From Coptis chinensis (Eukaryota; Streptophyta; Magnoliopsida; Ranunculales; Ranunculaceae): a stretch of 64,000 nucleotides of DNA. The notes under the pieces were generated by a model, which did no database searches, was not told the origin of the DNA, and saw nothing but the letters and a program-made list of their open reading frames with translations. Below, piece by piece: positions 1 to 64,000 of this stretch. The position numbers and the translations under genes are program-made. Location: the NCBI GenBank assembly GCA_015680905.1, contig CM027378.1:8661001-8725000 (forward strand), given 5' to 3'. Position 1 is the first letter of the stretch. Each line of letters begins with the position of its first letter.

Positions 1-60
1 GTCAATACAACAAAAAAGTCACATAAACTACTATTCCAGGTCAACAAGTTAATCCAACCA

Positions 61-330
61 AAAAGTAACAAAAAGTACATAACATTCGAGTATGATATAT
101 ATAGAGATTCCAGTGCTAATATGACATATATAGTGTCATATATGAGATAACATTATCGGTCATATAAAAGTGAGATAACATTCGAAGTAAGACATATATA
201 GTGTCATATCTATCGTGATTGTTGGTACCGAACGATAAAACTCTAATTGACATATATTATAAAAGTGACATAACATTCGAAGTATGACATATATAGTGTC
301 ATATCTATCAGTGAGTATCTAAAATTATAT
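61..330. repeat. AT-rich palindromic tandem repeat
   Basis: Units contain the near-palindrome ATGACATATATAGTGTCAT followed by ATATCTATC and a spacer with AAAGTGACATAACATTCG. Several degenerate copies lie head to tail. The same units recur at 885-1320 and, inverted, at about 54410-54560, so they belong to the terminal region of the MULE family described below. No coding potential is seen. Confidence 0.7.
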
Positions 331-469
331 GACATAACTCCTAGGAGGTCGGAAGATCTAAAATTATTGTGAATATACTGCTTTGGTTTCTCTCTCATTA
401 TGATGAGGACTTGCCCGATTAGTACTAATTACAGTAATGAGATTAAGAAACCAATTCTTGATTGTAATG

Positions 470-835
470 CGTGGGGAGAAAGGGACTATGAACATCTCAT
501 TATTCATAGCTACCGAAACTATGAACAATTCTACTTTCGGTATGTTTCAGATAATCGACGCATTCACTACGAACAATCAATGTTTATAGTCATGAGCTAT
601 GAATATTCTTTGTTCATACCACAATTCGACTATGAACAGTGATTGTTCATAGTTCGGTAGCTATGAACGATGATTGTTCATAGTTCGGTAGCTATGAACA
701 CTCAATGCTATGAACAATGAGTGTTGAGCTATGAACAATGATTATTCATACCACAATTGACTATGAACAATGATTGTTCATAGTCGTGAGCTATGAACAT
801 TCTTTGTTCATACCACAATTGGATTATGAACATAA
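470..835. repeat. Palindrome array A (ATGAACA...TGTTCAT)
   Basis: Cluster of near-perfect palindromes with core ATGAACAATGATTGTTCAT; the copy at 761-783 has 11-nt arms and a 1-nt centre. Spacers repeat the phrases TTCGGTAGC, CACAATT and GTCGTGAGC, so the cluster is a higher-order tandem repeat. The right MULE copy carries the same cluster in the same order at 53895-54260. Confidence 0.85.
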
Positions 836-884
836 TGTAAGGTTGAGGTTGGAGCTTTGCAGAGGAATATGTCATATGTTAACA

Positions 885-1320
885 TAACATTCTAGTATGA
901 CAAATATAGTGTTATATCTATCTGTGATTCTTATGTTATACTACCAAACTAATATATTATAAAACTGACATAACATTCGAAGTATGACATATATAGTGTC
1001 ACATAACATTTGAGTATGACATATAGTATCATATATATCGATTGATCGTAGAACTTATGACATACTACCAATGTATAAAACTCATACTAGCATATATTAT
1101 AAAAAGTAACATAATATTCGAAAGTATGACATATATCTAATTGTGATTGCTACGCTTTATGAGACCCAACGATAAAACTCTTATTGACATAGCTTATAAA
1201 AAGTGACATAACATTTGAGTATGACATATAGTCATATATATCGATTGATTGTAATTTTTATGACATACTACTACCAAACGTATAAAACTCTTATTGACAT
1301 ACTATCCTCTTAAACAATTG
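885..1320. repeat. AT-rich palindromic tandem repeat, second block
   Basis: Four or so degenerate units, each with AAGTGACATAACATT, a TATGACATATA palindrome, a TATCTATCTGTGATT-like stretch and TACTACCAAAC. The right MULE copy keeps only the first part of this block before its deletion point. Confidence 0.7.
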
Positions 1321-1556
1321 TTTTATTGTACCATCCATAAAGTATGATATATTTTCTGTTTATAGAACATGAGTACGATAAACTACATCCTATATGACAT
1401 TTTTTATAACATATATCCATGCTTTTTACAATGCAATACCGGGTAGTAGGTCACGTGACTCAGACTCTATGAAATATTAACTTATGAGTAATACTCGTCA
1501 CACCCGATTGTCTTTCTACACACGGCAAATTTATTCCAAAAAACTGGTACGCTCTC

Positions 1557-1675
1557 TCTCTCCACACCCCATTTTTGTTAATATGACCATTATAACCTTA
1601 AATAACTCTCAACTCTCTCCACACCCCATTTTTGTTAATATGACCATTATAACCTTAAATAACTCTCTCCACACT
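1557..1675 (+). repeat. 57-bp tandem duplication
   Basis: A segment starting CTCTCTCCACACCCCATTTT and running through TTAATATGACC and CCTTAAATAACTCT is present twice head to tail, followed by a partial third start. It lies upstream of the presumed transposase start and may be part of the element's promoter or leader. No function is assigned. Confidence 0.8.
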
Positions 1676-1843
1676 CCATTGTAATTCAAACGAAGCTCTT
1701 CACCGCACTTACTACTCTCTATTTAACACTCCTACCACTCATGCTCTCTCTCAAATTTTCCCCCTCCCTCTGTTGTTCTCTTTAGGTTAGTCTTGAGTCA
1801 CCCACAAAATTGTTGTTATTCCCACCAAATTTTCACTTTAAGA

Positions 1844-2042
1844 ATGGACTCATGTGTCTTTGGAAGCAACGTTCAAGATAAATTCTCCCGCCAAAATCAA
1901 AATGATAACTTTGATTAGTGTTAAAAGTGACATGGAGTTAGCTTTAACACTATCGCAATCAAATTATTATTCCGATGATGAACTTTACAACAATGTTGAA
2001 ATTAGCTATCCCGATATGACCGAATCATTTACAACAATTGAG
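1844..2042 (+). pseudogene. Candidate first exon of the MULE-L transposase gene
   Basis: An ATG at 1844 opens a short frame that hits a stop after about 24 codons. A second frame through the same region (GTG at 1854) reads as an acidic stretch and ends ...FTTIE just before GTAATA, a plausible splice donor; a TTACGCAG acceptor-like site follows near 2145. CTCTCTC and TATTTAACAC stretches upstream look like a leader. The right MULE copy lacks this exon entirely, joining straight to the ACAACAATTGAG sequence at its end. The exon model is inference from splice-like sites and position. Confidence 0.35.
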
Positions 2043-2118
2043 GTAATAATGTAATTTGAAAGCTTGTATTTTTTATTTATTTTATCAATAACTTAGCAAA
2101 AACAATTTTAAATCAATA

Positions 2119-4120
2119 GTATCTAAGATCAAGGGTTTACGCAGGTCTTCAAGATCGCCACTCGTTGATCCGATGGTGTTTCGGTTTGGTATGATATTTG
2201 AGTTATGGTTGTGATATCAAGGTCCGATAATTCGAGGGACTTGAAGACCTAGAGTTTTCTTGAGTTGCAAAAGGAGTGGAAAATTTAGACCATCCGTAAA
2301 GCCGAAAATATTGAACAAAAACCAAAGAATATAGGCAATCCGGTTTGAAGAAATGTGGTCATCCATTTGTGTTGAAAGGGAATTACGAAATGAAGGTGGA
2401 TGGATATCGAAGTGTTATGTGTGGAACTCATAATCATACTATTGGGGAGCATCTTATAGGTCGCGGCATTCCGGAAGGTTAAAAGTCAAGAAAAATTGAT
2501 TGTTCAGATTTGTCTTTGAGTGGTGTTAAACCGCTTGAAATTTTACCCCTCTTGAAACAGAGAGATGACAATAATTTGTCAAACAAAAGCACTTTATACA
2601 ATTATCGTCACAAGAATCAGTTGGTTCGGTTGAGTGGAAGAAACCAAATGCAAGAATTTCTAAGAAATTTAGAAGAATTTGGGTACACAGAGTTTCATAG
2701 GGATAATCCAGTAACAGGTGAATGTAGAGATTTGTTGTTTGCACATCCCCAATCAATTCATTTGGCAAAGTGTTTTCCCGAGGTCATTGTCATGGATTGC
2801 ACGTACAAGACGAATGTCTTCAAGATGTCATTGTTTGAAGTTGTTGGGTTCACATCCACGATGAAGACATTCTGTATTGCTTTTGGGTATTTGGAGATTG
2901 AGAAAGAAGGTTCTTACCTATGGGTTTTGAAGAGGTTGCGTGATATTCTAGACTACAAAGCTACTTCTGTAAAGATAATTACGACTGATTGTGAGTTGGC
3001 ACTTATGAATGCGATAGCTATAGTGTTTCTGAAGTCACACACTTCTTGTGTCGAAGTTCACATCAGGAGGAACATTGAGACAAAGGCCAAAAAAACATTT
3101 GAGAAATTTGTTGAGTATGAACAATTTATGTTTATGTTCGAAACAGTGATAACAAATCGTATTGAAGTTGAGTACTTAGAACACCTACGTTGTTTTAAAC
3201 TTGAGTACGGAGATCATTATGGTGTTGTGGAATACATAGAAGACCAGTGGCTTTCGAAGTACAAAGAAAGGTTTGTCTCGGCTTGGATAGATCTCCATAT
3301 GCATTTTGGTACTTCGAGCAGTAACCGAATTGAAAGTATGCATTCCTCTTTGAAGAGGCATTTGCGTTCTAGCAATAATGGTAACTTCTGACGAAACTTT
3401 AATTTGATTAATAATCTCCTGACAAACCAAGTGACAGAAATTGAAAGTTCTTTTAATAGGAGCTTGAATCTGCGGGATCATCGTTACAAAAAAACACATA
3501 TGTGCAACTTAGAGGGTACATTTCTAGAGATGCATTGGATTTGATAGCAAAAGAGCTAATAAGGTCCGTTAGAGTTGCGGATGATGAAATTCGTTGTCGT
3601 TGGTTTACAAGAGTATGTATGGGCTTCCTTGTGCGCATGAGTTATGTGAAATTGTTCTAATTGGTATGGGAAGCATCCCCTTATCTTTGATACACCCTAG
3701 GTGGAGACATCTTAGTAGCACTCGATTGATCTTCCTAATGGGTCCTTTGATATTTAGCCCGAAGCTTGCAATTTATTCGGAAGAAGTTTCACCGCTAATA
3801 CCGGATGAACAAAAGGTTTTGATGCTGAAAAAATGTGTAGAACTAGGTGATCCAAAGGCAACTTTCAGGCGAGAGCCGGGTCAACACCAATGTGAGGGGT
3901 AGGCCACCGGAATAAAAATTGGTGTGAAGACTTGTAAAGATAAAAGGGACACAAAAGAGAGCCCGACTTCGAAAGTATGCACAAACGGTTGAGGAACAAA
4001 TTGTAACTCAAGAAAGCAAGAATAGTAAAGCCAAGAAGTTGGTACCATGCAAAAGAAAACCAAGAAGAACTCATATTCAAGTGTTTGTAGATTTATTCGA
4101 AATTGGGTCTAAATGGGATG
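2119..4120 (+). pseudogene. MULE transposase (DDE type) with SWIM zinc finger, left copy, broken
   Basis: The longest open stretch, 2510-3391 (293 aa), carries a MULE transposase core: IVMDCTYKTN (first catalytic Asp), IITTDCELALMNAI (second Asp), VHIRRN, and NRIESMHSSLK (catalytic Glu region). Upstream, 2280-2480 has a degraded DNA-binding domain ending CGTHNHTIGEHLIGR, typical of the zinc-binding domain ahead of MULE transposases. After a frameshift at about 3390, 3594-3720 carries YGLPCAHELCEIV, the C-x-H half of a SWIM finger, then a basic linker. The usual LCRVH before the alpha-helical insertion is corrupted to SCVEVH here, while the right copy keeps LCRVH. Stops and shifts between domains make the copy non-functional as it stands. 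The order DNA-binding, DDE, SWIM, OTU matches a plant MULE class often misnamed PKS-NRPS hybrid synthetase-like in automated annotation. Confidence 0.85.
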
Positions 4121-4149
4121 ATGGGCTACGTGACTTAAATCCATTGATC

Positions 4150-4752
4150 TGAGACTTCATTGTGGATTGGCAAGATGTTGAACCGAATGGACATTATGGA
4201 TTTAGCGATTGCACGATGCTTAGGGTCTAATGGAGGTGATGCATGGATTCTTGTGGAGGGCTCTTATGTCGACAGAGTTGATTTCCCATGAGGCAGATTA
4301 TACTTCAATGATGGGTGGAGAAGAACGAAAAGAAGCGATCAAGACAAATCTACGATGTACAGTTCCATATACGATGAACCCCAAAGAATGGTTTGAACTT
4401 CCTTCAATGGGATTTTTAGCCGCTAATACTTTTCGGTGTGTCCTTGTCGTCATTGGAGAGAAAGAATGTATGTCATACTTTCCTTTGTGGATCGCCCCGA
4501 TCCAACTTCGTGTCCGTGATAGCGCGCAATAGGCCACATTGGAAGAGGCACACATTTTGTGAAACTCGTGCTTGAAGATGATAGTCCTATTCCGCCACTT
4601 GCTCCAGGGTGGGAGTCATTTGCATGGACAGAAGCTTGGGATTGGGCAACTATAATGGAACCAAGGATCGTGAAGTGGTATAAAAAAGGGTTCCAAAAAT
4701 GTTATGGATTTAGACCTTCGAACTATCCTTGTAATTGTGGTTTTTGGCTTTA
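4150..4752 (+). pseudogene. OTU-like cysteine protease domain of MULE-L, degenerate
   Basis: The open stretch 4230-4532 reads RALMSTELISHEADYTSMMGG, then EWFELPSMGFLAANTF, VLVVIGEKE and YFPLW. This is the pattern of the OTU-like domain that follows the SWIM finger in one class of plant MULE proteins. A following stretch ends in EDDSPIPPLAPGWESFAW and WATIMEPRIVKWYKKGFQ, also typical of the tail. The catalytic-Cys motif upstream reads GHYGF (about 4190-4204); the right copy has GHCGF, so the left copy has a TGT to TAT change at the catalytic position. Frame breaks at about 4230 and 4530 disrupt it further. Substrate and role in transposition are unknown for this class. Confidence 0.7.
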
Positions 4753-4857
4753 ATATCTATTTTGTGTATGTGTATATACCGGTCATAAATTGCGAATGTA
4801 TTAGAATATGTCAAAAATGGTATTAACTAGTTTTTGTTAAGTGCTCAGTAAATAGCA

Positions 4858-5112
4858 TTAAAATGCAAGAATATGGTAAGTGCTTTGTCGGTTTAAGGTA
4901 GGAACCAAAGGCGATCGAGCTTCAGGGCGGTGAGCTTTATCACTTGTGTTGTGACAAAAGAACACCGGTTGCCTTTTTACAAAGACAAAGTGAACGAGGG
5001 ACTGATGGGTTCTAGAACAAGCTATCTTAATTGTAATAAGAATTCGTGGACCCGAACTAGCAAGGATATTCCTATCATACAAGAAATGCAAAAGATTTTT
5101 TTTTTTCTCTTG
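4858..5112 (-). CDS. Conserved small antisense ORF at the MULE 3' end, left copy
   Basis: On the minus strand, converging with the transposase, a frame of about 80 residues reads LHFLYDRNILAS, SRTHQSLVHF, VFFCHNTSDKAHRPEAR and PLVPTLNRQSTYHILAF before a TAA. The same peptide, interrupted by one indel, is encoded at the 3' end of the right copy (50690-50925), there preceded by CTTTCTTGCAG, a good splice acceptor. Conservation in both copies suggests a real exon rather than a shadow. I do not recognise the family. MuDR of maize also has a second gene convergent with its transposase, but no sequence similarity to mudrB is claimed. Confidence 0.35.
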   Translation of the reverse strand, partial: QEKKKNLLHFLYDRNILASSGPRILITIKIACSRTHQSLVHFVFVKRQPVFFCHNTSDKAHRPEARSPLVPTLNRQSTYHILAF

Positions 5113-5590
5113 TAAACATAAGTCGAGTATGTTTATGATGCTCGCAAATGTACTCGAATCCTCGTTTTTATAGCTAATTTTGGCACTTGTTTGAACTTGC
5201 ATTAATTTAGTGAATTGGCAATGGAACGAGCAACCCAGAGTCCAATACACATCTTAATCTCTGACAAATGTTTCTTAATCACGTTTTGCACAAACTTTTG
5301 TTTTTCAAACATTCTCTTATAACATTTAAAAGTTTGGGATATCATATGTAGCAATGACTTCATAGAGATTACAATTATCATTAAACCCTAACTATCAATG
5401 TTCTAAACCGTCATTTTAAACATGCCTCCACGAACACGAGGATGATCAAGCACCTAAACCCGAAAAAGAAAATGTAACGAAGTGCCACCAATTCCCATTG
5501 TTGACAACTCCTCCACTAGAAATTTCATTGCCAACCATCGTGGAAGCTTTAGAGTAGGTTCATCTCTCTTTCATTTTGATTTAGTTATGA
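5113..5590. other. No gene seen; decayed 3' flank of MULE-L
   Basis: Low-complexity A/T stretches, a poly-T run at about 5096-5105 and a segment resembling a short 5' leader (ATGCCTCCACGAACACGAGG at 5421) that closes at once. No conserved protein was recognised. Confidence 0.5.
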
Positions 5591-5790
5591 CATTTTTTCA
5601 TGCTTGTCGAGTGAATGGATTTAACGATCTTGGCGTAAGTAGGGGTATGGACAAAACCAAGTTGGTTGGTTTCGTCTTTGTCCTCAACTTCTCTCTCATT
5701 TTTTTTCTTAAGCCCCCAATACCTTTCTCCTTCACCCAACTCTCTCTCTCCCAGCAGCTCCACTCCATCCCCGCCATGCAAGATACTAGT
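5590..5790 (+). repeat. CCAAGTTGG dispersed repeat, copy 1
   Basis: About 200 bp sharing GAGTGAATGGATTTAACGAT, a short palindrome ACCAAGTTGGTTGGT, then a pyrimidine-rich tail with CTCTCTCATTTTTT and CTTCACCCAACTCTCTC. Related copies occur at 17215-17410 (same orientation), 35690-35930 and 42020-42420 (opposite orientation). It is probably a small non-autonomous element or the 5' part of one. Confidence 0.7.
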
Positions 5791-5984
5791 TGAATGTTCT
5801 TAGAATTTGTTGTTCTCTCGCCAAAATTTTATAACCGGTCGAAATATATTTTATACCCCTTTATCTTATCTTCACTCTCTTATCTTATCTTCAATGCTAC
5901 TCTATTGTCCTCCATACTACATAGTGGACTTTAAGTGTTCATACTCCTAGTGGCTCAAACAGGGGGGGTATCTCAAATTGACCC

Positions 5985-6180
5985 ATGAACATTCAGGTGT
6001 TCATACTCTAGTGGACTATGAACACTGAATGTTCATACTCTTGTTGGACTATGAACATTCAAGTGTTCATACCATTGAATTATGAGCGATTGAATGTTCA
6101 TACTCTTGTTGGACTATGAACAATGAATGTTCATACTCTTGTCGGACTATGAACAACTAATGTTCATACTCTTTGTTGGA
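5985..6180. repeat. Palindrome array B
   Basis: Five or six units of TATGAACA...TGTTCATA separated by ACTCTTGTTGGAC-like spacers. The spacer differs from array A, so this is a different subfamily of the same palindrome. Confidence 0.8.
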
Positions 6181-6229
6181 CAACTTTATACATTGTCGTG
6201 ATATAAACTTTCTTTGTTATATAGTGTTG

Positions 6230-6900
6230 TGCATAGCTTATTCAGTGTCATCCATATAATGTTGTATATAAGCTCATGAAAGTAGATATGACACTATAAC
6301 CGGTCATACTTATATGTTATGTCACTTCTTACAAAATCGACGGGTCGGTATGTCACTTACTTTAAGTGACATACTTCGCAAGGTAAAACCCAATCGTTGA
6401 CATCTCATCGCATATGTCGATGCTTCCACAATGCCATTTCTAGTTGTATATATTTGGCATAAAAGTATGATATACTTTCTGTTTATAAAACTATCCTTAA
6501 TTCTTATGTACCGGTAGTAGACCAATGACTCGTGACTCTATGAAATTTTGCATAACATACTATACTATGTATGTTAATTAAAAGCATATTTACAATTATT
6601 TTTACATAATACATTCGCATCACGCGTTGGGTATGTACTTTGTTATGTATGACGGTATGCTATGATATTTTCCATGACATACTATACTATGTATGTTATT
6701 TATAATCACATACATCGTTATTTTACATAGTACCTTCGTAAGGTGTTACTTATGACATACTTTCTTGGCTATGGACTATTCGGATGACATACTATCATCA
6801 ATATAATGATATAGACAATTATTTGTTTATACTAATTTTAGTGAAGCGTTTTTAATGACATACTTTACTACATTATGAGCTAGGATTTTTAGTGAACACG
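6230..6900. repeat. TGACATAC-rich AT repeat (R1 leader, copy 1)
   Basis: The sequence carries AGTGTCATCC, GTCACTTACTTTAAGTGACATACTT (an inverted repeat), then from about 6590 a block (ACATAATACATTCG, GTATGTACTTTGTTATG, TGACATACTTTCTTGG, ATAGACAATTATTTGT, GAGCTAGGATTTT) shared with 9900-10160 and 15745-15925. In this copy the block runs directly into a FAR1-type pseudogene, while in the other two it runs into an unrelated unique segment, which suggests an element terminus. Confidence 0.65.
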
Positions 6901-6929
6901 GTTTACCCGCCGGTAAAGTTAAACCTGTT

Positions 6930-8686
6930 TTTAGTGGGGAAGAAGTTGGGTTAGCATTACAAATAAGGATTCTTTGGAACCATCATTATGGTTTGACTAG
7001 AAAGATGCCTAAAGAAGGTGATGCAACCGCCGCGGCTTAAATATTTTATGCAGAAGAGTGCCGAGAATCCCGGTTTTACTACGCTATTGATCTAGATCAA
7101 AATGGGACTGCATAAACTTTTTCCGGGTTGATGGGAGGTCTCGAAAGTATGCGATATGAGTATTTCGGGATGTTGTCTCTTTTGATACCACATAACGCAC
7201 GAATGCATACTCTATGCCTTTTGCCCCCTTTTATCGAGTCAATCAAAGATTGATTGATTCAGCTTATTTGGTTGCTATTTGCTACTTGATGAGACGTAAG
7301 ATACATTCATATGGTTGTTTAAGGCCCGGCTTTGTAGCCATGGGTGGTCGTGGCGCCAACCGTAATCATCACTTACGGTGATAGAGCGATGACGCAGCCA
7401 TTGCAAAAGTGTTCCCCGATACTGGCCATCGTTATCATCTTTGGCATATTATGCAGAAATTTCAAGAGAAGCTATCCTTTACTAAAATTGAGACACCGTA
7501 ACCGACTGAATAATACTATTTCTCCTCGATTTTTTGCTAAAGGGTAATTGTATGTATTAGATAGCAAAGAAAAACAAGATACATTTTGTGAGGGGCCCTA
7601 GGTAGACCACTCCAATACACATTTCCTAAATTTTTAAGAAATAAATCTGAAATAAGTAGAGTGTTGATTCTCTAACCTATAAACAAAATTGGGTCTATTC
7701 TCCCACCATTGCTTTCGGCCTTTTGCTGTGGTCTCTCCTCGTGATAAGATTCTTTGGTTTTGAAAGAAGATGGTGTACAATAATAGAGAAGAATGAGTTG
7801 TCCGCAAAATCCTTGGTTGACAAAAATGTATAATATCTTGGGAGAAATGGGTTCCTTGTTATCTCGGTGACACATTTTTTCTTTGGTATGCATACGACCG
7901 GGAGGAGTGAATCGATGAATTCTCTATTACGACCATCTGTAGAATTCGAAGCACTATGCCGATGGAGTTTGTACATGGTAATGAGAGATCTTTGGCTTTG
8001 ATTGATTGCTAGGAATGAAAGAGATGCCGACACGCGACTAAGCATAGTTCACTTAATTGTGGCTAAAGATGCTTTTCCTCCTTATGCATGCGCAAGGTCT
8101 AACGATTAATGCATTCAATATATTTAAGGAGCAATTAGAGAAGGCAAAGATGGAGTACAAAATTGATGGGGACGAGATTGTCAACAATGGAACCGAAGCT
8201 ACATGATGAAATTGAGAGACCCCAGAAGAAGTCCGTTTGGAAAGTGAGTTTCAATAGATGAACCTTAGAGGGAGACTGTGGAATGTAAGTATTTTCAGTT
8301 TATGGGGTTACTTTGTGGTCACATGTTAAAGATTTTTCAGCTGTTATTTAAATCGAAGAGATTCCAAGGCATTTTCTTTTGAAGCCGGTGGATGCAAAAG
8401 GCACACACGATAGAAATGGAGTTTCATAATTGGATTAGTGGCCGGCCATGAAAACCATGAACTTTTGAGAGTGGCTCATTGTATCAAGGTTGCTTCTCAA
8501 GTGGCTTACGATGTGGGGAGTAGTGTTGAGGCTTATTCATATTTTATAGAAAAGATGGATGAAATGGCTAAGTTTGTCTCAACGTTGAATATAGCTTCGA
8601 ACGAAGGAGAGGCTAAGATAATGAAGTTGAAGAGTCTTTCTTTGATACCTCATTTCATAGGTTATGATTGTGATATTAATGTTTAA
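6930..8686 (+). pseudogene. FAR1/FHY3-related (FRS) transposase-derived pseudogene
   Basis: The segment reads colinearly with FAR1-related sequences across all three frames. In order it shows EGDATAA-like and YFMQKSAENPGF with YYAIDLDQNG (7020-7100), DGRSRKYAI, VVSFDTT and YSMPFAPF (first catalytic Asp region, 7130-7220), AMGGRGANR and AIAKVFPDTGHRYHLWHIMQKF (7340-7460), GMHTTGRSESMNS (7885-7925, around the catalytic Glu), a C-G-H-MLKIFQLL SWIM remnant (8310-8360), and a tail ELLRVAHCIKVASQVA to about 8686. FAR1/FHY3 proteins are transcription factors derived from MULE-like transposases. There are many stops and shifts, so this is a decayed copy. The N-terminal zinc-binding FAR1 domain is not visible; homology starts at the right end of an AT-rich repeat, consistent with truncation. 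Confidence 0.85.
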
Positions 8687-9104
8687 TTTGATATAGGTTT
8701 AGTGTTTAATGTTATTTGATTTATTATAATGTTTAATTTGATATAAAATATATATATAATATATATTTTGACTTCCAAATCTTTATTTATATATAGATAT
8801 TGATTTTGAATCCCAACATTTCTCAAACAAAAGGGAGGAAGAAAGAAAGCAGAGATGGAAATCCCCCTGAGAAATAGCCCTAAACAATCCAGAAGAATGT
8901 GTAGAAACCGCGGGAAAATAAGACTCGAGAAATTGTCCAAGAGAAAAATAAGACGTAATTTGTGAAATGTAAGTATTTTTGGTTGCTAGGTTGCTTGGTT
9001 TGTAGGTTAATACATAATCTATGATATGTGTTAGAAGGTGCACATGCTTTGTGCATTTTGGTATTTTTTGACCCTCTACTTGATATATGAAAGTGATTAT
9101 CTTT
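8687..9104. other. No gene; AT-rich spacer after the FAR1 pseudogene
   Basis: ATATATATAATATATATTT low-complexity at 8745-8770 and a purine-rich stretch at 8830-8940. TGTGAAATGTAAGTATTTT at about 8960 echoes TGTGGAATGTAAGTATTTT at 8277, so part of this spacer may be a diverged duplicate of pseudogene intronic sequence. Confidence 0.4.
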
Positions 9105-9235
9105 GTGGTTGTTCATACCTATTTGGGGTATGAACAATCACCGCTCAAAACCCCAATATGAGCTATGAACACTCATTGTTCATATCTTAACATGACCTAT
9201 GAACAATCATTGTTCATGTGAACAACCATTGATGA
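9105..9235. repeat. Palindrome array C
   Basis: Four half- or full-palindrome units (TATGAACAATC...TTGTTCAT) with spacers TCTTAACATGAC and ACCTATTTGGGG. Decayed relative to arrays A and E. Confidence 0.75.
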
Positions 9236-9690
9236 TGCATTAGCCAAATGCATATGTCATTGAACTTGGCATATGTGATGCAGATGTCAGGTTGGCTCGC
9301 ATATGTCAATGAACTGGAAAAGCGGGCAACAAAGTCGGAAAGACATGGGGCCGCCATATTTGATCGTAAACGTCAAAAATAAGCATAACCCATCGCTTTG
9401 CCGTGGGCACCACCCTCTCGGCCTTAAATCCATCGTTTAGGCATTCAAAATCACGCTTTTGCCGCTTTTAGGAAAGTTTTGTTTTTGCTATATCTTTTGA
9501 TAGGAGAGTCCGTTTTTTTATTTGGCCATTTGTGTTAGTTATATTTTGATTAGTAGTTTCTTAATATGCTTATCCCAAAACTTTCCATTTTGAAAATTTT
9601 CAAGTTTTGTGGTAATCGTGGTATTTCGCCTATATAAAGGCCGGTAGTCCAGATTAGAGTTTTCAATTTTGGTTTTTGAGTTAATCATAT
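9236..9690. other. No gene seen
   Basis: Contains three related TGCATATGTCA / GCATATGTC words (9248-9310) and a moderately GC-rich stretch, then CTATATAAAGGCCGG at about 9630, a TATA-like motif with no recognisable coding sequence after it. Confidence 0.4.
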
Positions 9691-9694
9691 TAAG

Positions 9695-9815
9695 AGTTAC
9701 CACAATTGGACTATGAACAGATGATATTAAGAGTTAATCATATTATGAGCTATGAACATTCTTTGTTCATATCACAATTGGACTATGAACATTGATTGAT
9801 CATAGTTCGAGTGTG
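9695..9815. repeat. Palindrome array D
   Basis: Units CTATGAACA, CTATGAACATTCTTTGTTCAT and a decayed TATGAACATTGATTGATCATAG, with CACAATTGGA spacers as in array A. The spacer match places it in the MULE-associated subfamily. Confidence 0.75.
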
Positions 9816-9899
9816 ACGAAAGTATTACTCTTATTTATAAGCCCATATAAACTCTGAGACAATTAAGATCTAACAATTAATTATCCTCTTAATTATCGC

Positions 9900-10532
9900 T
9901 CCATTAATTATTTTTACATAATACATTCTGTATCAGCGTTGGGTATGTAGATACTATGTATGTTCTTTATAATCACATATAACGTTATGAAACATAGTAC
10001 CTTCCGGAAGGTGTTACTTATGACATACTTTCTTGGATGACTATTCGATGACATACTATCATGTATGTCAAACGAATGATATATATACATTTGCATTGTC
10101 TATACTAATTTTTAGTGAATTTTAATCACATACTTTACTACACGATAATGCTTTGTGAGTTTTGAGATTTTATGCTCCCTTGGAGCCTTGGAGGAATGAA
10201 TGTTGCACGCGTCAATGAATGGTAACGAAAGTTAGGAAAATTTTCTAGTAGGGTGGAGTCCAATACAATAGCTAACACAATAGCATTTTGGATAGTGATG
10301 GATAAATATGATGATCTATTTTGGATGATACTTAGGCACCTAGCTTTTTCGGATAAGTGTGTAACTTCGAGAACTTATAAATAACTATAAATAATTCCAA
10401 AATATAGTATTTGGTTGAATATGGATTTTGTTAGTTGGTTCAAATTTTCGTTTCATATGATTCTTAGGAAATTCGAAGAAAAGAGTGGAATCCGAAAAAG
10501 AGAAGCAATGAAATCTCATGTAATGGCATCTA
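9900..10532 (+). repeat. R1 direct repeat, copy 2
   Basis: About 510 bp from TTACTTATGACATACTTTC to ATGTAATGGCATCTAAT is near-identical to 15755-16275 in direct orientation. The shared part includes GAGCCTTGGAGGAATGAATG, TTTTCTAGTAGGGTGGAGTC and TTTCATATGATTCTTAGG. It holds short open frames (MDFVSWFKFSFHMILRKF) but no recognised protein. It looks like a fragment of a transcribed element, duplicated within a few kilobases. Confidence 0.8.
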
Positions 10533-11310
<778 letters not shown>

Positions 11311-11315
11311 CTTAC

Positions 11316-12234
11316 GGACCCCAATTTGTGTTGGGGACTCCCACAAAAAAAATTATTACAAGTGTGCCATTGGTCTCAAAAAATCTAAAAAAAATAATTA
11401 TTACAAGTATGCCATTGGTCCCAAAAAAAAGTTGAATTGAAAACCCCAAACTTAAACTAACTGGCCAGGTCGTTTGGATTCAAGATAAACGACTTGCCCA
11501 AGTCGTTTGGGATTTTAGTACAAAACGACTTGGCCAAGTCGTCTGAGACTTAAGTACAAACGACCCGGCCGGATCGTTTTGGACTAAGTCCACAAACGGT
11601 GTGGCCAAGTCGTTTTGAGACTTAGTACAAACGATCCGGACAAAGTCGTTTGGACTAAGTCCTTAAACGATTTGCCAACACCGTTTGGGACTTAGTCCAA
11701 ACCCATCCACCATACCGGGTCAAGAACCCAAAAGCGTAACTTTAAATTTTTTGAAAGTTCAAATCCCAAACGACATGGCCATACCGCCCGGATCGAGTCC
11801 AAAACGATGTGGCCATGTTGTTTGGGATTTGACTTAGAAAAAAATGGCCACAATGTTGGGACTTAGAAAAATCCCCAACGATATGGCACACGTTTGGACT
11901 AAGTCTCCATCGATATGGCCACACCATTTGGACTTAGTCCAAAACGATGTGGCCATGTCATTTGGGATTTGAACTTTGAAAAATATAAAGTTTTGTTTTG
12001 GGCTCTTAACCGGTGTGGTCGGGTCGCTTGGACTAAGTCCCAAACGGTGTGGTCAAGTCGCTTGGGACTTAGTCCAAACGACTCTAGCCGAAGTCGTTTT
12101 AAGTTTGGGGTTTCAATTCAATTTTTGGGGACCAATGACATACTTGTAATAATTTTTTTTAGATTTTTGAAACCAATGTCACACTTGTAATAATTGTTTT
12201 TTTAGGAGTCATCGCCCAACACAAATCGGGGTCC
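11316..12234. mobile_element. Foldback-type element with long TIRs and palindromic core
   Basis: Both ends carry about 140-bp terminal inverted repeats, GGACCCCAATTTGTGTTGGG at the left and its approximate complement at the right. Internal words are repeated on both arms: ATTATTACAAGTGTG, CATTGGT, GTTGAATTGAAA and CCCCAAACTTAAA. The 600-bp core is an array of AACGACTTGGCCAAGTCGTT palindromes alternating with GGACTTAGTCC-like palindromes. It encodes nothing. It sits inside a local tandem array, between units 2 and 3. No convincing target duplication was seen. A short stretch of the same core recurs at 28450-28530. Confidence 0.8.
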
Positions 12235-12244
12235 AGTCATCTAA

Positions 12245-12480
12245 ATGGGACTCATAAACAACCAAAGCAACTAATGATCCGAACAAAATATACATTTTCA
12301 GCACCATATACAATGGATAATCACATTAGCATCCAAGATCCACATTCTAAATTTATAGGCAAAAACTAACTAAAGTAATCGAATGACCCCCGAAAAGATA
12401 TGCGGTTTCAAAGAACAAACACAAAATGGATCACCACTTTAGTTCCCATATTCCAAATCATTTTTTGGCTAGATGATATA
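12245..12480 (+). repeat. Diverged tandem units 3 and 4
   Basis: Two copies of about 115 bp each carry AACCAAAGCAACTAATGA, ACATTTTCAGCACC, AATGGATAATCAC and CCACATTCTAAA, clearly related to 10820-10960 and 11165-11310. They show the tandem array was older and longer than the two near-identical units suggest. Confidence 0.7.
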
Positions 12481-12679
12481 GCAACCATTCCCTACTTCTC
12501 TCCTTTTAACACCATGAACACCCTTGCTTTTTTGTCATCATCAAGGAGCTCTAAAGCTTTAATGAAAGTAATGCTATCTAGGTCGGGCACATTTTCTAAT
12601 CAAAGAATGATATTTTGCTTCTTCTCAGATGTTCAACACTAGAACCAGTAATTTGTTTCTTCATATTACTTAACCCTTT

Positions 12680-13437
12680 TCAGATGTCGCAACAATTTCC
12701 ATGCCATGAATTGCCTCTTCCATACCCTCTCCGGTGATTTTTCAAGTATTTCCTAGCATTGGATTGATTGCTTGATCGTTGATCGATTCCTCTTAGCATT
12801 AGTTGATGGACTTGAACATTGTTCATCACCTTTTGCCTTCGTTCTAAATAAAAGACATATTTATTTAATCGATCGGTTGATAACTTTAATACCCCGGATG
12901 AGTATGCGACATAGAAAATGACGCCAACAATACATGTGTTTACCAAGTTACCAACTAAGTGCGTGTATAGTTCATTTATCCTCTTCATAATCCATAAACC
13001 AAAATGACAACTGAAAAGGACTCCACCATTTTGATCCTTACCATGGCCCAAAGCAGCTAATTCTTCATCTACTAAGTTGATCACTGCGATTTGGGGAGGA
13101 GTCATATTGCCTCTCGCTTCAGATTTCGGTCAGCTCTTGCTGCCTTATCCGATATATTGATTCAAGAAGAATCATACTCGTGCCTAGACTGCCTAGAACG
13201 ATGCATGATACGATGATACGCTGATTTCTTTCTTGAAAGTTCGCACCATTTCCACTTCGATTTGTCCGAGCCATATTAAACCCTGAAATAAAAGTTTTTA
13301 TAACTCTCCTCGAGGTACCAATCAACCACCCTACCTCTACTAAAGATCGGTAAGAATCGCTACCGCTTTGAAGAAGCGAGTAGTGAGTAGGTGTAATCGG
13401 TCCGGGGATTAATGGATGATTTTTCATAACACTACAT
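12680..13437 (-). pseudogene. Unrecognised minus-strand gene remnant with hydrophobic segments
   Basis: Two open stretches are separated by a small shift: 13427-13119 (102 aa) and 13105-12680 (141 aa). The first contains TTTATTTCAG followed by GFNMARTNRSGN, an apparent intron acceptor, then a hydrophobic segment IIVSCIVLGSLGTSMILLES. The second starts MTPPQIAVINLVDEELAALG, carries a second hydrophobic segment LVNTCIVGVIFYVAYSSGVL and a basic tail (NARKYLKNHRRGYGRG). Two putative membrane helices and a basic C-terminus can be seen, but I recognise no family. CTCTCTCTCC-rich sequence at about 13870-13920 on the same strand could be its 5' leader. It may be a low-expressed gene with introns rather than a pseudogene. 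Confidence 0.4.
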
Positions 13438-13439
13438 TT

Positions 13440-14037
13440 CTTTACAAATAATTATTAAATATATTTAACTTTGAAATACCAACATAATGAAGCCAATTAA
13501 GAACCCAATCAATCAATAAACAATTAAAACACTCAATCAACTAAAATAAATATGATTAAAGTGTAGAACTTTACAGAATCGAGGGTTGGTCGAATCAGCA
13601 AAATGTTGAGTTCAATGTTTAACATTGAAATAGTGAACAAAATTACTCGGTTAATCGGGCCTAATCGCCGAAAGTACTTGAGGAGTTTTGAGTCCGATTG
13701 GATCGGGATTAAATTGTTAGTCGGTCGGCTAAGCAAAATGAAGTTATAGTACTCAACCGATTACTCTGGGGAGTAATTTCAACGATTTAATAGCCTAGAC
13801 TAAAGCTCTATAAAGATGTACAAATGCTCCAAAATAAAATGATTTCCAAAATGATATATTACTTAAGTTTGGTGGACGTGGTGGAGACTGGAGAGAGAGA
13901 GGAGGAAATTTCGTGATTTCGGGGAAGGAAATTTTTGCGAAATTATCACGGTCGAGGGTGGTTTTGGGGAAATCTTGCTTTGGTTAATGGAAGAAAATTT
14001 ACCTCGAATTTTTATTCTTGATTTAATCCCGTGAGTT
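13440..14037. other. Possible upstream region and first intron of the 12.7-13.4 kb gene
   Basis: AT-rich sequence with a minus-strand open stretch (13533-13736, containing INRVILFTISMLNIELNI) and a GA/CT-rich tract at 13880-13910. Nothing here is assigned to a known family. The region ends where a MULE terminal fragment begins. Confidence 0.3.
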
Positions 14038-14112
14038 AGGAAGATCTAAAATTATTGTGAATATATCTGGCTGGTTCCTCCTCGTAGGATGAGGACTTTT
14101 GCCCGATTAGTA
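14038..14112 (+). mobile_element. MULE 5'-end fragment, third copy
   Basis: About 75 bp match the block at 346-425 in MULE-L and its inverse near 54300-54380 in MULE-R: GGAAGATCTAAAATTATTG, GGTTCCTCCTCGTAGGATGA and CCCGATTAGTAC. The rest of the element is missing, so this is a truncated copy or the captured-gene end of a related element. Confidence 0.75.
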
Positions 14113-14880
14113 CCAATGGCAAAGACGATGAAGCCTCACCTCCACTACTTAACCCTAACATCTTCATCACTCAAAGTTCTCTCAATCCACCGGATCAACA
14201 TAAACTTCCCCACTCAAACTATCACCGGGTCATTGACATTGCAAAATAAAAAGAAGAAGAAAATCAAATTTTTATTAAAAGCACGCACCGATAGCAAAGG
14301 ATGGAAAAAATTTCTTTCTTTCTAGCTACGCCTTTCCTTTAATTGAAGAATGAAGGGACGAAAACCTTTCACAAACCGAAAAGGCAAAACCCTTACCCGC
14401 ACAAACCTCAAAAACCGACAAAACCTTTCGTGATTCCATGATAAAGAATGATAACTCGCCTACAAACCCGTCCCAACGTGTTCCAAAACTTTATTTTATT
14501 TTATTTCATCAGTCGCTGAGATGTATCGCGGCGCCCCTCACATCTGGGCCACTCACACACAAGGGCGTGGTATGTATTGCATCAATGGCATCGTGATCTA
14601 TGGTCTCTAAGATGTATCGCGGCGCAGGATGTGAGGGCTTTGGATCAAGATTGCGTGATGCAATACACACACAACCCTGTGGATGAGTGGCCCGGATGTG
14701 GGCGTACCATACATCTCGCGCAAAGATAGATTTAGCCCTAAAATAAAGGGAGCTTGTGTAAGTACTCTCCGCTCTACACCCGCAAGACACGGTCCACACA
14801 TCGTCGTGGTTCCACCAGCATACCAATTCATCGTCATCGGTCATTCCCCTAAACACCAAACTGCTACAATTGATTAGGCT
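14113..14880. other. No assigned gene
   Basis: Two copies of a CTGAGATGTATCGCGGCGC / TAAGATGTATCGCGGCGCA motif (14516-14535, 14607-14626) and CATCTGGGCCACTCACACAC-type words recur here; a related CATCTGGGCCACACACACA occurs at about 35038. Overlapping frames on the minus strand (14509-14859) have no recognisable domain. Confidence 0.35.
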
Positions 14881-14884
14881 ATTT

Positions 14885-15725
14885 CATTATGAGCGCTATT
14901 TGATTAGGATCGCTACAAACAAACAAATTGATTATGTTCTCGTTTAATTGATATATAACCGCACTACACATTGGCATGATAACGGGCTACATTGTTTATT
15001 TAAAGAACAAGCATAAGAAACCGTAATCGATAATAAACTAGAAAGATTGATGTCCGACATGAATGGGAGAATGGAGTGATTGCCGATGGTTGGGATTCTT
15101 TTGACAAATAACAACTTCTCTTCACTGAAATCGCATCCAAGGATCTTATTGATTTGATTCAAAAACTGCAATATTTTTCGTGGGAAGGTCAACGAAAATG
15201 GGTGACGGTAATGTAGTGAATAGTGAATACAATTTGTCCAACGAATACGCCCTCGGTTCACTCCACAACCTATTGTCGTAATCATGTAAAACCCTAAATT
15301 CTAATTTCTCAAGCATTGTTCTCCTCACCCTTTAACCTGAACATAATAGCAATAGTACCATTAAACTAAAAGCGGTTTGTGCGACTTTGGTGGGGATTTA
15401 GTCCGCGGTAGCCCAATCCTAGTCCAAGATTCGAGGGCAATGTTAAATACCAATATGCCTTCCTCATAAAGAGACCAGTGAAGATATCCTTTTGCAGCCA
15501 CCGCTGGTCGCTTCCCGACGATCGTTCATCATAAAATGCCAAGTCCAAGTCGTTCAACCTTCTCCATTCCAAACTTCGGGAATCAAACAATTCAACATAC
15601 TTGATGCAGATAGCTTCGTTTTTATCTGCTTTCGGGTAGGCCTTTACAGAGTTGAATTTGGGATCCGGACAATAAACATAATGGTTCCATTGAATTCACC
15701 AACATTCCATGGGATTTTATAAAGA
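14885..15725 (-). repeat. D2 inverted duplicate, left member
   Basis: The block is the reverse complement of 34020-34960 with many small differences. Shared words include CATTGAATTCACCAACATTCC, ATTCCAAACTTCGGGAATCA, AAATACCAATATG and AGAATCCCAACC (as complement). On the minus strand it reads YVELFDSRSLEWRRLNDLDL, AYWYLTLPSNL and other short open pieces, hinting at a decayed host gene. The layout slightly resembles F-box-associated proteins but I cannot assign it. Confidence 0.7.
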
Positions 15726-15744
15726 ATCTAACCCTAGGAGTATG

Positions 15745-16275
15745 ATTTGATACTCATGACATACTTTCTTGGATATGACATACTATCATGTATGTCAAAC
15801 ATATTGATATAGACAATTATTTGTATATACTAATTTTTAGTGAAGCATTTTTAATGGCATACTTTACTACGTATAATGCTTTGTGAGTTTTGAGTGTTAA
15901 TGAAGTGAGCTAGGATTTTGCAGCTTCCATGGAGCCTTGGAGGAATGAATGTTGCACACAGCACACATAATGAATGGTACGAGTTAGGAAAATTTTCTAG
16001 TAGGGTGGAGTCCAATAGCTACACAATAGCATTTTGGATAGTGATGGACAAATATGATGATCTATTTTAGATGATACTTAGGCACCAAGCTTTTTGGATA
16101 AGTGTGTAACTTCGGAACATAAATAATTCCAAAATATAGTATTTGGTTGAATATGGATTTTGTTAGTTGGTTCAAATTTTCGTTTCATATGATTCTTAGG
16201 AAATTCGAAGAAAATAGTGGAATCCGAAAAAGAGAAGCAATGAAATCCCAAGTAATGGCATCTAATCTCGAGTCC
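15745..16275 (+). repeat. R1 direct repeat, copy 3
   Basis: Near-identical to 10020-10530. It starts CTCATGACATACTTTCTTGG and ends AGTAATGGCATCTAATCTCG. The two copies share the same gene-poor content and lie 5.7 kb apart in direct orientation. They could be LTR-like, but no TG...CA termini or intervening pol genes are visible, so a segmental duplication is preferred. Confidence 0.8.
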
Positions 16276-17214
16276 AAGTAAACAATTAGTAGTTAATCTT
16301 ACTTATCGATTTTGTTTACAATCATTATCTCTTTGTTTTTATTGCTCTACCTATCACTAGTCCACTTAACGTTTTGCAACATATTAATTCTTGAACATGA
16401 ACTAAGTAAAATACTTTACTCGTGTAACTAATTGAAGTCATAACCATGGAAATTCCTCGCGAAGAGTCTTGAGCTAGACCTAATGCCCTAGTAGGTCTAC
16501 GGTTTAGCGAATCAACATTTAGAAGAACATATGAAATGTGCATGTTTAGAATCAATAGTAAGAGCTCACCAACACCCCGATGCAAAGACAATAGTGTTAA
16601 GGTATTACAAATCTAAAGGCTACATTCTATTGACTTGTTCAATAACCCTAGAAACCTAATACAAATATATACATACCCCAAATATATGCCCCCGCATTGA
16701 TTATAATACCCTTTGAGAATGACCTAAATATCCTTATTATGAATAAAGGTAATGCAAGGAAAGATGCAAGCAATAAGCATTTCAAGTTTTTCCGATTCCA
16801 TAGAGATGGAGGTAATCAAAGACAATGCTATGATGCAAAGAACACTTTCGTGCAAGCAATTAAATTACGTTGAGAGCGGTAAATGGGAAAGGCTTAGTCA
16901 AATGCAGTGTTAAGAGATCTGACCTCTTATTTTCTTATAGTTAACTAAAGTGCAAGAAATCCGAGCACCACAAAGAAGCTCCATCTCCAGGCTTGTTTAA
17001 GAAGTGTGAATGCAGTTTAAAATGTAATGTTTTTGTTCTTTTTGTTATGAAAAGGTTAGGGGTTTAATACCCAAACCTGCATTCAATGAGTTGTATCCCA
17101 AGGCAGTCTTTTTTTCCACAATAATTGTAGGCTTTCATTCCAGGTGGAGAGTAGAGTACAAAATTGCATCCCCAGGCATACTCAAATACATTACAAATTG
17201 AAAAAGAGATGAAC
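16276..17214. other. No gene seen
   Basis: AT-rich sequence with scattered short frames. TATACATACCCCAAATATATGC at about 16668 and GGTTTAATACCCAAACCTGC at about 17060 are the only distinctive words. No repeat partner was found within the window. Confidence 0.4.
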
Positions 17215-17410
17215 GATATGGAAGATAATCGAGTGAGCGGATTTAACGATTTTAAGAGAAAGGGGGGCTATGCAGACAAAAACCAACTTGGTTGGTTTCT
17301 GTCTGTCTGTCCTCACTTCTCTCTCATTTTTTCTCTTTCTCCTTCACCCATCTCTCCCTCCCCTGCATCACCGATTCTCTCTCTCTCTTCCAGCTCCGGC
17401 TCACTCCTGC
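17215..17410 (+). repeat. CCAAGTTGG dispersed repeat, copy 2
   Basis: Carries AAGATAATCGAGTGAGCGG, ATTTAACGATTTT, ACCAACTTGGTTGGTTT and a CT-rich tail like copy 1. The shared CGAGTGAGCGG..TTTAACGATTTT head defines one end of the family. Confidence 0.7.
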
Positions 17411-19300
17411 CACTTTTGCATTTTATAAGCAATATTGGTATTTGATAGTTTAGAAAACGCATGATGATAGAGCATTAAAGCTTATTGTTTTAATACCCAT
17501 TTTCTACCAATGTAGAATCACTTGCCTTTAGTTAGAGCCCAAGCAAAAGCCCCGACCTAGCATTGTTCCCAAAACACTATCCTCCAATATCATCAATTTA
17601 CCTTTTTAAGTCCGCTTTTGAAACCCTAACTACTCTAGTAAGTTAGCCACATATCCCAAATGATGGGTATGAGATACTGGAACTGCCAAGGATTAAAAAG
17701 AAAAAGAAAAAAGGTAACTTAAGTTAAAGAGAATGTACATCAAAAAATCAAGAAATTTAGATACAATTCAAACAAATGGGGATATTATATCCAACCATAA
17801 TTCAGTCAACCATCCGTGTCCTGTCTCAATTGGTCTGTCTCCACATTCTTTTCTTTCTCTCAAAAGAGACAACTCACTAACAAGACAAGTAAACAAAACC
17901 TAATCTCACCTTCACAAACTTGAGACGGGCTATATGCAATGCAACACATCCGTGCACCTAGTATAAAATGTTTGGTCTTGAGAGTGGTATTGTATCCGGA
18001 CATGGATATAACACCATGACATAACCGATGTGTACCGATCCGGTCAACATATGGGGAATACCAGTTGTAGCAATGAAATCACATAACATGGAACAATCTA
18101 TTTATTTTCCATGACTCTTTTTTCCTAAGCAATTTATGCATCATTTATATAGAAAAAGTTATTCGGGGGTGGGGGCACATCCGGTTATTGGAACGCACTG
18201 GTGACTTCGATGACGCCGAAGTCCTCCCGAACAAGCCAAGTTGCCACCCACAAGGCCACAACACAAAAGATAACACAAGTCTCTAAAAGCTTTGTAACAA
18301 AACTAAACACCACCGCTTCATGCATTGTGGTGCCATTTACACAAGTTAATATATATAACAAACTTAAAGAAACTACAAATTGTCCAAAAATACATGATGA
18401 ACAACAACAAAATTATACGACTAATTGCTAATATTTAATGTAGTCCTACTCTAATTTCGATAAGTATGGTCGGACACAGAATGAACACCTAAGTGTAAAC
18501 AATTAAGCAAACATAGATGTCCAAGTGAAGTAGTCCTAGTCCCAGATCGGACTCGTCCCGTATATATATAGCGTTTTTTAATTATTGGCTAAATATTGTA
18601 GATATTTTGGTAGTACCATCTTGGGTTGCATATTTATTTTTGCTATGTATACTTTGGACAAATTTATCTAGTTTTCTTGAATTTAAACCTTTGTACCATA
18701 TATGTAGAATGTATATGACATGATTTGAATTAGGATGGTGAATTTTAACCAACTTAAATACCCGACACATTTTAATATAGCTATACATTTTCTTTACCAC
18801 GGGTTGCAAGTGAATAAGCATTTGGTTCTACTATCTTGAGGCCTCATTCTTGTGAGTGAATAGGTCCGTTCCAGTACCAATGCTTTCGAAAGTGGGACGC
18901 TTGAGGACGCATTTAAACCAACCAAACTCCCTTTTTGTCCCCTGTGAACCCCCCAGTCTAGATCGCTTTCGTCTTCACTTGAAAATACGTCCAATTTACT
19001 CAAGAAACAAGACTTTTTCGGGCTCTATTATTTTTAGAGTTTATGCGGAAATTGAAAACACCCCATAATTTCAAACTAAATAAAATCATTGTGAAGTAAA
19101 CACCCTGAACCAAGTAAAATTATACCAAGATTTAAGATACTAATTTCAAAACAAATAAGATAAAAAATAAAGTATCTTCAAACCAAGCAAAACCGAATAA
19201 AGATCGATATATTAAATTCACATCAATAACTAACAAATATAAAACATCCTCGTAAAACATACCCTTCAATACAAGAAAATCAAAGTAATCAATGCACTTC
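17411..19300. other. No assignable gene
   Basis: Mixed AT-rich sequence. 18880-18940 contains GAGGACGCATTTAAACCAACC, shared with the CCAAGTTGG family (compare 42117 and 42333). 18165-18175 is a G-run. No open frame here shows a recognisable domain. Confidence 0.4.
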
Positions 19301-19319
19301 CTTCATCTTCGGGCCATTA

Positions 19320-19759
19320 ATAATAATAATATGATCTAGTGATACGCAGAAGAGGTGCCAACGACCGGTCCAACCTCCTGATCATGTTCAAAGAAAACTC
19401 CAGATACAGAAATCGCATCTCCGCCCTCGAGTATCCATAGACGGAGGCAGGTCGCATCGATGTCACCACTTTGTCCTTGCGTTTAGGACATTCATTGTAG
19501 CTCCCATTGATGACAATAATTTCATCAAAGGCTCAACCCGTCAAACCGGGGCTCCCCGTAAAAGCGGCATCCAGATTGATTCTAGGCGGAATGCCTAGAA
19601 TCTCGACCAACAGCCCGTGAGTCAACTCCTCCTCTTCTTCTTCACCAAAACAAAATCCGACTCCCTCCAACTCCCGGTGTTGTAGAACCGTCTGACCAAG
19701 TCTTCATGGTAGAAGTCTTCGATTAAAGTACCGTGACTATTCCAGTCTCTACTAGCCAT
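19320..19759 (-). pseudogene. Plant transposon-associated protein fragment (tentative)
   Basis: An ATG at 19759 on the minus strand opens MASRDWNSHGTLIEDFYHED and LVRRFYNTG. After a frameshift at about 19625 it continues ELTHGLLVEILGIPPRINLD. This resembles the uncharacterised 'putative plant transposon protein' domain, which has a LVREFY-like motif followed by an ILGI-like motif. A third part ends RLDRSLAPLLRI. Stops and the shift make it a remnant. Assignment rests on two short motifs. Confidence 0.35.
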
Positions 19760-21291
19760 TTCACACCGTGAAAACGGCGCGAAATGGTCGGGATAAAAAC
19801 TGCTCTCGGTATAATCTGGCGTTGAGCCATTTAGAGTTTGATTACGGTTTGGGGTTTGTAGAGAATGTGGTAGTGGTGGTTTTACTTGACCGACTTGAAG
19901 AACAGTGGAGGTGGTGGAGTGGTGGCGGCAGCACCAATTGGTTTGATTTGTGTTTTTTCGAACAAAAATGGGTTGGGATATGATTTTTTTTGGTGGGTTT
20001 ATGGTATTATTTTTTTTTTGCTTGATTTTTTTTTTTTTTTTTTTTTTTTTTAGGTTTGGAAGATGTTAATGGCGGTGGAAGATGAAAGAGATGAACTGTT
20101 GCGTGAGAATGTAAAAGCTGAAGGCGCTCTCCATGGGCTGGTGGTGAAGTTGAAGTTAGGCTAAGCCCAAAATCGAAATTTTCGATTTTTCGATTTTTCG
20201 CTGAATTTCAAATCAAAATTCCCGCCCGTTACCGGTCCGATTTTTGCGAATGAGATATGGAAATGATCAGGAGAGAATTTCCTATCCAATGATCCATAAA
20301 ACACTCTATTCCGACTTCGGATGACATACGTGATAGTGGAAAACGCCTCGAAGTGCGTGCATGACGTAAGTTATGCTTAAACGAATGAACTCTAAATTAA
20401 TAGATCATGTCAATCCGAATCGTAATACAATAAAACGGCCTAAGCAACTCTAGTGGGACATAAAACATTTAGTATCGAAACATTTAACACCCACCCCAAA
20501 CAAATTTTTACAAGACTTTTAGAAAAATTTGTTTTAGCAAAGGTCTTTTAAAGTCGATTCCCAAGACTTCCTAGATTACTATGTTTATTTTATTTTTTTT
20601 TTTTTATTTTAGTTTTAGAAGGAAAAACAATAAGCAATAAAGACATAATTCACACCATAGAGAAACATGACTCAAAAATCCGAGAAAAACATGCAAGAGT
20701 GGAAAACGTGAACTATGTGAACCGTGGACTTAGGATCCGGTACTTACAGCCACACACACTCCATCGGAGGGCCCTTGTTACCTTAATGGTGCACTCACCA
20801 ATATATTGGAATGAAAGGAAATGCACCAACACAGAAATTTGAGTCGTTTATAGTCAGATACTCAAGACTTTATCTAAAACATATGTATGAACATGCAGTT
20901 GATTATATATCAACAACCGAAATAGTTGTGGATCATTCCATAAATAAATATCACAGCAAACATATCCAAACACAATGAAACACCAAGATTTCCCTCACGA
21001 CCGCGACCCTAGTGGAATCCAAACGAAGTCGGATAACCCTATTGTGTAACCTATCATGCACCTTATTTTTCATTTTTGAATGAGTGGGTGTTCTAGTAAA
21101 TAAGTGTGGAAAAGTGAATGGTTGTGGAGAATATGGTAGATATGGATAAGTTCTAGAAAGACAGCCTGTACACAATGAGGATTTGGTTTTAGCACTGAAC
21201 TCATTCATTGTGTGTGTAGGGACTGTCTCAATTCTGAAAATGAAGGTGTCAAATAGTTTGTCCTTCTGAAGTATCTGTTTGCTAGGAGGAT
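19760..21291. other. No gene seen; poly-T tract and retroelement flank
   Basis: Poly-T of about 27 at 20025-20051, a TTTTTCGATTTTTCG-type run near 20180, and a second T-rich run near 20585. The part from about 20700 to 21290 follows the gypsy protease on its own strand, where reverse transcriptase would be expected. No RT or integrase motif was found. Confidence 0.5.
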
Positions 21292-22185
21292 TTAAAAAAT
21301 TATAGAGCACAGAAGAAACAACAGGATCGAGTGCAAACTCGGGTTCCTTTGAAAGGGTGGAAGGAGGGGAATCGAGGTGGATGTTGTGCTAGTTAGTTCT
21401 TGATAGGGTGAATTGTCACCTACTCGAAGAAACTCATCAAATTCCTCATCTAGATTGGTCATATCCACATTACTATGGTAGTCCTCTACATCTTTGAGAA
21501 AGTCATCTATCCCGTCCTCATCAATAACATGTGTATCGACTAGTGTAGGAATGAAAATGTTGGAGTCTGACTTTCCAAAGGAAAGAATTTTGGGCATATG
21601 ACTATCAGGGAACGTGTTGTTGAAATAATATCGAGCAAAGCTCTCGATCATGCTAACCTCTCCATCCATAGACGAATCGGGTAACTGCGTCCTTGTTTTA
21701 AAAACATTGACTTCAACAGCAAGATGGCCAAAAGACATGGACATTGAACCATCACGGCAATTAATGAGCGCATTGGCAGTTGCCAAGAAAGGACGCCCTA
21801 AAATGATCGGGACAGAGTCGTTAGCGACTTCTGTATCGAGGACTACAAAATCAGCCGGATAGTAGAAATCCTGCACTTTTACAAGCACATTTTCGACTAC
21901 ACCCTTAGGATACTTAATAGACCGATCAGCTAATTGCAACGTCATTTTAGTGGGTTGCATTTTGTCTAGACCTATTTGTCTATACAAATAAAATGGGAGT
22001 AAGTTAACACTAGCCCCCAGGTCTAATAACGCGGTCGTCGTATAGGAATCTCCTAAGGTGCATTGTACAGTAGGACGACCAGGGTCCTTGTACTTAACAA
22101 TTCCATTATGTTCAGATAAGGTTGGGAATTGTTCTGTTAAAAAGGCGTCTTTTGGTATATTTGTCTTACGCCTAGTAGTACACAA
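21292..22185 (-). CDS. Ty3/gypsy aspartic protease region (Pol N-terminus), truncated
   Basis: An open frame of 297 aa. About 50 residues in it reads ALLDLGASVNLLP, a retropepsin-like active site with the D-L-G-A-S form common in plant gypsy elements. IILGRPFLATANALI about 75 residues later is the second conserved protease motif, and KMTLQLADRSIKYPKGVVE lies between. The tail is acidic (IDEDGIDDFLKDVEDYH) and ends without reverse transcriptase; a full element would continue into RT, RNase H and integrase. Gag lies upstream on the same strand. The frame is intact to its stop, so truncation rather than random decay explains the missing pol. Confidence 0.85.
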   Translation of the reverse strand: MCTTRRKTNIPKDAFLTEQFPTLSEHNGIVKYKDPGRPTVQCTLGDSYTTTALLDLGASVNLLPFYLYRQIGLDKMQPTKMTLQLADRSIKYPKGVVENVLVKVQDFYYPADFVVLDTEVANDSVPIILGRPFLATANALINCRDGSMSMSFGHLAVEVNVFKTRTQLPDSSMDGEVSMIESFARYYFNNTFPDSHMPKILSFGKSDSNIFIPTLVDTHVIDEDGIDDFLKDVEDYHSNVDMTNLDEEFDEFLRVGDNSPYQELTSTTSTSIPLLPPFQRNPSLHSILLFLLCSIIF

Positions 22186-22499
22186 TTCCTTAAGAAACTT
22201 AGCATGATGTGGTAGCTTTTTAATAGCTTCGAGGAAGGGAAGGTTTATAGTTAGATTCTTAAAACATCCCTAATCTCCTCATAATTTGTATCCTTAGTTA
22301 ACATGGCTAATTTTTGTGGAAACGGTGGTTTTACTCTATATTTAGCAATGGTATCACCCTGGATGTTTTACCGTAGCTTTCTTTTCTTTGGTTGTGTTAC
22401 TGGTACCTCTACAAAGGTGGTAGGCTCTTCAGTTTCTATTTCAAAGATCTAGTAATATAGCGGGTGTAGGAACTATCGGTGGGGTAACTATAGGCATAG

Positions 22500-24000
22500 T
22501 TACTTTGTTATCAACCACTCTGCCGAGCAGGAGTGGTGATGGCATTTATCTCACCTACATTTTCAAATTCATTACTAGTATTATCCGTTACCTCAAAGGC
22601 TGTGTTTGTTGTTTTAGGATTAGGTATTGCGTTACCTGGAAACACACCTTTGGTTTGGGCTTTATCTTGAGCCAACTGTTGGGTTAAATTAGTTACGGAT
22701 TGTAGAAGCTGTTGGTTGGATTGAGCCATGGTTTGGAAAAGTTTTTGGCTCACTTGTATAAAGGTGTCAAGACGATCCGGCTGTGTGGGTGTAGTGGTCA
22801 CGGGTGGTGTTACTGGAACTATTTCCCGTGAATTATTTATTGGTGGATTTTGATAGTTATTATTTACCTAACGATACCTCTATTAGCATTATAATTATTA
22901 TAATTACCTTGACCTTGTGCTTGACCTTGTCGGGTTGCACTTGGTTGTTATAATTATTAAAATTACCCCGACCACGCCCTTGTCGTAGTGGAGCTTGGTT
23001 AAAAAGCTGCGTTAACGTTAACATATTGATGATTGTACCCTTGAGGTGTGACGTTTTGGTTATTTCTCCAACCGAAATTGGGATTTTGTCTCCAAGGGGC
23101 GTTAGGTTCACTATTAATGGAACAAGCCTGTTCATAGGCTATAGGACAGTGGGATTCGGGATGCTGAGGGCTCCAAATCAAAACTACATGGATTTGAATT
23201 TACATTCATAACGGGATTGGCTTTTGTTGTACAGAAATGGCATCTACCTTTTTTGTGAGGGATTCAATTAGAGTTTTAAGCTCAGGATCTGATTTAACCT
23301 CAAACATACTGGTAGCCTTAACTGTGGAAGAAGAACTAGTGGAGCGGGAGTAATCGTCACTACCCCCCCAATTATTATTACGCTTAGTTTGGTCCTCTAA
23401 AAATTTATAAGCCTCCGAGGCTCCTTTGTTTAAGAAACTACCCCCATTCATTATGTCAAGGACTTCTTTATGGTGATGTTGAAGTCCTTTGAAAAAGGCA
23501 CCTAACTAACGCGGTCTTTTCGCTAAGTTATGATGTGGACACTCTATAAGCAGATCGGTGAAACGATTCCAAGCCTCTGAAAATGTTTCATGAGGATTTT
23601 GTCGAAAGAAATGAATCTTGGAAAGCATCTCATCCGTCTTTAGGGGTGGGTAAAAATGTTCCATAAACAGCTGAACAAGTTTAGCCCACGAGTCCACGTT
23701 AAATTAGGCTTTGGGCAGTTAACCAAGACGCCTTTATCGGGCTAAGGTGAAAGGGAATACCCTTAATTTAATTTAATCGCACCAACCGTAGGGTGGTGGA
23801 ATGTTGTTAAGGACTTGTTCAATCCTACGCATGTGCTGATAGGGTTTTTCATGGTCTAACCCATGAAAAACGGGTAACAGATTAAATATATTTGGGGGGA
23901 TTCGAAAATCCCCCGCTGGGTTTGCTAGAACGATGCAAGATTTGGGGCTATCGCTCAAGGCTTTGTAGAAATCCGAGAGGAGTCTCTCTTTCTTCCCCAT
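22500..24000 (-). pseudogene. Ty3/gypsy gag, broken
   Basis: Gag reads from MGKKERLLSDFYKALSDSP at 24000 with IPPNIFNLLPVFHGLDHEKP, a start typical of plant gypsy gag. After a shift, 23697-23506 gives SWAKLVQLFMEHFYPPLK, MLSKIHFFRQNPHETFSEAW and RFTDLLIECPHHNL, the conserved capsid-domain pattern. Further on is a Gln/Asn-rich stretch with SPQHPESHCPIAYEQ, the H..C end of a zinc-knuckle-like motif whose first cysteines are out of frame. The last part (22801-22511) is Gln-rich. At least four frame breaks separate the pieces. Confidence 0.8.
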
Positions 24001-24549
24001 TTTATCGGTGGTGTGTGTGGAATAGTAGCTAGAGGTGTAGTGTGTGGTATACTAGATAGACTTGATTGTTGATGTTGTTGTGTATTTACGCTCGGGTGTT
24101 TTGTGCGACCGCACCTTAATCTCATGCAAGACTAAGTCGAGCTTAACTACACATGCAACACTCCAAACAATTCGATATACTAGTATAAACCTCTAACGAG
24201 AGATGCGAGGTGTGGAAGAAAGGAATACCTGATTGGCCCTTGCTTTCCCTTATGAATAAGCGTCTTGTTTACGCTGTGTTCGGTGTATATAAGAGATTAG
24301 AACACCTGAAAAACTTGACAACTCGAAGTTGAAACAAGCCGTGGAAATCCTGTATTTTCGAGAAGAGCGCTGGCGCTTATCTTATGCTGCCGCTTCAAGG
24401 CAAAGTCGAAGCTCGAAGTAAGATAGCGTCGGGTCTCTTTTTGAAGCTGGCCTTCGATGTATAAACGAAGTCCATAAGATAGCTGGTCGCGCTCTCTTTG
24501 AAGCGTGGCCTTCAGTCGTTTTTCTCGCGAATTTTTCCAAAACTGAAAC

Positions 24550-26058
24550 GGCAACCACAAGATGAATCAAACAAGGGTGGGTGGGTGAAATGGGACTTAA
24601 AAATAACTAATTATATTATGAATACAATGCTAAAGTGCAACTAAGACGCTAGCCATTTTGATAAAGATTGAAATTTATATTTGATAATCAGAAAATGAAT
24701 AGTTTACCTACGAAATGAACTACGAATCCACAACGTAAGTAAACTAAACTTATTACTGATGCTCTTAGTTTATCAAAGATTTTATTCTACTCTCAACCAA
24801 TTGAGATATAGTGGAGTAGATAGAGTTCGTTCCACTCCTAGTGCTCTAGCATGAATGTTTTCTAATCTAACTAGTCGTTTTTAAGTCTATGAGAGTTTTA
24901 CGAAGGGAATTATACTACGATGCAACTACCCACAAGATGCAACTAGTCGGTTATCGAAATACTAAGGGGAATGCTACGTTGATTCTATGATAAGGAGTTA
25001 GAGGGGATTGATTCCACCATAACTCAACTTAATCCACTAACGATTTAATCGTCGTCCGTAATCCGAATTGAACTGCTTCGCAGAACAATTGGTTATTCCT
25101 AATCCCTAATTATACATGGCATTTCTACCAATTCATAACTAGCATGTGAACAATTAAACCCATTCTCATGGTGAACTAATCATTTCTAGAGTGGAATAGA
25201 AAATACGACGATTCTACGATAATCGGAATCAAGCTTTCATCAAGGCTTCACAACCCCCTCTAATGGAGGTTTAGCCTTGAATCATTCCGCAATCATTTCC
25301 ATTTATATTAAAACTAAACATAATATAAAGCATTGAAATTTATTTAATTAAACAATAATGGAAATCTAATTAATAACTATGAAATGATAACGAACAATAA
25401 TGGAATTTAGATCTAGAAATCGAAATTGACAAAATAACTATTTTTATTATCTAATCAATCAAGAACAATAATTTGAGAGTTTAATCTAAAACAAGAATTG
25501 AAATGAAATTAAACTTAATTAAACTAATGAAAACTACATCTAGAATTAAGGTTTAATGGAGGCTAACTAATCTAATTTATTTTCTAACCTAACTATCTAC
25601 CATTAATGAAGAGCTAAGCTTTTGTTCTTATACATTCAGATCCAAAATTCGTGCATGGGCTTGGAGCCAGGGTTTGGGCCAGAGAATCAGGCCCAAAACC
25701 CAATTCTTTCGGTCCAAAAAGGCCTCTTCAGCTGCAGTTGACTTCCACAGACTTTTCGTCCACTTCTGCTCCTCTGATTGGGTCAAGGCTTGGACCATTG
25801 CAAAGCTCTTTCCGAGCCGGTCGTTTTGACATAAGGTATGCCCAATTCCGAGGTCTGAGTCCAAAGATACGGCTTTCGGAAGTTCTGCTGACTTTTGCTC
25901 CTTTATCTCGCTAAAGTGGTACATTTCTGCACATAATGGACTTTGAAACCCGAAATGCATAAAAAACGTGTCAGTGTTAACTCTTACTTATTATTCACAT
26001 AATTGGTCTAACAGTATGATTATTAAGGGGTTAAAACTACAGTTTTGGGCTCTTATCA
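24550..26058 (-). mobile_element. Probable 5' LTR and leader of the gypsy element
   Basis: On the minus strand, TGATAAGAGCCCAAAACTG at 26058 starts a 1.4-1.5 kb AT-rich, non-coding stretch that ends a little before the gag leader. It has the position and length of a long 5' LTR. The leader (24560-24010) carries duplicated GAAGGCCACGCTTC / GAAGGCCAGCTTC words. The inner boundary and primer-binding site were not identified, and no second LTR is visible in the window. Confidence 0.5.
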
Positions 26059-27059
26059 GGACCCTCATCATGCGCTTTTGAAAACTCTTATATATTAACT
26101 TCAACATGTGGATGCAATGATTTTGGAAACTAGGGATGTATGTTTTGTCGTATTTTGCCGCACTGTACTCCATGTAATATATTTCGAAGACTATGTGGCA
26201 GGATTGAAGTTGGGATATGTACCATTCCAATTTCAATGTGCCGTGTTATGTAATCGTGTGTTTAGTGGCAATGTGGATAAATATTTTAAGCGCCAATGCA
26301 TGAATATGTTACTTGATCGCATATATATGCAAGCTGGTAGGTGATCACATCCAACAATTACCCGCTTAAATTTAAATTTTGTGTAGCTGCATGAACCCAT
26401 GTAAAATATTTACTAAAGGAGCACACCACTGCGCAGAACGGTTGTGAATGTTGCTTTTTTGCCTCTTTTTCTTTTTGGGATTTCTGCTCTTTTGTTCATT
26501 CAAGATCCTTAATTAATGTTGTTAAACTGCGTAAGTTAGTAGAGGAAGTTATATAGTGGATGCAACTAATTTTGCTTGTAATAGTTGTTGGGTGGAGATA
26601 TGTCAGTGGAGTATGACACTGCTTCTGACATATGTGGAAATTATAACGCATCGCTTTCACTATGGAGCCGAACGGAGAACAAAATTGTTGTGTTCTCACG
26701 ATATATATTTCATTCAAGTGACCAAAAGTTTGCACTTGATCTTAGCCCAGTAAATGAAGATTAAAAAGTTTGAAATACAAACAAAAGAGGATAAACAAAT
26801 TTGGTTACAGATTAATTGTCAGGGATCATATAGCCTAGGCATAATTGTTTGAACCACTCACTGTTTTGATCAAACACATCAGACATGTTACTCAGCTCTT
26901 CCATTTAACTACTGTACGTACAAACTGTTGCCAGTGTGGATCATATATGTTGAAATTCTTCTGTTCGGCGCTAAAGAGTCGAACAGAGCCAAATGTGAGA
27001 TTGGAGTTTGGGGTATGACACTGTTGGTGCCATACACGTACCAATGTGTTTGTTCGGCA
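26059..27059. other. No assigned gene
   Basis: Scattered short frames on both strands without recognisable domains. TTCTGTTCGGCGCTAAAG with CGAACAGAG (about 26960-26990) forms a small hairpin; a similar CTCTGTTCAGCGCTGTAAG..CGAACAG lies at about 54572-54600 just outside MULE-R, so it may be an element-terminal motif. Confidence 0.35.
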
Positions 27060-27395
27060 TGCAGTACAGTTTCGAATATGAAAAGTCAATGTATTATGTC
27101 ACAGGGAGTGACATAACTTTGACGTATGACATAAATTATGTCATAGTCCTGCACTGCCGCGAAATATGACGATATATGCCGGTTTTTTAGCAAACCGATA
27201 TCGATATTTTACGAATTATTGCGTCGTATGGCCATAGTTCATGACTATGAACATTGATTGTTCATAGTACATACAGTATGGACTATGAACACTCGTTGTT
27301 CATAGCTCATAGCTATGACCAATGAGTGTTCATAGCTTACCGAACTAAGAACAATCACTGTTCATAATCCAATTGTGGTATGAACAAAGAATATT
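27060..27395 (+). repeat. Direct repeat E with palindrome array, copy 1
   Basis: Starts TCGAATATGAAAAGTCAATG, then a TTATGTCA block, GCCGGTTTTTTAGCAAACC, ATCGATATTTTACGAATT and a palindrome array (ATGAACATTGATTGTTCAT and relatives). It repeats in direct orientation at 28105-28440. Confidence 0.85.
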
Positions 27396-27399
27396 CTAG

Positions 27400-27600
27400 G
27401 GCTGGTCATCAAGCTACCCGACACCCGAGTCGAGTTTTGCTATACTGAAGCTCGACTCACACATGCAGAAGCTTGACTTGAATTAGACTTCGAGATTAAC
27501 ATTGAACCTGAAGCACGACTCGTCCAGTTCTACTAATAGCTCGAGCTCAACTCGGCTCGACTCGTTTTGCACTTGGAGCTCGATGACATACTTCTCTAAT
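27400..27600. mobile_element. Decayed MITE with GAGCTCGA-type words
   Basis: TAGGGCTGGTCATCAAGC followed by repeated GCTCGACTC / AGCTCGAGCTC words, the composition of plant MITEs whose TIRs begin GGGCTG and whose body is rich in GAGCTCG. It interrupts the end of palindrome array E. TIRs and target duplication are not clear. Confidence 0.45.
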
Positions 27601-27667
27601 TCCATCTTTTCCTTCTTAGATTGCATCGTTCATAGTCTACTTGATAGAGGGGTATGTAATTGAAGAG

Positions 27668-28000
27668 GCCAAAATAATTGCCGAGATATCGCCGATATAT
27701 ATATATATATATATATATTGTTTTTTGGGTACACCGAGATGGAAATACCCAATATATCTCAACCGAATATTGAATCTATTTTTTCCCGATATATTTTGCA
27801 ATTTCAGATATAACAATATATATCGACCGATATATACGATATAATTTTTTGGCTTTGACAGATATTGTTGGCTTTGACCGAATATTGTTGACTTTGACTA
27901 ATATATTGATTGTATTTCCGATATAATAGACAATATATCCGATACATCGACATACAAAACAAAATTTTGACTGGTATGATGTGTCTGATCAAAACGGTGA
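27668..28000. mobile_element. GATATATCG-rich MITE-like segment
   Basis: CCGAGATATCGCCGATATAT at the left and CAATATATCCGATACATCG at the right enclose words such as CCGATATA, CGAATATTG and a triple GGCTTTGAC/GACTTTGAC. Content is close to 58664-59083, which has clean TIRs. A (TA)n run sits at 27693-27717. Confidence 0.5.
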
Positions 28001-28104
28001 GTGGTTCAAACAATTATACCTAGGCTATATGATCCCGACAATTTATCTCAGAATCAAATTTGTTTATCCTCTTCTTGTCACCCATCATCCCCCCATGCAA
28101 GTAG

Positions 28105-28440
28105 AGTTCGAATATGAAAAGTCAATGTATTATGTCATAGTGCCATAATTTTTATATATATATGTGATAATATATATTATGTTATAGTCCCAAATTAATG
28201 CACCGCCAAATATGACGACATAAGCCGGTTTTTAGCAAACCGATATCGATATTTTATGAATTATTGCCTCATTATGGCCATAGTTCATGAGTATGAACAT
28301 TGATTGTTCATATATCGTTCAAGATGGACTATGGGACTATGAACACTTATTGTTCATAGTTAGGTAGCTATGAACAAAGGAGAGTTCATAGCTACCTAAC
28401 TATGAACAATCACCGCTCATAGTTCAATTATGATCGACAA
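28105..28440 (+). repeat. Direct repeat E with palindrome array, copy 2
   Basis: Second copy of 27060-27395, including GCCGGTTTTTAGCAAACC, ATCGATATTTTATGAATT and four palindrome units (to TATGAACAATCACCG). The two copies flank the two MITE-like segments above. Confidence 0.85.
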
Positions 28441-28449
28441 CGAAAAAAA

Positions 28450-28530
28450 AATAGACTAAGTCCATTTTGACTAAGTCCCAAACGACTTGGCCACACCGTC
28501 CCCAAATGACTTGGATTAAGTCCCAAACGA
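28450..28530. repeat. Fragment of the foldback-element core
   Basis: GACTAAGTCC, CCCAAACGACTTGGCCACACC and TTAAGTCCCAAACGA match the core units of 11316-12234 without the TIRs. This shows that family is present more than once. Confidence 0.7.
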
Positions 28531-29353
28531 AGTTGCATATTCTCTCTCCAAATGTCCAAAAGGACCTTTTCTCTCCAACCCGAAAACCCTTAATTGAGGC
28601 TTTCTCTTCAATTTTCCGGAACCCTAAATTGAAAACCCTAATGAAACACCGAAACCCTCAAACCCTAAATTGAAAACAAAATTGTATACCCGATTTGCAT
28701 CTGCAGTGGAAGGTACACTTCAAGTTTTTATTTTAATTTGATGTGATTGTATTCAGATTTGTGCAATTATATTTTCGAACCCTTATATTTTCACCATTTT
28801 CCCATATTTTTTTTTTCTTGAACAAATGTGTAGTGTTATTTCCTTTACGCTTTTAGGTTAAGTTTGGGTAAAAGGTTTAGCATCGCGACAAATATAATAA
28901 GGGAAAAATATTTGAAAGGAAGGTTATGATAGAGTTATTATCCCGTGGGTGTTCGGTTATAATGATCCGCCTTTCTCAATTTGAAAAAAACTTTCAATTT
29001 GAGAGGATAGATCATTATAACTATATATCCACCGGAGGTAGGTAACTCTTTCATGTCCAAGTTTTCAATTATTTCTTTACGCTTTAGGTTAAGTTTTGGT
29101 ACAAGGTTGTTCCATAGATATAGATAAATATCTGCCATACGCTGATACATCACATAAGACAAAGTCTTTGGTTTAGTTATTTTCATTGTCGAATTTGGTA
29201 ATTACATTTGATCATGAGATATCTTATTGTAGTTATTGGTAGAGGTGGAGAAGGTATTTTGATTGGGGAAACAATGTTTACTATTTTAGATTGGTGAAAC
29301 CGTTGGCTAATTAGGAAGAAAAATGTTATTATGTTTTATGTTATTTTTCTAGG

Positions 29354-31360
29354 ATGAAGAAAGATGTGTATAAATATAAGCCTAAAAAAGTTGAAGACGG
29401 TCGACCTCGAGGTGGTATCAAGGTTACCACTCGATGCTATCCAAAAATGCTCGAGGATAAGTTGTTTTCGACATTTGATATAGATGAAAGGGTTGATTTG
29501 AGGAAATCACCTTTGGTTTTCTTCTAGATATTAATACAAGAGATCCGACCGACAAGAAAAGGTATACTATGCTTGCCCACCGCAATCAATCTGATTGTGG
29601 AAGTGTTGCAAAAGAGGATTTTACCACTGACTTACAAATTAAAAGAGGTATACTTAACTTTCAAGGAGTCGGACGTGGCCCTTCTTACTGGACTGTCCAT
29701 AGATCGACCTCCTGACTGGTATTTCCGGATGGATTCAACGGTGCCTACTGCCTTCCGGGTAAGGTATTTCAGGACAACCAAACTTCGGCGCAATTACTGT
29801 GACGATGTTTTGCTAACGGAGATTTTGACGGCACGGATGTTAGCTAAGACAAAGTCAGTACGGAGGAATAAGACGACTAGGAATGACATATACCGCCTGA
29901 ACAGATTGTTTGTGGTCGGGGCTTTTTTTATTCCAAAGTCTACTTAACGGAGTTAGTGTACTTCATGTCGACATTGCACAAGTTTGGAACAGTTTGATGC
30001 ATTTCCATGGGGTTATCTTACTTTCAAGGCATTAAAGCCGGTGTGGAGCATCTAAACACCGAAATGGAGAAGCAGCTTAAAAGTTTTCAAGAGAAGCCGC
30101 TTTACACACACCCTAGACGGTGTGCACTTGCTTTCACCTTGTGGATATTCCTTCACGCTCCTCTTTGGATGCATACCGATTGATAGGAACGCTTTCCCTG
30201 GTTTCTAGGGTGGGTTAAAGTTGCAAGGAAAACCATGCGACAGTAAGTGGGACCCAGTTTGAAGAACATGAGAAAAGTTCGTGGGTGAATGACTTACAAG
30301 TTCCACGGAATGCGCAAGCAATGAGAGTTTACAGAGATGCAATTTAGGTTAAGTTGTAAATTTGTTTTGTTAGTATGGATCGATCCCTTGTTTGTTTCTA
30401 TTAAAAGTGTTTTTGATTGGGTTGTTTGTTACATAGAGAAGTCGCCGATAACCGTGTTCCTCCGACATTTTTTTCATCAAGCAATGCAAACAGAGGTAAT
30501 GTTTTATCTTCCTCTCGCTTTTTGGTCCATCGCCTAATAAGTATCGCTGATGTATGTTGGCATGAATCTCATCTTGTAATGACAGTGATTAAACGAAAAG
30601 TCGGGGAGATGTTATGGGAGCTTTCAAGCAAAGCTGCCGGACCTGCTGTGGTAGTTGAGGGAACCGGGGCAAACCGTGGGTACCGGAGGATCTGGGTGAT
30701 GATGATGCGTTTGCAGAATCGTCGGCAAAGAGGTTCCCAAGAGGGAGAAGTCTCACCAAGCAGAAAAGAAAATCAGACACCAAGCAAGTTTCAGACAGCC
30801 CTGAACCGCTGAGGAAGAGGCAACCATCAACTAAACCTGTAGTCACACGACATGAACCTCTAGTGAAGCAGGCGAGGACCACACACAAGTCCAGTTTGAA
30901 GATTCTACCCTTTACTAAGAAGCCCAGGACCCAAAAGACAAAACTTTCTAATGATAATGATTTATCTCAGCAAATTGCAGAGAAGAATGTTGTTGAAATT
31001 GAAAAAGAACGTGAAGAGGGAGAAGACCTGCCCAATGAAGTCTTAAGCATAAGTTCATTGGAAAATGAGTCTGTTGGGGGTTCTCAATTGCAAAATGTTC
31101 GTAACACCAGTGGTGGAGTTGTTGAGAATAATTGCGGTGAAGTGGCGGTTGATAATAAATGGGTCGCAGATTACAAACATCAACCGCCGCAAAATTGGTA
31201 TTTCCATGCTTTTATCTTTTTGTTTGTACACACCGGTTGGTTGATTGCAAAGATCGATGCGTCTTTCTTCCCTTTGTTTTTGGCAAATCAAGGGGAAATC
31301 TCAATTGATCCAACAAGTCAATTTATGATGAAGGGGTGGGTGGTTTACCGGGTTTGAAGG
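29354..31360 (+). pseudogene. DUF1985/Ulp1-type plant gene, N-terminal and linker regions, broken
   Basis: ATG at 29354 follows TTTTTCTAGG, an acceptor-like site. It opens MKKDVYKYKPKKVEDGRPRG and runs about 60 codons to a stop. 29573-29947 gives PTAINLIVEVLQKRILPL and YLTFKESDVALLTGLSIDR, the xLTF..sDVALLTGL motif of the DUF1985-like domain in plant Ulp1-family genes. Next come ELVYFMSTLHKFGTV, PWGYLTF, HLNTEMEKQLKSF and FTLWIFLHAPLW in shifting frames, the FPWG..F and alpha-helical parts of the same domain. 30600-31357 is a charged linker (KKPRTQKTKLS, IEKEREEGEDL). No Ulp1 catalytic domain follows by 32 kb. GACCTTTTCTCTCC and AACCCTAAATTGAAAACCC (28560-28680) look like a 5' leader. This gene class is often mobilised by MULEs. 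Confidence 0.6.
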
Positions 31361-31364
31361 ATTC

Positions 31365-33420
31365 TATGTACTTTTGTCTTAAATATTTACAAGTTATGCT
31401 TAACTATAAATTCAATTGTTTTGACCTCAACCGCTGTAAGCTCAAATGTTGATTTTGCAGAATGCGCATATGAATACCGCTAACGATTCGCCCGACAAAT
31501 GAGTGCTCATTACAAAATTGGCTTAAAGCCGAAAAGTGGGTAGAGATATTATGTCTTGTCACATCAATTTCGATGCTGCAATCAACAGTGTAAGAGTATG
31601 CAGGTGAACTTTTAAACATGTGAGGAATGAATCCATAACTAAAAGTGGGCTTGACACGGCTTTGCACATTGCACGACAAAAAGAGTATAAAGGAAAAATA
31701 ACCCGATATTCCCCGTGAAAAAGAAAGGGTTATGTATGCGCAATGATTGGCTAAAGAAAGTGAGTAAGTAAACATTGGCTAATGAAAAGTTCTAGATTGA
31801 CATAAGGTTACTTGTTTGAAAGTTTCCACTATTTAGAGTGTGTAGTGTTGACTCACGACTTATTTGTACTAATTGTATCCATATTTTCTTCATCTATTAA
31901 TAGGACGGAGAAGCTGAAAAAGGTTGATGATGGTGACAACCGATGATGATGCCGACAACGAAAATATTTGTTTAAAAGTGGAGCACTTTTAGTATGCGAA
32001 ATTTACGGATCCTTATATTTAAGGCTAGTAAACATTACCGCGGTTTACATTTTTTGAGGGGTGAGTAAATTTTAAGAGAGACTGTTATTGTAATGATGCA
32101 TAAAATGTAGTGTAGGCTGGTTATGAAGCTATTTTATATCGCAGCTAAATAAACATAGCCGCTGACTCAACATATAAAAAGCAGCAGCTATTCTCATGGA
32201 TGATTTGTACTACGATGAAGGAATGCTACACTTGAAGAACTAGGATGTGATACTCTCCGCACAATTTGGGAAAAACTCAAAACCAAATATTTGTTTTTTC
32301 TCATACAATGTAGTATACCCGTATGACAAAAAGTAGTATAAGGTCTATTCTATGTGCAACTAACTCACAATGTAGTATAAAGATGGCAAAGATGGCACTA
32401 TCGTATGCATGAATGAATCAAGATAAAATGTAATAAATAAACATTAAAAATATAATGTAATCTTGACATGAATACCCCAATAAGATAATCCAATAATATC
32501 TTCCAAATTAATTTGAGATATTTCCAATAGGGGTAAAGAAAGAGAAAAAATGGTCAAAAAGACCGATAATTCCAAAAGGAAACAACAAATAAAAAAATTG
32601 AAAATAATAATTGTAATGAACCACTCATTCCAAAAGGAAAACAACAAAAAAAATGAAGAATAACTACAAAGACTACACAATAAGAGAACTTCTAATAAAG
32701 GTAAAAGAATGCAAAAACAAATAAACAAAAGAAAATTTCTCAAGCTTAAAGACAAAGAAGGAGCTTGGGTTGGTTTATTCTCCCAAATTTATTTTTATCT
32801 CTTTCTAATGAAAGGGTAATTTAGGAACCTAAATGTGTCTTAAACAATTTTATTTATTTATTTCAAAGTTGGGGTACGGAGAGTTTTTTTATGGTATGTC
32901 CAAGATCACCCTAAACATAGGCCTCTATTTATTCTCCCATATTTATTCAAAATGCTAAAGAGACAGCTCATCGGCCTCTATCTACGCGGATGCACCAAAC
33001 ACAATATGCCACGTGGTAACTACTTAAACCGATAATCGGTTGATTAGAAAATAGAGAAAATGGGCAAAAAAAAATGCTTAATCAAGGAACTCTACCACCC
33101 TTTTTTTCTTTTTAAATGAGAAGCAACGTATGATTTTGTTTGGTTTGTCACTTAGATGGAGTCCAGGCTGTTCCCGTAGCATTACACTCATATTTATTCT
33201 GTCTCTTTGGGAAGTGGGAAACGCAGGTCCCCATAACATAACACGTAACCCCAATTCACCCCTTCCCCTTCTTCCTATAGACTCTTCCTATAAACCCAAC
33301 ACCCGTGAGCTTTGAGAGATATTATTCACTACTAGACCTTTCCCTTCTTTTTTCCCCTTCTACTTTTGCCACACCAAATCTACTTTCTAAGGTTTGCAAA
33401 CATACTATACAATAAACGGT
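31365..33420. other. No gene recognised
   Basis: 31440-31790 and 32440-32760 hold AT-rich or A-rich sequence with minus-strand open frames lacking domains. TTTATTCTCCCAAATTTATT (32776) and TTTATTCTCCCATATTTATT (32928) are a 150-bp-spaced direct repeat. 33130-33320 resembles upstream/leader sequence (CTTCCTATAGACTCTTCCTATA). Confidence 0.4.
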
Positions 33421-33495
33421 TATTAGTTTGCAAAAAGGGAACCGAGACTTGAGAAAACGGTTACAAGAACCTCCATCCAATTCAATATAAAATCC

Positions 33496-33885
33496 TTAAA
33501 CAGAAGTCGTGGAAACAGCTTTATGCAATACAAAGCGTAAAACAAATAATAAATCAAACATACAATGGCGGCCTCTTTCTTCATCGCACACAACAACAAC
33601 AACATAAAGGAGTTGCATACAGATATGTGGGCAGAGGGTTCTTAAACGTGCTCCACTCCCATTTGTCCGTAAGTCAAAATTTGTGTCCGAGAATGGGGAA
33701 GCCTTTACAAGTCCAAATTCCTTTGTAATGGACAACGCTAACTCACGGATCATTTCTTGGTTACGCTTTATAAATACCGTGCAAAATGGGAATCCACTAT
33801 ATCTTTCGTGATCCAAAGATTGACAACAACCCACCAATTCCAACCCCAACACTAAAGAACACACCACACGGTGCATCGGGCGCAT
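33496..33885 (-). CDS. Unrecognised minus-strand open frame next to duplicate D2
   Basis: A 129-aa open frame containing IRELALSITKEFGLVKASPF and TNFDLRTNGSGARLRTLCPH. Its composition looks like coding sequence rather than random, but I recognise no family. It abuts the right D2 duplicate and continues the same strand as MSIEFTNIP-like pieces there (34228-33992). It could be an exon of the gene whose other parts are in D2. The left D2 copy does not include this part. Confidence 0.25.
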   Translation of the reverse strand: MRPMHRVVCSLVLGLELVGCCQSLDHERYSGFPFCTVFIKRNQEMIRELALSITKEFGLVKASPFSDTNFDLRTNGSGARLRTLCPHICMQLLYVVVVVCDEERGRHCMFDLLFVLRFVLHKAVSTTSV

Positions 33886-34019
33886 TTACAATAGTTGTGT
33901 CTTCAATGCAAGGTATTGTTCTCTTGACAACACCTTACGAAAAACCAAAATTATTACGCTTTGCAAACCAACGACAGAGAGGTCTATCAACTCAATACTC
34001 CTCGGTTAGATTCTTTACG

Positions 34020-34960
34020 TAATCCCATGGAATGTTGGTGAATTCAATGGAACCATTGGGTTTCACTATAGTTCGATTGTCAAAGCCCAACTTCAACACC
34101 AGAAAGCCTACCCGAAAGCAAGTAAAACTAAGCAACTTGTCATCATCATGTATGTTGAATTGTTTGATTCCCCGAAGTTTGAAATGGAGAAGGTTGAACG
34201 ACTTGAGTTGTCGCTTAATGATGAACACATCGAACCAGCCCGCAGTGGCTGCAAAAGGATCTATTCACTGGTCTCTTTCTAATGACTGCGCATATTGGTA
34301 TTTAACATTGCCCTCGAATCTTGATGAGGATTGGGCTACCGCAGACTAAATCCCCCCTGCATTTGTACAAACCGCTTCAGTTTAATGGTACTATTGCTAT
34401 TATGTTCAAGCATCGGGTGAGAGTACAATGCTCCCGAAATTAGAACTTAGGGTTTTACAAGAATATGACAACAGGTTGTGGAGGAACCGAGGACGATTCA
34501 TTGGACAAATTGTATTCTCTCTCTTACCGCCCGCGCATTTCGCTGACCTACTCACGTAAAAAATATTGCAGTTTTTGAATGCAACAACAAGATCCTTTTT
34601 ACGATTTCGTGGTGAGAAGTTGCTATTTGTCAAAAGAATCCCAACCTGGGCAATCACTCCATTCTCCCATTCATGTCGACTTCATTGCAACTCCGCTTTT
34701 AACCCAGAAGTTGTATCTTGTAATGTACTACTTATATTTAGGGTGACATCAATCTTTCTTGTTTATTATCTAGTTTATTATCGATTCCGGTTTCTTATGC
34801 ATGTTCTTTAAATAGACAATGTAGTTTAGTTATACGCCAATGTAGTATGGTTATACTGCAATTAAACGAGAACATAATCAATTTTTTTGTTTTTAGCAGT
34901 CCTAATCAAATAGCAGTTGAAATGAAATAGCCTAATCAGTGAAGTACGTTTTTTATGCTC
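34020..34960 (+). repeat. D2 inverted duplicate, right member
   Basis: Inverse of 14885-15725. Content in order: CATGGAATGTTGGTGAATTC, TTGAATTGTTTGATTCCCC, TATTGGTATTTAACATTGCC, TTTAATGGTACTATTGCTAT, ACAACAGGTTGTGGAG, AAATATTGCAGTTTTTGAA and GAGAAGTTGCTATTTGTCAA. The last 180 bp (34780-34960) also occur at 43130-43320, so D2 is composite: a gene-like body plus a dispersed tail. Confidence 0.7.
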
Positions 34961-35454
34961 TTGACCCAATCAATCTGGTCAATATAACTAGCATACCACT
35001 TTTAGCCATGTTTGAAAGCAAAAGCAATAACTAGATACATCTGGGCCACACACACAGAGGTGAGGGTGTATGCTCGTAAAATAAACCATCAAAACATATC
35101 GAATCCAACAAAAAAAAAAAACTTGTCCAAATTTGTGCAATTCAAGTCGATTGGTCCACTATTTTGCAATGCCTCCTTCCAAAGATATGCCGTGACATTG
35201 AGTGCGTGAAATAATAAGAATGTGAGACCAACCACAAAATAGATATGAAACAATAATTTGAAATAAATAATTCACCTTTGAGTCAAGTAGATAGTAGACA
35301 TGTTAATTTTTTGGTTGGGAACTTTTGCAAAGTTGAGAGACCACCAAATAATGACCCGTTGAATTGAGCATTTTAAGATTGAAAACAAAGTATAAAATGA
35401 AGGTCGATATAGAAATTAAAAAATAGCAAAGTATAAACATTATTCGTTGATGGT
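34961..35454. other. No gene; short shared words
   Basis: TAAACCATCAAAACATATCG at 35082-35101 recurs at about 36693-36712. The complement of CTAAAAGTGGTCTGCTAGTT (36555) occurs here at about 34990, placing these two intervals in inverted relationship. Confidence 0.4.
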
Positions 35455-35625
35455 CGTATGAACAATGAATTTCATAGTCCAAATAGGTATGAACATTCAT
35501 TGTTCATACTCCACTAGGTGTATGAACACCTAATGTTCAGAGTCTGGCCATCAAGAGTATTAACATTCATTGTTCATAGTCCACTAGACTATGAACACCT
35601 AATGTTCAGAGTCCAATGGTATAAA
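35455..35625. repeat. Palindrome array G
   Basis: Five degenerate units (TATGAACATTCATTGTTCATA, TATGAACACCTAATGTTCAGA types) with CCACTAGG and GAGTCCAATGG spacers, as in array B. Confidence 0.8.
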
Positions 35626-35689
35626 TGCATTCTAGAAATTGGGCTCCGCATACACTTTCTTTAGCTGCTTTTTTTCTAGTGAAATACCA

Positions 35690-35930
35690 ATACTAGTATA
35701 TCGCGGGGCAGCGGGGAGTGAGCGGAGTCAAGCGCGAGAGAGAGTTGGGTGATGCGGGGAGAGAGAGATGGGTGAAGGAGAAAGGTATTTGGGCTTAAAA
35801 AACAAGAGAGAAGATGAGGACAGATGACAAAACCAACCAAGTTGGTTTTGTCTCATATACCCCTTCTACTAAAAAATCGCTTCACTCGCTCCACTCGATT
35901 ATCTTTTGATTCTACTCCAATTTTAGCAAC
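35690..35930 (-). repeat. CCAAGTTGG dispersed repeat, copy 3
   Basis: Inverse orientation to copies 1 and 2: GAGAGAGATGGGTGAAGGAG, AAAACCAACCAAGTTGGTTT and ATCGCTTCACTCGCTCCACTC. Copies 3 and 4 share the word GAGAAGATGAGGACAGATG. Confidence 0.75.
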
Positions 35931-35999
35931 GCGCCACTTTTTTGGGTGTATTACCGCTTTGAGTCCGGTTCCTCTATAACCGGGTACGAGATCAACCTC

Positions 36000-36112
36000 T
36001 ACATACACACACACACACATCTCATCTCGACGCACACACACACATCTCGAGCACACACACACACACATCTCGAGCACACACAATAATTTCATATCGAGGC
36101 ACACACACACAT
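36000..36112. repeat. Interrupted (AC)n microsatellite with ATCTCGA spacers
   Basis: Runs of ACACACAC alternate with ATCTCGAG or ATCTCGACG four or five times. Just downstream, GGTTGTAGAGATCTCGAG occurs twice (36165 and 36263), so the spacer word is part of a larger local repeat. Confidence 0.9.
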
Positions 36113-36369
36113 CTCGATTTGAATCAACGGCGAGATAACACGGTTACAGAGATGATCTCTCATCTTGGTTGTAGAGATCTCGAGTCCGCTTTTAAAACTT
36201 CTTATTACTCCTTTTTTGACCTTTCATTTGTAATCGCTGATTTTCTTCTGCCTCTCATACCCGGTTGTAGAGATCTCGAGCCCTTTTTTTTTATGCTATT
36301 TCCTCTTAACTTGAGAAATTTGCGGCTGTGTACCTATACCCAGTTTTATGTATAAACATTATTCTGTTA

Positions 36370-36445
36370 TGTAATGTCAGGTATGAACATTCAATGTTCA
36401 TAGTTCAATGGTATGAACATTCATTGTTCATAGTCTAGAAAGGGG
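36370..36445. repeat. Palindrome array H
   Basis: Two clean units of TATGAACATTCAATGTTCATA type separated by GTTCAATGG. Confidence 0.8.
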
Positions 36446-36454
36446 TATCAGAAT

Positions 36455-37514
36455 TTACCTGATAATCAATTTCCCTATGAAACAAAAGGTCAATGTTTAT
36501 TTAGGTTTCAATTCAATATCAAGCATTCAAGCTTTGGTAACGCTTTCAAACATGGCTAAAAGTGGTCTGCTAGTTATTGCTTTTGTTATGGGCCACACTC
36601 TTAGCGCAGCAAAAACTTTTATAATTTTGTACTGTTTTAAATTCCACCTCGCCCCGCTTCAAATTTGGTAATAGCTAACAACACAAGAGGTTAAACCATC
36701 AAAACATATCGAATCCAACAAAAAAAACCCTTGTCTAAATTTGAGTACAAAAAACTTGTCCAAAATACATAGTCATATCATACAAAAAGATCTCGCATAA
36801 ATATATATCGCTTGGAGACATTTTCACCAACTTGTAGCATTTGCACTTCAAGAAAACCCAAAATTCTGCAATTGAAAAAATGTAGTGAGATTCTTATAAC
36901 TAGATATGATATAGAGAGTAGATGTACACCTTTACACGGTAATCGTAATAGGCATGGACATATTATTATACATAAGAAATTTCTTATGACTTTTGAGAAA
37001 GTGCGCAATAATATGATAAATGGATGTGAAATATATAAGAACCTACAATGAATAGACCAAGGTATATATGTATTGGTGTAGGTAACAAAGTTGACATGTT
37101 AATGGAAACTCATTGCATGTTTCCTTTGATCTCACCGCCCATGCAAAGTTACAAAGGCTATTGCATCCGAAGGTCAAAACAGGGTGCCTACGCAATTGAC
37201 GCTTAGTGTAATCATAAAAAATACCTTGACAAAACAATTTGTCAAAGGCAAATAAGACCAGCAGACTACAAAAAGGTTAGCAACAAAGCACATTGCCGAG
37301 TGCATGAAGGTGTCATAAAGTATGAAGTCGTGAACTAGACCATCAAGGTATCAATATATGTAATTTGATGACTCATGCTAAGCACTCACCATTCTCAACA
37401 AACCAGAGATCAATGAAGCCGAAAGTATCCAATATATAGCCACTACCGTGTGAAGACAAGGCCGATATGATGGCAAATTGCCCAAAGGTTGTAGGGACTT
37501 TTTCATGACATTCA
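36455..37514. other. No gene recognised; 3' flank of the Ulp1-type gene
   Basis: AT-rich sequence with short frames. 36500-36620 is partly duplicated at 34985-35030 in inverse orientation and at 43320. It lies downstream of the minus-strand protease described next, so part may be its 3' UTR. Confidence 0.4.
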
Positions 37515-38080
37515 CTACCACTCCCCATCCCCAATCAGTTCCTCTTCCACACGATCCTTCAAACTCGCGACTTTCTTGAATCGGACCTTGTTGAATTCCT
37601 CTTCATTAATCCCACAGCCTATTAAGTCTTTCGCTAGGGCTTTTCTGAGGCAATACGGTTCTTTTCTAAACACAACAGCATATGCCCGATAACACAATCG
37701 GCAAATGCCAAGACATACACCCCACAATTCCATGTATCATTTTGTTTAGCACACTCTACAAACACAATTTCCCAAATCCTTTCCAAACCGTGATATCCAA
37801 AGATACACTTTGTATCGCGGCAACAATATGCCAACAAAGCAAAGAAGACACCAAGTGCCTTCAACTTGAATTTAGGCCGCTTTCGGGTGCTTTTGAAGAA
37901 TCGCACACATAACATGTCCATGTCAAGAAGTTGAAGACAACAAGGACCCAATGTGTGCTCTTCCCTACGCTTAACGCCATCATTAACCCGCTTGATTTCA
38001 AAACATGTGGCACATCTCCGCTTTCTTGAACTAAATCTCTGAATGTCATCATCGATCGAATGAGAACAACAACCCACATT
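37515..38080 (-). pseudogene. Ulp1-like cysteine protease (SUMO protease family) catalytic region
   Basis: Two overlapping frames cover one domain. 38079-37861 reads THWVLVVFNFLTWTCYVCDS, holding the catalytic His and the Asp of Ulp1-type (C48) proteases. 38077-37634 then gives KALGVFFALLAYCCRD, IWEIVFVECAKQNDTWNCGV and YVLAFADCVIGH, with the Gln and catalytic Cys in the QNDxWNCGVYVL motif. The order His, Asp, Gln, Cys is correct for the family. A shift lies between the two frames at about 37900. In plants such domains occur in host SUMO proteases and in MULE-mobilised genes. The DUF1985-like N-terminus and exon array upstream on the same strand point to the latter. In vivo substrate unknown. 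Confidence 0.7.
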
Positions 38081-39059
38081 TTGAAATCTTCTTCAATATT
38101 AAGACTGTCTCATGCAAGATGCCAACCACTTGTTCATACAAGTCCAAAGAACGCATTCTGTTTTCTCAATTAAAACAAAGTAACAAACATATATTTAGCA
38201 CTTCTAATGCCAAAACCAAAAAAAAAAGGATGTGTTCATTTTAACAAATACCGGAAAAATGTCTCGTGCAAAATAGTGTAAGTATCAAAACCGGTGTTGT
38301 ATGTGGCACGCAACTTCCTTCCGTAAGTAATCCACCACCTATGCAACTCCGTGTAGGTAGAAATCAACTTCAAACACAATAAAGGTGTTATTTAGATACG
38401 TGTTAGCCTAACATATCGCTAGAAATAATTACTTAGTAGTTAGGAATACTATAAACCTTATCATTCAACCATTGTCTGCCCTTTTGAGAAGGTAGAAGGT
38501 CGCTAAATCTAATTTTAAATCATTACCATAGTGTATTATATCGGTAACCAATATCCCGCCCTTTCAACGATTCCCTCTCCAACCAATACTCAAGCAGCAT
38601 AATCTTTCTCGAACTGCAAGCAGCTCACACTTTTATCCCATAGCTTAGCCGGCGCGCAGCTTATTTTAGAGCTCTTATTTATGAAGGGTCCTTCACCCAT
38701 AACTTTAACAATCTTTGAATGCATATATGAGCCATTTCAGCCAAATTTCAAAAATTTGTTCCTCAGGCGACCTTCCTTCCTAGGATTTCTTTCACCTGTT
38801 CAAAACAATGGCCAGGTTAAATGCACTGTCTAAATAAGTAAACAAGAATGACAAGGGAATAAATACATTTCTCATACAAAAAATTAATAAAATTCAAATA
38901 AAATTAAATAACATAAATGATAAACCTTGTCGATCCCTTTCATTACTATTGTTCCCTTCAAAACTTTCATTTTCCAATAACCAACATCATCATTTTCCAA
39001 GAATCAACACAACAAACTTTGCACAATTAATATTTTCACTATTATTAGTAAATATATAA
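38081..39059. other. Intronic or linker region of the Ulp1-type gene
   Basis: No conserved coding blocks seen. AT-rich with several poly-A runs. It connects the protease domain with the exon array on the same strand. Confidence 0.4.
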
Positions 39060-40625
39060 ACCTAAGTTCTAAACAACCAGTACTTGCTAGCCCCTTATAA
39101 ATAAAATACCGGAATACATTGAGTTTTTCAGAACTTAGGTTTTCAGACCTTTCCTCGTGATCGTTGTTGGTACATCTCACTTTTGACTTCGCTTTTACGG
39201 TCCGTGGCTCATAGCCACTTGCTTCGCTCCACTACCAGTCCCTAATTCTTTTGTCCTCACAGCAGTTTCTTTGAGAACATCATCGATCTTTTAATTCATC
39301 CTCAGATTCTACCACCCTCATTTTTCCTCACTTGTCCCGGACATATTACGCCCTCATGCTAGCCTAACGGTCTTTCCACACAAACCGCTTCTATTTGCAA
39401 TACCTTCATTCTGCATAAACACATAATTGTCACTAAAATAGGTATCTATGGCACCTATATAAACCTAACTTTTAAATCCAGAGGTGCTTGCCCCTTTACA
39501 TTGTCGCAAAACACACAATATATTGACTTTTATTAGAAAACCTACCTTTTCCCTCGATCTTTGTTGGTAATGTGATCACTTTTGACTTCTATGTTCATCC
39601 GATAGCCACTCGCTTGGTTCCACCACTACCAATCCCTAATTCCTTTGTCTTCACAAAGATCTCCTTTTAGAACATCATCACTACGTTTCACTTGAGCTAA
39701 ATCATCAAGATCTTGACCACCCTCATTTTTCCTCACTTGTCCCAAAAATATTACGGGCCCTCGTGCTAGCCTTTGTCTTTCCACACAAACCACTTCTATT
39801 TGCAATACCTTCATTCTGCATAACCACATAATTGTCACTAAAATAGGTATCTATGGCACATTGGCACCTATACAAACCTAACTTTTAAATCCGTGAGGTG
39901 CTTGCCCCCCTTTACATTGTCGCAAACCAACAATATAATCGACTTTTATTAGAAAACCTACCTTTTCCCTCGATCTTTGTTGGTGCGATCATTTTTGACT
40001 TCTCTATGCAAATCCGTCCGATAGCCACTCGCTTGGTTCCACTACCAATCCCTAATTCCTTTGTCTTTACCGCAGCTCCTTTTTAGAACATCATCACTAC
40101 ATTTCACTTGAACTAAATCATCAAGATCTTGACCACCCTCATTTTTCCTCACTTGTCCCGGTACATATTACGGCCCCTCATGCTAGCCGAACGTGTCTTT
40201 CCACACAAAACCGCTTCTATTTGCAATACCTTCATTCTGCATAACCACATAATTGTCACTAAAATAGGTATCTATGGCACCTATATAAACCTAAGTTTTA
40301 AATCCAGGAGTTGCTTGCCCCTTTACATTGTCGCAAACTAACTATATATTGACATTTATCGTAAAACCTACCTTTTCCGGATCTTTGTTGGTAATGTGAT
40401 CACTTTTGACTTCTCTATGCGGTCCGTCCGATAGCCACCGCTTGGTTCCACTACCAATCCCTAATTCCTTTGTCTTCACAGCAGCCTCTTTTAGAACATC
40501 ATCACTACATTTCACTTGCACTAAATCATCAATATCTTTACCACTCTCATGACTCTTCACTTGTCCCAAGATTTTACTTGGTCCCTCAGATAGCCGGTCG
40601 TATTTTCCACTCCTTTCAAGCTGCA
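39060..40625 (-). repeat. Four-fold tandem array, each unit with one exon of the Ulp1-type gene
   Basis: Four units of about 415 bp. Each has, on the minus strand, a splice acceptor (TTATGCAG in three units, TTTGCAG in the fourth), an exon, and a donor (GTAGGT in three units, GTCTGA in the last). Exon spans are 40620-40372 (249 bp), 40236-39962 (275 bp), 39815-39546 (270 bp) and 39410-39149 (262 bp). The first reads LSEGPSKILGQVKSHESGKD, IDDLVQVKCSDDVLKEAAVK and KELGIGSGTKRWLSDGPH without a stop. The third exon has diverged and closes early. Introns also hold repeated words (TCACTAAAATAGGTATCTATGG). The peptide is hydrophilic and charged and I recognise no domain. Confidence 0.8.
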
Positions 40626-40981
40626 AACAAAATTAACGCTTATTACTTAAATATGACAAAATAAACAAAATAAAAATCTAACTACTTCAACACGAACATA
40701 CTTTGAGGATTGACCACCTCAAGTGCATTTTTCACACAATATTTTCCAATTTTCTTTCACACAACTGAAGATGTAGCTCTTCCCTCACCACTAGAGTCTT
40801 ATGATTCTTCAATTTCCCTTCCTGTGTACTACCCCTTGTTGTTTTCCCCTAGAATATCCACCCACCCTAACAAAATGATCAAGTACCAAGGGAAAACATT
40901 TTCATCCAAACGATGTGGACCCAAAGAAGTGACACGGAGGAAAATCCAAAGACTAAAAATTATTAAACAGCCTATGGAGGG

Positions 40982-41776
40982 TCAACTAAAATTTTCATCC
41001 AAACGGCTGGTCCTAAGTTCCATTTTCTTGTTAAGAGCCTCCAAACTATCCTTAATAACTTCAAATGCAAAATAGCCCCAAGGAAACCTATCAAAGGCTA
41101 CCAAATCATCAAAGACATCCACATTTTGAACGCCGACCCCACGATGGCTCATGGGTATCATAAAAGAGCCTAGAACATACAACCCGCTTAGTCTATAGAC
41201 ATCATTCCAACACTCGCATCATTGATGGCATTTTTTTGCCATCGCCTCTAGCTTCTAAAATTTCAACCAGAGAAATCGTGACTTTTCTCGCTTTTTCGGG
41301 AGCAACATCAAAATACTTTTCCCTAAACTTCGCCGGTTTCTTCTTACACATCCTCAGTAGTATATGTCACAGGCCGATCGGTAAACAACCCCGTAAAAAG
41401 CAACATCGACTTCTTAAAAGTCAAATATTCATCCTTAATTCTATAAGTCACTTTCAAACCCTCTTCTTCAACACTTCCAAAATCGGGCCTCTCATGGGTA
41501 ACAAGTTCGAACATCCTTGGTTCCTCATCTACAGAACCAACCCGACAAGGAACTGCAAATGGATACGATTCACCAAAACCCAAAAGGAGACTAACTCAAT
41601 TCACCGCTTCTTTGGGTTCTAATGTATCAAAGAAATCCCTTTGCAACTTTGACAAACCGCAACGCGCCCATAATAATACAGCTTTCCCCTCGCTTTCCCC
41701 TCAGATTTTTATCCTCCTTTTGGTCGGGCCCTTCTTCTTCTTAGGGCTAATGTACTTTTTGCCTTTTTTCTTCATC
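40982..41776 (-). pseudogene. DUF1985-like N-terminal region of the Ulp1-type gene
   Basis: An ATG near 41776 opens a Lys-rich start (MKKKGKKYISPKKKKG). 41583-41344 then gives LVTHERPDFGSVEEEGLKVT, YRIKDEYLTFKKSMLLFTGL and FTDRP, the YLTF..s.lLFTGL motif also seen at 29.6 kb. 41182-40982 gives MYVLGSFMIPMSHRGVG, VFDDLVAFDRFPWGYFAF and EVIKDSLEAL, the FPWG..AFE motif. Together they form the DUF1985-like domain that precedes linker and Ulp1 domain in this plant family. Frame breaks separate the parts. Gene order on the minus strand is DUF1985-like, repeated linker exons, Ulp1. Confidence 0.6.
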
Positions 41777-42019
41777 CTAGAAGAGAGCAAATATAAACAA
41801 CTAATAAAAAATTTAGGCAATCTACAATAAACCGTAGATTTAGTCCACCATATGTATACAGCTAAACCTCATTAGCAAAACAAAAATAATACAAAATTGG
41901 TAGTAAGGAGAACAATTCATAAAGAGTATTCTTAAGTAGAACTCTCACGCTTAGGGCGTAACAAAAATTGGTAAAACACTATATGAAAACTAAATCAAGA
42001 TTCAGATAACCGCAAGCAA
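41777..42019. other. Upstream region of the Ulp1-type gene
   Basis: AT-rich, with ATTAGGCTAA- and AACCCTAA-free sequence and no repeat partner. A likely promoter interval by position only. Confidence 0.3.
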
Positions 42020-42420
42020 AATGGAGCGGAAGGTGGAGAAGAGAGAGAGAGAGAGTTGGGTTTGGTTGAGAAGGAAAGAGGGAGAGGGAGAGGGAGAGGA
42101 GAAATTGCTCGAAATGAGGACGCATTTAAAGAAACCAAATTACTTTTTTAATCCATTCAAGGCCACATAACCCCCTACTTCGCCTGACACGAACGTCAAA
42201 ATCCCGCCAAGTTGGTTTTGTCCAGAATTCAAAACATGCTTGTTTCCATATGTTGGAAAATTAGGCTAAATCTATGGTGCAAGATGTAGGAGAAAAAGGT
42301 ATTTGGGAGAAAAAAAAAATAAGAGAGAAGATGAGGACAGATGCATTTAAACCAACCAAGTTGGTTTTGTTTCAAGATAGTCCTGTTGTTAAAATCGTTC
42401 CCAAAAAATCCGGCCACTCG
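42020..42420 (-). repeat. CCAAGTTGG dispersed repeat, copy 4 (double)
   Basis: Contains GAGAGAGAGAGTTGGGTTTG, GAGGACGCATTTAAAG, then CCAAGTTGGTTTTGTCC and again GAGGACAGATGCATTTAAAC, ACCAACCAAGTTGGTTTTG and TTAAAATCGTTCCC. Two partial copies appear merged. Confidence 0.65.
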
Positions 42421-42429
42421 ACAGCAACA

Positions 42430-43125
42430 ACATCATATATTTTACGATGGCTTCGCTTGACGCTCAAAGCTACCAAGATGGTGAAGCTCAAGATCATGCA
42501 ATTCCCCAATCGATTCTTCTTCATTGGTGTGGTAAGAGGGTCTAAAACCTCATTTAATTCCTCTATTACCTTCTATTTACCGTGATGGCCAAATACAATA
42601 TTCTTTTTAGAGCACATTTTATTTTCTGCTCCCTTTTAATTTTCAAATAACCGCTGATTACATTCGCCAATGTGTCACATGTCGATCCGTGAATCAAGGA
42701 AACATACTGCACTTGATTGCAAATGCCTTAATACCCGCTGCCACAAATAACATTGCAATTGTTTTATGATACCACGCTATGGAGTTTATGAATATGGTGG
42801 AGTGCACAAGTTTTTGGTATGCTCCAACCCTCGGCCGCAATGTATTCCAACAACTACCCGTGAATTGATGCTTGTTATTGTGGTGAAACAGATCACCGGA
42901 TAGGCGTATGTCCTTACAAAGACATCCCCGCCCAAGTGGTTGTCAAGGGGAGAGGGAATTTATCGAGATGTTGCCAAACTTGGTCGAAAAGGGCTCACCA
43001 TGCTTAAATGTGAACTGTGTGGGCAGAGTGAGATGGTTGGGCACTTGGGCCGCTGGTAGAGAAGCTTAAGAACTTGTCTGTCACTGTTAATGTAAAAGTT
43101 GAGTGATAGAAAAGGTTTTTCAAAT
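42430..43125 (+). other. Decayed gene-like segment with Cys/His words (tentative)
   Basis: An ATG at 42446 opens MASLDAQSYQDG in one frame, QDHAIPQSILLHWCGKR in the next. Farther on are TALDCKCLNTRCHK, CYCGETDHRIGVCPYKDIPA and MLKCELCGQSEMVGHLGRW, each with Cys/His spacing like small zinc-binding motifs. Many stops intervene. I cannot assign a family. The segment replaces the gene-like body of D2 in front of the shared D2 tail at 43130. Confidence 0.25.
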
Positions 43126-43129
43126 AACA

Positions 43130-43330
43130 GTTTATTATGGATTCCAGTTTCTTATGCATGTTCTTTAAATCGGATCATACGACAATGTAGTGTCGTTATA
43201 CTGCAATGAAACGAGAACATAATCAATTTCTTTGTTTTTAGCAGTCCTAAATGAAATAGCTTAATCAATGAAGTACGTTTTTTATGCTCTTGACCTAATC
43301 AATTTCTGGTCAATATGTTGGTTTAGGTTT
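43130..43330 (+). repeat. D2 tail, third copy
   Basis: Matches 34780-34985: TTATTATGGATTCCAGTTTC, TTATGCATGTTCTTTAAAT, ACGAGAACATAATCAATTT and GAAGTACGTTTTTTATGCTC. The gene-like body upstream differs, so different sequences have been joined to the same tail. Confidence 0.8.
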
Positions 43331-43569
43331 CAATTCAATATCGTCCACCTTATGTACCAAATTATTCATTTTAATTCATAGACATACGTAAAAGTACAAT
43401 GTTTGTGGGGTATGTTTCAAGAGGTACAACACAAACTACAAAACATTCCGTAATCAAACTAGAAAACAAACCGCTCATAGAAGTATTCTCAAGTTTAAGC
43501 ATTCCTCAAAATCAAGAACAATTTTCACAATCCACGCATCAAGGAGCCTCAAACAAGAATTGATGACCT

Positions 43570-44330
43570 CGCTAATAATGTTGCCAACATGGATGGCTCT
43601 TTGTAATTGCAGGCTGCCCAAAAGGGTGTTGCTGAATCTACTTTTGAACATTCTCTGATGTCGCTACTCCATCCAAATACATCCTAATATCACCCCCATG
43701 TCCTAACGAATTGTCGTTCTTATCACGGATGTCGTATGAAGTAGGGAAGATGGCAAGTGTGGTGGATTAAGCAATGCTTTATAAGGAGAATCATCGACGA
43801 GGAGACTGTTCGATTCATTGTACTCTCTCTTCTCCCAAGGAAGATTTGGGTCATCCTTATCCCAAAGTTTGACAAGTTCTTTCAACATCAAAGGCTTCTC
43901 ATTGTTCTTAACAGTGTAAAACCCGGTAGTAGAGCAATGGGATTGGTCCCAACAAAACAATAATTGGGACTTCATATCGCCCATGGCTATATTGAGCACA
44001 CCGTCCAAATTTCGTTTTGTCCTTGATGACCAAACACCAACATTGAACCTTTGAAAACAAAACTTCAGGAAATCAACACAGGATGGCCTCTTACATATTG
44101 CCTTTCCAGAAATGAACTTGTCGGCAATACAATTTGAAGGAAGGTCAAACTTGTTACCTATGTGAAGAAGCAAACCATTGACATCAAGAATGAGAAGTTT
44201 TCGCTTTGTTTTACTGATCAGTGGTCTTTCAATGAGCAAGCCTTCCATATTCTCCGATTCGAGCTCTTTTTTTTGGTGAGAAATTGTCTCTCGTAATTCC
44301 ACAATCAAGATCATGCTTGTCAAAGATCAT
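43570..44330 (-). pseudogene. FCP1-like (HAD superfamily, NIF domain) phosphatase, frameshifted near the C-terminus
   Basis: Open frame 44323-43703 carries KRKLLILDVNGLLLHIGN (the DxxG form of the N-terminal catalytic motif in a plant FCP1-like subgroup), CKRPSCVDFLKFCFQRFNVG, VWSSRTKRNLDGVLNIAMGD, LFCWDQSHCSTTGF, LWDKDDPNLPWEKREYNESN and LLVDDSPYKALLNPPH (the DDS motif). At about 43755 the frame shifts by one base. Past the shift another frame continues AIFPTSYDIRDKNDNSLGHG, GDIRMYLDGVATSENVQK, a TAG, then IQQHPFGQPAI. One shift and one stop thus break an otherwise well kept phosphatase domain. The family dephosphorylates protein Ser/Thr residues or is catalytically altered; DVNG replaces the usual second Asp of DxD. 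The coiled-coil exon upstream belongs to the same transcription unit by position. Confidence 0.8.
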
Positions 44331-44529
44331 CACCCTTTTCATCCACATCCATTCCCTTAACCGCTATAATATCGCCTTTGTTGGCCCCCGTAATATTAGG
44401 TGAAAAAGATAGGTATATAATTAAGCTATATAATTAGGGCTCTATAATTAAATGTATTAATTAAAACTTATATAGTAGGAGCAATGTGAGGAGGACTTAC
44501 ATTCTTGATTTCAATGGTTTGCTTTTCCC

Positions 44530-44974
44530 ATTCTTTTGCGGGTCCTTCTTTTTTTCAACTCTTCCTTGAACTTTTCATTTTTTTCTTTTGCACAACAATG
44601 TAGTTCTTGTTCGAGTGTGTTGACCTTCTCCCTCAACTCTTCCTTGAACTTTTCATTTTCTTCTTTGCACAAATGTAAGGTCTTGTTCGAAAGTGTGTTG
44701 ACCTTCTCCCCTCAACTTTTCCTTCAACTTTTCATTTTCTTTTTTTTGCACAAATGTAAGGTCTTGTTCGAAAGTGTGTTGACCTTCTTTTTTCCAACTT
44801 TTCCTTCAACTTTTCATTTTCTTCTTTGCACAAAAGAAGTTCTTGTTCAAGTGTGTTGACCTTCTCCCTCAACTCTTTCTTCAATTGTTCATTTTCTTCT
44901 TTGCACAACAAGGTCTTGTTCGAGTGTGTTGACCTTCTCCCCTCAAAATTTGGTTCTCCAAATTTTATTGACAT
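44530..44974 (-). CDS. Coiled-coil exon of the FCP1-like gene, built from tandem ~85-90-bp repeats
   Basis: Minus-strand frame from MSIKFGEPNFEGRRSTHSNK continues TLLCKEENEQLKKELREKVN and TLEQELLLCKEENEKLKEKL. Heptads rich in Glu, Lys and Leu predict a coiled coil. The DNA is a tandem repeat: the words CTTTGCACAA, AGGTCTTGTTCG, GTGTGTTGACCTTC and TTTCATTTTCTTC return at least five times. Indels between units shift the frame. After the last unit, GAAATCAAGAATGTAAGTCC on the minus strand gives a good donor at about 44505, with the phosphatase exon beginning near 44365. Confidence 0.6.
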
Positions 44975-44989
44975 GGCCTCATCATCTTC

Positions 44990-46185
44990 TTCACCATAGG
45001 TCGGACAATCATTTCTTGATCGTAGGGTACAACGCCACTAGATATGTTATGCAAAGAATGCTATTTCATCATCCTCTGTTATACCTTCGACATCAACAAT
45101 TACCTCGATAAAGTTCAAAGATCAACAATTAGTGTTTGAAATTTGGACCATGAACAATCAATGTTCATACTCTTATCGACTATGAACATTCAGTGTTCAT
45201 TCCTATTTGGGGGTATGAACAATGATTGTTCATAACCAGTTTAGTGGTATGAACAATATTTGTTCATAACTATTTTTGATATTAATAATACTAATACTAT
45301 AGTATATTTATACACTAATACTATAGTGTGTATTTATACACTTCATATAGGTTGAAATCTACCCCGATCGTAGGGTACAACGCCACCGATATGTTCTCAG
45401 CAGAATGCTATTTTCTCATTTGTTATAGCTTCGCATCAACAATTACCTCGATAAAGTTCAACATGAACAATCAATGTTCATACTTTATCGACTATGAACA
45501 TTCAAAGGTTCATGCCTATTTGGGGTATGAACAATATTTGTTCATAACTACTATTGATATTAATAATACTAATACTATAGTATATTTATACACTAATACT
45601 ATAGTGTGTATTTATACACTTCATATAGGTTGAAATCTACCGACGAGGGGTGCAACGTCACAGATATGTTCTCGCAAAGAATGTTCTTTTCCTCATCCGC
45701 TATAGCTTCGCATCAACAATTACCCGATAAAAGTTCAAAGATCAACAATTAGTGTTTGAAATTTGGACCATGAACAATCAATGTTCATACTCTTATTGAC
45801 TATTAACATTCAGTGTTCATCCGCGAGCGTAGCTTAACTCTTGAGGTCGGGCCAAAAGCCCCCTAAAATCCACTTTGTTGGTGTCCGTCTGCACTGCACT
45901 CTCTCTAATAGTCTCTCTCTCTTCTCCTCCGCACTTCATCTCCTCCCCTTCATCTTCCTTCTCTCATCTCTGATCTTCTTCATCATCCCCTCCTCCTCAT
46001 CTCCCTCCTCCTTCATCTTCCTCCTCTCATCTGGCCGATCTTCTTTCATCTCCTCCTTCATCTTCCTCCTCTTATCTCCTCCCTTGGTACGCCACGCCCC
46101 AACCACTTGTATATGCAGTTATTCTAGTTATACACTAATACTATAGTGTGTATTTATACACTTCATATAGGTTGAAATCTACCTG
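44990..46185. repeat. Triplicated 290-360-bp unit with palindrome arrays, one unit split by an insertion
   Basis: Units begin GATCGTAGGGTACAACGCCAC or GACGAGGGGTGCAACG, pass through TTCGCATCAACAATTACC and a palindrome cluster (CATGAACAATCAATGTTCAT), and end TAGTGTGTATTTATACACTT and CATATAGGTTGAAATCTACC. Unit ends lie at about 45362, 45650 and 46185. Unit 3 is split between 45830 and 46125 by a CT-rich segment of about 295 bp (TCTCCTCC and CTTCATC words) starting CCGCGAGCGTAGCTTAACTC. On the minus strand unit 1 reads FIEVIVDVEGITEDDEIAFF, so the tripled unit includes the N-terminal coding part of the FCP1-like gene. Confidence 0.8.
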
Positions 46186-47440
46186 ATCAACTTTTAACAT
46201 GTTGAGTGCTGTGCTTCGGAATTGTCCAATCAATTTCTGCATATTCCATCTCGCACACCTTGGGAATTTTCTTTCATGATTTTCCACCTTTTTAATGAGT
46301 GTGGTGTGCTCACATATCCAAAACTGCAATGTGTGTGATGAAACCCATATTTAGTGCTAAAAATGTTATACAAAACAGGCATTTACAAAGATTTCATATA
46401 TGAACAATCATTGTTCATACTCCACCAATTGTTATACAAACATACAAACATATATATTAAGGAGATGCAGTTGAAATACTATACCATAAACATTATTGTG
46501 CATCCACTGATCGCCTTTATCTTCGCCTTTTGTGCTTTTGGCTGCAAAGAATCAATTCGTCGTGGATAGCATTGGGCCAAGACAACTTTCTCAATGATTC
46601 CAAGTCTTCTACAGCCTTGATTAAGGGCCAAGTTACTCGAATTGACGTTAGCAAAGAAGCAAGTGGTGAACATGTAAAGTTTACATCAGCCTTGAGAAAT
46701 CTTCACCGTGATGTTCATCATTTGTCTCATTCAAGGTCTGCAATATTGCACCCCTTATATCAGCCTTGTTGATTATTGATTTCTCCCCACCACCCAAGTA
46801 CTTTGATATGAATCTTGTTTGTTTATCTTTAGAACCAATAGTCTCCGTTGATTAAAAACATTTCATTCTGTAAAAGCAGCCCAAACATTAGACTTATCTC
46901 CTCATAAGTCACTTTTAAACTTTTTCCATCTATCCGAAATTCATTAGAGTTGAAATCATATTTGTCCAAGAGATTAAATATTTCTTTGTTGGGCTTGTTT
47001 ACGCTACCTTCTACAATCTCCCTTCCCACAATGCTTTAAACAACAAACTGCAATGGTGTCTTCTTCATTGCCTCAACATAATTTTCTTCGAATTTTTTTT
47101 TCCATTAGAAGTTTTACTAGTTTTATCATATAGAGAGGTCGCTTCAAGAAATGAGGTGCATGTGCCTTGGTCGATACTAGTTCTTTTCCTGATCTTCCTT
47201 TTCCTCCTCCTCTTCATTCTCCTTTTCACTCTCCTCTCTTCTTCTTTCTTCTTTTTAGAAACCGCTTCCTACTCTTCTTTTTTAGGAACTACTTTGTCGC
47301 TTGACTCTTTCTTCCTTTTCTTGGTAGGAGTCCTACTCGATTCTCGCTTCGCTTGCTTAGTTGCAGATTTCAACATGCTCTTTTCCCTGGGACTTATTTT
47401 TCTTTGATTTGTTCTTCCTCTTTGATTTGCTTTTCATCCC
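46141..47440 (-). pseudogene. Second DUF1985/Ulp1-type plant gene, N-terminal half, broken
   Basis: On the minus strand from 47440: a basic start (PREKSMLKSATKQAKRESSR, RRVKRRMKRRRKRKIRKRTS). Then 47029-46829 gives MGREIVEGSVNKPNKEIFNL, EFRIDGKSLKVTYEEISLMF and GLL, the same motif position as YLTF..DVALLTGL at 29.6 kb. Next, in another frame, AVEDLESLRKLSWPNAIHDE (46600-46540). 46329-46141 gives LQFWICEHTTLIKKVENHER and KFPRCARWNMQKLIGQF, the FW.cEHT...FPR..RW motif that closes the domain. All parts are in the right order. The 3' end runs into the triplicated unit, so no protease domain is present. A first exon may be the small frame at 47816-48034. Confidence 0.6.
46395..46428. repeat. Single palindrome unit
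   Basis: ATGAACAATCATTGTTCAT with flanking ATACTCC, an isolated unit within the 3' part of the DUF1985-like pseudogene. Confidence 0.8.
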
Positions 47441-47539
47441 TTTGGAGTAATTCCTACAAATAAATGAACAAATAAATGAACGCCGATATCAAAATTAAAA
47501 ATAGCAAAGTACCTACTACAAACATTAGTCTCGTTGATG

Positions 47540-47790
47540 TATGGTCGTATGAACATTCACTGTTTATAGTTCAATGGTATGAACACTAAATGTTAATAGT
47601 CCAACAAGAGTATGATCATTCAATGTTCATAGTCCACTCCATTATATGAACACTGAATGCTTATAGTCCAACAAGAGTATGAACAATGAATGTTCATACA
47701 TATATTTCCTAACATTCATATCCTAACATGTAAACCGCAAAGTTACCATGAAAATCCAAATAGTGATATGAACAAATAATGTTCATATCT
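47540..47790. repeat. Palindrome array K
   Basis: Six degenerate units (TATGAACATTCACTGTTTATA to TATGAACAAATAATGTTCATA) with GTCCAACAAGAG spacers, the array B subfamily. It lies between the possible first exon and the body of the DUF1985-like gene, so probably in an intron. Confidence 0.8.
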
Positions 47791-47815
47791 TTTTATAGCA
47801 AAAAAATCACGAATT

Positions 47816-48034
47816 TCAATAATTATAACATGAAAAATATAATTCAACATCATTGAAATGTACCCATAATGGTAGTTCACCTTCTTCCCCGTTCTCAAGT
47901 TGTGAAAATAACACAATTTGTTGGTCTAATTTATCTTGGTGTTCTTCACAATAAATTTGATTTTGAAGACTTAGATTTGTGCAATTTTCAGTGTTGCATG
48001 TGTTCTCTTCAGTCCGCAACGGTGATTTTGACAT
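47816..48034 (-). CDS. Small Cys/His-containing frame, possible first exon
   Basis: A 72-aa frame, MSKSPLRTEENTCNTENCTN, LSLQNQIYCEEHQDKLDQQI, acidic thereafter. The C-x4-C..C-x2-H pattern resembles a short zinc-binding motif. A CTCTCC-poor but T-rich upstream region (48060-48130) could be the leader. I recognise no family. It may begin the gene at 46.1-47.4 kb. Confidence 0.35.
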   Translation of the reverse strand: MSKSPLRTEENTCNTENCTNLSLQNQIYCEEHQDKLDQQIVLFSQLENGEEGELPLWVHFNDVELYFSCYNY

Positions 48035-48059
48035 TTTGTTTTGTTTTGATGGAAATTTG

Positions 48060-48949
48060 AGATTTTGCTTAGGTTTTCGGTTTGTGGAGAGTTTTTTGCG
48101 GGAGTTTGTGAAGCGTTTTTTTTGCGGGGGTTTTTGATTGTGTACACGTATTCAAGGGCAAACTTGAACTTTCCCCCGTCCCTATCCTTGAGAGTGATTA
48201 TGAATTAAGCTTGGGTTTGGGAGTGATTATTTCACTTGGTCTCTCATTTATGCGCCAGAAACTCTTCTCCAAACTCTATCGGCTTTCAAAAGGTAACAAG
48301 TATTCTGTTTAGTCTCTTAATTATTTTTCACTCTTCTTGTTTCTAAACATATATACTTGGAATTAGGGATTTGGAGATATCACCTGCGACCATTCCGAAC
48401 TCCTTTTTTATTTTATTTTTTTTTTCTTTTGTTGCATTGTTTTTTTAACATACGAGGGCATTAACTTATTAACTTATTTGGTTGATTATTTTTCCTCTTA
48501 TTGTTTGCCCCCTTAATGTGTTTTTTGTTACATATAAGCATCCAAACTGATCGCTCATTTTAAGATAGTTTCATTGGAGTATACTCAATCTTTTAATTAT
48601 TATTTATTTGAGGTGGTTGCACAGCTTTAAACTATGTTTTAATATAAACAAGAAAACACCTACAAATACGATTATGCATCACAAAATTATTGTAAACGTT
48701 CTAGTGATGGGAGATGATCCTCACTTGGTTACAAATGACATCTAAATGATTACGCTTGCAGCTTTCTACTAGAACCAAAAGAAGTAGTCTCAGACGAAAT
48801 GGGAACGGTCATACCGAGGCGGACCAGCCAGTCACTTGTATATGCAAGATGACCATATATCGCCGTTACTTGTGGAGGGAGTGGTAATTTATTTCGATTT
48901 CTACTCTTCTTTAATTTTATTGCACATATCGATTCACAACCAATAACTC
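48060..48949. other. Intergenic region between divergent genes
   Basis: T-rich sequence with poly-T runs (48400-48430). It separates the minus-strand gene ending upstream here from the plus-strand mobile-domain gene. No coding blocks recognised. Confidence 0.4.
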
Positions 48950-50360
48950 GTGTAAATGATAAACAGATCGCCCATTGGTTCGCACTCCATGAGCACACTA
49001 AAAATTTACATCGATGGAAGTTATCCGAAACCAAAAGAAGATGGTTTCAAAATGGGGTTTCAATACCTTAGAAAAATTCAACATTTCCAAGGGGACAGAG
49101 AGTTGATATCCGCCTCGATTGACCCATGGAGACCTGAAACCAATTCTTTCCACTTCCCGCCGCTTTGAACTTACAATTACTCTTCGGGATGTAGGTCATA
49201 TATTAGGCTTGAACATCTTTGGGAATGCCCTTGTTGACAACTTGACCGGAGTGCAGAAAAAGGCTTGCTCAAAAATTTTGGCGCTTTCACCCCTAAAGAC
49301 AAAGTAAGAGGGAAAAGCGTTGATATCCGATGGTTGATGATACCTTTTCCAATGTTGGATCTGAACATCGACAAGGGGCCACAATTGCATATGTCCCGTA
49401 CTTCATTGAAGCACCATATTTTCTGAAGGAGGGGGCAACTGTGTCCATACCAAGTACCTACAATTTCTGAACAATATTGAGTCTTGTGCCATGTATGCTT
49501 GGGCTAGTGCTACTCTTGCGTATTTATTTAAGGCCCTAAAGGGAGCATCAATCCGCCGTACACCAAATGAGTGCAAGAGAGGAACAAAATCAAATTTTTG
49601 ACTCAACTTGTATGGTTCTTCTACATTGTTGTTGGTACGTATTGTTGGGTATAGTTGAACTTTTTTGGATTAATTGTAGAGCATGTCTTCAGTGCGCATG
49701 TTGTATGGTACGCAAGATGTATGGGCCTTTAGATTTAGCCTTAATTGTATATTGTGGAATTGATGTAACTTTTAAAATTTTGACTGTAGACTTGGTTTTA
49801 TGAGAGGTTCCGCTTGTATCCATTGACTCGTGAACCAAAAGTTGTATTCCCAAGCGCTTCTTGCGATGGAAATATATCGTGGATCGAATTCACGTAAAAG
49901 CAATCATTATCAAGTTATCGAGATGAGTTGAACACACCACCTTGAGGATCGTTAGCGCCTTATCGGTACCAACAATTTATAAAACACATTATGTCCGCAT
50001 ACCGTTACTAATATTAATTTGTTTCTTAGGTTGTCCGCAGCCATGGGATAAGTGGCTTAATACTCCTGATTTTGCCTTTTGTCTTCACTCTTGGTCCCGA
50101 CACCTACCGGCTGATCCACTTCGATTATGTAGTGAAGTATATGCCCGATCGTTGTATGGGAGGCAATTTGGGTTTCAACAACATATACCAGCCCCGCCGC
50201 ATTTATGGGACCGCGGAAGCCAAATCGAATTCATGGAAAGATGTGTTAGGGAGTGGAATGATTGGTGGATGGGTCATTGTGAACACATAGTAGACTACCC
50301 TCGTGATAATACGAAAGTGAAGTGTATCCGGATTGGTACCGGATCACCGCTTTGACTCGA
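48950..50360 (+). pseudogene. Plant mobile domain (PMD, aminotransferase-like) gene, broken
   Basis: Pieces in order: GFQYLRKIQHFQGDRELISA and SIDPWRPETNSFHFP (49050-49160), LTITLRDVGHILGLNIFGN (49167-49225), RSNIGKG-like spacer, LQFLNNIESCAMYAWASATL and AYLFKALKGASIRRTPNE (49460-49570), then LGCPQPWDKWLNTPDF and RQFGFQQHIPAPPHLWDRGS with WNDWWMGHCEHIVDY (50030-50310). This is the classic PMD layout: WRPETHTFH, TLqDV..iLGL, YaWGaA.LAyLYR, RqfGl.Q.IP. PMD proteins are nuclear factors in TE silencing (the MAIL1/MAIN family) and are also carried by TEs. Frame shifts occur at about 49165, 49310 and 49570. It ends just before the MULE-R 3' end and converges with it. Confidence 0.75.
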
Positions 50361-50689
50361 AGTTACACCAATCGGCTTCCGGGCGAAGTTGTTGTTCATG
50401 GATAGATGGCAACGAGAGGTGATTTTTTGTGAATCTATTAGTTTGCTCTATACCCCAACTTCTACTATGATGTGACGAATCACTTGAAAAAAAAATTAAA
50501 ATTGGTGTTCAAATAAATAGTCCGATGGTGACCTACCCATGCCCTATTGTTGTCAATCTATGATGGACTTGTCATTACAATAGTCTCGTTATTTTTGTTT
50601 ACTTATGGTTAGTTCTATAATTGATGTAACCTCGATCTATAACAGATTATTGTAAGTTTCGTCTTTCTTGCAGAGGGAGCGCTATTTGC
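50361..50689. other. Spacer between PMD remnant and MULE-R
   Basis: No coding blocks. CTTTCTTGCAG at about 50662-50672 is a strong acceptor-like site immediately before the conserved small frame in the MULE end. Confidence 0.4.
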
Positions 50690-50925
50690 ATTTACTGTAT
50701 GACAGGAATATCCTTGGTAGTTCGCCAGTCCTGAATTCTTATTACGAATTAAGATAGCTTGTTCTAGAACCCATCACTCCCTCGCTCACTTTGTGTCAGA
50801 AAGGCAGCCGGTGTTCTTTTGTCACAACACAAGTGATAAAGCTCACCGCCCGAAGCTCGATACGCCTTTGGTTCCTACCTTAAACCGACAAAGCACTTAC
50901 CATATTCTTGCATTTTAATGCTATT
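50690..50925 (+). pseudogene. Conserved small antisense frame at the MULE 3' end, right copy
   Basis: Reads RERYLHLLYDRNILGSS in one frame and SRTHHSLAHF, VFFCHNTSDKAHRP, LVPTLNRQSTYHILAF in others, matching the left copy. It has one more indel than the left copy. It lies directly after an acceptor-like CTTGCAG. Confidence 0.35.
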
Positions 50926-51089
50926 TACAGAGCACTTAACAAAAACTAGTTAATACCATTTCGACAAATTCTAATACATTCTGCAATTTATGACAAGATA
51001 TACACATACACAAAATAGATATTAAAGCCAAAAACCTCACAAGACAAGGATAGTTACGAAAAGGTCTAAATCCATAACATTTTTGGAAC

Positions 51090-51620
51090 CCTTTTATACC
51101 ACTTCCACGATCCTTGGTTCCATTATAGTTGCCCAATCCCAAGCTTCGTCCCATGCAAATGACTCCCACCCTCGAGCAAGTGGCGGAATAGGACTATCAT
51201 CTTCAAGCACGAAGTTTCACAAAATGTGTGCCCTCCAATGTGGCCTATTGCCGCTTATCCGACACGAAGTTGGATCAGGAGCAGTCCATAAAGGAAAGTA
51301 TGACATACATTCTTTCTCTCCAATGACGACAAGGACACACCGAAAAGTATTAGCAGCTAAAAATCCCATTGAAGGAAGTTCAAACCATTCTTTGGGGTTC
51401 ATCGATATGGAACTCAGACATCGAGATTTGTCTTGATCGCTTTTTTCGTTTTTCTCCACCCATCATTGAAATATAATCTGCCTCATGGGAAATCAACTCT
51501 CAACAACATAAGAGCCCTCACAAGTAATCCATGCATCACCTCCATTAGACCCTAAGCATCGTGGCAATCACGCTTAAATCCACAATGTCCATTCGGTTCA
51601 ACATCTTGCCAATCCACAAT
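51090..51620 (-). pseudogene. OTU-like domain of MULE-R, frameshifted
   Basis: On the minus strand GHCGF keeps the catalytic Cys position (about 51590), then ALM-like, ELISHEADYISMMGGE, NPKEWFELPSMGFLAANTFR, VLVVIGEKECMSYFPLW and APGW..WDE. Small deletions in the EKRKK stretch (about 51445) and near 51250 break the frame. Compared with MULE-L, the active-site Cys is intact but the frame is worse. Confidence 0.7.
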
Positions 51621-53650
51621 GAAGTCTCAGATCAATGGATTTAAGTCACGTGAGCCCATCATCCCATTTAGACCCAATTTCGTAAATCTACAAACACTTG
51701 AATATGAGTTCTTCTTGGTTTTCTTTTGCATGGTACCAACTTCTTGGCTTTACTATTCTTGCTTTCTTGAGTTACAATTTGTTCCTCAACTGTTTGTGCA
51801 TACTCAAAAGCTGAAGGCTCTTTCTTTGTGTCCCTTTTATCTTTACAAGTCTTCACACCAATTTTTATTCTAGGTGGCCTACCCCTCACATTGGTGTTGA
51901 CCCGAGGCTCTCGCCTGAAAGTTGCCTTTGGATCACCTAGTTCTACACACTTTTTCAGCATCAAAACCTTTTGTTCATCCGGAGCTTAATCAAACTTCTT
52001 CCCGACCAGGCAAGCTCGGCTGAATATCAAAGGACCCATTAGGAAGATCAATCGGAGTGCTACTAAGTCGTCTCCACCTAGGGCGATCAAAGATAAGGGG
52101 ATGCTTCCCCTACCAATTAGAACAATTTCACATAACTTATGCGACAAGGAAGCCCATACATACTCTTGTAAACACAACGACAACGAATTTCATCCGTCTC
52201 CAACTCTAATGGACCTTATTAGCTCTTTTGCTATCAAATCCAATGCATCTCTAGAAATGTACCCTCTAAGTTGCACATATGTGTTTTGTTTGTAACGATG
52301 ATCCCGAGATTCAAGCTCCTATTAAAAGAACTTTCAATTTCGTCACTTGGTTTGTCGAGATTATTAATCAAATTAAAGTTTCAAGTGAAGTTACCATTAT
52401 TGCTAGAACGCAAATGCCTCTTCAAAGAGGAATGCATACTTTCAATTCGGTTCTTGCCGGTACCAAAATGCATATGGAGATCTATCCAAGCCGAGACAAA
52501 CCTTTCTTTTGTACTTCAAAGCCACCGGTCTTCTATGTATTCCACAACACCATAATGATCTCCGTACTCAAGTTTAAAACAACGTAGGTGTTCCAAGTAC
52601 TCAACTTCAGTACGAGCTGTTATCACTGTTTCGAACATAAACATAAATTGTTCATACTCAACAAATTTCTCAAATGTTTTTTTGGCCTCTGTCTCGATGT
52701 TCCTCCTGATGTGAACTCGACACAAGAAGTGTGCAGCTTTAGGAAACACTATAACTATCGTATTCATAAGTGCCAACTCACAATCAGTCGTAATTATCTT
52801 TACAGAAGTAGCTTTGTAGTCCAGAATATCACGCAACCTCTTCAAAACCCATAGGTAAGAACCTTCTTTCTCAATCTCCAAATACCCAAAAGCAATACAG
52901 AATGTCTTCATCGTGGATGTGAACCCAACAACTTCAAACAATGGCATCTTGAAGACATTCGCCTTGTAATGCAAATCCATGATAATGACCTCGGAAAACA
53001 CTTTGCCAAATGAATTGATTGGGGATGTGCAAACAACAAATCTCTACATTCACCATTCATCGGATTATCCCTATGAAACTCGGTAATGAAATTCTTCTAA
53101 ATTTCTTAGAAATTCTTGCATTTGGTTTCTTCCACTCAACCGAACCAACCGATTCTTGTGACGATAATTGTATAAAGTGCTTTTGTTTGACAAATTATTG
53201 TCATCTCTCTGTTTCAAGAGGGTAAAATTTCACGCCGGTTTAACACCACTCAAAGACAAATCTCAACAATCAATTTTTCTTCACTTTTAACCTTCCTTCC
53301 TTTAATGCACGACCAATAAGATGCTCCCCAATAGTATGATTATGAGTTCCACACATAACACTTTCAAGATCCATCCACCTTCGTTTCAGAATTCCCTTTC
53401 AACACAAAAATGGATGACCACATTTCTTTGAACCGGATTGCCTATATTCTTTGGTTTTTTGTTCAATATTTTCGGCTTTTACGGATGGTCTAAATTTTCC
53501 ACTCCCTTCGCGAACTCAAGAAAACTCTAGGTCTTCAAGTCCCTCGATTATCGGACCTTGATATCACAACCACAACTCCAACAAATCATACCAACCGGCC
53601 GAACACCATCGGATCAACGAGTGACGATCTTCGAAGACCTGCGTAAACCC
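51621..53650 (-). pseudogene. MULE transposase with SWIM finger, right copy, broken
   Basis: The longest frame is 53001-52516: VIIMDLHYKANVFKMPLFEV, GFTSTMKTFCIAFGYLEIEK, VKIITTDCELALMNTI, FLCRVHIRRNIETEAKKTFE and EVEYLEHLRCFKLEYGDHY. Both catalytic Asp are present; CT of the MDCTYKTN motif is changed to LH. Further on, in other frames, are GTGKNRIESMHSSLKRHL (52480-52430), DALDLIAKELIRSIRVGDG and the linker RKPRRTHIQVF. The SWIM part is damaged (ASLSHKLCEIVLIGRGS). The N-terminal CGTHNHTIGEHLIGRALKEG block lies at 53300-53360. The copy cannot encode one full protein. Confidence 0.85.
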
Positions 53651-53894
53651 TTGATCTTAGATACTATTGACGAAAATTGTTTTTTGCTAAGTTATTGATA
53701 AAATAAATAAAAAATACAAGCTTTCAAATTACATTATTACCTCAATTGTTGTATAACGCAGAAGTAGCTATGTCAGTTTTTATAATATATTCGTTTGGTA
53801 GTATAACATAAGAATCACAGATAGATATAACACTATATTTGTCATACTAGAATGTTATGTTAACATATGACATATTCCTCTGCAAGCGCTCCAA

Positions 53895-54260
53895 CCTTCT
53901 GTTATGTTCATAGTCCAATTGTGGTATGAACAAATAATGTTCATAGCTCACGACTATGAACAATCATTGTTCATAGTCAATTGTGGTATGAACACTCATT
54001 GTTTATAGCTCAACACTCATTGTTCATAGCATTGAGTGTTCATAGCTACCGAACTATGAACAATCACTGTTCATAGCTACCGAACTATGAACAATCATTG
54101 TTGATTGTTCATAGTCGAATTGTATGAACAAAGAATATTCATAGCTCATGACTATGAACATTGATTGTTCGTAGTACGTACAGTATACAGAAACATACTG
54201 GAAAGTAGAATTGTTCATAATTCGGTAGCTATGAATAATGAGATGTTCATAGTCCCTTTC
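53895..54260. repeat. Palindrome array L, inverse of array A
   Basis: Same unit order and spacers as array A in inverse orientation. Perfect or near-perfect palindromes occur at 53955-53977 and 54086-54104. It has one unit more than the left copy around 54098-54115 (ATTGTTGATTGTTCAT), a sign of unit-level turnover. Confidence 0.85.
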
Positions 54261-54545
54261 TCCCCACGCATTACAATCAAGAATTGGTTTCTTAATCTCA
54301 TTATCAGATTTAGTACTAATCAGTGCAGTCCTCATCATAATGAGGAGGAACCAAAGGTATATTCACAATAATTTTAGATCTTCCGACCTCCTAGGAGTTA
54401 TGTCATATAATTTTAGATACTCACTGATAGATATGACACTATATATGTCATACTCGAATGTTATGTCACTTTTTATAATATATATACGTTTGGTAGTATA
54501 CTACAATCACAGATAGATATGACATTATATTTGTCATACCAGAAT

Positions 54546-55029
54546 GTTATGTTACTGTTTATGGCATATTCCTCTGTTCAGCGCTGTAAGAACGAACAGA
54601 TCCATTTATGAACTGACATATGTCTGCTGATGGTCTTGTCTCATGGTGAGGGACAACCCCAACATCCCAACAATAAGAAACAAATGTAATATACAAACAA
54701 TGCTTGTCAATATAATATAGTATAGAATATTGCTCTATTTCATTGATTAAACCAAAGAAAATAAGAAAATAACACCATAGATACCGCTACAAAATAATTT
54801 AGAAGCCAATCTTGAAATCTTCACCATTGTGGGATATTACAAAAATGCTTACAAAAATCTTGTTAGAAGATTAGCAACAATCGCTTCTAAAGCTTAGCAA
54901 AGATTGTACTCCTCTTTTCCTAACGCCAACCATCCGTAATACGGAAAAAACTCTCCCCCGTCGTCACTATAAAACTTTCCAACATTGAATTTCTCCTAAA
55001 CCTTCCTCCCAACCTCATCCACAGAAACG
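54546..55029. other. Flank between MULE-R and the second FAR1 pseudogene
   Basis: CTCTGTTCAGCGCTGTAAG and CGAACAG hairpin at 54572-54600. After that, GGACAACCCCAACATCCC, ATTGCTCTATTTCATTGATT and an AT-rich stretch reminiscent of LTR or 3'-UTR sequence. No coding blocks. Confidence 0.4.
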
Positions 55030-57880
55030 CTATAAGTTCAACAGAGAAAAATAGTCACTCTAATGGTACAATCTAAGTTTAGTTTACTCCCTACTAGAAA
55101 AATTACGCCGGGTAAAAATTGTGTCTTACCTTCCAAATCGGGACACCTACACTTTGTGTGTCTCCGTAGATCGACACTTGCTACATTGCTTGGTCTTTTC
55201 GAGATCCTCCCCGCTTCATTACCAACTTCCACTACCACCAAACAAGCAACATTACTTTGAACCCCATGAAAATAACAAACAAGAAACATTTTCTTGCGTT
55301 TATAAAAAGAAGATAACGCCGCAAAATTATCACTTACATCCAAGATCTCTATTTAACCCGGCCATCATCCGCGACTCACATCGAAACTCCTGCAAAGACG
55401 CCGACATAGTTAAGGCTTTAGCACTTGGACCAGTAAACAAAGGCACCACAAGAAAGATATTGATGAATACAAATCGAATCAACAAACTTTTGTAACTATT
55501 TAATGTTAACGCACAAGGAAATATGGCAACAAAGATAAGAAACTTACCCCCATCGCTTGATGCAAAAGTGGACATGTGGGCCTTGTGTGCCCGACGATAC
55601 CACGGGGCCACACTTCTTTTTCTTGTCTCATTCTCGACCTTTCAATCTACTACGCTTATGCGCCTACCCTTCGATTTTACGTGTGGTGGATCATTAACAA
55701 ATGGACGATGGGCGGTTTAGGTGGGGTGAAAGGCATCTCTACCTCTACGGTGCCTTTAGAAGACGGAATGCCATCCATTGTACCACTTTCTCGGTGGAAT
55801 ATAAGGCATTTCAAAGGGAACTTGTGGACCGCCTTGAAGCTCTAGAAAAAGATGATAACATGGATTTAAAAACTTCATCGCTTTTTGGTCGCTTTGAGAG
55901 GCCCACAAACATATCTTCTTGCATTTCCCTATAAGCTCACCGTGACGAATAATGGAAGCGACCGCGAAGAAAAACTTGGATCGTTATTTGAATGACAGAT
56001 TTAGCAACTCGTGGTCCATCTCCTTAAAAACAAATCTGGGGTATTTCACAAAGGTCCTCGTGTTTGTAAACCGAAATGATATGTCTACATGGAAATCCAA
56101 ACGACTGAAATAGCCCACATGAACATCTAGCATCCCGCTTCTAAAAGGTTGTATTCCACACTCGCCTTTTTGCCTGCTCGGATGATGGCCGATGGTGTAT
56201 ACACGAAATATTGTCACCAACATCACGCTTATCTTCTACAAAGTTGTACATCGATTCCTCCTCAGAATCGCTTCATAAAAGCAAGAAAAGTAGCTCGAAA
56301 GTATAGATGGATTCTCGCCGCTTTGCATATTCAATCAAGTGGCTACCAATGAAAGGCTTCGCCGCGTATCCTTACCTTTCTTCGTGTTTCTCGGTGACGG
56401 ATATTTGCAACCGCCAATTCCATTTTCCCAAATAGCTCAAACAAAATTGATCCCGGCTTAACATGATGTCTTATAACAGAGTTAATAGACTTCAAGAACG
56501 TTGGTTGCTTCGCGAACCGCCAAAGAACTCACCATGAAGATAATGATTCTGCCTAACCTCGCCGTTTTCTTACAGACCTTCATCACCCATGTGTTTATGA
56601 CTAACTTCAGATTTTTCCACTAGTCGCCTCCACCTTTTTTTCTCGAACTCTCCCCGAACATTTCATAAACATAATAGAGTTGAACTCATGCAAATCCGTG
56701 GATTTTGACATTGGTGATGCAATTTTTCAATACGTGCCAAGAGCAATGTTCGGTTTCAATCTGGAAGAATAGATTTCAAAGCTTTACGAATCGGCACGTC
56801 ACCATCAAGAATGACCGATTTAGGGTGTTCACCATACATCGGTCAATAAATGATTTCAATACCCACTTATAAGTGTCGCCGCACTCACTTATGATCGAGC
56901 AAAACCAAAACTATAGTCCGTAGGTGGTTGTTGATTCCAAAGAAACACAACGATCGGTATCATCTGGTAATCGATTGCTCTCAGACGTTGAATCAAACAA
57001 CAACACATCACCAAAGCTACAGTAATCCAGGCGGGAGGTGGAATCCGCCCAAAACAGCCCAGCCAACTGCCCACTCGCATTTAACTCATAGTTGTAATAA
57101 AATAAAGGATCTAACTTCACCTTGTCCTCTAAGTTGGTAAGCGGTGTGTTGGCGGCCGCCATCAATACGATGACTTCTCCTCTCTTTTCCCATTTTGTTA
57201 TACAAGTCTTTTTTAAAGAAAACTAACATTAAGGAAACCTCCAAATTATATGTGCATAGTGACCCATCACTTGGCATTTACTTAACACCGACATCATTTA
57301 GGCATCGTAGCAAATTCCAACGCTTCTTCGACTCACATTTCTATGTGACCGAGAAACATTGAACTCGGATATCGCATAAGTGGATGTGTGTGTTCCCCAA
57401 TAAACTCTTTCACAAATCAAAACTTTGCTTCGAATAAAAACAACAACAAAGCAGTTTTTACAATTGAACCTAGTGGCCCATCGTCTGGTGTTCTTTTTGG
57501 TGTCATCGATTGAGTTTATCCGCATGTCGCTTGACCTTGGGATGAACACACAAATCTCCGCTTTAATAGCAACTCCATTTGATGAATTCTATAAACATCC
57601 TTACGAACACCGAAGCCAACCGATTTGGCATACTCATTATAAATAGTGTACGCCTCGTCCGAGGTCTTGAACCGCATAGATAAAATGTTGCTTTGTCTTC
57701 TATATAAGCCCTATATGTATCGGACTCTTCAAAGATCGCTATCACTATCATCAATATTTTCATTCTCCATCGTGGAAACAAATGATTCCACATCCGGAGA
57801 ATCACTTTCATCATACCCAAAACTTTCAAACATAGACTTCTAAGAAACTCTTCGTCATCATCGAGCCTTATTCGATTCAC
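55030..57880 (-). pseudogene. FAR1/FHY3-related (FRS) pseudogene, second subfamily
   Basis: Minus strand, in order. EAYTIYNEYAKSVGFGVRKD and GEHTHPLM from the FAR1 zinc-binding domain (57680-57370). LYNKMGKERRSHRIDGGRQH (57215-57160). LDPLFYYNYELNASGQLAGL and FWADSTSRLDYCSFGDVLLF with DST (57110-56990), the first catalytic Asp region. SVILDGDVPIRKALKSILPD (56820-56765), the second Asp. GEFFGGSRSNQR (56540-56505), the position of the catalytic Glu motif, and LFELFGKMELAVANIRHRE. RSGMLDVHVGYFSRLDFHVD (56140-56080), a SWIM remnant whose Cys is changed to Asp. A C-terminal RRHTKCRCPDLEGKT-type tail extends to about 55100. Shifts and stops are frequent. It is not a copy of the 6.9-8.7 kb pseudogene; motif spellings differ throughout. 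Confidence 0.75.
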
Positions 57881-59785
<1,905 letters not shown>

Positions 59786-60321
59786 GATGCAATTTTTTTT
59801 CCTGGGAAAGATTAATGAAAAAGTTAATATTAGGGAATGTAAGTTGGGTTTTGAAAAGCCACGTTGAACCCACTGGCATAAGAATAACAGCATCTTCATA
59901 GTTTTCTTAAAATGAACTTGGAGGACCTCGAAATTGAAAATAGATATATAATCGTCTGAAGAGTTACATGATTTAAGTTGATTGTCATTCGTTTCATCTT
60001 CTGCTAGTTTTGTGAATTATTAATCATGGTTGCCAAATGATTCTGAATCATTTTGAAATGGAATGTTTGAAGGTAGACGAATGAGATTTGACCACGTGGA
60101 TTTAGTAGGTTTTTAGTCTTTTTGGAAAGGCTGGGGGACGGGACGAGTCGACCGTCGTAGGGATTAACGGTGACTTGTTTTAAACCGGTGGATGATTGAC
60201 ACCTGTGGTTTGGCGGGTTTTTCATAATTGGGTAGACCGGTAGAGTAGTGCTATAAGGACCTACTTTTTAGACGGCGTGGCGAGTCAAAAGTCACGATCC
60301 ACCATAATGAATGAAGAGTCA
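59786..60321. other. Downstream of GCN2 exon B; no gene
   Basis: 59805-59830 repeats AAGATTAATGAAAA-GTTAATATT from the end of exon B (59746-59769), a micro-duplication. The rest is unique AT-rich sequence with a GC-richer patch at 60130-60300. Confidence 0.4.
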
Positions 60322-60516
60322 TGATAAGGAGAGATCATTCTCTCTAAATTTTGGAGAGATCAAGGCAAATAGTTGTTGGATGGAGAAATTTCTTTTCGAG
60401 ATCGAGATTATTGCATGTCCCACAACTGACAAATCACACTAAACCGTATGATCATGTCATCCAACTGCCGATATGAAGTGCGCACTAAATTTAGAGAGAA
60501 TGATCTCTCCTTATCA
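60322..60516. mobile_element. 195-bp MITE with perfect 30-bp terminal inverted repeats
   Basis: TGATAAGGAGAG at the left and CTCTCCTTATCA at the right start 30-bp arms that match base for base (60322-60351 and 60487-60516). The 135-bp interior is non-coding. No target duplication is seen; flanks are GAAGAGTCA and TTTGCCATG. The arms contain the sub-palindrome AGAGATCATTCTCT-like word. Perfect arms suggest recent insertion or gene conversion. Confidence 0.7.
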
Positions 60517-60840
60517 TTTGCCATGAATCAAACTCTCACAAACTGTTCGACCCAAATCAACAAAGCAGATGGTGCTTTCTTGACTTGGCTAAAATGTTGG
60601 TATAGCACATTAGCACGTGTAAAGAAAAACTCGCCAAGGCTTATTCATGGCACGCCCAGTAGAGAGCCAGAGATAATAGAATGCTGAGGGGCCTTGTCGG
60701 CCACTCAATTGGCCACAGATAGCAATGGTTCTCAAACAAATCACAACAGGGTGAGGCACCAACATTTCCTCTTTTGAAATCAATTCCTTAACAGATTCGA
60801 CACACATAATTGAACAGTATAAAAACCTGATTAGTTAAAC

Positions 60841-60920
60841 TGGAACCAGATGGATTTGAACCATCAACCTCCCAAATAAAAATTTTGGGCGCTCTATAAC
60901 CGTTTTGAGCTTTTAATTCC
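60841..60920 (-). tRNA. tRNA-like sequence, probably decayed
   Basis: On the minus strand, the 5' GGAATTA can pair with TGGTTCC before a terminal A (acceptor stem with two G-U pairs). GCTC...GAGC forms a D stem, CCAAA-ATTTTTA-TTTGG an anticodon arm, and GATGG-TTCAAAT-CCATC a perfect T arm. The anticodon would read TTT (Lys) but position 37 is T rather than a purine, and the D arm has extra A residues. The T arm is the strongest evidence; the whole may be a tRNA pseudogene or SINE head. Confidence 0.4.
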
Positions 60921-61116
60921 ATTATATGGAGCCTATCATATTAACATTATTATTAGACATTCAAAATTCCGTCCTCAAATACTAATTTCGTAATATAGTA
61001 CCGTGCCCAAGGCTGATCATCACATACTTTTGGAAGTCAATTAAACGATTTTCAAGACATTCCTACTGTTAGATACGAGTGATTTATGGAATAGCTTGTT
61101 CAGAATATATAACTAA

Positions 61117-61463
61117 GAGCAAGTCCAATGGGAGTTATATGGGCTGCTAAAAGAGTCTTAAATTTGGAAGAAGTAAAAAACCCAGCCAAAGTTAAGACCT
61201 TCATTAGCAGCTGCTATAATAAGTTCGAAAAACAGATGACATAGTACACACGAATGGCAGAAACTGTGCCATCGGTCTAAAAAAAATTCAACTTAAATTA
61301 CAAAATAATGGACGGACGGCAGAAACTATGTCGTCCTATCATTTAACACTTCAAAACAGAAAATGCGATTGGATTGGTTTTTTGATTTTGGGGTGCCAAA
61401 TTTGGCTGGGCAAGCTAAAAAGTCTATATAGCACCTTTTAGCAGCTCTCTATTGGACTTGTTC
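61117..61463. mobile_element. MITE with GAGCAAGTCCAAT-type ends
   Basis: GAGCAAGTCCAATGGGAG at 61117 is matched by the inverse (CTCTCTATTGGACTTGTTC) at 61463; inside, GCTGCTAAAAGA and TTTTAGCAGC also pair. The length of about 347 bp, terminal sequence and non-coding body are typical of plant MITEs inserted near genes. The superfamily is uncertain because the target duplication is unclear. Confidence 0.7.
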
Positions 61464-63765
61464 TATGAAATTATGAACATGTCTTTTAGATACCGCAAAA
61501 CTTTTACTTTGGGCTCACTTTCAAGTTTAAGGACTTGGACTTTTGACTGAGCTAGCCGGCTCACGCAATTTGGGCTCAAATTACACAATGCATGTCGTAT
61601 TAGCAAGACCTGGGTTTAGCCCAACATCGACTAGCAAGGGTCAAATTTGATTCCATCTTTGATCAGAGGTGGCTTTCTCCATCCAAGTATTAGTACCCAA
61701 ATTTGAAATGCAGGAACATTCATGTAAACAAGCCAACTACTGCTGAACAAGAAAGCCCGAGACACGTCCCAGACTCCAAAGGGTGTCAAAAGTGTTACAT
61801 CTAATGCACTAACCTAGACTTTATTTAATACCTAAAAATAGTTCCGTCCCCTGGATTACAAAAAATTCCAGAACATGGCAACTGGGCAACCTGGCCAAAT
61901 TTTAGAATCTTTAATATATAGAAAAACGAGGGGTCGAGTGAATAGTGAATGTGTGTGGACGTAGGGGCATTTTGGTTATTTCACTTTTTTTTTTTATTTT
62001 TTAAATTTTTGAGGGATAAAATAGTAATATAATATTTATAAACTTTAAAAAAAAGTCTGTGGATCCCCACGTGCACAGTAGCTAGTATATTAGACACACA
62101 TCTAAGTCAAAACTCTAATTATCTAAAACATGCTTCCAAAATTACCAGGTCAACAGGAAATAATTATGATGAAACAACACAATTATTATCTAAATCTTCT
62201 TATCGAAAAGCCATATCTGCATTGTGATCAATTGTCATCGGGAAAAAAAGAAGAAACCTTACTCAGTAAATATGACAAGCATATAATAATTACTTAATTA
62301 GACAACAACAGCCTCTCTATATATATATATATCAGAATCCGAGGGTAGGAGAAAAAAGGAGTAGAAAACATAGTACAATATGACAACTTTCGGTAACCTG
62401 ACTTGTAGAGGGGCTTAATGGAAGATCTAGATTACCAATAAAAAGGAGCTAATATTACTATGGGAATCAAAACTCACAGATCTTTTCTAAAATCTCAAAT
62501 AACAATACAACCGTTATAAAAAGATGCATGACTAAACCTCCACTGCCACACTCTTACCTTCGGAAGAACATGATTCTATTCCAATATTATTTATGCTACT
62601 AAATGCAACTTGTTTGCTTTAGAACTTGTTCCTGCTACTGAAGAGAATCCGCAAATAGCAGGTTTTTCATATATCGCAATTGGAAGATGTTGATACAACA
62701 CCTTAGAAATAACATACAACACTAGTTATGAAGCTCAGAATATGGAAATGCACTATACATATGTTTTCTTAAAGACTAGAACTAGATCTGCAACATATCT
62801 TTAAAGATGAATGTTTATTGATCTTATGTCTGTACACTATTAAACCAGCTATTCTATTTTCATTACAAGCTTCCTGAACAATGAAGACACGTAATTTTTC
62901 AATCACTGAGCATTTCAATTGGCTTAACTATACTCTGCTCATTTTCCTAACTGCTCGACTCATTGTTCAGAATATTCCATTCTTTCTACGACAAACAGGA
63001 AACATAAAATGATAGACACAGGAACACAGACAACCAAGTCGCACCAAATTCTACAATTAGTTATTTGTAATTGCACCTTTTGTACTACTGTTTACACCAA
63101 CTATATATATAAAACAATAGCAAGTAAAATATGCAATACAAATTCTGGTTACTATAAAAATATGAAATTGTCATAAGGTAATCACCCCTAGCAAAAAAGA
63201 TAGATCTTGTTATTGTGCACGTGTGTGTTTGGAGGGGGCAGGGATACACCCTCAATGCTTCAGGGTCAAAGTATCTGAATGCCTCAAAACCTAAGGTGTA
63301 ATGTCTAGTGGCATCGACAATCCTTACATATTATGAACTTTGGATCAGATTAGTTATAAAGCAAAAACAACTTATGTCATTTTAGTTTCCAATTTGCACA
63401 TCACCCAAATAATATAAAAACACAAAATGAAAATAATATAATTATATAAACCAAATGATCAAACAATAACCATGCCAATACACTAAAATCCATGATTTAA
63501 TATTATCAAAAAGTACTTCTAACAAACATAAAGATCCAATTTGGCCAAACTTCATTAATATAACAACCTTATACACTGTGATCCAAACAGAAACAAATAG
63601 TAAACCACAAAATAAACAAACCTAATTTCTAAAAATCAAATCTTTCATTCAAAACGCCATTGATATAATACTAAAACATGTTCATGAATAAACATCCACT
63701 TAACCATATTATGAAAAAAAAGTTTTTACAAAGGTGGTGAAGAAAATGGATAAAGATTATTATAC
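61464..63765. other. Intron-like or intergenic AT-rich DNA
   Basis: Unique AT-rich sequence with a (TA)n at 62316-62330 and a poly-T at 61986-61996. It would be intron 1 of the H-protein gene on the minus strand. I searched by eye for the lipoyl domain that exon 2 should encode and found nothing resembling it. Confidence 0.45.
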
Positions 63766-63841
63766 CTGAAGCAAAACCTCTGTGTTTGACAGAAATCTTT
63801 AAATGATGCGCAACTTCTGTAGCCCACAATTTTGATGCCAT
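63766..63841 (-). CDS. Exon 1 of a mitochondrial glycine cleavage system H protein (GDH2-like)
   Basis: ATG at 63841 opens MASKLWATEVAHHLKISVKH and RGFAS, ending in a split codon before a GTATAA donor at 63765. The sequence matches the mitochondrial targeting start of the plant H-protein isoform that begins M-x-x-LWAS...YLKISVSHRGFAS. H protein shuttles the aminomethyl group via lipoate in the glycine decarboxylase complex of the mitochondrial matrix during photorespiration. The presequence is basic and amphipathic as expected. The lipoyl domain must lie on later exons, which are not found in the next ~3 kb. Either intron 1 is long or this is an orphan exon. Confidence 0.65.
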
Positions 63842-63892
63842 TTTAGGAATCAAGAGTCTGAGACAGAGTGAGTGGCAGTGAAGAGAGAGAGG

Positions 63893-63930
<38 letters not shown>

Positions 63931-63942
63931 TTTTTTTTTTTT
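63893..63942. repeat. (GTT)n and poly-T tract in the presumed 5' UTR
   Basis: About 12 GTT units followed by a T run of about 15; on the gene strand this is poly-A then (AAC)n. A GAGAGAGAG stretch lies closer to the ATG. Such CT/GA-rich leaders are common in plants. Confidence 0.95.
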
Positions 63943-63944
63943 GG

Positions 63945-63951
63945 TATATAA
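63945..63951 (-). promoter_or_regulatory. Candidate TATA box of the H-protein exon 1
   Basis: TATATA within GTTTATATACC on the minus strand, about 104 bp upstream of the ATG. Position relative to a CT-rich leader fits a TATA box. No transcription data. Confidence 0.4.
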
Positions 63952-64000
63952 ACAAAACGAGCCCAACAACCCTTAAAAGTTGATGAGCACTTTAGTTCCA

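What the first reader, a model, noticed from the sequence alone, without database searches (positions are those of the whole stretch)
470..54260. Dispersed family of near-perfect 21-23-bp palindromes in ten or more clusters
The core ATGAACAATGATTGTTCAT, with 1-nt centre and arms up to 11 nt, appears dozens of times: 470-835, 5985-6180, 9105-9235, 9695-9815, 27235-27395, 28270-28435, 35455-35625, 36370-36445, 45145-45830, 46395-46428, 47540-47790 and 53895-54260. At least two spacer subfamilies (CACAATTGGAC type; GTCCAACAAGAG type) are mixed across sites. Two clusters occupy matching subterminal positions of the two MULE copies, and several others border captured-looking gene fragments. Palindrome clusters can form cruciforms, bind dimeric proteins such as a transposase, or feed small-RNA production. 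I know of no described family with this unit.
Basis: partly seen in the sequence, partly recalled or inferred. Interest (0 to 1): 0.7.

Follow-up and report, generated by a model that had tools for sequence, protein, structure and literature searches.

The report
Palindrome arrays shared by MULE transposons
Many small jumping elements, and a separate family of larger MULE transposons, in one plant genome carry rows of the same 21-base two-fold-symmetric DNA motif, which look like docking sites for a paired DNA-binding protein that has not yet been found.

Summary
The 19-bp core gives 85 strand matches in the window against 0.09 expected, in all twelve places named. The unit is better written TATGAACA-NTSAN-TGTTCATA. 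In the window's 935.6-Mb assembly the perfect-arm unit occurs 19,586 times and its reversed control 0 times. One extra centre base leaves 131.

Two carriers without shared termini were found. One is a MULE-transposase element with arrays on both sides of its gene. The other is a compact non-coding element (668-1435 bp in the best copies) without long inverted repeats, whose arms flank the array in 17 of 20 sampled loci. It makes 9-bp AT-rich target duplications: 8 of 13 scored copies perfect, plus one insertion with two empty relatives. That fits a non-autonomous, non-TIR MULE.

Changes in the arms are mostly one-sided and the centre length is nearly fixed, which favours a dimer-binding site over a selected hairpin. 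I infer arrays bound in trans by an element-encoded regulator or transposase, comparable to VANC arrays of VANDAL elements. The protein is not identified, and 4 of 5 loci with the VANC-associated DUF1985 domain held no unit.

The parts
485..835 (.). Left-end palindrome array of MULE copy 1 (CCACAATT(G)GAC and GTTCGGTAGC spacers)
   Evidence: aligns with 53900-54250 inverted
2483..3391 (+). MULE transposase domain reading frame of copy 1
   Evidence: PF10551 E 7e-18; 134 genome matches scored
5984..6168 (.). Right-end palindrome array of copy 1 (CTCTTGTTGGAC spacers)
   Evidence: aligns with 47547-47698 inverted
9129..9218 (.). Palindrome array at the inner side of a right-end segment of a third copy of the same MULE
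   Evidence: 9163-9700 about 80% identical to right-end segments of relatives on C5 and C8
9712..9804 (.). Second palindrome array of that right-end segment
   Evidence: following DNA 9951-10142 matches 6684-6872 of copy 1
27246..27399 (.). Palindrome array similar to the left-end type of copy 2; carrier not resolved
28292..28421 (.). Palindrome array; 28094-28432 is a direct repeat of 27058-27377 (78.5%)
35457..35610 (.). Palindrome array of right-end type; carrier not resolved
36382..36432 (.). Two-unit palindrome array of right-end type
45149..45821 (.). Three palindrome groups inside a tandemly duplicated block of about 0.3 kb
46399..46419 (.). Single perfect-arm palindrome
47548..47787 (.). 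Right-end-type palindrome array beside copy 2
50685..53753 (-). MULE copy 2 internal part (frame broken), 92.7% identical to 2030-5092
   Evidence: PF10551 E 1.5e-19 for 52519-53043
53900..54251 (.). Left-end palindrome array of copy 2

Best explanation
The palindromes are arrays of a 21-bp dyad (TATGAACA-NTSAN-TGTTCATA) that a dimeric DNA-binding protein recognises in trans. They are cis-modules of Mutator-superfamily transposons. Shown: the unit, its abundance, its place on both sides of a MULE transposase gene, and its place in the body of a compact non-coding element that makes 9-bp target duplications. Inferred: the binding protein is encoded by an autonomous MULE, the compact elements are carried or protected because they bear the array, and the array acts either to keep the elements from being silenced (VANC-like) or in transposition complex assembly (TNPA-like, recalled). 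I cannot decide between those two uses.
For: Abundance: 19,586 perfect-arm units, control 0. Fixed geometry: five-base centre 19,586, six-base centre 131. Sequence rather than pairing is kept: in 53 window units 42 arm changes are one-sided and 0 two-sided. In homologous arrays, conditioned on a perfect unit on one side, arms differ at 14 of 358 positions, centres at 36 of 110, the rest at 198 of 1198. Mobile carrier: array arms found in 17 of 20 loci; 9-bp duplications perfect in 8 of 13 scored copies and 8/9 in 2, and in those 10 none of 50 shifted positions reached the observed match; an insertion with perfect duplication at L038:1142/1938 and the uninterrupted site in L040 and L036. Transposase link: arrays on both sides of the gene in copy 1, copy 2 and the C5 relative; 11 of 50 listed six-base-centre units within 10 kb of a transposase match against mean 0.21, maximum 3 in 2000 random placements.
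Against: No binding protein is identified. In 248 units from 19 genome loci 8 of 10 two-sided changes are complementary (213 one-sided; 6.8 two-sided expected), a mild excess that pairing or symmetric half-site change could give. Arms are not measurably better kept than spacers between the two young window copies (4 of 127 against 8 of 176). Unit spacing is less regular in the compact elements: 89 of 218 neighbour distances under 150 bp are 30-34 bp. Of 5 DUF1985 loci, 4 held no unit within the 7 kb read. The C8 relative of the MULE has right arrays only in the 17 kb read. Homologous-array counts are not independent (shared loci, both directions counted).
Confidence: 0.55

Rival explanations
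1. VANC-type anti-silencing targets: an element-encoded VANC/KIU-like protein binds the arrays and strips DNA methylation from the carriers.
For: [quoted passage not shown] VANC proteins carry DUF1985 (figure legend); KIU genes are VANCs with a Ulp1 domain (PMC13317346, passages). The window holds weak DUF1985-like stretches near 29.8 kb and 41.1 kb (E 0.005 and 0.004) and an Ulp1-like stretch at 37.6-38.1 kb (E 0.07), all below the families' cut-offs.
Against: 4 of 5 sampled DUF1985 loci have no unit, and the fifth has one only because a compact element inserted there. By eye on the listings, 1 of 11 DUF1985 matches on C1 below 26.4 Mb lies within 5 kb of an exact 19-mer. Reported VANC motifs are 8-9 bp and not described as palindromic in the passages seen.
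Confidence: 0.25
2. Transposition complex sites: the arrays bind the MULE transposase or an accessory protein, like subterminal repeats of other DNA transposons.
For: Arrays lie on both sides of the transposase gene. MULEs with subterminal tandem repeats are known: 10 of 12 long-TIR Aedes families (PMC5225508, passages).
Against: In the compact element the array sits in the middle, behind arms of roughly 200 bp, not next to the ends. The two carriers share the array but no terminal sequence was found in common (compact arms match none of the window and the two relatives).
Confidence: 0.25
3. Hairpin or cruciform selected as a structure, or a source of small RNA.
For: The unit is palindromic; 8 of 10 two-sided changes in the genome sample are complementary.
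Against: One-sided changes dominate (42 to 0 in the window; 213 to 10 in the sample). Positions 9/13, next to the stem, are complementary in 12 of 53 window units; 151 of 248 in the sample, which was picked by a 19-mer complementary there. Small RNA was not testable.
Confidence: 0.1
4. Passive minisatellite: a tandem repeat spread by hitch-hiking in a MITE-like family, with no function.
For: High-copy compact non-coding carrier; dispersed tandem structure; arms not better kept than spacers between two young copies.
Against: The same unit sits in two carriers with unrelated ends; centre length almost invariant although centre bases vary; arms kept above the half-rate that ascertainment alone could give.
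Confidence: 0.2

Closest known systems
VANDAL elements and VANC target arrays (Arabidopsis; PMC5735166 and PMC10398659, passages and one section seen)
   Same: Mutator-like, non-TIR elements (non-TIR: PMC13317346 passage); [quoted passage not shown]
   Different: Motifs there are YAGTATTAY or AGTTGTCC/AGTTGTAC; here a 21-bp dyad with strict 5-bp centre, present in two carriers without common ends; no VANC gene linked here.
Muta1 and other Aedes MULEs with subterminal tandem repeats (PMC5225508, passages seen)
   Same: MULE, 8-9 bp target duplications, short repeats near the gene, abundant non-autonomous copies.
   Different: There the repeats are 9-15 bp inside long TIRs; here no long TIR in the compact element and the array is internal.
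Subterminal TNPA or Ac-transposase sites of En/Spm and Ac (recalled, not looked up)
   Same: Many copies of a protein site inside both element ends.
   Different: Different superfamilies; sites shorter and not this dyad.
MITEs
   Same: Short, non-coding, dispersed, target-site duplication.
   Different: No long terminal inverted repeats; body is a dyad array.

Membership tests
Mutator superfamily (compact element) | Target-site duplication of about 9 bp | tested here: met
   8 of 13 scored elements perfect 9 bp, 2 with 8/9, 3 without (16 rows, 3 alternative-end rows dropped); L038 perfect with two uninterrupted relatives
Mutator superfamily (compact element) | Long terminal inverted repeats | tested here: not met
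   Ends NAGGGAGTGACTCTC and, from the other end, CAAGAAATTGG; would be the non-TIR kind
Mutator superfamily (compact element) | Mobilised by a MULE transposase | tested here: inconclusive
   Compact copies non-coding; seven window protein queries hit 1 of the 20 loci (FAR1-like, L025); no coding partner with the same ends found
Mutator superfamily (transposase carrier) | MULE transposase domain | tested here: met
   PF10551 E 7e-18 and 1.5e-19, 2.3e-24 in the C5 relative
Mutator superfamily (transposase carrier) | Delimited ends with target duplication | tested here: inconclusive
   No convincing pair of ends and duplication found
VANDAL with VANC targets | Tandem short-motif arrays in non-coding element DNA | tested here: met
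VANDAL with VANC targets | VANC-like (DUF1985) gene in the array-bearing element | tested here: not met
   4 of 5 DUF1985 loci without units; the fifth by insertion of a compact element; window traces below cut-off
VANDAL with VANC targets | Protein binding and loss of methylation | not testable with these tools
   needs EMSA, ChIP and bisulfite data
MITE | Short, non-coding, dispersed, with target duplication | tested here: met
   668-1435 bp for the eight perfect copies; 52 clusters in 26.4 Mb
MITE | Terminal inverted repeats | tested here: not met
Satellite DNA | Long arrays at few places | tested here: not met
   Short arrays (5 to 46 units per 10 kb in 20 loci), dispersed

The most novel reading that the evidence does not exclude
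One transposon-encoded dimeric protein acts in trans on about twenty thousand perfect dyad sites, and unrelated MULE lineages of this genome have converged on, or exchanged, the same docking module, so that compact non-coding elements parasitise the regulator (possibly an anti-silencing factor unrelated to VANC) of another family.
Probability: 0.3. Interest if true: 0.8.

Novelty: new variant of a known kind. Interest (0 to 1): 0.58.

Why it matters
If the dyad is a shared docking site, it gives a clear test of how non-coding transposons recruit or escape control in trans: a defined 21-bp site, strict spacing, natural copies with 5 to 46 units per 10 kb, and relatives with the empty site. It would extend the sequence-specific anti-silencing or transposition-site idea from short asymmetric motifs to a dimer site used by more than one element family.

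Tried and rejected
Terminal inverted repeats and target duplications for the window's array pairs: none convincing, also for the transposase relatives. Reading the window's paired arrays as the two ends of six separate small elements: given up, because 9129-9804 proved to be one right-end segment and most sampled genome arrays belong to a compact element absent from the window. DUF1985/VANC linkage: proposed from weak window traces, then mostly contradicted. Hairpin selection: not supported in the window, mild contrary signal in the larger sample. Prokaryote and viral collections: 0 matches to a double unit. Literature: six unit strings, 0 papers; topic searches; the paper I recall as 'Fast co-evolution of anti-silencing systems...' (EMBO J 2022) is not held, so whether it describes a similar motif is unknown. 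Genome counts for a four-base centre and for the second dyad TATGACA-N7-TGTCATA were asked for and never answered.
Full report
What is there. The 19-bp core gives 85 strand matches with up to 3 mismatches in the window, against 0.09 expected in shuffles. Written out, the unit is TATGAACA, five bases, TGTTCATA. The centre is mostly NTSAN: in 53 window units position 10 is T in 46, position 12 is A in 46, and the middle base is C or G in 43. In the window 25 of 37 neighbour distances under 70 bp are 30-34 bp.

Genome scale. The window lies at G000:C2:8661001-8725000 of a 935.6-Mb assembly in 116 contigs. Exact 19-mers: 1970 forward and 2015 reverse, reversed control 0 and 0. Perfect-arm units with a five-base centre: 19,586, control 0. 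With a six-base centre: 131, control 0. The first 100 exact 19-mers listed on C1 form 52 clusters over 26.4 Mb. That it is a plant is inferred from plant-type families: PMD, FAR1 and DUF1985 (0 of 14 control genomes).

Binding site or hairpin. In the 53 window units with at most 3 arm mismatches there are 42 one-sided and 0 two-sided arm changes, and positions 9/13 are complementary in 12 of 53. With up to 6 mismatches, 66 units show 96 one-sided and 10 two-sided changes, 4 of them complementary. In 248 units from 19 genome loci (L014 left out as a duplicate of L013) there are 213 one-sided and 10 two-sided changes, 8 complementary, with 6.8 two-sided expected. That is mostly one-sided, with a mild complementary excess. 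In six homologous array pairs, given a perfect unit on one side, arms differ at 14 of 358 positions, centres at 36 of 110 and the rest at 198 of 1198; both directions are counted, so these are not independent. An earlier count on eight pairs gave 33 of 522, 42 of 154 and 56 of 300. Between the left ends of the two young window copies arms (4 of 127) and spacers (8 of 176) do not differ clearly.

Carrier 1, a transposase-bearing MULE. Copy 1 (2483-3391, PF10551 E 7e-18) and the inverted, broken copy 2 (E 1.5e-19) share 2030-5092 with 53753-50685 at 92.7%. Arrays lie on both sides in each: 485-835 and 5984-6168; 53900-54251 and 47548-47787. A relative on C5 has a left array (A5217-5449) and two right arrays (A11902-12001, A12664-12760); a relative on C8 has right arrays only in the 17 kb read. 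Window 9163-9700 is about 80% identical to the segment beside the right arrays of both relatives, so 9129-9804 is the right end of a third copy. Of the 131 six-base-centre units, 50 were listed; 11 of these lie within 10 kb of one of the transposase matches, against a mean of 0.21 and a maximum of 3 in 2000 random placements. One of the 11 is in the window and two are in one element. I found no clean ends or target duplication for this element.

Carrier 2, a compact non-coding element. I took 20 of the first 23 clusters on C1, leaving out three close to another. All 20 hold arrays of at least 5 units. Similarity between loci is mostly confined to the array and short flanks; L013 and L014 are copies of each other over their whole length. 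Arms from eight copies in seven loci match 17 of 20 loci, both arms in 15; leaving out the seven source loci, 10 of 13. L023, L025 and L028 match neither, and neither do the window or the two MULE relatives. Ends are NAGGGAGTGACTCTC and ACCAATTTCTTG. Of 13 scored elements 8 have a perfect 9-bp duplication and 2 have 8 of 9 (L010, L016); L013, L021 and L027 have none. In the ten, 0 of 50 shifted positions reach the observed match. In L038 a 787-bp copy has the duplication TTACATTAA, and L040 and L036 show the site uninterrupted; those two are 95% alike, so they are not independent. The sample was chosen by one exact 19-mer variant on the first 13 Mb of one contig, so the share of carriers genome-wide is not known.

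How it may work. A row of identical dyads with a fixed centre, kept while spacers change, is what a dimeric binding protein would leave. Its presence in two carriers without common ends suggests recognition in trans. The closest studied case is VANC, which binds short motifs in tandem repeats of non-coding VANDAL DNA and removes methylation (PMC5735166, passages; PMC10398659, outline and introduction). VANC proteins carry DUF1985. The window has only weak DUF1985 and Ulp1 traces. Of 149 DUF1985 matches in the genome I read 5 loci of 7 kb: 4 have no unit and the fifth owes its array to an inserted compact element; three of the five (L036, L038, L040) are related copies. This speaks against a simple VANC reading. 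Transposase or accessory-protein binding, as in MULEs with subterminal repeats (PMC5225508, passages), is about as likely. Against it, the array sits in the middle of the compact element.

Verdict. The MULE link is partly right, with a compact, MITE-like but non-TIR carrier as the usual one in the sample. The protein and the effect are unknown.

Noticed in passing
window 120-1413, 26612-27145, 53826-54538: A second 21-bp dyad, TATGACA-N7-TGTCATA: 15 matches with up to 2 mismatches against 0.48 expected, mostly beside the left-type arrays; also in the MULE relatives. Genome count unanswered.
   Followed up: partly
window 53769-58346; L031 1077-3910: A FAR1-domain MULE gene (PF03101 E 8e-17, PF10551 E 3e-26 in L031) lies left of the transposase MULE both in copy 2 and on C5 (87% identical), but not beside copy 1.
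   Followed up: partly
window 49679 (+) and 58332 (-); L031:1091: End-like motif GAGCATGTCTTCAGTGCGCA, inverted at two window places about 8.7 kb apart; no matching target duplication seen.
   Followed up: partly
window 49055-50271: Broken plant mobile domain gene pieces (PF10536, best E 4e-13) beside copy 2.
   Followed up: no
window 7172-7460: MULE domain trace of FAR1-like type just under the Pfam cut-off (25.9 of 27.6 bits).
   Followed up: no
window 39211-40569: 416-bp tandem repeat, 3.4 copies, between DUF1985-like and Ulp1-like traces on the minus strand.
   Followed up: no
window 14033-14117: An isolated 85-bp copy of the DNA just outside the left array of copies 1 and 2.
   Followed up: no
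L016:2950-4872: Compact-element ends 2.57 kb apart enclosing reverse transcriptase (PF00078 E 1e-21) and RNase H-like stretches, probably a nested retrotransposon.
   Followed up: no
L012:3594-6567: Two compact elements, each with its own perfect 9-bp duplication, about 350 bp apart.
   Followed up: no
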